Source: Bolinopsis microptera (Eukaryota; Ctenophora; Tentaculata; Lobata; Bolinopsidae). From it: a stretch of DNA of 64,000 bases. The translations under genes and the position numbers were made by a program. The stretch is from assembly GCF_026151205.1 (NCBI RefSeq), contig NC_087077.1, forward strand, positions 17,161,475 to 17,225,474. Direction: 5' to 3'. Positions within the stretch are counted from its first letter, which is position 1, and the number at the start of each line of letters is the position of its first letter. The notes under the pieces are model-generated. The model saw only the letters and a list, made by a program, of their open reading frames with translations. It did no database searches and had not been told where the DNA came from. Of the stretch, positions 1 through 64,000 are shown in pieces.

Positions 1-1662
1 CTTGTCGGTCGTTTTCCTGACTATACCTACATTGAGTATTTCCCTGTGATGGAAGGAGAATCAAAACAATCCAAGTAAAAACTGAAAACGGCAACATAGC
101 TACCAGTCTTATAGAGAACTGGTGAACCTAAACGTGTAGGTAGGGTTACAGACAAACATAACGAACAACGTAAAAGCAATATTAAGAAGGTCATTATTCT
201 TATCTTCGCATAATATGCTATCAATTTGCAAAACCGCTTAATTTTATCAAGACATAATTACTGCACACTGTGAACTCGTCGGTATTTATTCTCGCATATT
301 TTGTGTCTACTTGGGTCATGAAATCTTTGTCCTACAGTCATCTGTACCGGGAATGATGACAATTTTTTATTGTTTCTTGAATATTCTCCGCAGAATTTTG
401 ATTAACGAGCTCGTAAATGAGTAAATCGTCACAACATGCCTATTAATTTCTGAGCTCCGCTTTGATCCTCTGATTAATGTGATTCCGAAGAATTCCCACT
501 GGTAAGAAAATGCCAATTATGTTGTTAAAGTCGAATTACGTTGAGAAATTTCGGGGATGAGGTAATGTGAGCGGGATTGTTACTAGGTACAGGATTAATA
601 ATCCTTCTCAGGGTTGACTATTAAGAATCCCTCTTATCTGGCTCCAACAAAGATCAGATCACGTCACCCAATCTGTGACGATCCATGGATTTATAGCTGA
701 TTAACATGGTAATTATGTAGTCCCTCACTCAAGTAATAGAGCGAAGCAGAGCCTCCTTAATATAGTTCATTTTATAGTTCATTATAGGGACAATAACATC
801 ACTGAAGTTGACGAATTTTTCTTCTCTCATATTATGTCGGTGAGAGACCAAGATAGGAAAGAATGTAGCGAACGCCAACTTGGCTGATAATGATTGCTAT
901 TCTGCTGAAGAATAGAGTTTGAAATCCATTCTCTCATACCATCTACAATCTACATCCAATGACAATGAGAAGAGTTTGTCAAGCGGAAGATAAATTTATG
1001 ATTCCTAGATGAAGTGGCAGACGAAAATCATGGAGGAGTTCAACGATTGTGCGAGATTCAGTTATTATACAGCTCAACTTTGATTAATATCAATGAACAG
1101 TGCTGACACCTTGAAAATGTATTCCTCGAAATATGGATCAGTGTTTCCTAGTCCACAGATAGCGCATCTCGCTGTCTTGGCGCTGCCCTCACCCACTGAA
1201 ACATTTTCAACCTTTGTTGTTGTTCTTTCCCTTTTCATCTCGAATCTTCGAATTATTTATGTCAAATACCGAGTCGTTTGTTTATAAATTAATTAAGCGG
1301 CTCGCTTCTAAATTCTTCTGCGCCGATGTATTCGTTCTCATTTATCATTATCTCATTTAAAAAACAGCCAAGCCGTTTATAATTATTCGTTTGTTTTGTG
1401 TCATTTCCTTTATTTAATGAATTGGGAACTTAAGAGAAGGTCAAAATTCCTCAGAATCTAACACATTTTGGCACAAAAGGTCTCGGACCGGTAAATGTAA
1501 TCGTAAAAACATTATACAGTATAAAATATAGAAGCTATTTGAGTATTAATCATACTGTTGATTATGGGTCACAAACCGTTTAATGAAATATTCGAACTTA
1601 CCTTAAAATTATGACTATTACGATGCATATTTCCAATTCCTGTACGTCGCACTATTATTTAG
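1..1662. other. AT-rich DNA, no gene recognised
   Basis: No coding exon, RNA gene or strong repeat could be supported here. Short open frames at 27-224 and 1093-1287 show no recognisable motif and are probably chance. The region probably holds intron or upstream exons of the gene ending at 1932, but none could be placed. Confidence 0.4.
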
Positions 1663-1932
1663 GTATTAAAGACGGCTGTACCAGTTCTTACGAATATGTC
1701 AACCAACACTGATGGTGATGTTGGTGAAGACTATTCACTGCTGGCAAAGGAAGAAACAGAAGTGGAAAGCAACAAAGAGGAATATGCTTGCTCTGTCTGT
1801 GGAATGATTTTCTCTTTAGGGGACGACTTTACAGTTCATTATAGGGTGAATCATACAATAACTGAAACTGGAATTGACGAGGTTTCCGTCTCTGATATTT
1901 CTGTGAAAGGGAATGCTATCTTATTGATCTGA
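1663..1932 (+). CDS. Terminal exon with a single C2H2 zinc finger (partial gene)
   Basis: An acceptor-like site (ttatttag) at 1661-1662 opens a frame of 89 residues that ends in TGA at 1930-1932. If the exon starts at 1663 the frame is open through an internal Met at 1696. An acidic Glu-rich stretch precedes one finger, CSVC-x12-H-x4-H (residues about 46-66 of the exon), followed by a short tail. A single finger near the C-terminus is compatible with a nucleic-acid-binding protein, but the specific family is not recognisable. It could also be a single-exon small protein starting at 1696. An AATAAA-like motif lies downstream near 2484. Upstream exons were not found. Confidence 0.45.
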   Translation, partial: VLKTAVPVLTNMSTNTDGDVGEDYSLLAKEETEVESNKEEYACSVCGMIFSLGDDFTVHYRVNHTITETGIDEVSVSDISVKGNAILLI

Positions 1933-2671
1933 ACATAAATTATAATTTTGGAGACGTATTATTATATGTTGATTTTAGCTGAATTTATCGAGTTTGTTTT
2001 CTCGAATCGACTCAGTGAGAAGCAGAATATTTGAGATTTGAAGATGAAATGTAACTTCCAATAACAGGGAGAGTGGGATCATCATCTGTATCTCAATTTA
2101 GTTTTTATATTTATTTGTTATAATATATTTAAGTAGTGCTTTTTATTGAAATCATATTTTGCAGCTTTATTTTAATCCAAAGTGTTTCGACAAAACTTAA
2201 CTTGATTTAGAAATACAATCGAGGGCGATAACTAGGACAGTAAAACCAAGATTTAAATTTAATTTGACCAAATTCGACTTATTTGGATCGGTAGATCTAC
2301 TGTTTGTGTTGAATCTCGAAACATTTAATGTCAGATGTTCTTTAAACCATATTATATGTAATAATGTTTTGCAAATATCTTAGCTTTCCAATTAATAATT
2401 TTATCCAAGAAGTATAATCTTTGACATCTTGATAATTCTTTAGGAGTCTTGGGTTCTGTGTGTCTCAATGATCGGTGACAAATAAATAAAAATGATCGTT
2501 CCACCAAATTTGGTTTCGTGTTTCTTGTTTACCAGCTTTTTTCTAAAGTTTAAATACTCAAGGAATTCAAACGATTGAAAATGCTACACTTTACTTCTGA
2601 TTTGAACTAGATGATGTAAACGAAGCTAGAAACGAATATAATTATAAGTAATTTAATTTACTTATCTGTAG
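1933..2671. other. Intergenic AT-rich DNA
   Basis: No gene or repeat was recognised. The stretch contains a probable polyadenylation region near 2480-2490 (overlapping AATAAA motifs). It ends with a pyrimidine-rich AG at 2670-2671, 16 nt before the ALKBH1 start codon, which looks like a splice or trans-splice acceptor. Confidence 0.35.
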
Positions 2672-2687
2672 AGGATACCAATGGTAA

Positions 2688-5600
2688 ATGGAAGAAATCC
2701 AAGACATCCTGAAGATAACGTTTAAAAGTCTGAAGAAGAAAGATGCGGACTTGAAAAATGTTTTGGATACACGTTGTCAAAAATGCTGCCGGAATTTAGT
2801 TCTTGAACAAAATTTCAAAAGAGGTATAATAACTTCCAAATGACACGTCATTTCACCATATTACGGAAAATTCCTTGATTTCACCCTCTACTTGCAATCT
2901 TATATCCAGGGCCCCTAATCCCCTTATCTCCAGGGCTCCCTAATCACCTTATCACCAGGGTCCCCTAATTATCTTATCTCCAGGGCCCCCTAATTATCTT
3001 ATCTCCAGGCCCCCTAATTATCATATCTCCAGGCCCCCTAATTATCATATCTCCAGGCCCCCTAATTATCTTATATCCAGGCCCCCTAATTATCTTATAT
3101 CCAGGGCCCCCTAATTATCTTATCTTCAGGTCCCCTAATTATCTTATTTCCAGGCCCCCTAATTATCTTACATCCATGGCCCCCTAATTATCTTATCTCC
3201 AGGCCCCCTAATTATCTTATATCCATGGCCCCCTAATTATCTTATCTCCAGGCCCCCTAATAATCATATATCCAGGCCCCCTAATTATCTTATCTCCAGG
3301 GCCCCCTAATTATCTTATATCCAGGCCCCCTAATTATCTTATCTCCAGGGCCCCCTAATTATCTTATCTCCAGGCCCCCTAATTATCTTATATTCATGGC
3401 CCCCTAATTATCTTATCTCCAGGCCCCCTAATAATCATATATCCAGGCCCCCTAATTATCTTATCTCCAGGCCCCCTAATTATCTTATCTCCAGGGCCCC
3501 CTAATTATCTTATATCCAGGCCCCCTAATAATCATATATCCAGGCCCCCTAATTATCTTATCTCCAGGGCCCCCTAATTATCTTATATCCAGTGCCCCCT
3601 AATTATCTTATCTCCAGGCCCCCTAATTATCTTATATCCATGGCCCCCTAATTATCTTATCTCCAGGCCCCCTAATAATCATATATCCAGGCCCCGTAAT
3701 TATCTTATCTCCAGGGCCCCCTAATTATCTTATCTCCAGGCCCCCTAATTATCTTATCTCCAGGGCCCCCTAATTATCTTATATCCAGGCCCCCCAATCA
3801 CCTTATCTTCAGGGCCCCCTAATTATCTTATCTCCAGGCCCCCTAATTATCTTATCATCAGGGCCCCCTAATTATCTTATCTCCAGAACCCCGTAGCGAC
3901 CCACCCTCTGAACACCTCTCCCCTCCATCCTCTTGGTCTGTCTACTCTCACTCCAACTACCCCGGTCTATTGGTTGTGAAGGGAGCGTTCTCACCTGATG
4001 GACTTACAGATCTACTGAGCAAACTGCTGTTAGACTACCAAGTCCAAGATAAATGGGGAGCTGATGTTAGGTTTTATTATTTTCTTTATCCGAAGACTTT
4101 TTAGAGTAGAATAGTTTTTGTCAAGTACTAGGATTTGTAATTTTCATCTTTTTACCGACCTTTATAAAGTTAGCTTACAAACTGTAGCACGAGGCACCCA
4201 CCCACTTGATTTTAGAATGATAACTTTAGATTTCAAAGATTAATGAACGTTAGAAATCTTGTGCAGGTCAAATCTAAGTTGTCTTGGAATAACTTGCCCT
4301 GAAAGCAAAAGTTACTGGTCTACTACAGACGATCAAGAACATCTTCTCATTGATAAACTCCGCTGGGTTTCAAATGGGTAAGCATGTCCATCATAATCCT
4401 CCACTTCAATGATATGCAGTATAGGTACATGATACATCTTAATTTTCTAGATGAAAAAGTAATTTGAGGTGATAATTGAGTTTAATAATGACTTGAATAG
4501 TTTTCAAAAACTAGGAGTAGGATGCGTTCTTTTGCACTTACTTTACAGCTCACTTTACAGCTTACTTTACAGCTTACTTTACAGCTTACTTTACAGCTTA
4601 CTTTACAGCTTACTTTACAGCTTACTTTATCTAATCTAAACCTTCCTTTGCAGCTATCATTTTGACTGGACTAAGCGAGAGTATCGGACAGGGTTCAAGT
4701 CTCAATTTCCTGACGATCTGGCAGATATTGGTTACAGTGTCGTGAAAAGGTTGGGGGGGGGGGGGGGGGGGGGGTCCAACCCGATGTCCGATATGAGGGT
4801 TGATGAGGCCAAAATCGGAATCGGAAAAATCGGAAAAATCGGAAAATTGAGAAATTTACAGAATCGATCTCTAAAACCTCTCAGAAGTGATATAATTCAA
4901 CCAGAACCCCTACATATGCTATATTGTTATAAGAAAACAAACCAATTGGACATTCCAATAGTATGTTTTATGTGTTTTTCCACTGCAGGGGCTTATTAGT
5001 ATGCTCACTACTAGTTGGAGTTGTCATGTACTCCCAGACCCGAGTGCTTTGGCCTTTTGACGTGACATCGATTGTTAAATTGTTTCTGCTCATTAATTTT
5101 ATCCCTGTTACTTGTTATTATGTATTAGTACAACACTAGGTACCGGGTTATATTTTGTGGTCCGGTCTTAAAACATACCATGATATCACTAGTACACTGC
5201 ACCTTAAATGTATACCAGTAGTAGTCAAGTACATTTGTATCGTAACACATGCTTGGCTGGGGGATCATGTTTTGTGTCCGTTCGGTACCCTATATTTTCA
5301 AAACGGAAAAAAAGTAGGGCGAACAAAAACGGACAAAAACAGACAAAACATTTACATGTCCTCCTCCTCCCTAGTCTTCCTCCTCCTTCTCATCAGTCCT
5401 CCTCCTCCTCCTAAGTCTTCCTCCTCCTCCTGAGTCCTTCTCCTCCTCAGTTCTCTTCAGTCCTCTTCCTGACTCCTCGTCCTCGTCCTCGTCCTTCTCC
5501 TCAATCCTCCTCACCCTGCTCCTCAGTCCCCTCCTCCTCCTCAGTCCTACTCCCAGTCCTCCTCCTTCTCCTTCTCCTCCTCCTCCTCCTCATTTCTCCT

Positions 5601-8600
5601 CCTCATTTCTCCTCCTCATCCTCCTCCTCCTTCTCCTCCCCATCAGTCCTCCTGAGTCCTCATAGTCGTCATCCTCCTCCTCATCCTCGTCCACCTCCTG
5701 AGTCCTCCTTCTGAGTCCTCCTCCTCATCCTCCTCCTCAGTCATCCTCCTCTTCCTCCTCAGTCCTCCCCAGTCCTCCTCCTCCTCAGTCCTCCTCCTCC
5801 TTAGTCCTCCTCCTCCTCACCAATCAGCTGCTCCTCTTCCTCAGTCCTCCCTCTCCTCTTCAGTCCTCCTCCTCCTCAGTCCTCCTCCTCCTCAGTCCTC
5901 CTCGGTCCTTCTCCTCCTCCTCAGTCCTCCTCGGTCCTTCTCCTCCTCCCCAATCCTTCTCTTTCTCCTCAGTCTTCCTCCTTCTCCTCCTCCTCCTCCT
6001 CAGTTCTCCTCCTCAACCTCCTCCTCCTTCTCCTCTTCCTTCTCCTCCTAATCAGTCCTCCTCCTCAGTCGTCCTCTTCATGTCCTTAGTCATCGTCCTC
6101 ATCCTCATCGTCCTTAGTCCTCGTCCTCATCCTCCTAGTCCTCGTCCTTAGTCCTCGTCCTCATCCTCCTAGTCCTCGTCCTGGTCCTCCTCTGTCCTCC
6201 TCAGTCCTCCTTCTCCTCAGTCCTCAGTCCTCCTCCTCAGTCCTCAGTCCTCCCCCAGTCCTCCTTCTCCTCCTCCTCATCCTCAGTCCTCCTCCTCCTT
6301 CTCTTTCTTATCAGTCCTCCTCCTCAGTCCTCGCTCTCGTCCTCGTCCTCAGTCCTTTTCGTCCTTAGCCCTCGCGTTCTCTTAGTCCTCCTCCTCCCCG
6401 TCCTCAGTCCTCCTCTTCCTCCTCACCAATCCTGCTCCTCTTCCTCAGTCCTCCCTCTCCTCTTCAGTCCTCCTCCTCCTCCTCTGTCCTTCTGGGTCCT
6501 TCTCCTCCTCATCAGTCCTCCTCCTCCTCAGTCTTCCTCCTTCTCCTCCTCCTCCTCTCTTTTAATGTTATTTAAAATTGTGTAGACTATTCTTTGTATC
6601 TAACTGAGGATTGGAAGTTTGAGAAAGGACCATGGTCAATGGTCATTAACCGTGCTACCCATTTCTGCAGATAGCCTGTTACAAATTGTGGAGACAATTT
6701 AAATCAAAAGTTACTAAAGCGTTCCCTATTTGTTACTATTGTTATTACCAACCGTACCTCTTTCAATTGTGGACCGGGGTGGATGTTTCTGTCAAACAAG
6801 AGTTGATACGACAGTGTGTTGTTTTTCGGACGAAACGATTCTTGTTTGGAACTAGAAACCATTTTGGGGTTCTGGGACCACCACCAATCGATTTCTTGTC
6901 ATATTTAAGTACAGAAATAGCTACATATATCGCCTAGAAACCTCAGAGGAAAGATTTAAATTTTCCCGATTTTTCCGATATGAGGGTTGATGAGGCCAAA
7001 ATCGGGATCGGAATGATCGGAAATGATCGGGTTGGACCCCCCCCCAAAGGTTACAAGATAGTAATTGAATTTAAATTTGCACTATAAAAATTGATTTCAA
7101 AGACATAAGTTAAAATAATATCCTCACGTTACGCACTAACACATTAATATTACTCCAGCTTGCATTATATAATAACTAGAAAACCCGTGGTCACAGGTGA
7201 CAGGGAGAAAGCTAATAGTATTTTTTGTTAATAAGTTTAAATCGCGTCAAAAAATATCCGTCACAACCAAAGATACAGCCGACTTAAATGTTGCTCTTAC
7301 TTAACACAGCGTAATATCAACAAAACCGATCAAAATGACGTTAAAACAATCATTGCACGTGCACGTGCGCGCGTGTAATAACTCAAATACCCTCGTTACC
7401 GTGGTAACTACGCAAGTTCATATTTCTCATCTAATTTGCACGTGGGCGGTCGTACATACAGACAACATAAATAATTCTTTGAATTATAGTAGAGATAGTT
7501 GGTTCTAAAAGAATAAGCAGTTACATCACTGCTTATAATGTGATAACATTATTTTCACAACTTTGAGTCGTGAAAATAGTTTTATCCAACGAGTTTGATA
7601 AAACGAGTTACATACCGAGTTTGACGAGGTGTGTAACTCATGTTATCATAAGAGTAATTAAACTCTTGATTTCAGTCTGAGAGTCAGCAGTGACGTGAAG
7701 CCAGACTCAGCAATAATGAACTTTTATCATCCAGGAGATACTCTCTCCTTCCACACAGATGAACTTGAGTGGGATCTGAGCAAGCCTCTTGTATCGATTA
7801 GCTTAGGTATGCGGGCTTTTCAAATATATTTCTTATCCAGATCAGTTAAGAATTTACCTGATCAAGCTCTGATATTGATCCTAAAAACGTATAAAGTACG
7901 AATACGACCGTGAAAATTTAGTGTTGTCAATTATATTCGACTCCTCGAATAACCCCTCAAATAACCCCTCAAATAACCACTCAAATAACCCCTCAAATAA
8001 CCCCTCAAATAACCCCTCAAATAACCCCGCAAATAACCCCTCAAATAACCCCTCAAATAACCCCTCAAATAATCCCTCAAATAACCCCTCAAATAACCCT
8101 TCAAATAACCCCTCAAATAACCCCTCAAATAACCCCGCAAACAACCCCTCAAATAACCCCTCAAACAACCCCTTAAACAACCCCTCAAATAACCAGATTT
8201 ACCGGGAATACTCTGTGTGGGAGGAACAACAAAGTCTGACCCACCCATCTCCCTCCTCCTCACGCACGGAGATATCATCATTCTGTCAAATACCCCTCAA
8301 ATAACCCCTCAAATAACCCCTCAAATAACCCCTCAAATAACCCCTCAAATAACCAGGTTACCGGGAATACTCTGTGTGGGAGGAACAACAAAGTCTGACC
8401 CTCCCATCTCCCTCCTCACGCACGGAGATATCATCATTCTGTCAAATAACCCCTCAAATAACCCCTCAAATAACCCCTCAAATAACCCCTCAAATAACCC
8501 CTCAAATAACCCCTCAAATAACCAGGTTTACCGGGAATACTCTGTGTGGGAGGAACAACAAAGTCTGACCCTCCCATCTCCCTCCTCCTCACGCACGGAG

Positions 8601-8908
8601 ATATCATCATTCTGTCTGGACCCTCTCGTCTGGCATACCACGCTGTACCTAAGGTCTTCACCTCATACCATGTGAGAACATGCGAGCATGAGGTGGTTAG
8701 TAGTTCAGACTTGAAAAGTGAGGAGGATCACAATGTTGGGTCGGATGTACCGCGCTGGATAAGTCAGTTTGTTGATGGCTTGTCTTCAGACCGGTTAGAG
8801 AAGATTGATAAGTCCTTATCTGCTGAAGAGTTGAAGGAGAGGATCAGAAAGTTTTTGCCGAGGACAAGATTCAATATCAGTATTAGGCAGGTAGAAAAAT
8901 ATGAGTGA
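2688..8908 (+). CDS. ALKBH1: ALKBH1: nucleic-acid dioxygenase, AlkB homolog 1
   Basis: Fe(II)/2-oxoglutarate-dependent dioxygenase. In animals ALKBH1 demethylates or oxidises modified bases in tRNA, in cytosol and mitochondria. I assemble six exons with consistent phases: 2688-2823, 3887-4070, 4267-4377, 4654-4749, 7676-7806 and 8526-8908, giving 346 residues (human about 389). Exon 1 has the N-terminal motif DADLKNVLD. Exons 3-4 encode LIDKLRWVSNGYHFDWTKRE, which matches the human [20 protein letters not shown] region. Exon 5 has the double-stranded beta-helix start MNFYHPGD with the iron-binding HxD (FHTD) and KPLVSISLG. Exon 6 has GDIIILSGPSRLAYHAVPKV with the distal His, and ends with RTRFNISIRQV including the 2OG-binding Arg. 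Introns 1, 2 and 5 each end in a tandem repeat built on the acceptor. A G/C-capped element sits 3 nt after exon 4. AATAAA lies at 8929-8934. Confidence 0.93.
2905..3886 (+). repeat. 24-25 bp minisatellite whose unit carries a splice acceptor
   Basis: About 40 units, each roughly CCCCCTAATTATCTTA followed by TCTCCAGG. Every unit holds a branch-point-like CTAAT, a pyrimidine tract and CAG/G. The last unit ends exactly at the real acceptor of ALKBH1 exon 2 (AG at 3885-3886). The array therefore looks like a tandem amplification of the native 3' end of intron 1. Variants have TATATCCAGG, TCATCAGG or a missing G. Confidence 0.9.
4544..4653 (+). repeat. 12-bp tandem repeat of acceptor-like sequence before ALKBH1 exon 4
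   Basis: About seven copies of CTTACTTTACAG fill 4544-4630, ahead of the true acceptor (CCTTCCTTTGCAG, AG at 4652-4653). Each copy ends in a pyrimidine tract plus CAG. This is the second array in the same gene built from a 3' splice-site motif. Confidence 0.85.
4753..7045. mobile_element. G/C-capped TIR element A in ALKBH1 intron 4
   Basis: The element starts with 22 G (4753-4774) followed by TCCAACCCGAT, and ends with ATCGGGTTGGA followed by 9 C (7037-7045), a clear terminal inverted repeat. Inside each end lies a short tandem ATCGGAAAA-type repeat; the motif GATATGAGGGTTGATGAGGC occurs near both ends. The interior holds a roughly 1.2-kb (TCC)n-rich pyrimidine block (about 5358-6560), preceded by a segment at 5262-5345 shared with element B. 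A 7-bp direct repeat AAAGGTT flanks it (4746-4752 and 7046-7052). No transposase frame is visible, so it is probably non-autonomous. The target duplication includes the exon 4 splice donor. Confidence 0.75.
5358..6560 (+). repeat. (TCC)n homopyrimidine block inside element A
   Basis: Pyrimidine-rich sequence of TCC/TCAGTCC units with almost no purines except the A/G of CAGTCC. Open frames read through it are low-complexity Ser/Pro/Leu and are not considered genes. Long polypyrimidine tracts of this kind can form triplex (H-DNA) structures; that is known chemistry, not shown here. Confidence 0.85.
7436..7497. repeat. Dispersed repeat copy (pair with 54220-54290)
   Basis: The stretch beginning TTGCACGTGGGCGGTCGTAC and ending near AATTCTTTGAATTATAGTA occurs here in ALKBH1 intron 4 and again at about 54220-54290 in a GTF3C3 intron, in the same orientation. 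The second copy carries an extra TACATTATACAT tandem. It looks like an interspersed repeat of unknown class. Confidence 0.6.
7943..8525 (+). repeat. 11-bp minisatellite with two partial copies of ALKBH1 exon 6
   Basis: Units of AATAACCCCTC fill 7943-8190, 8288-8353 and 8442-8520. Two partial copies of the 5' part of ALKBH1 exon 6 are embedded (about 8195-8287 and 8356-8441). Each starts at an AACCAG acceptor and stops at the same place, after ATCATCATTCTGTC. The functional exon follows at 8526. The second copy lacks one T after the acceptor and one CTC triplet, so it is out of frame. No donor site follows the copies, so they are not complete duplicate exons. Confidence 0.88.
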
Positions 8909-8928
8909 ATAAGCTACTTTGCGTCGAA

Positions 8929-8934
8929 AATAAA
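8929..8934 (+). promoter_or_regulatory. Polyadenylation signal of ALKBH1
   Basis: AATAAA lies 21 nt after the ALKBH1 stop codon. Confidence 0.6.
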
Positions 8935-9204
8935 TCTTTCGTGATTCCATTTCTTTATTTGTTGGTAAAATTGTTGCATTTTTGATCTTCGATATGTTAT
9001 GCAGTTTTGTATGTTGAATATGATTATATCATATTAAAGTATTAAGTTCTTAATAATGTAATATACAGATTTAATTGATATTTTATTAGTTCATTTTCTT
9101 ATCACAGTTCAATGTTTCATTACACACACTACGCAATGTATCCCAACTTAAAATGATAGTTACCCTGTTAGTAAAAACAGCGTAGGTATCTTTAACAGAA
9201 TCAT

Positions 9205-12200
9205 GTCGTGCAACTTCTAATACCCTATACTTTATAAGCAGAATGGTTCCATACAGTTGTAGTATTTCTTTACCCTATACTTTATAAGCAGAATGGTTCC
9301 ATACAGTTGCAGTATCTTTAACAGAACCATGTCGTGCAACTTCTAATACCCTTTACTTAATAAGCAGAATGGTTCCATACAGTTGCAGTATTTCTAATAC
9401 CCTATACTTTATAAGCAGAATGGTTCCATACAGTTGTAGTATTTCTAATACCCTATACTTTATAAGCAGAATGGTTCCATACAGTTGCAGTATTTCTAAT
9501 ACCCTATACTTTATAAGCAGAATGGTTCCATACAGTTGCAGTATTTCTAATACCCTTTACTTTATAAGCAGGATGGTTCCATACAGTTGCAGTATTTCTA
9601 ATACCCTATACTTTATAAGCAGAATGGTTCCATACAATTGCAGTATTTCTAATACCCTATACTTTATAAGCAGAATGGTTCCATACAGTTGCAGTATTTC
9701 TTTACCCTTTACTTTATAAGCAGAATGGTTCCATACAGTTGCAGTATTTCTTTACCCTATACTTTATAAGCAGAATGGTTCCATACAGTTGCAGTATTTC
9801 TAATACCCTATACTTTATAAGCAGAATGGTTCCATACAGTTGCAGTATTTCTAATACCCTTTACTTTATAAGCAGGATGGTTCCATACAGTTGCAGTATT
9901 TCTAATACCCTATACTTTATAAGCAGAATGGTTCCATACAATTGCAGTATTTCTAATACCCTATACTTTATAAGCAGAATGGTTCCATACAGTTGCAGTA
10001 TTTCTTTACCCTATACTTTATAAGCAGAATGGTTCCATACAGTTGCAGTATTTCTAATACCCTTTACTTTATAAGCAGAATGGTTCCATACAGTTGCAGT
10101 ATTTCTAATACCCTATACTTTATAAGCAGAATGGTTCCATACAGTTGCAGTATTTCTTTACCCTATACTTTATAAGCAGAATGGTTCCATACAGTTGCAG
10201 TATTTCTAATACCCTATACTTTATAAGCAGAATGGTTCCATACAGTTGCAGTATTTCTTTACCCTATACTTTATAAGCAGAATGGTTCCATACAGTTGCA
10301 GTATTTCTAATACCCTTTACTTTATAAGCAGAATGGTTCCATACAGTTGCAGTATTTCTAATACCCTATACTTTATAAGCAGAATGGTTCCATACAGTTG
10401 CAGTATTTCTTTACCCTATACTTTATAAGCAGAATGGTTCCATACAGTTGCAGTATTTCTAATACCCTATACTTTATAAGCAGAATGGTTCCATACAGTT
10501 GCAGTATTTCTAATACCCTTTACTTTATAAGCAGAATGGTTCCATACAGTTGCAGTATTTCTAATACCCTATACTTTATAAGCAGAATGGTTCCATACAG
10601 TTGCAGTATTTCTTTGTCGTGCAACTTCTAATACCCTATACTTTATAAGCAGAATGGTTCCATACAGTTGTAGTATTTCTAATACCCTTTACTTTATAAG
10701 CAGAATGGTTCCATACAGTTGCAGTATTTCTAATACCCTATACTTTATAAGCAGAATGGTTCCATACAGTTGCAGTATTTCTTTACCCTATACTTTATAA
10801 GCAGAATGGTTCCATACAGTTGCATTATTTCTAATACCCTATACTTTATAAGCAGGATGGTTCCATACAGTTGCAGTATTTCTTTGTCGTGCAACTTCTA
10901 ATACCCTATACTTTATAAGCAGAATGGTTCCATACAGTTGTAGTATTTCTAATACCCTTTACTTTATAAGCAGAATGGTTCCATACAGTTGTAGTATTTC
11001 TAATACCCTATACTTTATAAGCAGAATGGTTCCATACAGTTGCAGTATTTCTAATACCCTATACTTTATAAGCAGAATGGTTCCATACAGTTGCAGTATT
11101 TCTAATACCCTATACTTTATAAGCAGAATGGTTCCATACAGTTGCAGTATTTCTTTGTCGTGCAACTTCTAATACCCTATACTTTATAAGCAGAATGGTT
11201 CCATACAGTTGTAGTATTTCTAATACCCTATACTTTATAAGCAGAATGGTTCCATACAGTTGTAGTATTTCTAATACCCTTTACTTTATAAGCAGAATGG
11301 TTCCATACAGTTGCAGTATTTCTAATACCCTATACTTTATAAGCAGAATGGTTCCATACAGTTGCAGTATTTCTTTACCCTATACTTTATAAGCAGAATG
11401 GTTCCATACAATTGCAGTATCTTTAACAGAATCATGACGTGCAACTTCTAATACCCTATACTTTATAAGCAGAATGGTTCCATACAGTTGTAGTATTTCT
11501 AATACCCTTTACTTTATAAGCAGAATGGTTCCATACAGTTGCAGTATTTCTTTACCCTATACTTTATAAGCAGAATGGTTCCATACAGTTGCAGTATCTT
11601 TAACAGAATCATGACGTGCAACTTCTAATACCCTATACTTTATAAGCAGAATGGTTCCATACAGTTGTAGTATTTCTAATACCCTTTACTTTATAAGCAG
11701 AATGGTTCCATACAGTTGCAGTATTTCTAATACCCTATACTTTATAAGCAGAATGGTTCCATACAGTTGCAGTATTTCTAATACCCTATACTTTATAAGC
11801 AGAATGGTTCCATACAGTTGCAGTATTTCTTTGTCGTGCAACTTCTAATACCCTATACTTTATAAGCAGAATGGTTCCATACAGTTGTAGTATTTCTAAT
11901 ACCCTTCACTTTATAAGCAGAATGGTTCCATACAGTTGCAGTATTTCTAATACCCTATACTTTATAAGCAGAATGGTTCCATACAGTTGCAGTATTTCTT
12001 TACCCTATACTTTATAAGCAGAATGGTTCCATACAGTTGCAGTATCTTTAACAGAATCATGACGTGCAACTTCTAATACCCTATACTTTATAAGCAGAAT
12101 GGTTCCATACAGTTGTAGTATTTCTAATACCCTTTACTTTATAAGCAGAATGGTTCCATACAGTTGCAGTATTTCTAATACCCTATACTTTATAAGCAGG

Positions 12201-12290
12201 ATGGTTCCATACAGTTGTAGTATTTCTAATACCCTATACTTTATAAGCAGAATGGTTCCATACAGTTGCAGTATTTCTTTACCCTTTCCC
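9205..12290 (+). repeat. 51-bp satellite array carrying the PCC1 start codon in each unit
   Basis: About 60 units of a 51-bp repeat: AATACCCTATACTTTATAAG, CAGAATGGTTCCATACAGTT, GCAGTATTTCT. The unit is a multiple of three without stops and reads MVPYSCSIS-NTLYFISR. The same MVPYSCSIS is the predicted N-terminus of the PCC1 homolog that begins in the last unit. Variant units carry TTTACCC instead of AATACCC, or a longer linker with TTTAACAGAATCATG(T/A)CGTG and CAACTT, which recurs every few units and gives a higher-order pattern. Open frames within the array are repeat read-through, not separate genes. Confidence 0.93.
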
Positions 12291-12777
12291 TCGGAACGAC
12301 TAGCCACTATAGCTATGAGAAGTGTTGCTGCCGACAAGGAACCCAGAAAATCAGGTATTTCATTTGACACGTCATGGTTTTCCAGAAAGAGACGCATGGT
12401 CTTTTCTTTTTTAGACTTGTTTTGAAGTATTTGTGATCATGGAAATTTCAAAATAGCATTAACATTAATTGTAGGTACATTGATTAATAGTAGGTACATA
12501 TTCATTTAAACTGTGATACTTGCTAGCTATAGTATTTGCGTAGCAATGATTTAAGTAATTTATTATGCTTTTGTAAATAAAATATTTTTTTTTAAAATAA
12601 AAAAATATTAAAAATACCAAACCAGGCGTAACACGTGACCTGAAGGTGAGCGGACCAGTGTTACAGGTGACAATATCCTCATCCGAACTCAGATGTCTCC
12701 GAGTATCTGTCGGCTCGATCCTGGAGCTGCTCAAACTGTCGTGTAACACAATGGAAATGTTTGATACTAAATCATGA
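12252..12777 (+). CDS. LAGE3: PCC1/LAGE3 homolog, KEOPS complex subunit
   Basis: KEOPS (EKC) makes the t6A37 modification of ANN-decoding tRNAs; Pcc1/LAGE3 is its small dimerising subunit. Exon 1 is 12252-12354 and exon 2 is 12626-12777, joined in phase 1, giving 84 residues (yeast Pcc1 88). SISLPFPSERLATIAMRSVA matches the start of the fold (IPF-x-E-x-A-IA), and DLKVSGPVLQVTISS plus LRCLRVSVGSILELLKL matches the conserved second half (LRISVINFLDQLSL in human). The start is chosen at 12252 because it gives the expected length. It lies in the last 51-bp satellite unit, two bases after TTATAAGCAG. Whether extra upstream in-frame repeat units are translated, through starts at 12099, 12150 or 12201, is unknown. 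Confidence 0.85.
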
Positions 12778-13324
12778 CGGTAACAAAAGGCTCTTAATTA
12801 TATTTATAACTACAGTTCAGGTACAAAGGATACAGATTTAGACAGCTCTAGCTCTGTTATCGTGTGTTATTGTGTACGAATTTCAGTGTACAGATAAGCG
12901 AGACATTCAGCTTTTCTTTTTGTCACACGAAGTCATAAGATTGAGTCGCATATAATATGACGTGCGCGAAGAACTGGTGCTGTATGTAATTTAAGTGACA
13001 TATTCATTTGTTTATTTATTCGTTTATCTATTCATATTCATTAATTTATGACTGAACGTATTGATTAAAAAGTCCCTGCTATTGTATACTTTTAAGATAA
13101 ATCGTGTTTGATTGCCTAGCGTCTAGTATGGGTGGGATCTTATAGAGACATTAAATCTCAACCTTTTTAATTTCATTGCAGGTCGAGTCTTGATCATATT
13201 ACTCAATATTACCTTTGTCTCTTGTAATTTCATATTTAATCCAAGATTGCTGTTTCCATTTTCCATGCCTTTATTTTGAGTCTGAACATCTCTCTCAGGC
13301 TAATGTGATGTAATCTGGTTCACC
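12778..13324. other. Intergenic region PCC1 to RPP38
   Basis: AT-rich with no gene seen. A pyrimidine-rich acceptor-like CTCTCTCAG ends at 13298, 26 nt before the RPP38 start codon. Confidence 0.4.
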
Positions 13325-13993
13325 ATGTCAGCAAACAACACTCCTCTCACCAATAAATCCAGAAGGAAATCTCTCGCTCAAAAACAAGCTAAGAAGCCTG
13401 AGAGACATGTGCTGGATAATCCTTTTAAGATTCGGTGGCCGAGGCATTCTGAAACTGCCATAGAATCTTCACTTTTAGTTATAAAACATCACATTTGTCA
13501 GAAATACGGTGCAGCCTGTGTTGTAGACTCATCTTTGAATGAAAACAGAGGTAAACGTAACTTTGGGCATCGCCTGGAAAAGGATCGTGAACTTATTTTC
13601 AGTATCAACTGTGTAACGAAACTGTTCGAAAAAGATTTCAAATTTCAGGCTGTTTTTGTGGAAGAAAGTTTGATCCCGACGAGGATATTCGATCACATAT
13701 TATATTTGTGTGGGTTGAGAGAGGTTCCACTGGTCAAGGGACAAGTCTCTTTATATCTATCATCTTGTCTGGGCAGGAAGAAGGTTGCTATAGCAGGGAT
13801 ACCTGCTGACACAGATGTAACATTCAGTGTGCTAGTTTCACCCACCTTACCGTTTGTTAATATGGATAAATTGCCAGAATTGGTAGTGCGAATTGAAGAT
13901 GTGACACCGTCTGCAGAGGCTGTTAAAAGAAAGAGGTTAAAACAGGAATCAAAGGAGAAAAAGAAAATTGCTAAGAAAATGGAAGTCGATTAG
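13325..13993 (+). CDS. RPP38: RPP38: RNase P/MRP protein subunit p38
   Basis: Protein subunit of RNase P and RNase MRP, which process tRNA 5' ends and pre-rRNA; nuclear and nucleolar. It is an uninterrupted frame of 222 residues. A basic N-terminus leads into LDNPFKIRWPRHSE, close to the LDNPYTIRW signature of animal RPP38. An L7Ae/eL8-like core follows: INCVTKLFEKDFKFQAVFVE, LIPTRIFDHILYLCGLREVP, LYLSSCLGRKKVAIAGIP. The C-terminal tail is Lys-rich (RKRLKQESKEKKKIAKK), as expected of a nucleolar protein. It is shorter than human RPP38 (283), mainly in the insert between the N-terminal motif and the core. ATG 13325 is the first in-frame Met after an acceptor-like AG at 13298. Confidence 0.82.
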   Translation: MSANNTPLTNKSRRKSLAQKQAKKPERHVLDNPFKIRWPRHSETAIESSLLVIKHHICQKYGAACVVDSSLNENRGKRNFGHRLEKDRELIFSINCVTKLFEKDFKFQAVFVEESLIPTRIFDHILYLCGLREVPLVKGQVSLYLSSCLGRKKVAIAGIPADTDVTFSVLVSPTLPFVNMDKLPELVVRIEDVTPSAEAVKRKRLKQESKEKKKIAKKMEVD

Positions 13994-14233
13994 AATTGAT
14001 GGAGTGATATGCAAGAAGATCTAAGTTTGTAGGGAACTTAATCGCTTCTTGCTTCCCTTTTTGACAGTTTTTATTCAATTACTCAACTCTTGAGTGATTC
14101 TCCACTCTCCAGTTTCCGCAATTTTAGAAATTCGCATCGATCTTGATCCCTATTCTGATTCGTTTTTCTTCTTAAAGGAATTGTATTTGAGCTTCAGTTA
14201 GTGCCTTATATACTCACCACCTCGCTTTTAAGT

Positions 14234-14321
14234 ATGTGTGATAGGAGACCCCCACTAACTTCACCTTTAAGTATGAGTGACAATAGACCCCACTAACCCC
14301 ACCAACCCACCTTTAGGTATG
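14234..14321 (+). repeat. Degenerate triplication of the NAALAD start-codon region, with uORF
   Basis: Three imperfect copies of a unit containing CACCTTTAAGT-ATG-GTGACAGGAGAC occur with their ATGs at 14234, 14273 and 14319. The first two ATGs share one short upstream frame (14234-14296, 20 codons, TAA) that is out of frame with the real start. A transcript covering this region would carry an uORF; whether the mature 5' end includes it depends on where the leader joins (AG at 14315-14316). Confidence 0.6.
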
Positions 14322-17300
14322 GGTGACAGGAGACGACTGTACAACCTCCAGTCGTCCAGGGGAGACGGTCACCTTGTTCAGTCCGTCAGTGACGACTATG
14401 ACGACGAAGACCTCCTCCTGTCTGGCTCCCGACGACAGTCCCCTTCTTTCAACTACATCAAACTCTGCGTCATAGTCTTTTCTATTGTCGCTATTTTCTC
14501 GTCTGGCTTTTTCTCTCACATTTTGATAGTCAGCTTCGGTAAACCAGCCTCAGAACACAAGATAGACAATATAGCCAGCGTTATAGACCCCGCCAAGATA
14601 AGGGAGTATCACATTGAACTTACAAAGCATACTCATCTCGCTGGCACGCCCAGAAACTACGAACTTGCCCAGTACATCGCCAAAAAATTCCACGACTTTG
14701 CCTTTGACAGTGTCGAGTTAAAAAACTATTCAATCCGGTTACCATATCCAGACAAAAACAAGCCGAATGTAGTAAAACTGTTTGATTCGTCAGGTGTTGT
14801 GAGGCACACTTGTAGAAGGATAGAGAAGCCATTGACCGAGTTTGAGAAGTATAATCCCACCACACCCCTGTTTAACGCTCACTCTAAGCCAGGAACTGTG
14901 AAGGGGCCTGTTGTTTACGCTAACTATGCTTCTAAGTCTGATTTTAAGGTGCTGCAAGATCAAAACATCACTATAGAGGGCAAGGTCAGTGAAAACATTG
15001 CGGGTATTTAGTTTGAAATTTTGGCTGAACTCAGTTTTATGTTAATCATGAAAGTTGATAATAATAGCAGAAGTAAAATACTGAGCACACGATTTGGCAC
15101 CAACATAAAGTTTTATACATGCATTGATGTATATACATATAATACATAATATTATACCTAATATTTACATAATACGCTCCGTCCTACATTATTATAACAT
15201 ATTATTATCCTCCAACACTACCCTCCCTATAGGTAGTTCTAGCACGATACGGAGGAATATTCCGTGGGAACAAAGTGCAGAATGCAGCTGAAGCTGGAGC
15301 CCTGGCAATTGTCCTGTTCAAGGATCTAGCTGACCCTGGAAACAAGGAACGGTTCCCTCTGTCTGAGTTCGCCCCTAGTTCCTCCGGGGAGCGGGGCACT
15401 GTCGGCCTGTGAGTTTTATTTCTTATATTTCAGGTTTATAATATGATAATCGGATTATAATTTAGATTTGGGAACAGATATTTACCCTTGTGTCTGTTCT
15501 GTTCTACAAAACTGTCTACTAGATAATATCCGGATATTTTCTTCTACGATCACATCTTCAGTCTGCATTTCTTACATTTTCTACATTCCCTACATTTCCT
15601 TTCAGCTCAGACGGAGACACAGACACACTCGGCTGGCCCTCAGTGGAGAACAGTTTCATTAAAGCAGACGGAGAGTTGTATTCAGCTGCTATCATATCAC
15701 AGCCTATAACTGGAGACGATGCTATGGTGCTGCTCCGAGCCTTGTCAGTGAACACAGGTTAGTTGTGGAGATCAATGCAGGGTTAATTAATATAATGCAT
15801 GGTTAATTAATATAATGCAGGGTTAATACATCTTTGAATTAAAGTATGAATTTCCTGTATGTTACAATTTTTAGGGAGTTTGATCATTTGCATATTCTGT
15901 CATATATTAGTAATATTTAATCTAGTTAAACAGTATTTTCTGATTAAACAAGAGATTTCAAGATGTCACAATGATGTCACAATGTCATTGCACTGCTCAA
16001 ATTTCAATTAAAAGAATATCACACACGCATTTTTGAAATTACGTTTACCTTACTCGGGAATATTATAACCGGGATAAAGTGGTGGGTTTTGGAAGATTCC
16101 GCCATATTTTTCCCGGTCAAAAATTTTACCAGTCATAAAAAAACCCGCCGACTCAGATTATGGGGTTCCAAGGGGGTGGTGATCATCATATTTTACCTGA
16201 AGTCTCATATGTGCTAGAGAAGACTTTTGAAGCAGTGGATGGAGGGCTGTAACTTTATTGGCGGTTGCTACCATAATTTCGTTATAAAAATCACAATTTG
16301 GTTATAGAAATCAGATTTCAGGGTGGACCATGATTCTCACTTCTCTTGCCCATGAATCAGTGAATTGTAGAGAAGAAAACAATTTATATGTTATAGAAGA
16401 AAACGAAAATAATAATAATATATAACATTAGACGATTAGACGATCTCAGTATGATTAGTGACATTTCTCCTCAAGTTCCACAAAACCTTACGTCAAGCCA
16501 GACCAGATGTTCAGGCATATCTAAGTCTTACTTTTACAGAGCACACATTCTTTGGAATAAACTCCCTTATGAATTAAGGGAAATCTCAAGGCCATCCGTG
16601 TTTAAAACCCATTTAATTAAGTACCTCTGGACAGTTCTAAACGACCATATAACATCCTCTGACAGTTAAACAATTTACCTTAATGTAACTATATTGTCTA
16701 AATATAAATTGATAAAAAGTATAATTAATAAAATATGTTAAATAAAGTGTGTTTATAATTATGATTTATGGTACATTGTTATTTATTATATTTATATTTT
16801 AGGCTGTAACCTTTAAATTAGTTCAATGGAATAAACCTAGCATGCCTGGCCTTGGTTGCAGCATCGCTTCACTTATAGGTGCATTTAGGGCCCGATGTAA
16901 TTGCTATGATCAGTTTACTGGTCAACTGGTGTTTCGGTGTCCCTTATTTTGTTTACACTCGGTCACTTGTCAAGGCATGTAAGGTCATTCGGCGATATTT
17001 TCTTTGAAATAAAATGATGTATTTGTGTAACAATTTGAAAGTTTATTGATTTAAAAAAAATATATATATATTATAATAATAATGTCTCTAAATAGTGATC
17101 GCTTCTCGTGTGCAGTGTGTAGACTAAAGAAAGAGGGAGTTTTTCCCGTTAAAGTAACTTGTGGCCACATCCCGTTAGAAGTGAGTAAACTGTGCCACTA
17201 TTTCATGGTCCACGGTGGATTGATTACTGGAGCAGTTGAAGATGCAAAGCCAAGACGTTCCCCAATACCAAGCGGTGGGCAGGAAATTAAGCTCCGGCTG

Positions 17301-20300
17301 ACCTTCAGAGCAGTAGCCCCATTAGCGGACAAAATGAAAGTCTTGTTAAGACAACAATACAACTTCGAATTTGATGGTCAGCAGCTCAGGGGGATATCAA
17401 TAATGATAATGGCGGGGACATTAGCGATAATGAGAATGAGAATACGCTTTAATGAAGATTTGACTTATTATTGCTTAGATTTATTTTCCTTTATAAAATA
17501 GACGTGTCTTTTTTTTCTATTTCTGAGTAATATCAATAACTGTAAATTGAAATAACTTCTTTAACAAGTAACAAAAACAGAAATTTCGGTTGAAAATTTG
17601 TTGACCTCTGAAAAAAAACTTGAAAGGTCGGCCACCGGTAAATACATGACCGGGATAATTTGGCGGGTTTTGGGAAAGTCCGCCATATTTTTCCCGGTCA
17701 TTAATTTTCCCAGTCATAAATTAACCCGCTATAATATTCCCGAGTAAGGTAATCACTTGAAACGTGGTCTGTGGAGATATTTTTCAAAGTAACTCAAAAT
17801 GCAGATAAGTCATAAAAGTGATGGTAGAAGTATAATTCTTTATAAAAATAAACCAAAGACTAAGATTACATTACACATACAAACTGGAGAGGACTATAAT
17901 CATTTACAGCCTAAGCGAAAAGGTCTTCCGGATCATAAGGTCCTGAGCCCCAGACCTGAACTTCAAGGATATGTAAGTGTTTAGCAAGTTTCTGGTGTAG
18001 AACTATCTCTCTGGCATAAGTCGGGTCACTCTCCGGTACATCGAACTGGTAAATGGGTTTAGCACTTATTGCTACACCTATCATTTGAACGTCAGCAAAA
18101 ATCCGAGTTCCAACGAATTGCTCCTGGCAGCAAAATCTTACGTTCCAGACTTTTACTCGGTGGATGCGGAAAAGTCCGCCGAGATGAATGGTCAGTTTGT
18201 TGTTGGGGCTATAATTATTAGTTTTCGGGTACGTCTGTATGCTTTCAATGGCACGTTTGTCAAATATGAACTGTCCATCCACGATGAGGTCAGCATCACG
18301 GCCAGCGTCCGCATAGCTGGTCTGATCCACCATCTTGTAGAGAGAGATGAGCCGTACTTCAGATGTCATTTGTTGTTGTCTACCCTTTACCTGGTGAGGT
18401 TATGGTTACAGAGAAATAAATTAACTATTATTAAGTATTTATTTCATCAACAATCAAGTTGGTGGTAAAAATAATTAACATTCAACATGTTCTACGCGGC
18501 TAATTAACAACCGCCTAATCAATCAACTTGTCTGATGTTTTACTGTTAACTGTTTACCGTGGTAAGATCCCCTTGCACTTTCTTTATCAAGCCTTTTTGA
18601 GAGTCAACTTTATATTCCAACATTCCGATTCTATCTTCTAATCTTTCCAGACTATTTTTTATCTCGGCGATGTTCTGAGCAGACGAGACGGCTTGTATCT
18701 TCACGAGAGACAGTGTCTCCATCAGAATCTTCTCCAGTTCTGACCATGAAGAAGGTGGAGGGAGTTGAAGGGTTTCCTCCTTCAGCTCCAGTCCCTCTCG
18801 TGGAGGGAGTTGAAGGGTTTCCTCCTTCAGCTCCAGTCCCTCTCGTGGAGGGAGTTGAAGTCTATGTTCTGATTATGATTTAACGAAATTAATGGAATAG
18901 GTTTAACGGAAGACGATCAAATTTTACTCGCACCTGTTTAGTTACCTTAGTTACCTACCTAGTTACCTTCATTAGCTTATCAACCAGATTATCAGTATGG
19001 AAAGGAGGAATAACCTTTGATGCGATGTATTTAATTTCTTAAAGTTATCCAATATTCCCACTCTCTTCAGGTTTAAAGCTACCAGAGGAGTGGCAGACGG
19101 GGTTACTAGGGAACACGTCATCTGGTATCGGAACTGGGGCTGAAGATGGACCACAACTTGAGGTGAGACTAAGAGGATTTGTTGAATGTTGGTAAAATGA
19201 TCTGGAATGGCGCGGACTGTACAAGTAAAGTGTAAAACACGTGTTATTTTGTCAAGTAGTGTGATCTGGAGTACTTACCAGAATCTCAAGATTTTGATGA
19301 CTTTTATTTCATTTATTCCTCCATATATTATTTCTTATATTTCTTTGCAATAACCAAGGTGCAGATATCGACTACCAGCATAGAAAATGAGTTCACCAAA
19401 TGCTTTTAAATTGATCAGTTAACTAATTAATCAACTAATTAAAAGGTAACGGTAAATGTGGATATTAGAAGAGTTAATATAACGAACGTTATTGGGACAA
19501 TCACTGGATCTTTAGAACCTGATAGATGGGTAATCTTAGGTGAGTTGAGGTTACAATGATTCCAATGATGAGTGTAATGGAACAGTACATTTTGATTTAC
19601 TATTTTATTTAAATAATGCTTTCGTGTATCCTACATTTTACAAATATTTCACCAAATTTCCGATGCAACAACGGAAAAACAATTATACTTATTCCGCCAA
19701 ATGTTTCTTTGTGTTTCCCCTCTCCAAGTTTCCCATTATCCAGGTAACCATAGAGACGCATGGACGTACGGAGCAATAGATCCGAGTAGTGGTACAGCAG
19801 CTGTCATAGAGGCTGGCAGGGCCCTCTCACACTTTCTCAATAAGGTAAGTAATGATAGTGTAAATACTTAAATAATAGGTGGTTAGAACTTGGGCACTAA
19901 GATTTGATTCATAATAATAATATATCACAAGGTTAGTAATAGTAAGAGGCACGTTTTGCCCTCTCGAAAGTCGAATGACTTGTCAACTATAATTGAATAT
20001 ACCCCTTACTAATAATGTTAGAACGATTCACACGTCCCCACTGATATAAAGTCCAGTGTTAATCACTATTTCCAGGGCTGGAGACCTAGAAGAACAATAA
20101 AAATTCCTCGACAGCTTTTTAAAATTCGTACAGTTCGGCACCTTTTAAAAGTTCGTACAGTGCGTACTGACCAACTATGCTATTTCCAGGGCTGGAGACC
20201 TATAATCACTATTTCCAGGGCTGGAGACCTAGAAGAACGATAAAGCTAGCCTCGTGGGACGCAGAAGAGTGGGGTCTGATCGGCTCCCTGGAATGGGTAG

Positions 20301-23300
20301 AGGAGAACCGGTATATACCTTCTAGTCAATCTCTTGTCCCCCAACATATTTGATCTAAAGTTCGTGCTAGTTATATATGGTAGAGGAGAACAGGTATATA
20401 CCTTCTAGTCAATCTCTTGTACCCCAACATATTTGATCTAAAGTTCGTGCTAGTGATATATGGTAGAGGAGAACAGGTATATACCTTCTAGTCAATCTCT
20501 TGTCCCCCAACATATTTGATCTGAAGTTCGTGCTAGTTATATATGGTAGAGGAGAACAGGTATATACCTTCTAGTCAATCTCTTGTCCCCCAACATATTT
20601 GATCTAAAGTTCGTGCTAGTTATATATATGGTAGAGGAGAACAGGTATATACCTTCTAGTCAATCTCTTGTCCCCCTAGATATTTGATCTAAAGTTCGTG
20701 CTAGTTATATATATATATAATATGAAATATATTTTTGTCTGCTTTAATTGATACTAAATAAAATTGTTGTTTTCTTGAAATTGTTGTTTTCTTGAACAGG
20801 GCGCTACTGGAGCACCGGGGCGTGGTCTACATTAACACGGACATTGCGGAGGGGGGAGAGTGTTTGAGGGTGGATGCTACTGGCTCGCCTCTCTACCAGA
20901 ACCTCACTGGTACTGTGTGATATTATTTACCTGCTACATATAATAATGTTATATTAATGCTTTTCAAACACTATACATAATGTTATATACTACGTAATAT
21001 TATATTATATACTACCATAATAATATATTAGTATCATATTAACTATACTACTGAGTAATTAAATTATCGAGATAAAAACATCTACATCATCACAACTGAT
21101 TCTAAGTTTCCACTTCTTCTAAATGTATCCCCCAAATAAAGTGCGCCTTAACTAAAACACCCTCCCAGGCACAGTACTGGGTGCTGTGAACAACGAGGGT
21201 TTCCAGAGACTGGATCTGTCCGGTAGTGGGTCCGACATGTACGGGTTCTATTGTTACGCGGGGGTCAGTGTGATCAACGTTAACTGCCAGTCGTACGCTG
21301 ATGTTTATCATACTATCTACGATGAGCAGCAGTTGTTTGAGGTCGTGGACAAGGATTACAAGAATTTAGCTAAAGTCGCCTCAAGTTTAGCGCAGGTACT
21401 AATGATTGCTATGAATGTACGTAATTAATTGGTATAAACGCTTAATCAATAAGTAGGACTATTCCAAGGTTTCTATAGTCAGTTCTCAATAGTATTAAGT
21501 TAATTATTAATATATATAATATTAATTATTAAGTATTAAGTTAATTATTAATACCCGATATTCCAGTTAGTTGTCGGGGTAAGTGAGCCGGCCCTAGTAC
21601 CCGGCAGAATTGTGGAATACGGAAACAGAATACAAGAATGGTGGGATATGTTGAAACCTAAGATCTTACAGACCTTCACTCGTCTGGACATTGACGAGGA
21701 GCTGATTCACATATTGGATAATACCTTGTTTGAGTTGGGGAGAGCCGCTAACACTTTCAAGGTGTGTTGTGTATATAATGTGTCTTTTAGTTGTGTCTTT
21801 TAGTTGTGTCTTTTAGTTGTGTCTTTTAGCTTCGTATCTTTTATAATGGGGGGGGGGGGGGGGGGGGGTGTCACGTCCGTCTATGTCCGCTTGTCTCATA
21901 GAATCCAAAAAGGACAGGACATAGGCGGACATAGACGGACATAGGCGGACATAGGCGGACATTAATGGACACCTAAATTGCTAAATAAAATGTTCAATTT
22001 TTGCTGTTATAGGGGGATCATGTTTTTGTCCGTTCGGTACCCTATATTTTCAAAACGGACATAAAAATAGAGCGGACAAAAATGGACAAAAACGGACAAA
22101 AATGGAAATAACATTTAGATGCTTCCTCCTCCTACTCTTCCTCCTCCTCCCCTGGGTCTTCCTGATCTTCCTCAGTCCTCTTCCTCCTCCCCTCCTCAGT
22201 CCTCCTACTCCTCCTCCTCGTCCTCAGTCCTCCTCATCAGTCCTCAACAGTCCTCCTCCTCCCCAGTCCTCCTCCTCCTCCTGAGTCCTCCTCCTGAGTC
22301 CTCCTCCTGGGTCCTCCTCCTGGGTCCTCCTCCTCTTCATCCTCCTCCTCTTCCTCCTCAGTCCTCCTCCTCATCCTTCTCCTCAGTCCTCCATCCTCCT
22401 CCTCAGTCCTCCCCCAGTCCCCCTCCTCCTCCTCCTATTCAGTCCTCCTCCTCCTCCTCCTCCTTCTCAGTCCTCCTCAGTCCTCCTCCTCCTCCTGAGT
22501 CCTCCTCCTCCCCCTCCTCCTCTTCCCTCTCCTTCATCCTCCTCAGTCATCCTCCTCAGTCCTCCTCAGTCCTCCTCCTCAGTCCTCCTCCTCCTGGGTC
22601 CTCCTCTTCATCCTCCTCCTGGGTCCTCCTCGGTCCTCAGTCCTCCTCCTCCTGGGTCCTCCTCCTCATCCTTCTCATCAGTCCTCCTCCTCCCCAGTCC
22701 TCTCCCAGTCCCCTCCTTCTCCTCCTCCTATTCAGTCCTCCTACTCCTCCTCCTCCTCAGTTCTCCTCAGTCCTCCTTCTCATTTCTCCTAAGTCCTCCT
22801 CCTGAGTCCTCCTCCTGAGTCCTCCTCCTCCTCCTCCTCTTCCCTCTCAGTCATCCTCCTCAGCCATCCTCCTCAGTCCTCCTCCTCCTGGGTCCTCCTC
22901 CTCCTCTTCATCCTCCTCCTCGGTCCTCCTCGGTCCTCAGTCCTCCTCCTCCTGGGTCCTCCTCCTCATCCTTCTCATCAGTCCTCCTCCTCCCCAGTCC
23001 TCTCCCAGTCCCCCTCCTTCTCCTCCTCCTATTCAGTCCTCCTCCTCCTCCTCCTCAGTTCTCCTCAGTCCTCCTTCTCATTTCTCCTAAGTCCTCCTCC
23101 TGAGTCCTCCTCCTGAGTCGTCCTCCTCCTCCCTCTCAGTCATCCTCCTCAGCCATCCTCCCCAGCCATCCTCCTCAGCCATCCTCCTCAGTACTCCTCA
23201 GTCCTCCTCCTTCTCAGTCATCGTCAGTCCTCCTCCTCAGTCCTCCTCAGTCCTCCTCCTCAGTCCTCCTCAGTCCTCCTCCTCCCCCTCCTCCTCTTCC

Positions 23301-26300
23301 CTCTCAGTCATCCTCCTCAGTCATCCTCCTCAGTCCTCCTCAGTCCTCCTCCTCAGTCCTCCTCCTCCTGGGTCCTCCTCTTCATCCTCCTCCTGGGTCC
23401 TCCTCGGTCCTCAGTCCTCCTCCTCCTGGGTCCTCCTCCTCATCCTTCTCATCAGTCCTCCTCCTCCCCAGTCCTCTCCCAGTCCCCTCCTTCTCCTCCT
23501 CCTATTCAGTCCTCCTACTCCTCCTCCTCCTCAGTTCTCCTCAGTCCTCCTTCTCATTTCTCCTAAGTCCTCCTCCTGAGTCCTCCTCCTGAGTCCTCCT
23601 CCTCCTCCTCCTCTTCCCTCTCAGTCATCCTCCTCAGCCATCCTCCTCAGTCCTCCTCCTCCTGGGTCCTCCTCCTCCTCTTCATCCTCCTCCTCGGTCC
23701 TCCTCGGTCCTCAGTCCTCCTCCTCCTGGGTCCTCCTCCTCATCCTTCTCATCAGTCCTCCTCCTCCCCAGTCCTCTCCCAGTCCCCCTCCTTCTCCTCC
23801 TCCTATTCAGTCCTCCTACTCCTCCTCCTCCTCAGTTCTCCTCAGTCCTCCTTCTCATTTCTCCTAAGTCCTCCTCCTGAGTCCTCCTCCTGAGTCCTCC
23901 TCCTCCTCCTCCTCTTCCCTCTCAGTCATCCTCCTCAGCCATCCTCCTCAGTCCTCCTCCTCCTGGGTCCTCCTCCTCCTCTTCATCCTCCTCCTCGGTC
24001 CTCCTCGGTCCTCAGTCCTCCTCCTCCTGGGTCCTCCTCCTCATCCTTCTCATCAGTCCTCCTCCTCCCCAGTCCTCTCCCAGTCCCCCTCCTTCTCCTC
24101 CTCCTATTCAGTCCTCCTCCTCCTCCTCCTCAGTTCTCCTCAGTCCTCCTTCTCATTTCTCCTAAGTCCTCCTCCTGAGTCCTCCTCCTGAGTCGTCCTC
24201 CTCCTCCCTCTCAGTCATCCTCCTCAGCCATCCTCCCCAGCCATCCTCCTCAGCCATCCTCCTCAGTACTCCTCAGTCCTCCTCCTTCTCAGTCATCGTC
24301 AGTCCTCCTCCTCAGTCCTCCTCAGTCCTCCTCCTCAGTCCTCCTCAGTCCTCCTCCTCCCCCTCCTCCTCTTCCCTCTCAGTCATCCTCCTCAGTCATC
24401 CTCCTCAGTCCTCCTCAGTCCTCCTCCTCAGTCCTCCTCCTCCTGGGTCCTCCTCTTCATCCTCCTCCTGGGTCCTCCTCGGTCCTCAGTCCTCCTCCTC
24501 CTGGGTCCTCCTCCTCATCCTTCTCATCAGTCCTCCTCCTCCCCAGTCCTCTCCCAGTCCCCTCCTTCTCCTCCTCCTATTCAGTCCTCCTACTCCTCCT
24601 CCTCCTCAGTTCTCCTCAGTCCTCCTTCTCATTTCTCCTAAGTCCTCCTCCTGAGTCCTCCTCCTGAGTCCTCCTCCTCCTCCTCCTCTTCCCTCTCAGT
24701 CATCCTCCTCAGCCATCCTCCTCAGTCCTCCTCCTCCTGGGTCCTCCTCCTCCTCTTCATCCTCCTCCTCGGTCCTCCTCGGTCCTCAGTCCTCCTCCTC
24801 CTGGGTCCTCCTCCTCATCCTTCTCATCAGTCCTCCTCCTCCCCAGTCCTCTCCCAGTCCCCCTCCTTCTCCTCCTCCTATTCAGTCCTCCTCCTCCTCC
24901 TCCTCAGTTCTCCTCAGTCCTCCTTCTCATTTCTCCTAAGTCCTCCTCCTGAGTCCTCCTCCTGAGTCGTCCTCCTCCTCCCTCTCAGTCATCCTCCTCA
25001 GCCATCCTCCCCAGCCATCCTCCTCAGCCATCCTCCTCAGTACTCCTCAGTCCTCCTCCTTCTCAGTCATCGTCAGTCCTCCTCCTCAGTCCTCCTCAGT
25101 CCTCCTCCTCAGTCCTCCTCAGTCCTCCTCCTCCTCCTGGGTCCTCCTCCTCCTCCTCCTGGGTCCTCCTGGGTCTTCCTGATCCTCCCCAGTCCTCTTC
25201 CTCCTCCCCTCCTCAGTCCTCCTCCTACTCCTCCTCGTCCTCAGTCCTCCTCATCAGTCCTCAACAGTTCTCCTCCTCCCCAGTCCTCCTCCTCCTCCTG
25301 GGGCCTTTTCCTGGGTCCTCCTCCTGGGTCCTCCTCCTCCTGGGTCCTCCTCCTCCTGGGTCCTCCTTCTCCTCCTCAGTCCTTCTCCTCCTCCTCCTCA
25401 GTCCTCCTCCTCCCTCTAAGTCATCCTCCTCAGCCATCCTCCTCAGCCATCCTCCTCAGTCCTCCTCCTTCTCAGTCCTCCTCAGTCCTCCTGATCGAAT
25501 CCTCCTGATCCTGAGTCCTCCTCCTCCTCAGTCATCCTCCTCCTCAGTCATCCTCCTCAGTTCTCCTCCTCCTCCTCCTAGGTCCTCCTTCTGGGTCCTC
25601 CTCCTCCTCCTGGGTCTTCCTCAGTCCTCCTCCTCCCTCTCAGTCATCCTCCTCAGCCATCCTCCTCAGCCATCCTCCTCAGTCCTCCTCCGTCTCAGTC
25701 CTCCTCAGTCCTCCTGATCCTCCTGATCCTGAGTCCTCCTCCTCATCAGTCATCCTCCTCCTCAGTCATCCTCCTCAGTCCTCCTCCTCCCCAGTCCTCT
25801 CCCAGTCCTTCTCCTTCTCCTCCTCCTATTCAGTCCTCCTCCTCCTCCTCCTCAGTCCTCCTTCTCATTTCTCCTAAGTCCTCCTCCTGAGTCCTCCTCC
25901 TGAGTTCTCCTCCTCCTCCCTCTCAGTCATCCTCCTCAGTCATCCTCCTCAGCCATCCTCCCCAGCCATCCTCCTCAGCCATCCTCCTCAGTACTCCTCA
26001 GTCCTCCTCCTTCTCAGTCATCGTCAGTCCTCCTCCTCAGTCCTCCTCAGTCCTCCTCCTCAGTCCTCCTCAGTCCTCCTCCTCCTCCTGGGTCCTCCTC
26101 CTCCTCCTCCTGGGTCCTCCTGGGTCTTCCTGATCCTCCCCAGTCCTCTTCCTCCTCCCCTCCTCAGTCCTCCTCCTACTCCTCCTCGTCCTCAGTCCTC
26201 CTCATCAGTCCTCAACAGTTCTCCTCCTCCCCAGTCCTCCTCCTCCTCCTGGGGCCTTTTCCTGGGTCCTCCTCCTGGGTCCTCCTCCTCCTGGGTCCTC

Positions 26301-27782
26301 CTCCTCCTGGGTCCTCCTTCTCCTCCTCAGTCCTTCTCCTCCTCCTCCTCAGTCCTCCTCCTCCCTCTCAGTCATCCTCCTCAGCCATCCTCCTCAGCCA
26401 TCCTTCTCAGTCCTCCTCAGTCCTCCTGATCCTGAGTCCTCCTCCTCCTCAGTCATCCTCCTCCTCAGTCATCCTCCTCAGTTCTCCTCCTCCTCCTCCT
26501 AGGTCCTCCTTCTGGGTCCTCCTCCTCCTCCTGGGTCTTCCTGTTCCTTCTCCTCCCTCTCAGTCATCCTCCTCAGTCATCCTCCTCAGTCATCCTCCTC
26601 AGCCATCCTCCTCAGCCATCCTTCTCAGCCATCCTCCTCAGTACTCTTCAGTACTCTTCAGTACTCTTCAGTACTCTTCAGTCCTCAAAATGTTTGTCCG
26701 CTAATGTCCACCAATGTCCGCTAATGTCCACCAATGTCCATCCAAGTCCGCCAATGTCCGTCCGGGTCCGCCAATGTCCGTCCGAGTCCGCCAATGTCCG
26801 TCCAAGTCCGCCAATGTCCGTCCAAGTCCGCCAATGTCCGTCCGTGTCCGCCAATGTCCCAAAAAACACGTCCGTTGTCTCATAGAATCCAAAAAGGACA
26901 GGACATAGGCGGACATAGACGGACATGACACCCCCCCTATAATTCATTGTTGTTGCTCGGAAGTTGACATCATTAAAACAGTTTTAACCTAAGTTCTCAA
27001 GTTCTGTCGTACTTGTCTGGCTTGAAAGTTCCAGATAAACTAACAATTACTTCTACAGTCGGAGGTAACAGACAAATTGTCATCCGACAGTTCAGCGCTT
27101 GAAGTGAGAAGAGCGAATGATAAGATACTCCAGTTTGACAGAGCATTCCTTGTGGATCAGAAGATACCTGGTACCATGTTCTATTCTAGGAATGTTCTAG
27201 TGTCCCCCTCTTCTACTAACCTTTACATGGGTGAGAGCTCTTTAGTATTATAAATATTTAATTATTATCTAATTAATCGTTAATAAATAATAATAGCTCG
27301 TTATTAATATTAGGGGGGGGGGGGGGGGGGGTAACATTTTTTTGTTTTTTTTTGTTTAGGTAAAAGTAATTTTTTGAAAAAACAAAAAACAAAAAAATAC
27401 GTTATATTTCCTTAAAAGATATTTATGATATGATTGTTATCTTTAAAAGTCAAAACTCACACAGTATCGTGTAATATTGTGGTCTTAAATGATATCTAGT
27501 ATATTATCTTCGATTTTTGTCAGCGACTTTCTTTTCTTCTGAAACCGCACCATAATAAATATTGACAGTATTGTATAATATTGACCAAATGACAATTATT
27601 GTCTGTCTGTTCTTAAACTTTTAAAACCATATTTATTAACCAGATAATCGTCTACCCCAGGTTCAGGGTTTCCGGGGCTGCTTCACGCCGTGTCTCCAAC
27701 AGCCACTAAGCAAGAGATACTCACCCAGCTTGAGTATGTCAGATGGGCGCTGCACGCAGCCACTGCTGTTCTATCCTCTTAA
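14319..27782 (+). CDS. NAALAD/FOLH1-type glutamate carboxypeptidase (M28 family)
   Basis: Type II membrane metallopeptidase related to glutamate carboxypeptidase II and NAALAD2, which cleave C-terminal acidic residues from extracellular peptides. Twelve exons with consistent phases: 14319-14984, 15233-15408, 15606-15757, 19071-19162, 19446-19539, 19744-19844, 20219-20310, 20800-20909, 21169-21395, 21567-21761, 27059-27230 and 27661-27782, giving 732 residues (human FOLH1 750). One TM segment is near residues 48-72, then a PA-like insert ([20 protein letters not shown]). Peptidase motifs: [17 protein letters not shown] (Zn His and bridging Asp), [13 protein letters not shown] (catalytic and Zn Glu pair), INTD (Zn Asp), YHTIYDEQ (Zn His). 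A C-terminal dimerisation domain follows. All metal ligands are present. A GTG at 14277 would extend the frame, but ATG 14319 fits better. Intron 3 hosts a nested gene and a TIR element; intron 10 hosts element B. Confidence 0.93.
16451..16669 (+). pseudogene. C-terminal fragment of a non-LTR retrotransposon ORF2
   Basis: The 72-residue frame contains [20 protein letters not shown] followed by [12 protein letters not shown]. This matches the terminal signature of CR1/Jockey-type LINE reverse-transcriptase ORFs (F-x-R-x-x-x-LWN-x-LP-x-x-...-FK-x-x-L). It is followed by A-rich sequence with AATAAA-like motifs. Only the tail is present, so it is a dead 5'-truncated copy or a piece carried by the surrounding TIR element. 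Confidence 0.6.
17082..17501 (+). CDS. Unassigned ORF inside the TIR element
   Basis: 139 codons from ATG, ending in TAG. The N-terminus has FSCAVCRLK and then [28 protein letters not shown] and [18 protein letters not shown], a mix of a Cys-rich start and a hydrophobic core. No catalytic DDE motif is visible, and I cannot name the family. Because it lies between the TIRs it is probably cargo or a remnant of the element's own protein. The last 30 residues look degraded (Met/Ile-rich repeats). Confidence 0.35.
   Translation: MSLNSDRFSCAVCRLKKEGVFPVKVTCGHIPLEVSKLCHYFMVHGGLITGAVEDAKPRRSPIPSGGQEIKLRLTFRAVAPLADKMKVLLRQQYNFEFDGQQLRGISIMIMAGTLAIMRMRIRFNEDLTYYCLDLFSFIK
17911..18861 (-). CDS. Nested gene: coiled coil plus discoidin/F-lectin-like domain (partial)
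   Basis: Lies on the opposite strand inside intron 3 of the NAALAD gene. Exon 18861-18558 (acceptor TAG assumed) is rich in heptads ([34 protein letters not shown]) and includes a 45-bp coding tandem repeat ([15 protein letters not shown]). A donor (ACG/GTAAAC) joins in phase 0 to exon 18390-17911, which encodes about 159 residues ending in TAG. This domain, with [45 protein letters not shown] and [15 protein letters not shown], resembles a galactose-binding-like beta-sandwich of the discoidin/fucolectin type. The 5' exon with a start or signal peptide was not identified. Role unknown; extracellular sugar binding is an inference from fold resemblance. Confidence 0.55.
18772..18860 (-). repeat. 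45-bp in-frame tandem repeat in the nested gene
   Basis: Two full copies of a 45-bp unit plus a third partial copy. Each unit encodes [13 protein letters not shown] with a two-residue linker. The length is a multiple of three, so the frame is kept. Confidence 0.75.
20085..20228 (+). repeat. Three copies of the NAALAD exon 7 acceptor and exon start
   Basis: TATTTCCAGGGCTGGAGACC occurs at about 20089, 20181 and 20211. Copy 1 extends into the exon (AGAAGAACAATAAA) before diverging; copy 2 stops after GGAGACCT; copy 3 is the functional junction (exon from 20219). The decoy copies have intact pyrimidine-AG acceptors. Confidence 0.8.
20297..20710 (+). repeat. 83-bp tandem repeat duplicating the NAALAD exon 7 donor
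   Basis: Five copies start at 20297, 20380, 20463, 20545 and 20631. Each begins with the last bases of exon 7 and the donor (GTAGAGGAGAACCG/GTATAT; A for the last C in copies 2-5). Use of any downstream donor would read into TAG in the retained repeat, so only the first gives the full protein. Confidence 0.88.
21848..26937. mobile_element. G/C-capped TIR element B in NAALAD intron 10
   Basis: Starts with 21 G (21848-21868) then TGTCACGTCCGTCTATGTCC. Ends with GGACATAGACGGACATGACA and 7 C (26931-26937). The subterminal zone is a short tandem of GGACATAGGC units on the left and TCCGCCAATG units on the right. CATAGAATCCAAAAAGGACA occurs in the same orientation near both ends. The interior is about 4.6 kb of (TCC)n with higher-order repeats. 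A 6-bp direct repeat TATAAT flanks it. The segment at 22012-22110 is shared with element A. No transposase was found. Confidence 0.75.
22120..26690 (+). repeat. (TCC)n array with ~300/474-bp higher-order repeats
   Basis: Nearly pure pyrimidine with CAGTCC and TGGGTCC variants. The landmark TCCTCGGTCCTCAGTCC recurs at 22627, 22927, 23401, 23701, 24002, 24476 and 24776, so spacings are 300, 474, 300, 301, 474 and 300, a higher-order period of about 1,075 bp. Downstream, a block at about 25185-25420 is repeated at about 26130-26370. Ser/Pro open frames here are low complexity and rejected as genes. Confidence 0.88.
27313..27411. repeat. G19 tract with inverted A/T-rich arms (possible partial capped element)
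   Basis: 19 G (27313-27331) are followed by TAACATTTTTTTGTTT, a short middle, then AAAACAAAAAACAAAAAAAT and CGTTATA, forming an imperfect inverted repeat. There is no C tract at the right end. It resembles elements A-C but is not complete. Confidence 0.4.
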
Positions 27783-27876
27783 CTCCGCAATCATTCCAAG
27801 TTCTTACCGCCTTATTCAGTCATTCTGACGCTTTTTATGGGATATTTTGATGGAGGGAATTAAACTTGAACAGATT

Positions 27877-29148
27877 GGGGGGGGGGGGGGGGCAACCATA
27901 TTAAAGTATATTAAAGTATATCACCGGGTCAAAATCGGAGAAAATCCTACATTTTAATATACTTTAATATACCTACAATTAGAAGATTTATATTCTTCGT
28001 TAAGATTTACATGATGAACTATATTTTTCACTCAGATTCGCAAGATAAGCCTGTTTTAGGACTAGTACATGAATTTCCATCCAGATTGGTCAAAAATTGG
28101 CTGAGCTATGAGCTTTAAAAAATATGCCCATATTTGGGCATACGCTTTTGCCCAAATTCGCTTTTGCCCAAATTCGATAAAATTTCAATATTTTTTAATG
28201 AGACTAATTCTATGTGAAAGATATAACTCAGTGTTTGTTGAATATAGTGGATACTAAGTAAAAAGACCTCCATGAACAAAATTGGGAAAATTGCACATAA
28301 TATCTCGGTTCGGAATACTAGCCAAAATGACTTCATTAAAATTGAAATAACTCCATCAGTTTTCAATATTTTTTCAAGAACTTTTTGGAATCGATTAAGA
28401 ATTGCATTTCAAGCTTATTTTGGGCAACAATTTTTGATGTAGGCCTCCAAGGAGATAGGGATATAATAAAGTATATTGTAGGTATATTAAAGTATATTAA
28501 AGTATATCCCCGGGTCAAAATCGGGAAAAATCCTACATTTTAATATACTTTAATATACCTACAATTAGAAGATTTATATTCTTCGTTAAGATTTACATGA
28601 TGAACTATATTTTTCACTCAGATTCGTAAGATAAGCCTGTTTTAGGACTAGTACATGAATTTCCATCCAGATTGGTCAAAAATTGGCTGAACTATGAGCT
28701 TTAAAAAATATGCCCATATTTGGGCATACGCTTTTGCCCAAATTCGCTTTTGCCCAAATTCGATAAAATTTCAATATTTTTTAATGAGACTAATTCTATG
28801 TGAAAGATATAACTCAGTGTTTGTTGAATATAGTGGATACTAAGTAAATAAAGACCTCCATGAACAAAATTGGGAAAATTGCACATAATATCTCGGTTCG
28901 GAATACTAGCCAAAATGACTTCATTAAAATTGAAATAACTCCATCAGTTTTCAATATTTTTTCAAGAACTTTTTGGAATCGATTAAGAATTGCATTTCAA
29001 GCTTATTTTGGGCAACAATTTTTGATGTAGGCCTCCAAGGAGATAGGGATATAATAAAGTATATTGTAGGTATATTAAAGTATATTAAAGTATATCCCCG
29101 GGTCAAAATCGGGAAAAATCCTACATTTTAATATACTTTAATATGGTT

Positions 29149-29179
<31 letters not shown>

Positions 29180-29180
29180 C
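27877..29180. mobile_element. G/C-capped TIR element C between NAALAD and AATF
   Basis: Begins with 16 G (27877-27892) then CAACCATATTAAAGTATATT, and ends with TACTTTAATATGGTTGG then about 30 C (29151-29180). AGATT flanks both sides (27872-27876 and 29181-29185). The inside has two tandem copies of a 586-588 bp unit; the landmark GGGTCAAAATCGG occurs at 27926, 28512 and 29100. Each copy is bordered by a hairpin of TATTAAAGTATA against TATACTTTAATA. Frames found in the unit (28115-28366, 28701-28913) are the same chance frame in both copies. Confidence 0.78.
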
Positions 29181-29185
29181 AGATT

Positions 29186-30037
29186 CCTGAATTCCATCTG
29201 ATTATTATCTTTTAACCAGAAAAACCTTTATTTGTGCTGGATCACAATCAGGGGATATTTATGTTTATGGTGAGAATTAAAAAGTAGAAAGGTCCTTATT
29301 TGAATTAATTTATGAATTTGTTTTTATCTAGCTATTACATTTAATTGTACATAATGTCAAGTAGTTTAATTGATTCGAATTTTACTGCTGCCAATTTTAA
29401 AGTGCAAATCTTTTAACTTCATTGTATGCCGAGTACTGAAGTAAGTTTCAATCAATTGTAGCTTTGTGTTTATTGGCTATTGATTTTTTAGGAGTGTTTT
29501 TTCGTCGTTTAAGTTAAGTTTTTATGTTGATTACTAGTAAATAACGTTGGTTAACAATTATAAATTAATCTTTCCGTGCTTGCGTGTAGACGGTGCAGAA
29601 TTCAGGTCAATTTTGTTTTTTCTCCGTGTTTGGTTAAATCGCTGCAAATCTTTATCAATTAATCAACTTTTAATAAATTCTTTTGGTATTTCTGTAAGAT
29701 ATTATAAAGCATATAGTAAAAGATGACTGAGTATAAAATACATTATTATTGCCAGCGAAAAATTATGATTTTCGGTTAGTGATATCAGGTTATTCTGCTT
29801 TTGCATTGAATCTGTTTGTTTTTGAGCAATTATTTTATGTGTTAATAATATGCAAAACTTTGAAAGTATGTTGTATATCTGATAACAAATCATTGTTTGA
29901 CTATATATTTTAAAATTCATTGTTTATCCCACTTCAGGGCTCTACCTCAAATTCTTTTTCAAGATTCATTGCAAATAGTTTTAAACTAATAATAAAATTC
30001 ACAACATTTTCACAAATGATGTCTGTTAGGTTGAGTT
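29186..30037. other. Intergenic region before AATF
   Basis: AT-rich, no gene recognised. It ends with an acceptor-like GTCTGTTAG (AG at 30028-30029) nine bases before the AATF start codon. Confidence 0.4.
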
Positions 30038-31549
30038 ATGTCGTTTCTAGAGGAGATATCAAAGTTGACGACTGCTGCTCCCTCTATTGACCCGGAGCTC
30101 GTGGGATTCGCTGATCAAAGTGCTTTTATTTCTTCAAAATCTACCGTGAGTTGACTCTGTTGATATTTCGTAATTTTGTTCTAGAATGGCTAAAAATTGT
30201 CCTTCGTAATATTATGTGAACAATCGCCAATATCAAAGATTATTATTTAACAAATTCACCTACCGCAGGCGAGACCGTACCACATACTCGATGACGCTGA
30301 TGTTGGAAAACCAATATCACGTGACGAGCTCTTTAAAACAGATGAGATAGATGAAGGGGACGAGGAAGCAGCCCTCTTCTTGTCAAAAGGTTTAGATGAT
30401 CAGATGATGGGGTCAGATGACAGTGACACGGATGGTGAGAGTGATGAAGATGACATGGTGTCCAGTGATGGAGAGGATGGAGAGGATGGAGAGGAATCGG
30501 GTGAGGGCTACCAGACCGGTGATTCAGAAGAAGAAGATGTGGTGGCTGCGGCTGGTGGTGCGGTTGCTGAGGAAGACGGGGAAGATGAACTTCAGATGGT
30601 TCAGCAGAGAGATAACTTTTCGGAAGAACAAAAACGAGATTCAGTCAAGTTCCAGATTAATTGTTGGGACAAATTAGTTCAGCTCAGGCTTAAACTGCAG
30701 CCGTGTTTACAGGAGATATCAAAACTGCCGCCCCCAGAAAAACGTGTGAAATACATGTCAGGAGAGGTGTCACAGTCTCACAGACAGAAGATCATGACAA
30801 ACGTTCAAGGTGCCCTGGACAAGCTTCTAGATCTTCAAGAACAGCTTATTGGCTCTAACTCTGAGGTGAAGGCTATTCATTCTGGAAAGAAACCTGTGGA
30901 CGATGATGAGATCCCATCTGATACAGACGAGGAAGACGGTGAAGAAGACGAAGAAAAAATGTCACCGAAGAAACAAAAGCGAAAACGAAAGCAAAATTCT
31001 GATTATTATTTGTCTCACGCTAAAGAAAATAGTGAAAAGCTTGAACAATTCAAATCGGACACAATTTTGCACTGGTATGAACAGACAAAAGCAGTGGCAA
31101 AGAAGTCGTCATTCATGAATAAGGAAGTCAGTGTTCTTGATCAAATTGATCACATCCTCTCAAACAAAGAACGATTGACTACCCGAACAAATCAAAACCG
31201 TAACACTGTCCATTTCTTTGGAGAATCAAACACAGAAGCAGATTCGCATCCCTATATCTTCAATGACGACGATTTCTATCAGCAACTTCTTCGAGAGATC
31301 ATCGACAAAAAGATGGGAAATATCGACAATAATGATCCTGACACTATGGGTCGCCAGTGGGCAGAACTTCAAAAGCTAAAGGTAAAAACGAAAAAGAAAG
31401 CTGTGGATACAAAAGCGAGCAAAGGCCGGAAGATTAGGTACGAGGTGCATTCGAAATTGTTGGGTTTCATGGCTCCAGTTTCATTAGATTCGTTGAGTGA
31501 TGGTCGACAAGACGAACTTTTTAAATCCTTGTTTGCCTCAAATTTGTAA
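30038..31549 (+). CDS. AATF: AATF/Bfr2 homolog, nucleolar ribosome-assembly factor
   Basis: AATF (Che-1, yeast Bfr2) acts in early small-subunit (SSU processome) assembly in the nucleolus. Exon 1 is 30038-30145 (MSFLEEISKL...) and exon 2 is 30269-31549, joined in phase 0, 462 residues (human 560). A long acidic Asp/Glu/Ser region covers residues about 60-110. The AATF leucine-zipper-like domain follows (QINCWDKLVQLRLKLQP), then a second acidic/basic block. The C-terminal TRAUB domain is clear: SVLDQIDHILSNKERL, FNDDDFYQQLLREIIDKK, DTMGRQWAELQKLK, DTKASKGRKIRYEVHSKLLG. The match to the C-terminal part of human AATF is very close. The start is supported by an acceptor-like AG nine bases upstream. 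Confidence 0.93.
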
Positions 31550-31842
31550 CGGGTCATATCTTTATAATTTTAAAATCTTATACGACGCATAGTTGTTTAT
31601 TAAGTTATTAATATATTGACGAAGAACTCAATGTTTGGTTATGTGATTATAGATTGCGATTGAGCATCATCTCATAATATCTGATGATATACATTTTAGT
31701 AACGTTCAGTAATTGTGCTGGTGCCTCAGTTAAACGAAACGAAGTTGTTTTAATGATTCTCCAACTTAATTTAAAATTCAAACTGACTAATTTCTTTACG
31801 TTAATACATTTGTAAGATATTACGTTTCTCTAATACAATGAT

Positions 31843-32352
31843 TACCTTACAAGACTTTTTTGTGGCGGACCAATTTGCGACGACCGAAATTTTGGCGGTC
31901 CGAAAATATGGCGAAATTGAACAAAAACCGTCAAATTTCGGACGTCACAGAAAATAAGGGTATTTTTCATCATTTTTTGTGACAGTAAGCAGTAAGGAAA
32001 TTTCTGAAATTCGGCAAAATCATGTTCAAACTTAGTCTGTATTAAGACTGTAAGACTTTCATGTTAGCACATACGTGTATTTTAATGCAAATTTAAACTG
32101 TATTGCTTGACATTCAATTCGTCATTGGTGTGGTGATAATTTGTCCCAAGATGCCAGAATTTATTTATTTATTTTACTTGATATTACTTTTAAGAAACAA
32201 AATAAAGCAGTGAAGGCACAGTCATTGAAATAAGCTAAAAGATAATGCGACGGATTCTATTACGACGACCGAAATTTTGGCGGTCCGAAAATATGGCGAA
32301 ATTTTCGGAAAACCGCCACATTTCGTACGTTATAAATATGTCTTGTAAGGTA
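31843..32352. mobile_element. Short TIR element between AATF and the COA1-like gene
   Basis: Ends are TACCTTACAAGAC and GTCTTGTAAGGTA (13 bp perfect). Just inside lie two direct copies of a segment with GACGACCGAAATTTTGGCGG (about 31880 and 32260). Length about 510 bp, no coding capacity: a MITE. End sequence and layout resemble the 16045-17752 element, suggesting the same superfamily. Confidence 0.7.
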
Positions 32353-32402
32353 TGCTTACACTCATATCTCATCAGGATGTTGGACCATGAAACTGAAGGG
32401 TG

Positions 32403-33848
32403 ATGAATAAAAAAAGAACCTCACAAATCGAATCTCTTGCCCGACCGAAACCCCTCGAATACATCCCTCAAGCAAAAGCCAAGATTCCAACAACTACTTC
32501 CGAATGGTTTCTCTTCAAAGGTCAGAACGTTTACAGGCAATTGACCCTAAACTGGGGACGTAAACTCGTGGTTGGGGCGTTTCCTTTCATCGCTTATTTT
32601 AGTGTCACATTCTTCGACTATCGGCGAACGAGGTACAACTTTCAGCTTCAGCAAGCTGACTTCTTTAAGCAGTCTGTTGCTTGCATTGCCAATAGTCCGG
32701 AGGTAAAGGAGGCGTTTGGTACGGATATAAAGCTAAAGAGAGCCTCCTACTGGACTCTTGCTTCAGGGTTTGTTCCATGGGTAAGTAAGTTAAGGAGCAA
32801 TAAATAATTCGATTTATTTTAATGATTCTTTTTTATCTCCTTTAAGTTGTCCTTCTGTGCTCACCAACCATGTTAATTACTTATTGGACAATTTAGATTC
32901 GATTCATGATTATTAAGTTTTAATCCCTGATGTGTAATTCTAATTTAATTATTCTAATTATAATTTAAATTACAGATTAAGGAACGACACGTGTGGTTAG
33001 GATTCTCGAGTCTTCGCAGGGACGGTTGGATTAGGATGGGACTGCGCAGGACGGACTTCATCTTGGACAAGGAATCTGCAAGACTTATTTCAAGTGATAT
33101 TGAAAGTGGACTAAAGAAAGATTTACAGATTTCATTGGCGAAAGCAAAGGAGGTAGGCGAATCTGAAGGTACAAATCATGAAGAAGTATCTAGTGATGAA
33201 GTCAGGGAGACTACTAATTTGACTGTAGAGTCTTCTGAAACAGCTACTGAAACAACTACTAAACTAGTACTCAAAGAAACAGTAGAAAATGAAGCTAACG
33301 AACTGAACGAGTCACCGTCAATAAAAGAAGACACTATTCTGAAGGATTCCGAAAAGGAGGTCTCACAAGAAAATAACTCAGACCAAAACCTCAGCTCTGA
33401 TGAATCCGAACCAAGTGGCTCTTGGAAAGAGGATCATTCACTAACTACACAAGAACGTATCGCTGAACAAGTGGCAGAAAAAGAAACCAAAGACAAACTC
33501 AGTCACGATCAGAGCCAAGAGTACATGGCTGAAATGCGGCGACTATACCCAACTCTTCCGGAGAACTTTGGTCAAAACGATCTGGAGCAAGCTGTTGCTC
33601 TGAAGAAAGATAAACTGCTAGACGGCCAGATATTCAACAACACGTGGGATTTACTGAGCTTGTCGATTCACCCTGATAAGGCGGGTGACGGCCAGACCTT
33701 TGTTTTGTGGGACCCTGAGAAGAGTTACGTTGATCAAGCTGATTATTTCATTGATACAGCCTGGTTATCTATAAAGAAACCGGGGTTTATGAGAGCGTCC
33801 AGTGTTGCTGTTGTGGACCAATCTTCTACTGTGGCAGAAGCTTCATGA
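32403..33848 (+). CDS. COA1-like membrane protein with long acidic C-terminal extension
   Basis: Exon 1 is 32403-32780 and exon 2 is 32976-33848, joined in phase 0, 416 residues. Residues about 50-70 (LVVGAFPFIAYFSVTFFDYR) form one membrane segment. Next comes FKQSVACIANSPEVKEAFGT, which resembles the COA1/TIM21 motif of a short helix with N-P-x-V-x-E-x-x-G, then a beta-rich part (VWLGFSSLRRDGWIRMGLRR). COA1 proteins sit in the mitochondrial inner membrane and help assemble respiratory complexes; that role is inferred only. The remaining 230 residues are a Glu/Ser/Thr-rich linker and a C-terminal block (YMAEMRRLYPTLPENFGQND) that I do not recognise and that is absent from normal COA1. A nine-codon uORF (32377-32403) overlaps the start as TGATG. 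Confidence 0.5.
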
Positions 33849-34177
33849 AGGTTCGCTAATTTGTTAAGTTTAGGTTATTATTATTAAAACAAATTTCTGT
33901 GGCCCTGAATTAGTTAATTTATTATTGAGAGTTGAGACGTAGATCAGTTCGATATTCGAACATTTGATTTTGTACGATCTTCAACTAAACTTGATTTTTG
34001 TATGTTACGGAGTTTCACTGTTTATTTAATTATTTTCTTAACGTTTTTCAATGCGACATGATATTGTAAAACTGACGAGTTAGACGTCTACATAATAATT
34101 AGAACAATGTGCATGCTCATGACTATTTATTCAACCAGATAAGATAACACACTATCATGTAGGCAGATAGCAAGATC

Positions 34178-34711
34178 ATGGGGAGATGGCTACTGAAACT
34201 TCTCTTTTTCACCTTCCTACTTCTCCCTGCTTCACCATTTGTTAACAACATAGCTGCTGGAGGCATGTCCAAGTTTCTAAAATCAGTCGGTGAAGCATTT
34301 GGAGCAATGTTTGACTGTTCCTACACCTGCCCTAACGGGGGCTACCCTATTCCTATCCCTGGCTACGTGCCAAAACCAAACGGTTGCGGAACTGCCGCTA
34401 CAATGTTCACTAAAGAACTAGCCCGGTTTCTACCGTCAGTCCACGAGTGCTGTTCCCATCACGATACTTGTTATGGCACCTGCAAGGAAGAACGGAACAG
34501 CTGTGATAAGAAATTCCGGAAATGTTTGAAGGAGATCTGTGTGGTAGCTAAGCAGATGATAAAAATGGCGGGAAGTAAGTTCAATGCGGAGGAGATTTGT
34601 CAGAGTGCTGTAAATGGTTTGTATGCTGTAGTGGCCGGTGCTGGCTGTAATTCTTATAGAAACTCACAGAAGGAAGCTTGTCTGTGTGTTGGGGGAGCCC
34701 CAGAGTTGTAG
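34178..34711 (+). CDS. PLA2G12: Group XII secreted phospholipase A2
   Basis: Secreted Ca-dependent phospholipase A2, hydrolysing the sn-2 ester of phospholipids. A single exon of 177 residues. The N-terminal hydrophobic segment (LLKLLFFTFLLLPASPF) is a signal peptide. The group XII layout is clear: CPNGGYPIPIPGYVPKPNGC with the Ca-loop NGCG, then the active-site HECCSHHDTCYGTC with catalytic His-Asp, and CDKKFRKCLKEIC. A Cys-rich tail follows (GAGCNSYRNSQKEACLC), matching PLA2G12A/B in order and spacing. The catalytic His is present, as in the active XIIA form and unlike the XIIB form. The stop codon lies in a short tandem repeat. Confidence 0.88.
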   Translation: MGRWLLKLLFFTFLLLPASPFVNNIAAGGMSKFLKSVGEAFGAMFDCSYTCPNGGYPIPIPGYVPKPNGCGTAATMFTKELARFLPSVHECCSHHDTCYGTCKEERNSCDKKFRKCLKEICVVAKQMIKMAGSKFNAEEICQSAVNGLYAVVAGAGCNSYRNSQKEACLCVGGAPEL

Positions 34712-34770
34712 GGGGGGGGAGCCCCAGAGTTGTAGGGGGGGGGGGAGCCCCTGAGTTGTAGGGGAAGCCC
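34690..34770 (+). repeat. Tandem repeat across the PLA2 stop codon
   Basis: Three and a half copies of GGGGGAGCCCCAGAGTTGTA straddle the stop codon (TAG at 34709-34711). The G run grows from 5 to 9 to 11 in successive units. Only the first copy is translated; the others extend the 3' UTR. Confidence 0.85.
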
Positions 34771-35423
34771 CTGGCTTCATTTTGTTTTTATGTTGGAAGA
34801 CTGCATAACTTTTTGGAAAAGTGGGCATCATTCATCACGGTTGTGTTTTAATATTAGATGGGATGGACTGGATAATTCTGTGAATATAATTATAGGCTGC
34901 TTTTTAACAGACATGAACAGTTTTACTTTTGCTTAATTTCAAATTTATAGTATTATTATTTGTAAGTGTGATTGTGTTTATAACGAACTTACAACTATGA
35001 TCTTTGTACATGTAGAGATATTTAAATTATAAATCATTGATATTTAATAATCGGCGTAACTGCCTTTGATTTCTTTCATAGTCCCGTCAGTGATTTTTTC
35101 TGAACGATAATCTAGAGTGGTTCCTATTTTACTTGGCAGGTGAGTAGTGAGCACCGTCCATATCATTATTCACAGCATTGGTTCAATTATCTCGTTCAAG
35201 TTTACTAATATAGTATAGAAAATACTCAAGTATAGTGACTTCTGGGGCACCCTGTACTGCTTTAAAAACATGTCAATCTCTTTAACTTTAAGCATGTAAC
35301 TTGTTTCAAACACATATCTGCTTGATGTTCTACTCTAACTGACATTTGCAGATTTATTCTCCACTTACCCGTATTTTGTAGTAGTAGCACTTATTCCCAA
35401 CTTACCCGTATCTTTTAGTAGCC
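34771..35423. other. Intergenic region PLA2 to MAK16
   Basis: AT-rich, without recognised genes. Near the end a segment with ACTTACCCGTATTTTGTAG is followed by a near-copy ACTTACCCGTATCTTTTAG, a duplicated acceptor-like motif. The second ends at 35418, five bases before the MAK16 start codon. Confidence 0.45.
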
Positions 35424-38400
35424 ATGCAGAACGACGAACTAATCTGGCAGAACATCAACCTCAACTTCTGTTCCTACAAAGTGAAAGCAAAGCAACAGAG
35501 ACAGACATTCTGTAAGAATGAGCACAATGTAACTGGTCTCTGCAATAGACAGTCATGTCCGTTGGCTAACAGCAAATACGCCACTGTTCGGGAGGATAAG
35601 GGTGAGTCTTTATTTACAACATGAACAGTGTAACTGTGTGCACAGTGTATTATACATAGTGCACAGTATAGTGCACAATGTACACTATTCTGTGCACTAT
35701 GTGTAGTGTGTAGTTAACACTACCCTGTGCTCACAATCACATAGATCTGACTAGCTCAGATATAACTAACTTATCTTTCAATTCCTTGACATGGTTGAAT
35801 CTTTTTAGAGGCGAGAGGTTTCTTGTTCTGTAATGAAAACATTGAATCACGTGATAATAAACTTCAGGAGTTTGTTATTTGTACATGAAGGTGATAGAGA
35901 GAGCCCACAGCCCCAAAGAAATGTGGGAAAAAATAAAACTCCCTAGGAATTACGAAAAAGCTCTTGAACTTGTAAGTTCATTTCTAATTTCATAAATCTC
36001 GTTATTTTATCCCGCACGATGATATTTTGATTCCATATCCTACTTTATACACCCTGTTTAATCCTAGAGCTCTTATCAATTTGAGCAATTAAATCTTTTT
36101 TTGCATTATTCGAAAACAATTCCTTTTCAGATCGACAAGCATCTGATATACTGGCCACAGTTCACCGTGCACAAATGTAAGCAGCGGTACACGAAAATAG
36201 TACAATATCTGATCAGAATGAGAAAGTTGAGAAAGAAGAACGTTAAGAAGCTAGTGTCACGTGATCTGAAGGTTAGAATACTGACAGTTGTTGGGGGGGG
36301 GGGGGAGGCGAAGTGGTTCAGTTTCTTGTTTGTTTAGAACAAAAACCTGTTTGTCTACTTATTATATGTTTATCTGCACTGTTTGTTTTATAAATCTGTG
36401 CCCTTCAAAGGAATTTTGTGAATTTACGTAATGATGTTGATAAAATTCAAGGCGTCAGTTCCGAATTCCGATTAAGGGCAGGGCTCCCAACTAAATAGTC
36501 AGAGGTTGCTTCTTGTATTGTTAGTTATTTAGTCGTTAAAGTTAGAAGAAAACAACAATTCATTATTGTATCTAGAATAGTATCTTATTTCTCACTCTTA
36601 ACCTGTAACTCTTCGCTTAAGTTAGCAGATCATACCATAGCTTAACTCTCGTCACTTCACAGATGGAGAAGAGAGAATCGAGGAGGGAGGCTAAGGCTCT
36701 ATCTGCAGCCCAGCTTGACCAATCGATTGAGAAAGAATTGTTAGAAAGGTTAAAGAAGGGTACTTACGGAGATATCTACAATATTCACAAGGATGTTTTC
36801 GAGAAGCTTGTCGATGAGGTACGGTTAAAAATTTCACAGAATTTACTTGAAATACTGTTCTTTATTTAAAGCGGGAATATACTGAATTATTAGTGATTCT
36901 TTCCGCTCCTTTTTCGAGTCACATTGCATAAGTTTAAAGGACCAGTTAACTCAAAAAAAAGTTATCCTCATATTTTGACAGATTGTGACAAATAGCAAAC
37001 TGAGCAACGAGTCGAAATTCCTAAATCTCTAATTGCTCTCTAACGCGTGTAATTAGCGTTTGTATTATTTTGGCGATGACGTCATAAAGTCCCTTGCGCG
37101 CACAGAAGAGCTCGTGAGACTGTATTTTACAGGTAAAAATGGACATAATACAATGTTTCTCCCCTAAATAACTCGAAAAATAAGTGTTTTAGGGTACATG
37201 TTGCTTCATAAGTTGTATATAAACATGGCCATTCTGCACAATTTGCCATCATTCAAAAATCTGTAGGGCCTTCATAGCCCAATTTACAAGATACCCATAC
37301 TTTTGCATGATTTCTGGAACCGGAAATCAGTTTTTCGCCAATAACTGAAAAAGTAAGCACTTTAAGGCATCTGTTTCTTCGTAAGTCATATATAAATATG
37401 CTAATTGCGGTTCTTTTGCACCCTGTCTAAAGACTCTATCACGATCCTATCGAAAATGGGCTCAGCACCACGCCCAAAATGGTTTTTGGCAAATTTCTCG
37501 AAGAGTAAGGATTTTACTTTTTAGGCCATGTGTTGCTCAGTAACTCCTATATAAACATGCATATGCCGCTTCGTTTAAGCCTATTTAGAAGTCTACGACC
37601 TTCAGAAGCAAAGGGTCGGTTACGTTATTGGGTCAATATCGGCGTGGTCAATATGTCTCCAACCGAAAATCGTTTATTCATACTTTTGAGAAGGTCTTTG
37701 CAAAATTTCGTGAGTATACGAAAATTTGCAGGTTCAATTCCATAAATGTCCTTAAATGACTGGACTACACTAGTTTAGAGTTAACTTTAGAGAAACTCAT
37801 AAATCATTATTATCTAAAATTAAGCTGTCAGTGTCCATGATCAACCTATGGCTACAATGTTTTACATGAAAATTGAAATGTAAAAATCAGGAGTAATATA
37901 ATAAGTGTATTTCTAGATTAAAGTGCTATCTCATAGTTTAAGAATTGTATAGATTAACGTATGTCGTTTAGCCATCTAAGAATCGATCGTGCCGCAATAT
38001 ATATGGGCTATGGCCAAAGAATAATAGGGTCTTGGAAATTCTATATTTGTTCAGTGGGTCGATTGACTGAACACGTTTGCACTTGGTATTTAATTTTACC
38101 AGTAGTTTATTTATGTTATGTACCTACCGATGATCATACAAGTAGGACGATAACTAGGTAAGTCAAATTCAAAACACACCGCTCACCGTACACTCCAATC
38201 AGTATTACGTATACCGGGTATTTTTCAGTTCCCACGGCACCGTTCTGATAGGAGCTACTTCTACTAATGGTCCCATGGGAACGGCCGTAAAATAGCCAGA
38301 CTTCATGTCTCCTGTACTGTCTGGCACGTGTGGATTAAAGTAAGAAATTTCGCTATGCTAAAAATATAATTGCTCTCGGAACTATGTCTTTTAGGATAGC

Positions 38401-39233
38401 GAACCATTTGACTGCTCGCATTCTTCCGAACAACTGTAATATTATATTACAGAGTTACACTCTGATCAGCTATATTTAATATATAGCACATTATTTTGTG
38501 TATTAGTTTCATGGACTGGGGAAAAATAATCGGTACAGTCTCCCTTCGTTTTAATGAAGCAATGAAAACAATCCAAAATTATCACATATGACATAACTTG
38601 TAATAGCAGAAACTTTCTAACCGTACATTCACCCGCCACTGTTCAAGAACTTATGTCACTGTTTAAAATCCTGACGTGAGCACTGTACATCCAATCAGCT
38701 ATTCATATAGTTAGGGTGATAGCCAAAACTATAAGGATTTTGGAGAACTAGGGAAATAGTCATAACTCTAAAATTTGAGTGAGTTACACGTGTTTTATTG
38801 ACGATGATAAACATTTGTGCATTGTATTACGCTATGCCAGCGCGCACTGAGGGACTTTATGACGTCACGCGGCCACAGCTTATTATTGCAATAACACGCG
38901 TTACACGTAAGCTAGAGAGTTGGTTCTTTCGGCGATACAATTTTTTACCAGTTTGTCACAGCTGATTTAAATCTTAGCCAAATTGGAGACTACAAATTTT
39001 TCAGTTAACTGGTCCTTTAACTATTTGAATATATAGTCCTATCATAAATTTGCAGTGCCAGCGCCATACGTAATAACACATTTACTTTGACTCAGGAGGA
39101 AGAAGAAGAGGAGGGAGAATCTGAATACGTTGAAGATTTCGACGAAAGCGATTTGGAAGATATTGAGGACTACGAGATGGAAATGGAGATGGAAACTGCT
39201 GGAGCTAAGAAAAGAGTTAAAATAACTGAATAA
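35424..39233 (+). CDS. MAK16: MAK16 homolog, 60S ribosome biogenesis factor
   Basis: Nucleolar protein needed for large-subunit assembly. Five exons with consistent phases: 35424-35601, 35868-35971, 36131-36271, 36663-36818 and 39096-39233, giving 238 residues (human 300). [12 protein letters not shown] and the Cys-rich [20 protein letters not shown] give the N-terminal zinc-site module. [40 protein letters not shown], and [20 protein letters not shown] with YGDIYN follow the family order exactly. The last exon is the acidic tail ([20 protein letters not shown]), shorter than in vertebrates. Intron 4 contains a 2.1-kb TTAA-flanked element. A polyadenylation signal is at 39466-39471. Confidence 0.95.
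36293..36305 (+). repeat. G13 tract in MAK16 intron 3
   Basis: A run of 13 G starts 21 bases after the exon 3 donor. No matching C tract or inverted arm was found nearby, so it is only noted as another G run in an intron. Confidence 0.6.
36938..39016. mobile_element. TTAA-flanked TIR element in MAK16 intron 4
   Basis: Ends are AGGACCAGTTAACT and AGTTAACTGGTCCT with TTAA on both sides (36934-36937 and 39017-39020). Inverted similarity extends inward: GATGACGTCATAAAGTCCC near 37075 against GGGACTTTATGACGTCAC near 38853. TTAA targets are typical of piggyBac and Kolobok-like elements. The interior has three diverged copies of a roughly 160-180 bp unit (near 37160, 37345 and 37497; each has an AAC/AAT-TGAAAAAGTAAG-like start and TATATAAACATG). 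No transposase frame was found, so it is non-autonomous. Confidence 0.75.
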
Positions 39234-39465
39234 CAAACTTTTTAAATGAAACATCTGGTTTTTATATTCTTCAGTTCAGAGATTTTTAGGCTGTACTTTC
39301 CTGATCGATTGCGGTTTTTGGGTAATTTATTCTGACTTAAAATTCAATCTATGCCATATTCATTCCTCTGCCTGTTTTAGTTTTACTCTATAATGACTGT
39401 CTTTTTATTGAATATTTAACTTAAAATTAATTTTCAATCGCATTTGTTTACGAATTCTGCTCAAC

Positions 39466-39471
39466 AATAAA
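39466..39471 (+). promoter_or_regulatory. Polyadenylation signal of MAK16
   Basis: AATAAA 232 nt after the MAK16 stop codon and 127 nt before the TAMM41 start, so the two transcripts abut. Confidence 0.55.
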
Positions 39472-39597
39472 GTACTTTAATTTTAAATCTTATCTTTCAC
39501 ATGATATTAACATAATATTAACAATTAACATATTATAAATATGTTTCAAATTATGTGATCTCACAAAGTAACAATCACACGTCTAGCTTGTAGCTCT

Positions 39598-41612
39598 ATG
39601 TATGGAATATGCAGAGGATACTCAAGAAGTGCGCTGAAACAGCTCACCACCACCTGCAGACACACCCACACCGCTGTAAACTCAACTCTCTCCTCAACTC
39701 CTGCTAAAACTTCAACTCCTGCTAAAACTTCAACACCTGCTAAAACTTCAACACCTGCTAAAACTTCAACTCCTGCTAAAACTTCAACTCCTGCTAAAAC
39801 TTCACCTCCTAAACCATTGAAGAATGACTCGCCCCATCTTTCAAACCCCAAACTTCAGAATCTCGTCACATCCAGTTTTCCGAGGTCACGCATGTGTTTT
39901 GCTTACGGCTCTAAAGTCCTGCACCAGCTTGAAAACCTCCCGACTGCGGCGACTATGACAGATCTTATATTCGTAGCAGAGGATCCTGCAGCATGGCACA
40001 AGGAGAACTTTAGGAACAATAAGCACCATTACTCCTTACCTATGCGGTTAATAGGGCCTAGCGGGGTGGCTTTTGTACAAGATATACGTCCTTATTGTTT
40101 CTTTAACCCGTATGTAGAGATTGATGGGGTCCTTCTCAAGTATGGGATCATCTCTGAAACTCATCTCTTGAAGGGTCAGTTAGCAGTCTGCTCATTTCCA
40201 TTTACCCTCATAGTTGGATTATATTACAATGAAATTAGATTTTAATTTTAGTTTGCGTTATGTTCGTACCCATCCTAGATACTTTCTTCGGCACATAAAC
40301 TGAATGTAAAAATATAAGTTTACTAAATAATATGCAGAGAGTTCTCCAATACCCCTGAAATGTAAAAATATAAGTTTACTAAATAATATGCAGAGAGTTC
40401 TCCAATACCCCTGAAATTTCAGATTTGCAGACCTGGGACACCTTGTACGTTGCAGGGAGGCTCCACAAACCTGTGCTGGTTTTATACCAACATCCTCAAT
40501 TCAGAGGCTCCTACATCACTCGCAACCTGAGGTTAGTTAACTTCACCGAGCAAGGAGGGGTGGTTGACTTTATATTACTTAGAAGGCTGCCTTACTATTC
40601 TCGTTTCTTTGTAACGTCATCCACATTTTTGTGCATCAAAAGTAGAAGATGCGCAGCCCGGCGTATTAAACATGTTTCTAAACATGTTTCTAGAGCTAGA
40701 TACAAATGAGGGCTAAATAAATTAATATAATCGAATTTTACTCTTGATTTTTTGCTATAATTAGAACTGGTGATATATTATAATTACATACGCACAGAAT
40801 TATTAATCGTGATCTGATCTGACTTCAAACCCTCTCAGATCAGCCCTTCACACAGCTCTGATGTTTCTACCGGAGGTGTTCAACGACATCCAACTCTTCA
40901 CCGTCATCTGCAACATCTCATACTGCGGGGATGTCAGGTCCAAACTAAAGCTGGAGAATCTTAATAAGGTTCGGAATATTGTGGAACCTAATATCGAGCA
41001 CTTCAAAAACCTGTACGAATCTGTGATAAACGATTCGCCGTTTGTTGAGAGAACTGATTACGGATACTGCCAGGCTCCTAGAACGGATAAAAATCTCCGA
41101 GCTTTAGAAAACCTTATCCCCGCTAAACTGCTGCATGTGCCGGAAGATGGCTCGCATCCAAAAACTCGTGTCTTTAAATTTGATGATAGACTAGAAACGA
41201 AACACCAGCTCTTCAGAAAGTCGCTGCGGGAGACTATCGCTATCCCGAAGAACAACTGAAAAAGGTAATGTTCATACCCTCAATTAACCAGACAATCAAA
41301 GGATTCTTCACTGCGGGGGCATCCAAATCATTTAGATACGGCCTCGCTAAATGGAGAAAGTCCAAATCAAAATCAGTAGAAGTTTTTAAAAAGGACTCCC
41401 CTGACCTACCAGCTGTTGTGGTGGAAAGTAAGCTGATGTCCCATGAATATAATATTTACTGGCACAGTGTGAGCGCAAAGAATCCTAGTTTCCGGAACAA
41501 CGTGATAATATCTGTGTTTTTAATGGTGTCAGCAACTTTATACGTCATGTGGAGGGAGAGTGGTTATCAAAAATCTCAGGGGGACATCAATAGTTCAATA
41601 ACTGATCTTTAG
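39598..41612 (+). CDS. TAMM41: TAMM41: mitochondrial CDP-diacylglycerol synthase, with apparent frameshift
   Basis: Makes CDP-diacylglycerol on the matrix side of the inner mitochondrial membrane for cardiolipin synthesis. Exon 1 is 39598-40174, exon 2 is 40423-40531, exon 3 starts at 40839. A presequence-like N-terminus is followed by six 18-bp repeats encoding TSTPAK. The nucleotidyltransferase core follows: CFAYGSKVLHQ, MTDLIFVAEDPAAWHKENF, HHYSLPMRLIG, KYGIISE, WDTLYVAGRLHKPV. Later come CNISYCGDVRSKL and NIVEPNIEHFKNLY. The frame then breaks: after HQLF the reading frame stops at 41257-41259, while the next frame carries QKVAAGDYRYPEEQLKKV, then FIPSINQTIKGFFTAGASKS, the conserved end. 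One missing base near 41214 would explain it. A C-terminal TM (about 41503-41550) is extra. Confidence 0.88.
39702..39804 (+). repeat. 18-bp coding microsatellite in TAMM41 exon 1
   Basis: Six copies of ACTTCAACTCCTGCTAAA or the ACACCT variant, encoding TSTPAK. The unit length keeps the frame. It lies between the presequence and the catalytic core, a region likely to tolerate variation. Confidence 0.85.
40304..40422 (+). repeat. 56-bp duplication upstream of TAMM41 exon 2 acceptor
   Basis: Two copies of a unit beginning ATGTAAAAATATAAGTTTAC and ending CTCCAATACCCCTGAA; the second copy runs into the acceptor of exon 2 (AG at 40421-40422). Another intron 3' end duplicated in tandem. Confidence 0.8.
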
Positions 41613-41763
41613 GGTTTAATTTGTTGTGTGTAAATTATTATGTACTTTTTTATTTTGATCTGTCATATGAGAACCAGTTTTAGCTTTTTTCGTGCATCTA
41701 TCCCTGGAAATCAATTTTTTACACCATACTTTTTGAAATGATGTTTGGTCAATGACTGTTCAA

Positions 41764-41769
41764 AATAAA
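41764..41769 (+). promoter_or_regulatory. Polyadenylation signal of TAMM41
   Basis: AATAAA 152 nt after the TAMM41 stop codon and 122 nt before the GTF3C3 start codon. Confidence 0.55.
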
Positions 41770-41890
41770 ACTTCTTTAAAACATAATTATATTATTCTTC
41801 TTGTTGTACTTACTTGTGACGCACTAACATTTAAAGAGGATGCTGGATAATCAAACAGCTTTAAAGTAAAAGATTTTGCTAGACAGACTT

Positions 41891-44800
41891 ATGTCAGACT
41901 CAGAAAGAAAGAGCGAAGAATCTAATTTGAATGACACCCCTTCTTACCTCGACTCACTGGATACCGGGCACGTTAACGCTGGTACGTTGCATTACTGTTT
42001 ATTATTATATCATTATTATTATATTATTACTGTCTATTCATAATGAAATTACAAAATTATGCCTGTATAATCCCACAATCCTGACACCCATAACGTTTTA
42101 TAATACTCTTCTTCTCAACAGTTGATCTGAGTAAAGATAACGGGGAGGAAGAAGGAGAGTTCCTGGATGAGGAGTGGGGGGATGATCAGTGGGACGATCT
42201 GGACAACGACCCGGACAATGAGGACGACGACCGGGACGACAAATATTCCGGTTAGAAAATCAAATATTCGTTGTATTAACCTTTGTCGTGAAGTGAACAG
42301 GTGTTGTTTTATCGAATTCATACAGGTTGGCCCAGAAGTAATTAGTAACTGCCCAGTGCCCTCACGCAACATTCACGTAATTCGTGTTAGAATTGCACCA
42401 AAATGCTAGAAATTATTATAGATATGGACCATCTTAGATTTTCTGAAAGTTTCGTAAAATTTTAGAGATTAAAGTAGATGTGGCACGACACTCCCTCTTT
42501 TTCACTGTTATGTTGTCTATGTTGTCTTCATACTATGAGAATGCTTTGAGTTAGGAACTCACAATTTTCTAGACACGTTTGGTTCGATAATTGAACAATT
42601 TTCCCTCAGCTTTCATAACAGTTTCCAATTCTTGAACTAAAATAAGCTCCTTCCTGGGAAAGCTGTTTCAGTTAGCCTAAACGGCAAATGGTTTGGTTTA
42701 AAGTTAGAAAGCTGTTCCCTGGCTCAGTCTCACAAAGTCATGCTGTTGGTATGAATTGAAACACAATCATATGACGCAAAGGTTCCGTTCATAAATAATT
42801 AACTAATTGGGGTAATTAAACATTACAAAATTTTAAAACGATGCCTATGTCAGAGGATTCATTAGAAATATAGAATACATTACTCAATAGAAAAAGTCTC
42901 TAAATTCTCTCTTCAAAGGAGCAAAACATTAACACAAATATTCATTTCCATGAACTACAATTTGTAAACATTAGATTAAATATCAGATATCGGTAAATTT
43001 TAACTGATGCTCAAAAATTTATTCAACATTTAAATGGACGTGAAAAATATACTTTTTTAACTGTAAAACCGAAGCTTGAAAACATTTAGATATACGGATT
43101 CTAATCAAATTTTTACTTTGCATTCGACTTCAATTTATTCGTTCTACACTGTGTAGTAAGAGGCATACTTAATATCAGGAGCATCATAATTGAAAGAATA
43201 GATTTCGCAGATAGTCCAACGGTTTTTATAATACATCACGATATTTATATAAATTATATGTTAGTGTTGAAATGTTTACTGTTTTTGATGGTTCCGATCG
43301 CCTACCGTCTTTGGCTGGGATAGTGAGATTTGTGTCTGTTCCTAGTTTCCTTCTGAGATGGCTAGGATAGTGAGATTTGTGTCTGTTCCTAGTTTCCTTC
43401 TGAGATGGCTGGGATAATGAGATTTGTTCCTGGTTTCCTTCTGAGATGGCTGGGATAGTGAGATTTGTTCCTAGTTTCCTTCTGAGATGGCTGGGATAGT
43501 GAGATTTGTTCCTAGTTTCCTTCTGAGATGGCTGGGATAGTGAGACTTGTTCCTAGTTTCCTTCTGAGATGGCTGGGATAGTGAGACTTGTTCCTAGTTT
43601 CCTTCTGAGATGGCTGGGATAGTGAGATATGTTCCTAGTTTCCTTCTGAGATGGCTGGGACAGTGAGATTTGCTCCTAGTTTCCTTCTGAGATGGCTGGG
43701 ATAGTGAGACTTGTTCCTAGTTTCCTTCTGAGATGGCTGGGATAGTGAGATTTGTTCCTGGTTTCCTTCTGAGATGGCTGGGATAGTGAGATTTGTTCCT
43801 AGTTTCCTTCTGAGATGGCTGGGATAGTGAGACTTGTTCCTAGTTTCCTTCTGAGATGGCTGGGATAGTGAGATTTGTTCCTAGTTTCCTTCTGAGATGG
43901 CTGGGACAGTGAGATTTGTTCCTAGTTTCCTTCTGAGATGGCTGGGATAGTGAGATTTGTTCCTAGTTTCCTTCTGAGATGGTTGGGATAGTGAGATTTG
44001 TTCCTAGTTTCCTTCTGAGATGGTTGGGATAGTGAGATTTGTTCCTAGTTTCCTTCTGAGATGGCTGGGATAGTGAGACTTGTTCCTAGTTTCCTTCTGA
44101 GATGGCTGGGATAGTGAGACTTGTTCCTAGTTTCCTTCTGAGATGGCTGGGATAGTGAGATTTGTTCCTAGTTTCCTTCTGAGATGGCTGGGATAGTGTG
44201 ATTTGTTCTTAGTTTCCTTCTGAGATGGCTGGGATAGTGAGATTTGTGTCTGCTCATAGTTTCAGATATGATTATGATCATATTGTCTCCTGCAGAGGCT
44301 CTGAAAAATTCAAATTCAAGTCGTATATTTTTAACGGTAGAGTAAAATATTAAATCCTGGGTTCAATGAAACATGTTAAAACATACGTAATTAGAATTCA
44401 TGATATATAATTATATCAGACATAGGAGTTCACTTTCCCTTACGTCATTATGTTTCATAACTCACTTAGATTGAATGAATCTTTTTCTTTTAAAGCTGAG
44501 GCTAATTAGTGAGATAAGGATTTGAGATGGTCTGATTGTTCGAACTCTGTCTTAGCTCTCCAACAGCTGCTCTGAGGCAAAGGTTGAAATATTAAGTCAC
44601 TATCTTGCTACTTACATAATACATACTTTTGTAGCTAAATCACTTAAATCTCAAAATGTTGCGAGAAACGCGAACGGCCATTAAATAGATTTTTTTCTTG
44701 GGTATTTTAATACTTTCAACTATATATAACGAATACTTCCAATCCGGATTTTACATTAAATAGTTTATTTGGTTAATAACTCATTACTCACCTACTTCAA

Positions 44801-47800
44801 GGTTTCAATTTGTTTAGTTGGTTTACTTTACGAGGTTGTTACTGTTACTCAAACATTTTATCGTCGTCCGCCCCATCTTACTGGTCTGAATTCTGAAATA
44901 ATCAGTTATCATTACCAATACTATTTATAAGAAAAGATTTGCAATGATTTTTGCATTGTTTTTCTTTCGATGTTTTGTTGTTACATACAATTATCAAGAT
45001 AATGATCAGATATATCTCTAAAGTGCAAACTTACGTTAAAACCGTGTCGGTACTCGAAAAGATAGAGCTGTTTTCCCGCGGTTCAGTTTGGGTACCGTTC
45101 ACTACTGACTTCAACCGTAAAACTAAAAGGAGAAGTTGTCATTGTGGATCATATATTTACATATTATCATAATACAGTAAAATAACAGAAATATCAGGCC
45201 AGATGAAATTTACAATTATTGTACTAGAAGTACGAGTCCGACTCATTAGAAAACATGATATTATTCATTTCAATGACCTGATCACGGAGAAGATAAGGAA
45301 ATGGTTCATCTATAATGAGTTCTCTCAATTTATCTTGCCTGCCAACATGCTGGCTGCTTCTCTGAAATAATAAATAATGATACTGAGTCTATAACAAGTC
45401 TAATGTACCGTCACAATAGTGACTTTAATATTAGTTGATCATTATCTGGCTAATCAAGTTAAATGTTTGATTGGATCCTGACGAATATAATTCTTTGTTG
45501 ATCTTAGTCGATTGTTGTTGTCTCATTTAAATTATTATATTTACCTTCCTGAGGTGTGTGTTACTTTCCACCCACTAGTAAACTTTTTGTCATTCGTCTC
45601 ACGCGGTTATGTGCACATCAGTCGAAATGCACCGGTCAAAATTTTCATGGAAACAAGCGTCCAACTTTTTTCTCCCGTTTTTAGTTCGTCCAGATAATAA
45701 TATATTGATTTAAAAGTGATGAATAAATGAAAGATATTTTTTATCACAACTTTTTGTGGGAGAAAACTGTCTCCTCATTCGAATCGCTCTAATGGACAAA
45801 TCGCTTTAAGGACAAACTAAAAATTCGACCGGTGCATTTCGACTGATGTGCACACATCCGTGTCTTGGTTCTTCGAGAAATTTCCTGGGGATTGAAAATT
45901 ATTTATCACTACTAGATTGCTAGAATCTATAAATTTAAAAATTTGTTGTTTTAAAACAGAAACATCGTTTAAATTCGTGATCATTGAATAAGAGAGATTA
46001 TTGCAAAGAAAGTTAAATCATAAAAGATTTCGAAATGATTGTCAGAACTCCCTGTGCAGTGGTTTCCTGTCTGCTGTCGTTCGCAGCTTCAAAATCTTCA
46101 AAATTGACTAGTACGAGTAAAATTGTAACCACCAACTGCTCTGAAACATGAAGATATCGATTATTCAGTCAAGTTGTAAAAAGCCTATGCATATGGTGGT
46201 AAATTTAGTTTATGTTACAGTATTTGAAGTACTTCTTATGATAGTAACAGTATGATAATAAGCATGAACATTTAATTTACGAAATAACATTAAATTGCGT
46301 GGTCTAAAAAGATTGAGACTGAACCTTTGATAAATGAAATATTAACCTCATAGATGGAAGTAATTTAGGGCGATATCAAGGTAATTTTTTAGTGGTTCGT
46401 TGTTCTGACTGCTTCTGGATGTATGCACTATACAGGCCTCGTTTCTCTGAAAGTATAACTTTAATAAGTCAATAATGCAACCACTAACATATTATCAACA
46501 GTAAAACCTTATTATAGTCAGACGTGAGATTTAATACTTAATACTGCACTATGTTATGTAAAATAAATGATTCGATATCCAGTTCAAAATCATAATTTGT
46601 TAATTCCAATCACGCGTTGTTATCTCACTTATTGAATAAACTGATGTATATACTGGACGTAAAATCTTGCTATTGCCTATGGTACCACTATGACCCCACT
46701 TTTTATAAGAGAAAAACCTGAAATACTTAATCCTAATCTATTGTGGAGGGGTAATCGCTCATCAGGTTGATCTCTGCGCACTTTTGCCTGCTTCATTACA
46801 AAGTTCTACTTCTATACCTGAATTAAAGTTTTAACTACAAATATAAACCGAGGTTATCCTTAAAAGCTTAAAGCCTGCGAGATAGATATTGAAAGTGTTA
46901 GATAATAAAATATTAAAGCAGGTATGTATATGACACGTATACTTGTTGTATTTTAATTGATATCTGAGTTTACCTGGGGACCACAGGCTTTATTGTTTGT
47001 TTACGATCGAAGATATGGCGGAGTGAGAGGCTGACTGCCGCCCAGTAAGGTTCGCGTTCGCAAAAGGAATATGCAACTTTTAGCCGGCGCGGCGGCGCGA
47101 ACGCTTCGCTTGCGCAAGAGAGACATACAACACGTAGCAAACAGATCCATGACAACTTGCAATAAGTATAGGGTTGCATAAAAATATAAATAATGATCAT
47201 AATCAATATTATGGAATATAATAATTTAATATGAGACCATTCACATTAGAAATGCGGCTGCATTTCTTGTTAGAAGTGTGTGTAATCCTTTTAAACCACA
47301 TTAGTCGCTAAACACTTAAACAAGCGGCCTATTGATAATTGATGTGGCGTGGTATCTCCTTGAAATTATCCTATTTTAGAATTTACCTAGGCTTAGACAA
47401 AAAGGTTCTTTAGAGTAAGTGAAGACGGTCCCCACTGTGCAGGTCACTTCACTGCTCCCTCTGTTGAGAGCTCCAGAGTCAGAACAAGTCACTTTCACAA
47501 CGGTTCCTGGGTCTAATGGAAACTTAGCTGCTGTCTCAATAGTGCTTGTCCACTCAGCTTTCAGTCCAGTACATAACCCTTGATAATATAAATAGGTCCA
47601 TATATTTTATATTCCTCAAACAGGGCTCGATTATATCGATTAAAAAGAAAATATCCATAAATTCGTATTGTATATAAGGTTCACAGGTATGTGATATATA
47701 CGTATTGAAATAAAAAGTTAACTTAATAGCATTTAAAATATTTCAAATCTTCAAAATACACAGCTACCTGGTTGACGCTGGTAGTAGTCAGATGCAGAGT

Positions 47801-50800
47801 CAGAGGATTGGAACCGTATCTTTGCAACTTCTCCGCTCCACCTTGTGCTCCAGTCACTGCGACTACACGTTGAGTCTGACATCAGGGTGTTGATCATCTC
47901 CTTCTCGTTACAGTGTACCACTAGTCTGATACCTGAGGTTCTGGTTAAGGTTACCCTCCATACCTTGTCTGTTGCAGTAGGTAGGTCAGTAAGGAAGTTA
48001 GCATAGTTCCAGTTGCAGTACCTGATAAGGTACTGAGGATTAGAGTAGAAGCGGACGAAGAGTGATCCTGCTGTGACTCCCTGTGAGGTGTAGAGGTACA
48101 CATCCACATTATCGTCACTCCCTAGCGTACTATTAGTCGTTATGTTGAGAGAATACTTCTCCAGATTAAAATCGATATACACACCACGTTGTACTGCTAT
48201 CCAGCCTGAGGTTGTTACCACGTGAATATTTGATAGCAGTTTACAGTACACATCAGCTGGTAGATATTACGAGTAAAATATTATCTAATAGTGCAAATTT
48301 ATACTCGGTGACCAATGCAATGACAATTGCATTATATTTACTACTCTTATACGTCATGATAAATTGGTTCAATATATTAAGCTCATAATGACTAAATGAC
48401 TACAATATAATAATTTCAAAAATGTTATTGTGCTGCTGCAGTGCTACAAATATGATATTTGTGAAAATATTTGATCGTAGTGATCTTACCTTCATTGAGA
48501 TTCTCAGCAGTATTCTCAATGACGAGAAAGGACATCAGCAAGATTAACAGCATTGTTGTATACTATTGTTCTTGATTCACTAATAATACAACTATATTAC
48601 AATAAGATAATACGTCGGAAACCTATGCTAAATACTACGCAAGAGTTTAAAAAGGGTCACATTTTGCAGTAAATAACGACGATAATCATTTTAAGAGCAA
48701 TGTAACGGAATTGTCGTTTTTTGTTCATACTGCACTTAAGTCGGTTCTAATTATTTCAGCAACAATTTATAGAAAAAATTGAGAAAAACCAGTTCTAAGC
48801 AAGCTCACATAATATCATGATATTAGGGTACAGTAATCCAACTGCATCATAATCTTACTATATATAAAGGCATTTTACTGACACCACGGCATCAACTTTA
48901 ACACGGCTTTCCGCAAAAACCGTAAAAGATATACAACTTAATTTTTTTTGACTGATTCAAATGCTTTAATGGCCTTCAAAGCAGCATCAAAAATAAAAAT
49001 AGGCCAAGGAATAAGAACTTTAGTTCCCAAAATTTGGACCTATGTGGTGTCAAACACGCGAATTAAATAGGTAATAATTATTTTAGTCTCTTGAGTCTTG
49101 AAACCATTTAAGGGTTGGATGGGTTAAAAGCGTTTTTTAAATTTAGTCATTTTAACACTTTTTATTCAAAAAGATTTAAAAAACCGTCAAAATGACTAAA
49201 TTAAAAAATCGCTTTTTAAGCGCCTTTTAAGCGATTTATAAAATTATAAACAGCTAAATTGCAACCAACTTATAAGCGCTATAATCGCTTATAAATGGTT
49301 CAATAAGCGCTTTTAAATCTTGACTCCGCTAGTGCACCCCAGGTTAATGGATGTTCAGAAAAGCTCTTATAAGCGTTTTCTAATTCTGGGCACTCCCCCG
49401 TTCCAACCAGGTTGAGGGGCATTGAGAAAGCACTTAAAAGCGCTTTCTATTTCCTATGGGGGGGGGGGGGGGGGGGTTTCCTCCCTCTTTTACAATGTAA
49501 TATGCAAAATGAAAATAGTACATAAAATTACAATTTTAAGTTCGTTATAAACTAAAAGTTGCACTGTGCAGTATGAATTTGTATATATGACAAAGCTCTT
49601 TCAGTATAAAATAGCATCAAGAGAATATGTGCACCAAACACTGACCTTACATAATATGTGTTTAACTCTACAAAACCTCGTTGTAATGCAGACCTTGCTA
49701 TAACGCGGTTTTTTGGGCTAAATTCTTTCCTCCCTCGATGCGTGTTATAACGAGGTAAGCTACTGTTATAATACTTATTCAAATTGAAATGTATCATTAT
49801 TTTAATTTATCCTTTCCTTTTAGGGCTAACCAAAGCAAAGTCGTAATAATGATCACTGTCGTTTTCATGTGTATATCTAATTTTCTTATGTATGTTATTT
49901 ATTAGGACTGATAGAGCGATAAATCAAATATAACAACAAAAATATTTTTACCTTAAATATTTAATGTGACAAAAATATTTTATTACGGTAATGTTTACCG
50001 TATTTACCGTAATGTTTGATTATCTCAGCGGACTTCGAAGACCTCGAAGACAAAAATATTTGACAGAATCTAAAAGATATTTAATCGACTGTATGGTCCC
50101 TGTATTTCTGTAACAACATCACTGCGTGGAATTGATTAGGGACATTGATTAGGGACACAGATTTGTGAAATATTAAAGCCTGTCTCTAAAAATATTATTT
50201 TCACGAGAAGTTCTTCCTTAAACAAAAACATTAATAATAAGAAGTTAGTATTAGTATTATTAATTAGTAAGAACTAATGATAAAGAAGAAGACTTTGATA
50301 ACTATTTAAAGCTCCCCGACGCGATGCACTAGGCCAGGATGGCGTTGTAGACCCAATTTAAGTCTATGTGCAGCAGCCGGCATCAATTGAATAATTTGTA
50401 CACTGTTCAAGATAATATGAGAGCGTGCAAAAGAAAACCCTGACCCTAACCCTTAAATAGTGTACTGATCTACAAGAAAAGGACTGAGGTGATCTTTGCG
50501 TCTCACGTGTACCCATCGCCTTGCACCCGCCCATGACCCGATGCCTCTTACGAGGTTCTCAGATAAGCTGAAAACTAATGCACGATTAAGCTCATGAGTT
50601 GTTGGGGCAGCCTATTGGTTTGTGAGAGAATCAGGTCTCACCTGTAGCACTGTAGGTTTGAATATTCATTGTTACTAGAAAATTTGGGCCAGCCAAGTGG
50701 TCTGTGAAAGAATCTGGCCAATCTCCTTATAGTACAGCAGATTTGGATATATGAATATCGAATATTAATTGTTTCCAGAAAACCAGGCCGGAGAGCTTTG

Positions 50801-53800
50801 GTGAGGGATCGTGAATGCTGCACCTTCACTGTCTCGTCTACGAAAAGATGATGAGTCTGACAAATAGTCAGTGCACTGTTAGGAAATAGCGCAAGTAAAG
50901 GAGCGCACAAGAGATTCTATGTGAGTTTTAATCGTTTCCTATAAACCTGCGTCATTCTATTCACTACATTCGCCCCATTATGTGATCAGGACTGAGCTGT
51001 CGAGAATATATATCGCCTCTTCCAGAGATCCTCCAGTCAGCGTCCCTCCTATACCCTGCGAGCTATTACAATTTCTCGTGGAAGAGGCTGACGTTTGCCG
51101 AGTGCAGTAATGAAGACCGATTAGGCCCGCCTGGACAAAGGGACACACAGTGCTGTTTTACTGGGCGGCGCTCAGAATCTCTATTCTAACATAATAGCCT
51201 GGGGTCCTCAGGTAAAGTGGTGTTAGGAAATAGTGTACTGAGATGTTTTACAAAGATTCACAGAATATGATTTTTGTGAAGACGGTAAATTCCCCAAAAT
51301 ATATGGATCCGTGCCATTTTACTGACACCACGGCATCAACTTTAACGCGACTTTCCGCAAAAACCGTAGAAGATATACATCTTTTTGACTGGGTAAAATG
51401 CTTTAATGGCCTTCAAATCAGCATGAAAAATAAACAATTGGCCAAGGAATAAGAATTTTAGTGCCCAAAATTTGTACTCCCAAGTGGTGTCAAAAACGCG
51501 AATTAAAGTCTTTTGTGTCTTGACACCATTTTAGGGTTAGACAGGTTCCTGCTAGTAAAATAATAAAAGCGAGGGATCGTGAATGGTGTGCAGATAAAGA
51601 TCATTTAAAGATTCAATGATTGAGTGGTACTATCTTCCGTCTCAGCCCCTTCCTCCTTAACCTGTAAGGCACAAGACTTGGTTCACTCTCCAAACCTTAT
51701 TCGTGTTATTCTATACGAGCATCTGGGAATCATACGCTTCACAAAATACTTACAGCCCAACAGGCAACATACCTACAATAATGATCCCACTCGTGAATTT
51801 TGAAATTCTGACTCGACTGAATTTTATTACCGCGGTTTTATCATCTTCAAAAAAACCATATTCTGTGAATCTGTATAACCTTATAATAACGTTAACTAGT
51901 TAACTGGACAAAGGAACACACAGCACTATTAGGAAATAGTGAACTGAGATATTTTACACAGATTTATAGAATATTGTTTTTTCGAAGACGGTAAATTCTT
52001 GTCGATATAATTCGGTCGAGTCAGTTATTAACAAACTTTGTCTTCTTTTTATAACAACTCTACTGCATATTACGAGGAAATACAACTTAGAACGACAATT
52101 CATAAGCCGTTTTTTAATAATTAGAAGAATGGGAATTTCTAAGGTAGATGGATGTGAGTGTTATCATTTGTAAGGAACGACACACCACCTTCACTGTCTC
52201 GTCAGCGTACCGCGACAATTGACCCCCCGACAATTGACCCCCCGACAATTGACCCCCCGACAATTGACCCCCTATGTAATTACACTGGGGTCAATGGTCG
52301 CGAAATCTAGGGTTTAATACGACAATTGACCCTCGACAAGGTTAGCGTTAGGGTTAGGGTTAGGGTTAGGGTTAGGGTTAGGGTTAGGGTTAGGGTTAGG
52401 GTTAGGGTTAGGGTTAGGGTTAGGGTTAGGGTTAGGGTTAGGGTTAGGGTTAGGGTTAGGGTTAGGGTTAGGGTTAGGGTTAGGGTTAGGGTTAGGGTTA
52501 GGGTTAGGGTTAGGGTTAGGGTTAGGGTTAGGGTTAGGGTTAGGGTTTGTGTTCACTTGTCGTCCATCCCTCGTCAGTCGTCTACGAAAGGATGAAGATA
52601 TTATTAAAATTATTGTAAACTAAAACTTTTATAAATTTCTGACTAACATTTTGGTAAATACAATTTTTGCTACCCAAATTTGATTTTCCTCAGGTATCCC
52701 TCAAAAACGACCACTGCAGAGTCGTGTCCTGAAAATCCTCTCAGTCCTCAAGATCGTTTATAATTCTACTTGGAGTTAATCGATCTTCCTATGGCTAACG
52801 ACTACACGACTAGGCTCACTTGGTACCTTAAATAAATACGCTAAACTCGCAGCAGCCCGGTTAACACTCGTGGTGCCCTAAACGGTGCTTTTTGTTCTTT
52901 TCTCTTTAACCTGTTGAATATAAAGATGACTTAGTCTGTTTGTAATCCCGTATGAGATTAATAAGGACGGATAGGCTTGGTAAGTTTAACAAGAGTTAAC
53001 GTGACTGCAATAGTTATAGTATGTATTCTCTTAGCACAATGATCCTAGTGGCAAGTTACTAAGGGCATGGTGAATCGATTTACCATTGAATTCAGAATCT
53101 AGTCTCTTACTTTGTGGCTTCTATGGAAATCTAGAAATAAACGGACAATGAACTATTGGAGCTGATAAAGGAGTGACAGTTGCGTTACGGTAACTCCATA
53201 GTAATTACAGAAGTACCTTGCTATAAGTAAACGTGCCTCGCTGTATAACGTGGGCCGAAAAAGGAAATACAGTGGCCACAGTCGACTCTACCCAATTTTG
53301 GGGTTTGGTAAAAAAAATTAATCACAGAATCTTAGATATTACTCAAATATAATATACTCGTTTGTTGTAGATTCTCTGGCGAAGCAATGATGAGAACAAG
53401 TTAGAATTCGACAAGATAAGAAATACTGCTGCAAGTTGTTATACTTATGCCGCACAGCTGCAGGACTAGTCCTTCAGCTTAGACAGTCATTGCTTCTTTT
53501 AGGTTTAAAATGGGGTCCGGACTCTAGGGCGTGAGATTCTAGGGCGCCCAGACCTTTTTTCAATAGCCAGATAATCGTTGTTTCTTTAAGGTTTAAAATA
53601 TGGTCCTGAACCTTATATAGCCTATAGGGCGCGAGATTCTAGGGCGTGCGATTCTAGTGCGTGAGATTCTAGGGCGACCAGTTCTTCCTTCAGTGTCCAG
53701 ATGCAGTCATTGCTTCTTTAAGCTTTTAGGTTTTAAGGAGTTGTTATCTACTATTTTTGTACTTTTCGACATTCTGATATCTTTATAACAATTAATATAA

Positions 53801-56800
53801 TTGTAGGTGGAAATTTTATTCACTGATCATCACCATTCCCTGCTGAAAGGAAAATTTACATTCGATTCGTAAGTTCGTATGATATCTTGGGTAAGGAAAA
53901 TAGCTATGAGTATGAGAATTATACTAAACCAATTCCAAAATTATTGAGTTGTTCCCAGATTTCGCGCCATATCTTAATCAAGTTCTGTTGACCAAAGAAA
54001 ATTAGACGCCTATATGCCACAAAGATTCCGTTCATGAATAATTAACTAATTGGGGTAATTAAACATTACGAAATTTAAAAAACGATGCCTTTGTCAGAGG
54101 GGTTCATTAGAAATATAGAATCTATTACTCAATAGAAAAATTCTCTAAATTCTCTCTTCAAAGGAGCAAAACATGAACACAAATATTCATTTCCATGAAC
54201 TACAATTTGTAAACATGATTTGCACGTGGGCGGTCGTACATTATACATTATACATTATACAGAATAATTCTTTGAATTATAGTATAGATACCTACATACC
54301 ATTAACCATACCATGTCTACCGTTTCTTTTTGTTATTTTTCTTCTCTCTCAAGACTCAAGCCATATGACCAATCAATATGATATCATAAATGTAGCACTT
54401 GAGGAGTTTCTCTTTTTCTCTGTTTATTATCAGGCACTTTCGCCACAATGTTTCTCAGTTCTCACATATTTTTCTTCACACTTATCAAACCACTGAACCT
54501 CTACATAAACCTGAGACGAATAACGTGAGTTATTAAAGGGTTGCGTGTGTGCAGTTACTTCGGGGCCACCCTGCGGTTGGTTCGAGCGTTGTTTTTCTGA
54601 AGTATGCCTGAAGTATGTTCAGATTTTCACGTTTTTACCGATTGATTACCCATTCTTACAATTTATGTTAGAATATGTTTTAAAACACTCGCTCCTCACG
54701 AGGCAACGTTTCAATGATTCCTGTTTATTTGTAATCTTTTCGGGTAAGAAGCATAAGATTATGCGTTGGTCTCAGCGGCACCATTATTCTCAATAACAAA
54801 TCCCTTAAATAAACCTGTAAGTATTCAAATTAATATGAAACTGTATGATCATCAGACGAGGAGGATGAGAGTCTGGATACGGAGGAAGTTAACTTTAACG
54901 AGGAGGTGCTGGAAGACGAGGCGAGACTCGCAGTACGGAACAAACGTGGTAGAAGATTTGAGAGGATCGAGTTCTCTAACAGGTCTGCAATATTATTATA
55001 TATAATATATTACTAATAATATTAACTTCTCGATATGTTGAGTGGTAAACTGGTGGCAGTGTACAGTGTTTTTGTGCACCTACTCGTGCACCTACTCCGT
55101 ACTCGTGCACCTACTCGTGCACCTATAACTCGTGCACCTATAACTCGTGCACCTACTCGTGCACATTCTCGTGCACCTACTCGTGCACATTCTCGTGCAC
55201 CTACTCGAGATTAAACATTTTTCTATCTGAATATTTAGATCGTAAAATAAATTTTTAAGGCGTTTTATTATTAGTGCAGATTTCTCAATCAATCAATAAA
55301 ATCTATTTCCAGTTGTTTTTACATCTTGCACTTTCAGGCTGACGGATGAGTTCAAATTACTGATGGGAGAAGCTAATCTTGCTGTCGCAAAAGGTGACAG
55401 AAAAACCGCCATTAACGTCTGTTTAGAGGTAATATTCGTGTCAGTAGCACCTAGAGTTGATATTTGTATTTCTGTTCAGTGTTGGGGTCGTTCACATATT
55501 ATTACGTAATCAGCCGAGGGGGGAGGGGCCAGGGGGGTTTCCAAATGATTACGCTAGTGTAATTTGACACAATAGCTATGTGTAAACCTGATTACGGAGG
55601 GTACAAATTGTCCAAAAAGTAGTTACGTAATATATGCGAACGACCCCTTAGTTGAAGCTGTCCATATTCTGGTTCTAATTTGCTGACTCTGTTTCCGACA
55701 GATAATACGGAATATACCGGACAGTCCAGCCCCTTACGAGACTCTATCCGTTATATTCGAAGAGGAAAACGACTTGTACAAATCACTCCAGTATGGCCTA
55801 GTTTCCGCTCATCTCTGGCCAAGGGACCCTCTCAAATGGTTACATAGTAACCAGTAACCTAGTAACCATTAGCTACAGAGCTTTTCACTATAACATCATA
55901 CTGTAGCCAGTAATTTATCCCATCATTTCTCATTTATGCTCTATAAATGTTTGATTGAGCTTTTTAAGAAATATTTCCATTCTTCGCTATTTTGAATTCC
56001 TAACAACATAATATTGTCAGTTATTTAGAATATATATTCGCATGTATCCACACTATATTTACATTACACGTTCAACGTGATATCATTATCAGTGCAGTGT
56101 GTACAACACCAACTACACCGATCAATTGCCAATCTGCGAAACATTTAATTATTATTATCATTTCGAGATGGCCAGGCCTACTCTCATGCTGTCTATAGGT
56201 GGTGATTAACTCTGAAAAACTAGGGTCAATTGGTAGAGCAAGAGACGCGAAATCTCGAGTTTCTGGGATCATTCCCCAGTTGTCCCTAGTTTTTCAGAGT
56301 TAATCACCACCTATAGACAGCATGAGAGTAGGCCTGGCCATCTCGAAGTGATAAACATAATATTGTCTTACTGTACTATCTTTATGATTGACTGTCTTAC
56401 TTTTAGGTACGGTCTAGCACAGAAATGTACCGATCTTAACGATAAGGAAAATGAGAAGATCTGTATGAGTAAAGCTTTGCGATATTCTCACCTTATTAGA
56501 TTTAGAGACAGGGGCTTCATTGAGGACGTAATCAGGTTTGTCAATTCTTGTCAAAACTCATATATATTACATAGTTACATATATGTAAGGTATTTTGGAC
56601 TAATTCAACCCAAACATGAAGATATGATATTATAGAATTAACGTAAACAACTGCTCCTTTATCCTTAATAACACCATTTAAATAAAAACGAACTGGTGTT
56701 TCTTTAACAGCGGCTTCTGTGGCTCCTTTGGCACTGTAACATATAATTAAATGAGTACAGATTGAATTATTTTTAACTGCGTGTAAAAATTTTGTTTCCC

Positions 56801-57439
56801 CAGTTATTTTGTGAAACCTGTAAGTTCATTAGAAGAGAAGCTCTCTGAAGAGACTGCAAGTAAGCTGGCTATCGGATATCGGAAACTCATTAAAATATCA
56901 TCGGACAGTGACAAAGAGGAGTTAACAGCTATGGTGAATGTCTTTGAGACCAGGTACAGTAAAACCCCGATTTACCACAAACCCCGATTTACCGATTTTT
57001 GGCGCGTCTACAAAATTTTTCTTTGATCCTTAAAAAGTCCGTATGATATCGATTGTTGTGGGAAGAAGAATAAATATTTTTGCATGCCTTGCTAGGGTAC
57101 ACCCCTTGCTATAGGTAAACTGATTAGTTCTGAAGTGTTCTCATTTTACGACAAAAATAGTGAAAAAGAGGGACTGGTAGGCCACACCCACTAATCGACG
57201 AAATTTTACGAACCTTTCAGCGAATCTAAGTTTTACCCATATCTGTAAACGGATTCCAAGAGTTATAAAGGGTTGTGTGTGGGCAGTCACTTGTGGGCCA
57301 CCCCGTAATACAAAATTAACCCTCAAACAGATGCTCTGATGATTCGAAAAAGGAAGAGTTTTGGGCCAAGACGTACGTGAGTCTGATTGAGGCCCACCCG
57401 GATCTTGCTGCCATGGACAAAGTCGTCAAAGTTTGTAAG
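41891..57439 (+). CDS. GTF3C3: GTF3C3 homolog, TFIIIC TPR subunit (5' part)
   Basis: TFIIIC subunit (human TFIIIC102, yeast Tfc4) that binds Pol III promoters and recruits TFIIIB. Eight exons with consistent phases: 41891-41981, 42122-42250, 54856-54982, 55338-55428, 55702-55853, 56407-56535, 56804-56953 and 57331-57439, 326 codons. The N-terminus is acidic (GEFLDEEWGDDQWDDLDNDP). KLLMGEANLAVAKGDRKTAI opens the first TPR, matching human LMGEANIRFARGEREEAI; YETLSVIFEEENDLYKSLQY and VSAHLWPRDPLKWL continue it. KALRYSHLIRFRDRGFIEDV and AIGYRKLIKIS follow. The C-terminal half is not found; a possible further exon is 60088-60165 (IPDYW, phase 0 both ends). Intron 2 is 12.6 kb and holds a nested gene, satellites and a telomeric tract. 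Confidence 0.85.
42771..42971 (+). repeat. 200-bp direct repeat, left copy
   Basis: Near-identical in order and orientation to 54015-54216 (landmarks TAATTAACTAATTGGGGTAA, AAATTCTCTCTTCAAAGGAG, CATTTCCATGAACTACAATT). The two copies flank an 11-kb stretch of GTF3C3 intron 2 that contains the CCP gene, the 41-bp satellite and the telomeric tract. Confidence 0.85.
43300..44262 (+). repeat. 41-bp minisatellite in GTF3C3 intron 2
   Basis: About 23 units of GATGGCTGGGATAGTGAGAT plus TTGTTCCTAGTTTCCTTCTGA with few substitutions; the first units have an extra GTGTC. No coding frame. Confidence 0.92.
44263..47386. other. Intron DNA of GTF3C3, mostly unannotated
   Basis: AT-rich. Contains the 45611-45853 MITE. 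On the minus strand an acceptor-preceded frame at about 45366-45227 (LIIDEPFPYLLRDQVIEMNN, ending in TAG) could be a last exon of the CCP gene, but this cannot be joined with confidence. Confidence 0.3.
45611..45853. mobile_element. 243-bp MITE-like inverted repeat
   Basis: Ends are GTGCACATCAGTCGAAATGC and GCATTTCGACTGATGTGCAC, continuing inward through ACCGGTC (arms about 30-35 bp). There is no coding content. No clear target duplication could be settled. Confidence 0.75.
47387..48553 (-). CDS. Nested gene: secreted protein with unknown domain plus CCP/Sushi module (partial 3' end)
   Basis: On the opposite strand inside GTF3C3 intron 2. Exon 1 is 48553-48490 (MLLILLMSFLVIENTAENLN, a signal peptide). 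Exon 2 is 48256-47768, one domain of about 162 residues (YCKLLSNIHVVTTSGWIAVQ, SLFVRFYSNPQYLIRYCNWN, VWRVTLTRTSGIRLVVHCNE, STRWSGEVAKIRFQSSDSAS) that I do not recognise; its repeated W and aromatic strands suggest a beta-sandwich. Exon 3 is 47578-47387 and encodes a CCP/Sushi-like module (LCTGL, then LDPGTVVKVTCSDSGALN, SSEVTCTVGTVF, then PFC). Phases agree (1, 1, 1). The transcript continues past exon 3 in phase 1 but further exons were not placed. Role unknown; surface or secreted recognition is an inference. Confidence 0.7.
48866..49080 (+). repeat. Dispersed repeat copy (pair with 51312-51535)
   Basis: Both copies share TTTTACTGACACCACGGCAT, AATGCTTTAATGGCCTTCAA, AATTGGCCAAGGAATAAGAA-like text and ACGCGAATTAAA, in the same orientation, with about 10-15% divergence by eye. 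Class unknown. Confidence 0.75.
49100..49477. repeat. Inverted AGCGCTTTT-rich block ending in a G20 tract
   Basis: Many copies of TAAGCGCTT/AAAGCGATT in both orientations form several possible hairpins, and a duplicated segment (AGCTCTTATAAGCGTTTTCT near 49363; AGCACTTAAAAGCGCTTTCT near 49430). It ends in 20 G (49458-49477). TTTCCT occurs on both sides of the G run. It may be a decayed or one-ended relative of elements A-C. Confidence 0.45.
51312..51535 (+). repeat. Dispersed repeat copy (pair with 48866-49080)
   Basis: See landmarks of the first copy. The surrounding 50600-52000 also has shorter duplicated pieces, such as TTAGGAAATAGTG(T/A)ACTGAG with AGACGGTAAATTC at 51225 and 51930, indicating an old, nested repeat mosaic. 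Confidence 0.7.
52219..52275 (+). repeat. Tandem GACAATTGACCCCCC repeat
   Basis: Four copies of CGACAATTGACCCCC directly upstream of the telomeric tract; one further copy (CGACAATTGACCCTC) abuts it at 52320-52335. Confidence 0.85.
52337..52546 (+). repeat. Interstitial telomeric repeat (TTAGGG)n
   Basis: About 34 uninterrupted TTAGGG units, preceded by one TTAGCG and ended by TTTGTG. Arg-Val and Asn-Pro frames through it are artefacts. It lies in GTF3C3 intron 2. The uniform sequence implies a young insertion or ongoing homogenisation. Confidence 0.95.
54015..54216 (+). repeat. 200-bp direct repeat, right copy
   Basis: Matches 42771-42971. It is followed at once by the dispersed motif TTGCACGTGGGCGGTCGTAC (about 54220), which also occurs at 7436 but is not present after the left copy. 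Confidence 0.85.
55080..55205 (+). repeat. ACTCGTGCACCT tandem repeat
   Basis: About ten copies of CTCGTGCACCTA or CTCGTGCACATT in GTF3C3 intron 3. Period 12-16 with small indels. Confidence 0.85.
55844..55870 (+). repeat. Tandem AGTAACC copies at the GTF3C3 exon 5 donor
   Basis: The text AGTAACC-AGTAACCT-AGTAACC gives three consecutive GTAACC donors. The middle one (after 55853) keeps the frame (WLHSNQ/YGLAQK) with the next exon; the first and third would break it. Confidence 0.65.
56157..56352. mobile_element. 196-bp MITE with 69-bp arms and tRNA-like loop
   Basis: The left arm 56157-56225 (ATCATTTCGAGATGGCCAGG...) and right arm 56284-56352 are near-perfect inverted repeats. The 58-base loop reads TCAATTGGTAGAGCAAGAGA, CGCGAAATCTCGAGTTTCTG, GGATCATTCCCCAGTTG. 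The first part resembles a tRNA D-arm/A box, and CTGGG-ATCATTC-CCCAG resembles a T-arm with a seven-base loop. Confidence 0.78.
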
Positions 57440-58790
57440 GTAGACACTCTTATGTCTTTAGGTTCACTCATGTATCTCGATAAGGAAGGTATCTTGTGAA
57501 CTGTTAAAGTGTTTATTAGTATCTGAACAGCTTTTAACCATATGTTTCGTCTTATTATTTTAGGAATGATTTTTCTAAGTGTAAGGTGGATGGCGGGATA
57601 TGAAGAAAAGTACCTTCTATTTTTCTAAAATTTGAATTAATGGACGAATTCACTAAACAAATTACTATCTTACTTCAGTATTCAAATATTTACTTGTTCC
57701 ATTGCTGACTGACCCGTAAATCCCCTCACAGTTGTACCTATCGGGGAAGCATTACAAGCTTATTACATTATCTTTTATTCGCCATTCATTATCAGTGAAA
57801 GTGTTCGAGGGCCTTAGCTCATATTTTATAGTTTGCGGTTAAGATATAACTATAAGCTCTAATTTCCACAAAACTTTACAGCGTTTACTGTTCACGGTAT
57901 TCACTGATCCGTCTTCATTTATAATTATAGCATTATGATAAAGCATACTGATAACAAATTTTGCTATGATTAAGGACACTTATCCTATTCCATTACTTCT
58001 GACCTCAATCATGTTTTGTTCTATCTACACTAAGCTGAACTCGATAATCGGTCACTGGACATAGACTCCGTCAAAATGGTAAACTTTTAGTCAGCTTTTA
58101 TTTGAAAATGGAAAAAATTGGAACGGGTCGGTAAATGTCTATTTCTCTAAGTTTTCGATGGAAGTCTTGCTCCCAGAACCTCAATCGTGACTTGTACTAT
58201 CCTTTATTAACCCACTAATTGTTCTAATTTTAAGATTAACTACTGGTGGCTGTAGCAATATCCTGGCGGGAACCCCAGGCTATAAGTAAAATGTTCATAA
58301 AGATAAAAAATAATAAAGATGCGGCAGAATGACAGGCTGAGCACCGCCCAGTATAGTAAGAGTATAGTAAGAGTACTGCTACTACCCGGTATTCTGAATA
58401 TCAATATTTTAGTTGTATCTTGTGATAATGATATCCAAATAAATTTCGCCTTGCGGGATATGTCACATGTATGGGAAGGCTAATTATAATTGACTGGTTA
58501 TGGGACATATTATGTCAAAAAAATTCATTTCGTTGAAATCGTTTTTGACTTTCAATTTTCAAAATGTTTTACACTTTCGTATTAAGAAAAATAAATACAA
58601 CGATTACCGGTGTCGCAGAAGTAAAATCATTCACATATGATCAGTTAGAGTTACTAATAGTAATATAAATTACTATTTAAAAAAAATACTTTTCCTACTT
58701 GTAGGACTAGGAGGAGAGGGGACACTGTAATAGTCCCCTTACCTCATAAATTATCGATGTACACAAACAAGATCAAATTTATATTTGTCT
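57440..58790. other. AT-rich DNA, no gene recognised
   Basis: Probable GTF3C3 intron. No conserved exon seen. Confidence 0.35.
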
Positions 58791-58795
58791 GACAG

Positions 58796-58886
58796 AATTA
58801 AACAGAATTAAACAGGATTAAACAGGATTAAACAGGATTAAACAGGATTAAACAGGATTAAACAGGATTATACAGGATTAAACAGT
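58796..58886 (+). repeat. 10-bp AACAGGATTA tandem repeat
   Basis: Nine copies, the first two with AACAGAATTA and one with TACAGGATTA. Confidence 0.9.
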
Positions 58887-58967
58887 AAATTGGCTTGAGA
58901 TAACATTAACAATACCGTCTAAGCAATACATTATTTTAAACAAAATCGGAATGAAAGGGAGGGAAGG

Positions 58968-59289
58968 AAGCCGTTACCCTCCGCATACGTTTGGCGTTCT
59001 GGAGGCAAACGTATCTGACAGTCTGTAGTTCGTCTTCAAGGTGTCGAGGGAAGCAGATATCGTAAGCTCTTCTAGTGAGGGATCGGATGACAGCGTAATT
59101 CGTGGAGGAGTTGGTAGTGCAGGAGGAATACTTGTTGTAGAGGTTTGTGTGGGTGGGTCTTCTGTAGGGTGAAGTGGACTTGTAAGGGTGGATGAGGACA
59201 TCGAGGAAAGGTATGGTTCCGTCGGAGGATGGTTGTTCTTGGGTGTATTTGAGGTCTTCTGCGGATCCGATCGCCTGGTAGACTACTCG
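58968..59289 (-). pseudogene. Penelope-like element reverse-transcriptase fragment
   Basis: The minus-strand frame reads VVYQAIGSAEDLKYTQEQ, IPFLDVLIHPYKSTSPYRRP, THTNLYNKYSSCTTNSS, AVIRSLTRRAYDICFPRHLE. This is the conserved block (FLDVL...YRKPTHTNLY...S-x-IRSL-x-RA...C) at the end of Penelope-like reverse transcriptases. Upstream the frame is interrupted by a stop, and no GIY-YIG domain was found, so it is a truncated fossil. Confidence 0.75.
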
Positions 59290-60700
59290 CCATCGAGGTG
59301 GTCAGACATTTAATGACCCTTCCTGCTACGAGGATAAACTCTACGTAACCAAAGTAGAGTAGTACCTTCCTCGATGTCACCCTCTGATCGGATATGGGAG
59401 GTGTTTCATTCTTGTCGGGGTCGGTGGTATACTTGACGAACGTTCATAAACTAATCTCTCGGGCAAGGTGTAATCCCTCAAGGACCACGGACTACAGGGT
59501 TGAATGGACCATAGCCAGACGTGGACACAAAGTCGGCCAGAACAACTGCGATATAAGTATGTCGGATAAATTAGAAATATTACTTCGATCATTCGAACCC
59601 CAGCTGCAAAATCCAAAACGGAGCTCGCTCCTTACAAAATGCCGCCATTGTTTTCCTTGCATGTTATAGTTATATGGAACAGGTCATGGCATATAAATGT
59701 ATTACTAGTAGAACTAGATCCTTAATTTTATATGGTTATTTTAAGTTCACTATCCTGCTCTTCATCTCCAGGACTGTAAAACTTCTTAACGTGTCTCCTA
59801 CTAAATAATACACATAGTACAGCACTTTGATCAGATCCAATATTCCACGGTCAAATATGTAGAATAAGGTATATACTCCGCGCTAATATCGTATTACATG
59901 ACACAAAATTCATACAGGATGAGGTAATTTATTGAGGCGGAAAATGTTTTCAAAATATCCTAAGACATTGTCCGTAATTTAATGAGTTTATGTTCAGGGT
60001 ACAAGTACCAAAACACAAAACAGCTGTATACTAGCACGCTATGCATATTCTACTGTGCACTCACCCCGCCTGTTTGTTCTTATCAAGGTTGAAACATCAA
60101 TCCCAGGCAACACTCCTCTAAGTTTCCTCCCTACCGGACCTGACTACAACATTCCGGATTATTGGGTAATTGATAAATACCCATTAGAGATAAGATAAGA
60201 GAATCAAACCACTGTTTTATGATTTAACCATAAAATCTCTGGCATTGATTTCTGACAATTTTATTGTATTGTTGCTGTATCAAAAAAGGAGTTTTGTGCT
60301 CGAATTGAATCGTTTGAATCTATTATCGTGTCTTATTGAGATCACGTGATGGTCGATATAGTTAAGGAATCAATTAGGCAAAACATTTGATATTTGGACC
60401 ATTGGCGTAACAAAGGGCCCGCAGAGAAAATGAAACAATTTGTCGCTAACTGCAGTTCACGCAGCTGTTTTTTACCTGGGGACCCCACGCTATTATGTTC
60501 ATAAACATAGCCTGGCGTAATTGAACCCTCTAAAGCCCAGTAAAGCTGTTTTATTATTAAATATGGTTATGATAATGGTTTGCGATAACACACGATAATT
60601 GATGATAAACCAATGACAAAGCTTAGGGTGGGCAGCCAATTCAATTCCCAGTTTCAATCCCATTTTCGTTACAGCTTTAATTATTATATCATAACTTCTA
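59290..60700. other. Mostly unannotated DNA; possible GTF3C3 exon
   Basis: Contains a candidate exon 60088-60165 (acceptor TCTTATCAAG, donor TGG/GTAATT, phase 0 to 0, SFLPTGPDYNIPDYW). It could continue GTF3C3, where human has CTIPDGVPIDITVKL at the corresponding place. Otherwise AT-rich. Confidence 0.3.
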
Positions 60701-60734
60701 CTACTATGATCTAATGAGTTGCAGAGATGTGCAC

Positions 60735-60814
60735 TGTTTTACGTTTAGGCGGCGGCGGTCTTGACGCCGCCTAAACGTAAAACATCGACCGCGGTCTGAC
60801 TCCAAACCGCGGTC
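60735..60814. other. Two adjacent GC-rich perfect hairpins
   Basis: TGTTTTACGTTTAGGCGGCG (60735-60754) pairs perfectly with 60765-60784 around a 10-base loop. Immediately after, GACCGCGGT pairs with ACCGCGGTC around a 10-base loop (60787-60814). Both are GC-rich in an AT-rich neighbourhood. Confidence 0.85.
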
Positions 60815-63207
60815 TACTGTGTACATATTAGTATTTTGGTTGTGTAACTGATGTATATGAATTGATTTCTTAATATATCGCGGTGGTGAACGTCTCTAAT
60901 GAGTTGGTCACCTCTACCTTGATTGATCGATTGATTGATTGAGGAGCACTACCCAGAGGCATTACTCGGCACTAACGCCTTACCTGATTTCTAAGAGCGT
61001 TCCTTAACTCCTCTCTTAGATTTGTTACCTGTCTGGTGTGTTACCAGGTGCGAATATTTAAAACGTAACCCCCATTCCATTGGAAATATGGTGGTAAGTG
61101 GTGACGTTTTAAACATTTGCAAGTTTTTTGGAACGATAATTCTAACTCCATACTTAGTAATCTCTATCCTTAGTATTAGCAATAACCCAAACACATACCC
61201 ACACCTGCACCCTTCGTATTAATAACCTCAAATTCTTAATAAAAACCGCACATGTCCATTAATACCTCCTTGTTCATGTTATTGTTAACTTTGCAGTGTG
61301 TGATTTGAATTGCACATTTACTGATTTACAGTGACACTGACACTCATTGTCAAGTCTTGATCATTGATGCCCTGTATAAAAAACAAAGTAGACTCGCTAA
61401 TAACTCTGTTTTTATTAAATGTGAGATTGCAGGGATCAGCTTTGCTTAGAGTGGCCAATGTTTTACTAACTAAATAGAAACTGAAAGTGTGATGGCTGAT
61501 TCAAAAACATTGACAATACATCATTAAAAAAGTTGGTAAAATATTCAAATTTAATAATAATATAGGCATGCCATCTGCGCCAAAAACACTTTGACAAAAC
61601 TTTCCCCGTCAGTGGCGTAACGTTGCCCTTCGTTACGCCACTGTTCCCTATCAGGGTCATTTCACAAAACTAACAATTATTTTGGCGAGAGAAAATTGGG
61701 AAAATTCGGCAAATTGCACATATCACGCGTAATATTAGGAATATTTAAACAGTTCTTAAGCAGTTAGTTATATTAATTGTATCATATTCTCCACATCGTT
61801 AATCATAGTAGCTACAGTGATTTGTTCTCACGGTACCACTGCATTACATTGGGAGACTACTCACTACTCTGACAATGTTGCTAGACTATACTCCCGGATT
61901 GGGTTAACTTAATCAGCTCACTGCGCTTCTGATTCTGATTTTTGCTTTTTGATGTGGTATAATATGATATAGTTCACCACTAAAATAAAATGCATCATGT
62001 CTTCTCGACATTTCGTCCCCAGTAATCAATCATGATCGACTCACTCAAGAGAGCGAAAAACAAAACATATTAAAAGAGTTCGTGTTAATGTCAAGTTCAA
62101 CTCGAAGTATGGGGTCATTATTATAAATATAATACGAAATGATACGTGCAAGATAACACGTTACACGTACACAATCATACATAATGAGTAAGTAGTAAGT
62201 AGTCATATAACTGCATCCCACAAAACCTATACTACGCTTACTATATCAATATCCCACAAAACCTATGCTCACTATATCAATATTATTAGCAGCACTTTTA
62301 GTGCCAAAAGCGAGCCTCGTCACTCCCCAGTACTTACATTTATTTCTTGGTTATAGTTTCAGTGCGAGTTCTACGTGAATCATGTTCAGATAATGAAACT
62401 ATTTTCTGAATACAGTTAACGCACGGATTTTTAAAAGTTCACGGGGAAATTTTGATAAGGCTACTTATCCTCTAACTAGCGTAATAAGAACTTTATACGG
62501 TCTTAATTACTTTTATTTGCGCACGGAAGAAGCCAAACAAAATAAACAAATTGAATCAATTATCATGCAGTCGTCTTTAGTCTACCATTAATCACAGATG
62601 TTTGCCAAATAGCGTTGCTTTGAATATGATAACATTATTCTTTCAAATCGATAGTACAGCTGTTGTCATAGTAACAAGGATAGTACAGGATCTTCATTTG
62701 ACGCATTAAATACCCTAATTCGTACCCTCAACTGTTTATTCAGATATAAATCATACGCAAATATTGCCACACACAAATTCTTGAGTTATACCATGTGCAC
62801 AATGAGTGCTGAATTACCAAGTTTATCACTTAAAATCACAGCTGAGACCACACTTAAATCACAGATGAGAGCCTCACGGACCTGTATTTATCAGTTTATT
62901 GTCACAGATAAGATTGGCTTGTCAGATACCAATCTAATGATCAGGGTCCTTTGTCCCTGTGACCGGCTACCATGCTAACACACGCGGCTAGGACTACGTT
63001 CCAATTCACTTGGTGGGTCCAAATTAGGGCACTGTTCCGTATGTTAAGAAGCCTTTTGTCAGCATATCAGACACACACACAGACTATAACTTGTTCACCC
63101 AAAGGAGCAAAGGGTACCAAGAACCGTTATGCTGTATAATTTCTCTGATGTTGTTTGATCAGGTGCGATAAATAAAATCAAAAACAGAAACCGGGGATCA
63201 ACCAGGC
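60815..63207. other. Intergenic/intronic DNA before the MFS gene
   Basis: No gene recognised. Contains a short perfect inverted repeat CAGTGGCGTAACG (61611-61642, 8-base loop) that looks like a minimal fold-back element. The motif ATTGGCGTAACAAAGGGCCC occurs at about 60402. Confidence 0.4.
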
Positions 63208-63957
63208 ATGTCGGAGTATGGGGAGGGGTGCTCGAAACAACCAGCCTCCTCGACAACCAGCCTTCTACCGAGCAGACCTCATTTATCCTTTACAAAACGT
63301 GCTATTGTCTTCTCCGTGGCGGTCTTCAGCATCTTCGCTCAATATCTTTACTTCACTGTGCCCATGGCATTTTTAGCTAATGAAATTCTTGAGGTTTGGA
63401 TACGTTTATCATCAATTTACTCAAATTGTATCTACTTTTTCGATGAATTTTTGGCCACGTCGGTTTCTAACTTGTTTAACCATAAATCTCCATCTTTCAG
63501 AAGCGTAACCGGTCCCCAATGATAGCTGGAACAGTATTTAGTGCCTTGTGCCTGAGCTTGTTCTTTACCCTTATAACAGCACCTAAAACCTCAACCTTTA
63601 TCTCAATACGACAAGCTATATTGATTTGGTGAGTCTGTGACAACAGTCAGTTACTATGACAATTTAGATGGTTCATTTGGACCCAAAATTAATCTAAACC
63701 TTCAGAGTTTTATTTCTGTCATAGTCTCAATTTTAAACACGCTTTATTTTAAATATCACTCTTTCGCTCACTAGGTAAAATTATTGTATAACTCGATACT
63801 TTATCTAATTTGACATTAGCTATAACTTAATTCGTTTTCAGTATCGCTTTGTCAACATTGTCGACAGTATTTTACGTAATAAAGCTAGATGACACCACGT
63901 GGATAGTGTACAGTGTGGTCTCTAGGATTCTACAGGGAATAGCTATAGGAATCACAG
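63208..63957 (+). CDS. MFS transporter, first three exons (continues past window)
   Basis: Exon 1 is 63208-63393, exon 2 is 63501-63628, exon 3 is 63842-63957; phases 0, 2 and 1 join cleanly. The start MSEYGEGCSKQPASS is a cytosolic tail; hydrophobic segments follow: IVFSVAVFSIFAQYLYFTVP (TM1), MIAGTVFSALCLSLFFTLIT (TM2), AILICIALSTLSTVFYVI (TM3) and the start of the next. VVSRILQGIAIGITG matches the MFS motif at TM4 (R-x-LQG-x-G). The nearest family by feel is the SLC18/MFS drug-antiporter type, but the substrate cannot be told. It needs exons beyond the window end. The start codon has an acceptor-like CAACCAG two bases upstream. Confidence 0.65.
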
Positions 63958-64000
63958 GTAACAGATGATATGTTACCACTAACATGAAATTAAACAGACT

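What the first reader, a model, noticed from the sequence alone, without database searches (positions are those of the whole stretch)
4753..29180. A structural class of insertions capped by G tracts and C tracts
Three complete insertions (4753-7045, 21848-26937, 27877-29180) start with 16-22 G and end with 7-30 C. Just inside is an inverted repeat made of short tandem units that differ per element (ATCGGAAAA; GGACATAGGC; TTAAAGTATA). Each is flanked by a 5-7 bp direct repeat (AAAGGTT, TATAAT, AGATT). The termini share the G/C cap and the tandem-inverted design rather than a sequence, which I do not recognise in any named DNA-transposon superfamily. The caps could fold into G-quadruplexes or act as end-recognition sites. 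If the class is mobile, it may be undescribed.
Basis: partly seen in the sequence, partly recalled or inferred. Interest (0 to 1): 0.88.

Follow-up and report, generated by a model that had tools for sequence, protein, structure and literature searches.

The report
G/C-capped jumping DNA elements
An animal genome, probably a comb jelly's, carries many mobile DNA pieces that begin with a run of G, end with a run of C and bear the same directional hairpin at both ends; they look like a little-described branch of DNA transposons, possibly with its own unfamiliar enzyme.

Summary
The three insertions are real, as drawn. The window lies in a 264.65-Mb animal genome, probably a ctenophore's (inference). 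E3 (27877-29180) has at least 40 loci; of 28 read, 24 have both caps and 21 of these a 5-7 bp duplication; mismatched flanks give 12 of 1,056. One other element sits in a tandem repeat that shows the empty site. Genome-wide, 1,150 G-runs precede (N)CCAA against 96 in the reversed control, and such ends face each other (13 convergent, 1 divergent, 4 same-strand). A capped element, L090, carries broken parts of a protein family with DDE-like motifs and no significant Pfam, NCBIfam or PDB match; E3's interior matches DNA beside another member. Best reading: mostly non-autonomous transposons of an unclassified DDE-like lineage; no intact gene was read between caps. Cap lengths change after insertion. 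Caps' origin is open: some tiny inserts hold only caps and 5-12 bp.

The parts
4746..4752 (.). E1 left target-site duplication AAAGGTT
4753..4774 (+). E1 G cap (22)
4775..4785 (+). E1 outer terminal arm TCCAACCCGAT (inverted at 7026-7036)
4787..4836 (+). E1 left hairpin module, same direction as 6974-7023
6974..7023 (+). E1 right hairpin module
7037..7045 (+). E1 C cap (9)
7046..7052 (.). E1 right target-site duplication AAAGGTT
5259..6548 (+). E1 interior module, start motif plus (TCC)-rich array, 76% alike to E2 22012-23303
21842..21847 (.). E2 left target-site duplication TATAAT
21848..21868 (+). E2 G cap (21)
21885..21942 (+). E2 left hairpin module, same direction as 26870-26926; 21848-21975 folds with z -6.3
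26870..26926 (+). E2 right hairpin module (the 78-nt piece 26860-26937 did not fold better than shuffles, z -0.7)
26931..26937 (+). E2 C cap (7)
26938..26943 (.). E2 right target-site duplication TATAAT
27313..27331 (+). solo G cap (19) of a fourth family; no C-capped partner found
27332..27405 (+). hairpin module of the fourth family; matched at many places, the following 235 bp hardly at all
27872..27876 (.). E3 left target-site duplication AGATT
27877..27892 (+). E3 G cap (16)
27898..27970 (+). E3 left hairpin module
28484..28556 (+). E3 middle hairpin module of the dimer, with the inner arms of both ends
29072..29144 (+). E3 right hairpin module, same direction as the left
29151..29180 (+). 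E3 C cap (30)
29181..29185 (.). E3 right target-site duplication AGATT

Best explanation
The insertions are DNA transposons, mostly non-autonomous, of one loosely related lineage. Each copy is G-cap, short terminal arm (usually (T)CCAA...), hairpin module, interior, the same hairpin module in the same direction, inverted arm, C-cap, between a 5-7 bp (usually 6) duplicated target. A transposase joins the ends to a target cut with about a 6-bp stagger (shown: duplications and one empty site; inferred: the chemistry). The best candidate enzyme is the L092-type protein: an open frame (766 aa in the genome, 614 read) with D (SIDATAV), D (VADDGD), DPLHCAKKIRNQ and a conserved NEQ, in the order of a DDE transposase with an insertion domain (motif reading inferred, partly recalled). 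The caps lie at the 3' ends of both strands as C tracts; they begin as terminal G/C and change length by slippage after insertion (length change shown for one duplicated insertion; slippage inferred). Because the terminal modules are direct repeats, unequal exchange between them would give dimers such as the window's E3 (inferred).
For: E3: 42 full matches at 40 loci, with only 40 of 1,283 first-look candidates scored, so a lower bound; 28 of the 40 read, 24 with both caps, 21 with a duplication >=5 bp (5 bp in 4, 6 in 15, 7 in 2); over all 33 elements tabulated 30 match, mismatched flanks 12 of 1,056. Two more (L046, L060) show AGTAAT and AAAATCT if an interrupted C tract is allowed, and L059 shows AGGTAG with a cap of GG (read by eye). 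In 20 E3 sites, element orientation, the duplication starts with A in 19 and ends with T in 17. Empty site: element O (L040 3706-7984) splits a tandem repeat whose neighbouring unit reads straight through GTTCCCA. L089 and L090 were chosen by position alone and both show a duplication (AGCTGGT, AGATTA). Genome-wide: G12-NCCAA 1,150 against 96 reversed; all sixteen A/C 4-mers in that place total 5,398 positions, so about 283 for each of the other fifteen, though runs followed by five such letters count twice there; adjacent ends within 10 kb, among the 100 places listed: 13 convergent, 1 divergent, 4 same-strand. Direct modules beat inverted ones in 10 of 10 elements of seven families. Protein: capped L090 carries stretches matching L092 371-611 in three frames; its 154-aa piece has 88 matches in the genome, L092 76; E3 interior versus DNA just upstream of the L091 frame: 312 bp, 65%, E 8e-24, 0 of 50 block-shuffled controls. 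Length change: the L018 and L074 copies of one insertion have G32/C24 and G17/C25.
Against: The protein in L090 is broken and could be passenger DNA. E1, L090, L040's elements and the 27250-27870 stretch show no DNA match to L091; E2 has one 75-bp match at E 2e-4. Mini-inserts with 5 or 12 bp between caps have no hairpin, so caps alone can accompany a 7-bp duplication, which a transposase that reads arms and modules does not explain. Duplication length is not fixed. 21,517 of 22,667 G-runs >=12 are not followed by NCCAA, and some lie in arrays or poor assembly. Of the 28 E3 loci, L048 and L051 lack the second end and L007's is masked; L053 matches over 4 bp only.
Confidence: 0.6

Rival explanations
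1. Caps are made afresh at every insertion: a terminal-transferase-like activity adds C to both 3' ends of a linear DNA (or G to both target 3' ends) and the tailed DNA, of any sequence, is joined to a staggered break.
For: C tracts lie at both 3' ends in the elements read; cap lengths vary from 2 to 30 among E3 copies 98-99% alike; the letters just inside the cap vary between such copies (CCAACC, CAACC, TGTCAACC, CCGGGCAACC); mini-inserts G32-12 bp-C24 and G13-5 bp-C19 have 7-bp duplications, and L016 has G17C between ACAAGAGC repeats.
Against: (T)CCAA and the modules are conserved inside the caps, so ends are not arbitrary. Cap length changes after insertion, so variation need not date from birth. 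Of nine mini loci fetched only two show a duplication, one of them a copy of L018.
Confidence: 0.25
2. Non-autonomous Polinton/Maverick derivatives: linear DNA replicated by protein-primed polymerase with sliding-back on terminal G, integrated with 6-bp duplication.
For: Polintons with open polymerase frames are present (20 matches); one has 6-bp duplication CAGGAT.
Against: That Polinton ends in AGTAGTATA, not G; no G/C run >=7 in the three pieces that hold it. Seven capped elements show no DNA match to six Polinton pieces and no match to the polymerase frame searched in two halves. Only this Polinton's two ends were read.
Confidence: 0.05
3. LTR-retrotransposon-like (TRIM) elements: direct terminal repeats, 5-6 bp duplications, dimers.
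For: Direct modules at both ends; two dimers, the window's E3 and L049.
Against: In the 21 of 24 E3 copies where at least two loops were caught, left (GGAAAAAA, once GGAGAAAA) and right (GGGAAAAA, once GGGGAAAA) loops stay different, whereas LTRs are made alike at each cycle (recalled); no TG..CA ends.
Confidence: 0.04
4. Assembly artefact: homopolymer errors.
For: One stretch read, L039 (C1:580001-590000), is plainly homopolymer-inflated.
Against: Caps sit exactly between duplication and arm at many separate loci, and 1,150 against 96.
Confidence: 0.03

Closest known systems
Foldback transposons (Galileo of the P superfamily, FB, Tetris)
   Same: Long, internally repetitive ends (start of the abstract of PMC3573991 and title of PMC4079207, listing)
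   Different: G/C caps; the main modules are direct, not inverted; the candidate protein L092 has no match to any Pfam model up to E 5; that Pfam holds P-type models is recalled
Dada
   Same: 6- or 7-bp duplications (passages of PMC3706591)
   Different: Dada has no terminal inverted repeats and inserts in small RNA genes; here there are outer arms and varied AT-rich sites
IS3EU/GingerRoot
   Same: Usually 6-bp duplications (passages of PMC10045372)
   Different: TA..TA termini there; G..C here
Polinton/Maverick
   Same: 6-bp duplication; present in the same genome
   Different: AG.. ends, a 428-bp plain inverted repeat and a polymerase gene in the one read

Membership tests
DNA transposon with terminal inverted arms | Target-site duplication at many independent loci | tested here: met
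   21 of 24 E3 copies with both caps; 12 of 1,056 mismatched pairs
DNA transposon with terminal inverted arms | Empty site | tested here: met
   one case, element O in a tandem repeat; no sister species or alleles available
DNA transposon with terminal inverted arms | Inverted terminal arms | tested here: met
   exact outer arms of 5-29 bp in 8 of 8 elements compared
DNA transposon with terminal inverted arms | Linked transposase | tested here: inconclusive
   broken parts in capped L090; E3 interior alike to DNA beside the L091 frame; no intact capped copy read
P superfamily / Foldback | P-type transposase | tested here: inconclusive
   no Pfam match up to E 5 and no PDB match up to E 10 for L092; a profile of 3 sequences gave only an unrelated enzyme at E 0.22; resemblance of the DxxHxxKxxRN stretch is recalled
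P superfamily / Foldback | Internally repetitive ends that are inverted throughout | tested here: not met
   main modules direct in 10 of 10 elements
Polinton/Maverick | AG.. ends and protein-primed polymerase | tested here: not met
   ends; no polymerase match in 7 capped elements
Dada | Insertion in small RNA genes, no terminal inverted repeats | tested here: not met
   outer arms present; Rfam gave 0 matches in window 4600-30000, which covers the three window insertions only
Dada | Dada transposase | not testable with these tools
   no Dada protein sequence at hand
IS3EU/GingerRoot | TA..TA termini | tested here: not met
LTR/TRIM | Terminal repeats made alike by reverse transcription | tested here: not met
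   left and right loops stay distinct in E3

The most novel reading that the evidence does not exclude
A transposition pathway in which homopolymer C tails at both 3' ends are themselves the mobile signal: tails are built at each event and are enough to insert any DNA, from 5-bp fillers to 6.7-kb elements, with a roughly 6-bp stagger, served by a DDE-like enzyme lineage outside the known superfamilies.
Probability: 0.2. Interest if true: 0.92.

Novelty: new variant of a known kind. Interest (0 to 1): 0.64.

Why it matters
If right, a numerous and partly young group of animal transposons may have gone undescribed because its ends are homopolymers that repeat filters tend to hide (inference). 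It offers a testable question (are the tracts copied or made at insertion?), a candidate enzyme family without a Pfam match, and a rule (direct hairpin modules under inverted arms) that can be searched in other genomes. It also accounts for a part of this genome's 22,667 G-runs >=12 (the 1,150 followed by NCCAA are candidates).

Tried and rejected
Protein-primed (Polinton) origin of the caps: dropped after the one Polinton whose two ends were read lacked them and capped elements showed no match to Polinton pieces. RNA-based origin: no Rfam match in 4600-30000 and E3 loops not made alike. Coding pieces in element N of L040: nothing above Pfam's cut-offs, two chance-level matches at E 0.13 and 0.17; the L090 piece had one chance-level match at E 0.12. 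Relatives of the L092 protein in viral contigs: none confirmed. L039 was dropped from all counts as a homopolymer-inflated stretch. The fourth family (27313): 46 of the 48 rows were used (two that match outside the module were left out), 42 after removing overlaps; adjacent matches within 3 kb were 8 same strand and 6 opposite, the opposite ones all involving weak matches of 77-79% identity on an A/T-rich palindrome; the outermost pair is same-strand at each of the 10 loci with two or more, but five of these pairs lie only 64-116 bp apart and may be neighbouring modules rather than two ends (outermost pairs read by eye). Single-strand folding: left end of E2 (z -6.3), left end of E3 (-3.5), the 27313 module (-3.5) and, weakly, the right end of E3 (-2.1, 6 of 200 shuffles as good) fold better than shuffles; both ends of E1, the right end of E2 and 49458 do not. 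Selection caution: E1, E2, O, N, M and L018 were found by a script that asked for a flanking repeat, and L081 was taken from nine mini loci because it had one, so their duplications are no independent test; E3 copies, L089 and L090 were not so chosen. Of the nine mini loci fetched, two showed a duplication (one being a copy of L018) and seven did not; L077 and L079 share flanks and L076 is the middle of a palindrome.
Full report
WHERE IT IS. The window is G000:C6:17161475-17225474 of a 264,652,675-bp assembly in 232 contigs. Its size and large contigs fit the ctenophore Bolinopsis microptera, listed with 265 Mb and 13 chromosomes in a table of PMC11797021 (passages); the scaffold number there (346) differs, and no call identified the species, so this is inference.

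THE OBSERVATION. All three insertions are as described. Long G/C runs are not expected by chance.

WHAT THE ENDS REALLY ARE. In every family read, an outer arm is inverted (5 to 29 bp exact in the 8 elements compared), but the main repeat is a stem-loop lying in the same direction at both ends. Because its stem is palindromic it looks inverted. Direct alignment of the first and last 160 bp inside the caps scores 41-70, inverted 15-29, best of 100 shuffles 11-12, in 10 of 10 elements of seven families: E1, its relative L089, E2, E3 (3 of the 24 tabulated copies), N and O in L040, M in L041, P in L090. In E3 the left loop reads GGAAAAAA and the right GGGAAAAA, with single variants in L001 and L055; in 3 of 24 copies only one loop was caught by the search pattern. 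The middle module of the window's dimer carries the inner arms of both ends (ATTGTAGGT ... ACCTACAAT), as unequal exchange between direct modules would give (inference). L049 is a second dimer among the 28 E3 loci read.

MOBILITY. E3 has 42 full matches at 40 loci with only 40 of 1,283 candidates scored. Of 28 loci read, four did not enter the table: L007 (right end masked), L048 and L051 (right end missing), L059 (left cap only GG, duplication AGGTAG). Of 24 in the table, 21 have a duplication of 5-7 bp, L053 has 4 bp, and L046 and L060 score zero by script but show AGTAAT and AAAATCT when the tract is allowed another base or two (by eye). L052 and L062 have the same flanks and count once in the list of 20 sites. 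Those sites begin with A (19 of 20) and end with T (17 of 20). Element O gives an internal empty site in a tandem array, and N lies inside O with its own 7-bp duplication. E1 has 40 matches for its left end (40 of 247 candidates scored) and E2 51 match rows (40 of 983 scored), both lower bounds. L089, an E1 relative of 6.7 kb, holds what looks like a fragment of a reverse transcriptase (named from recall). E1 and E2 share an interior module at 76% over 1,365 bp.

GENOME-WIDE SIGNAL. There are 22,667 runs of G >=12 on both strands, some in dense arrays such as C1:2615495-2620926 or C1:1284139-1287940. 1,150 are followed by NCCAA against 96 for the pattern read backwards; all sixteen A/C 4-mers in that place total 5,398 positions, where a run followed by five such letters counts twice. 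In the 100 places listed, 18 adjacent pairs lie within 10 kb: 13 convergent, 1 divergent, 4 same-strand. Four of the six E1 left ends on C1 have such a run directly before them in the list.

CAPS. Lengths run from 2 (L059) to 32 (L018). One mini-insertion is present twice with shared flanks, with G32/C24 in one copy and G17/C25 in the other, so tracts change after insertion. The letters at the cap's inner edge vary between near-identical copies. Tiny inserts with 12 and 5 bp between caps have 7-bp duplications; another, G17C, lies between 8-bp repeats. These do not fit a simple model in which a transposase reads the arms, and are the main reason to keep the tailing model alive; excision footprints or internal deletions are other ways to make them (inference).

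THE ENZYME. L090 is capped (G20, C24, AGATTA) and carries on its minus strand stretches matching L092 residues 371-611, in three different frames, so the gene there is broken or interrupted. Its 154-aa piece has 88 matches in the genome, among them five at 100%, itself included. L092 has one full copy in the list and many partial ones, mostly of the C-terminal half (76 matches, 72 of 144 candidates scored), which may mean introns or truncated copies. L092 (614 aa read of an open 766) and L091 have no match in Pfam or NCBIfam (E up to 5), and L092 none in PDB (E up to 10); L091 had four chance-level PDB matches. The motif reading (D149, D285/286, DPLHCAKKIRNQ, E511; positions) comes from the sequence and from recalled transposase motifs. 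S507, D508, N510, E511 and Q512 are invariant in the three members aligned. The link to E3 does not depend on L090: 312 bp of E3's interior align at 65% with DNA directly upstream of the L091 frame (E 8e-24; 0 of 50 block shuffles), while L090, E1 and L040's elements gave no DNA match to L091 and E2 one of 75 bp at E 2e-4. I could not read the ends of the L091 or L092 elements, so whether they are capped is unknown.

WHAT IS SHOWN AND WHAT IS NOT. Shown: insertions, duplications, one empty site, direct modules, the shared (T)CCAA, length change of caps. Inferred: DDE chemistry, that the L092 family moves the elements, the origin of the caps, the species. In print: the searches listed no paper on G/C-capped transposons, and only the listed rows were looked at; two searches were for other purposes. 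Of the papers I saw passages (PMC3706591, PMC10045372, PMC11797021, PMC12221973) and one whole section (section 9 of PMC12221973), otherwise listings with the start of abstracts.

Noticed in passing
52340-52547: 34.7 copies of GGTTAG, a telomere-type repeat inside the chromosome.
   Followed up: no
2897-3886, 9341-12285, 43337-44247: Long minisatellites with 24-, 51- and 41-bp units.
   Followed up: no
G000:C10:10242363-10251421 (L083, L084): A Polinton with 428-bp inverted repeats, 6-bp duplication CAGGAT and an open protein-primed polymerase frame; 20 polymerase matches in the genome.
   Followed up: partly
G000:C7:6690411-6705670 and two places on C9: Polinton-type polymerase genes lie in inverted pairs about 8-11 kb apart; near-perfect inversion was checked for the C7 pair only.
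   Followed up: partly
L086:4645-6160: A long, nearly palindromic array of short ATTATTAATGACGGGT-type units.
   Followed up: no
L039 (C1:580001-590000): Assembly stretch with inflated homopolymers, likely low quality.
   Followed up: no
L076 (C1:9019100-9019270): G15-CTAA-C20 at the centre of a palindrome with 19-bp arms CCTTAGTCGGTAATATTAT / ATAATATTACCGACTAAGG.
   Followed up: no
G000:C1:2615495-2620926: Array with a G run >=12 often about every 58-60 bp (positions).
   Followed up: no
G000:C1:14930439-14934579: Capped ends spaced like element N inside O at C1:435710, perhaps a second nested pair.
   Followed up: no
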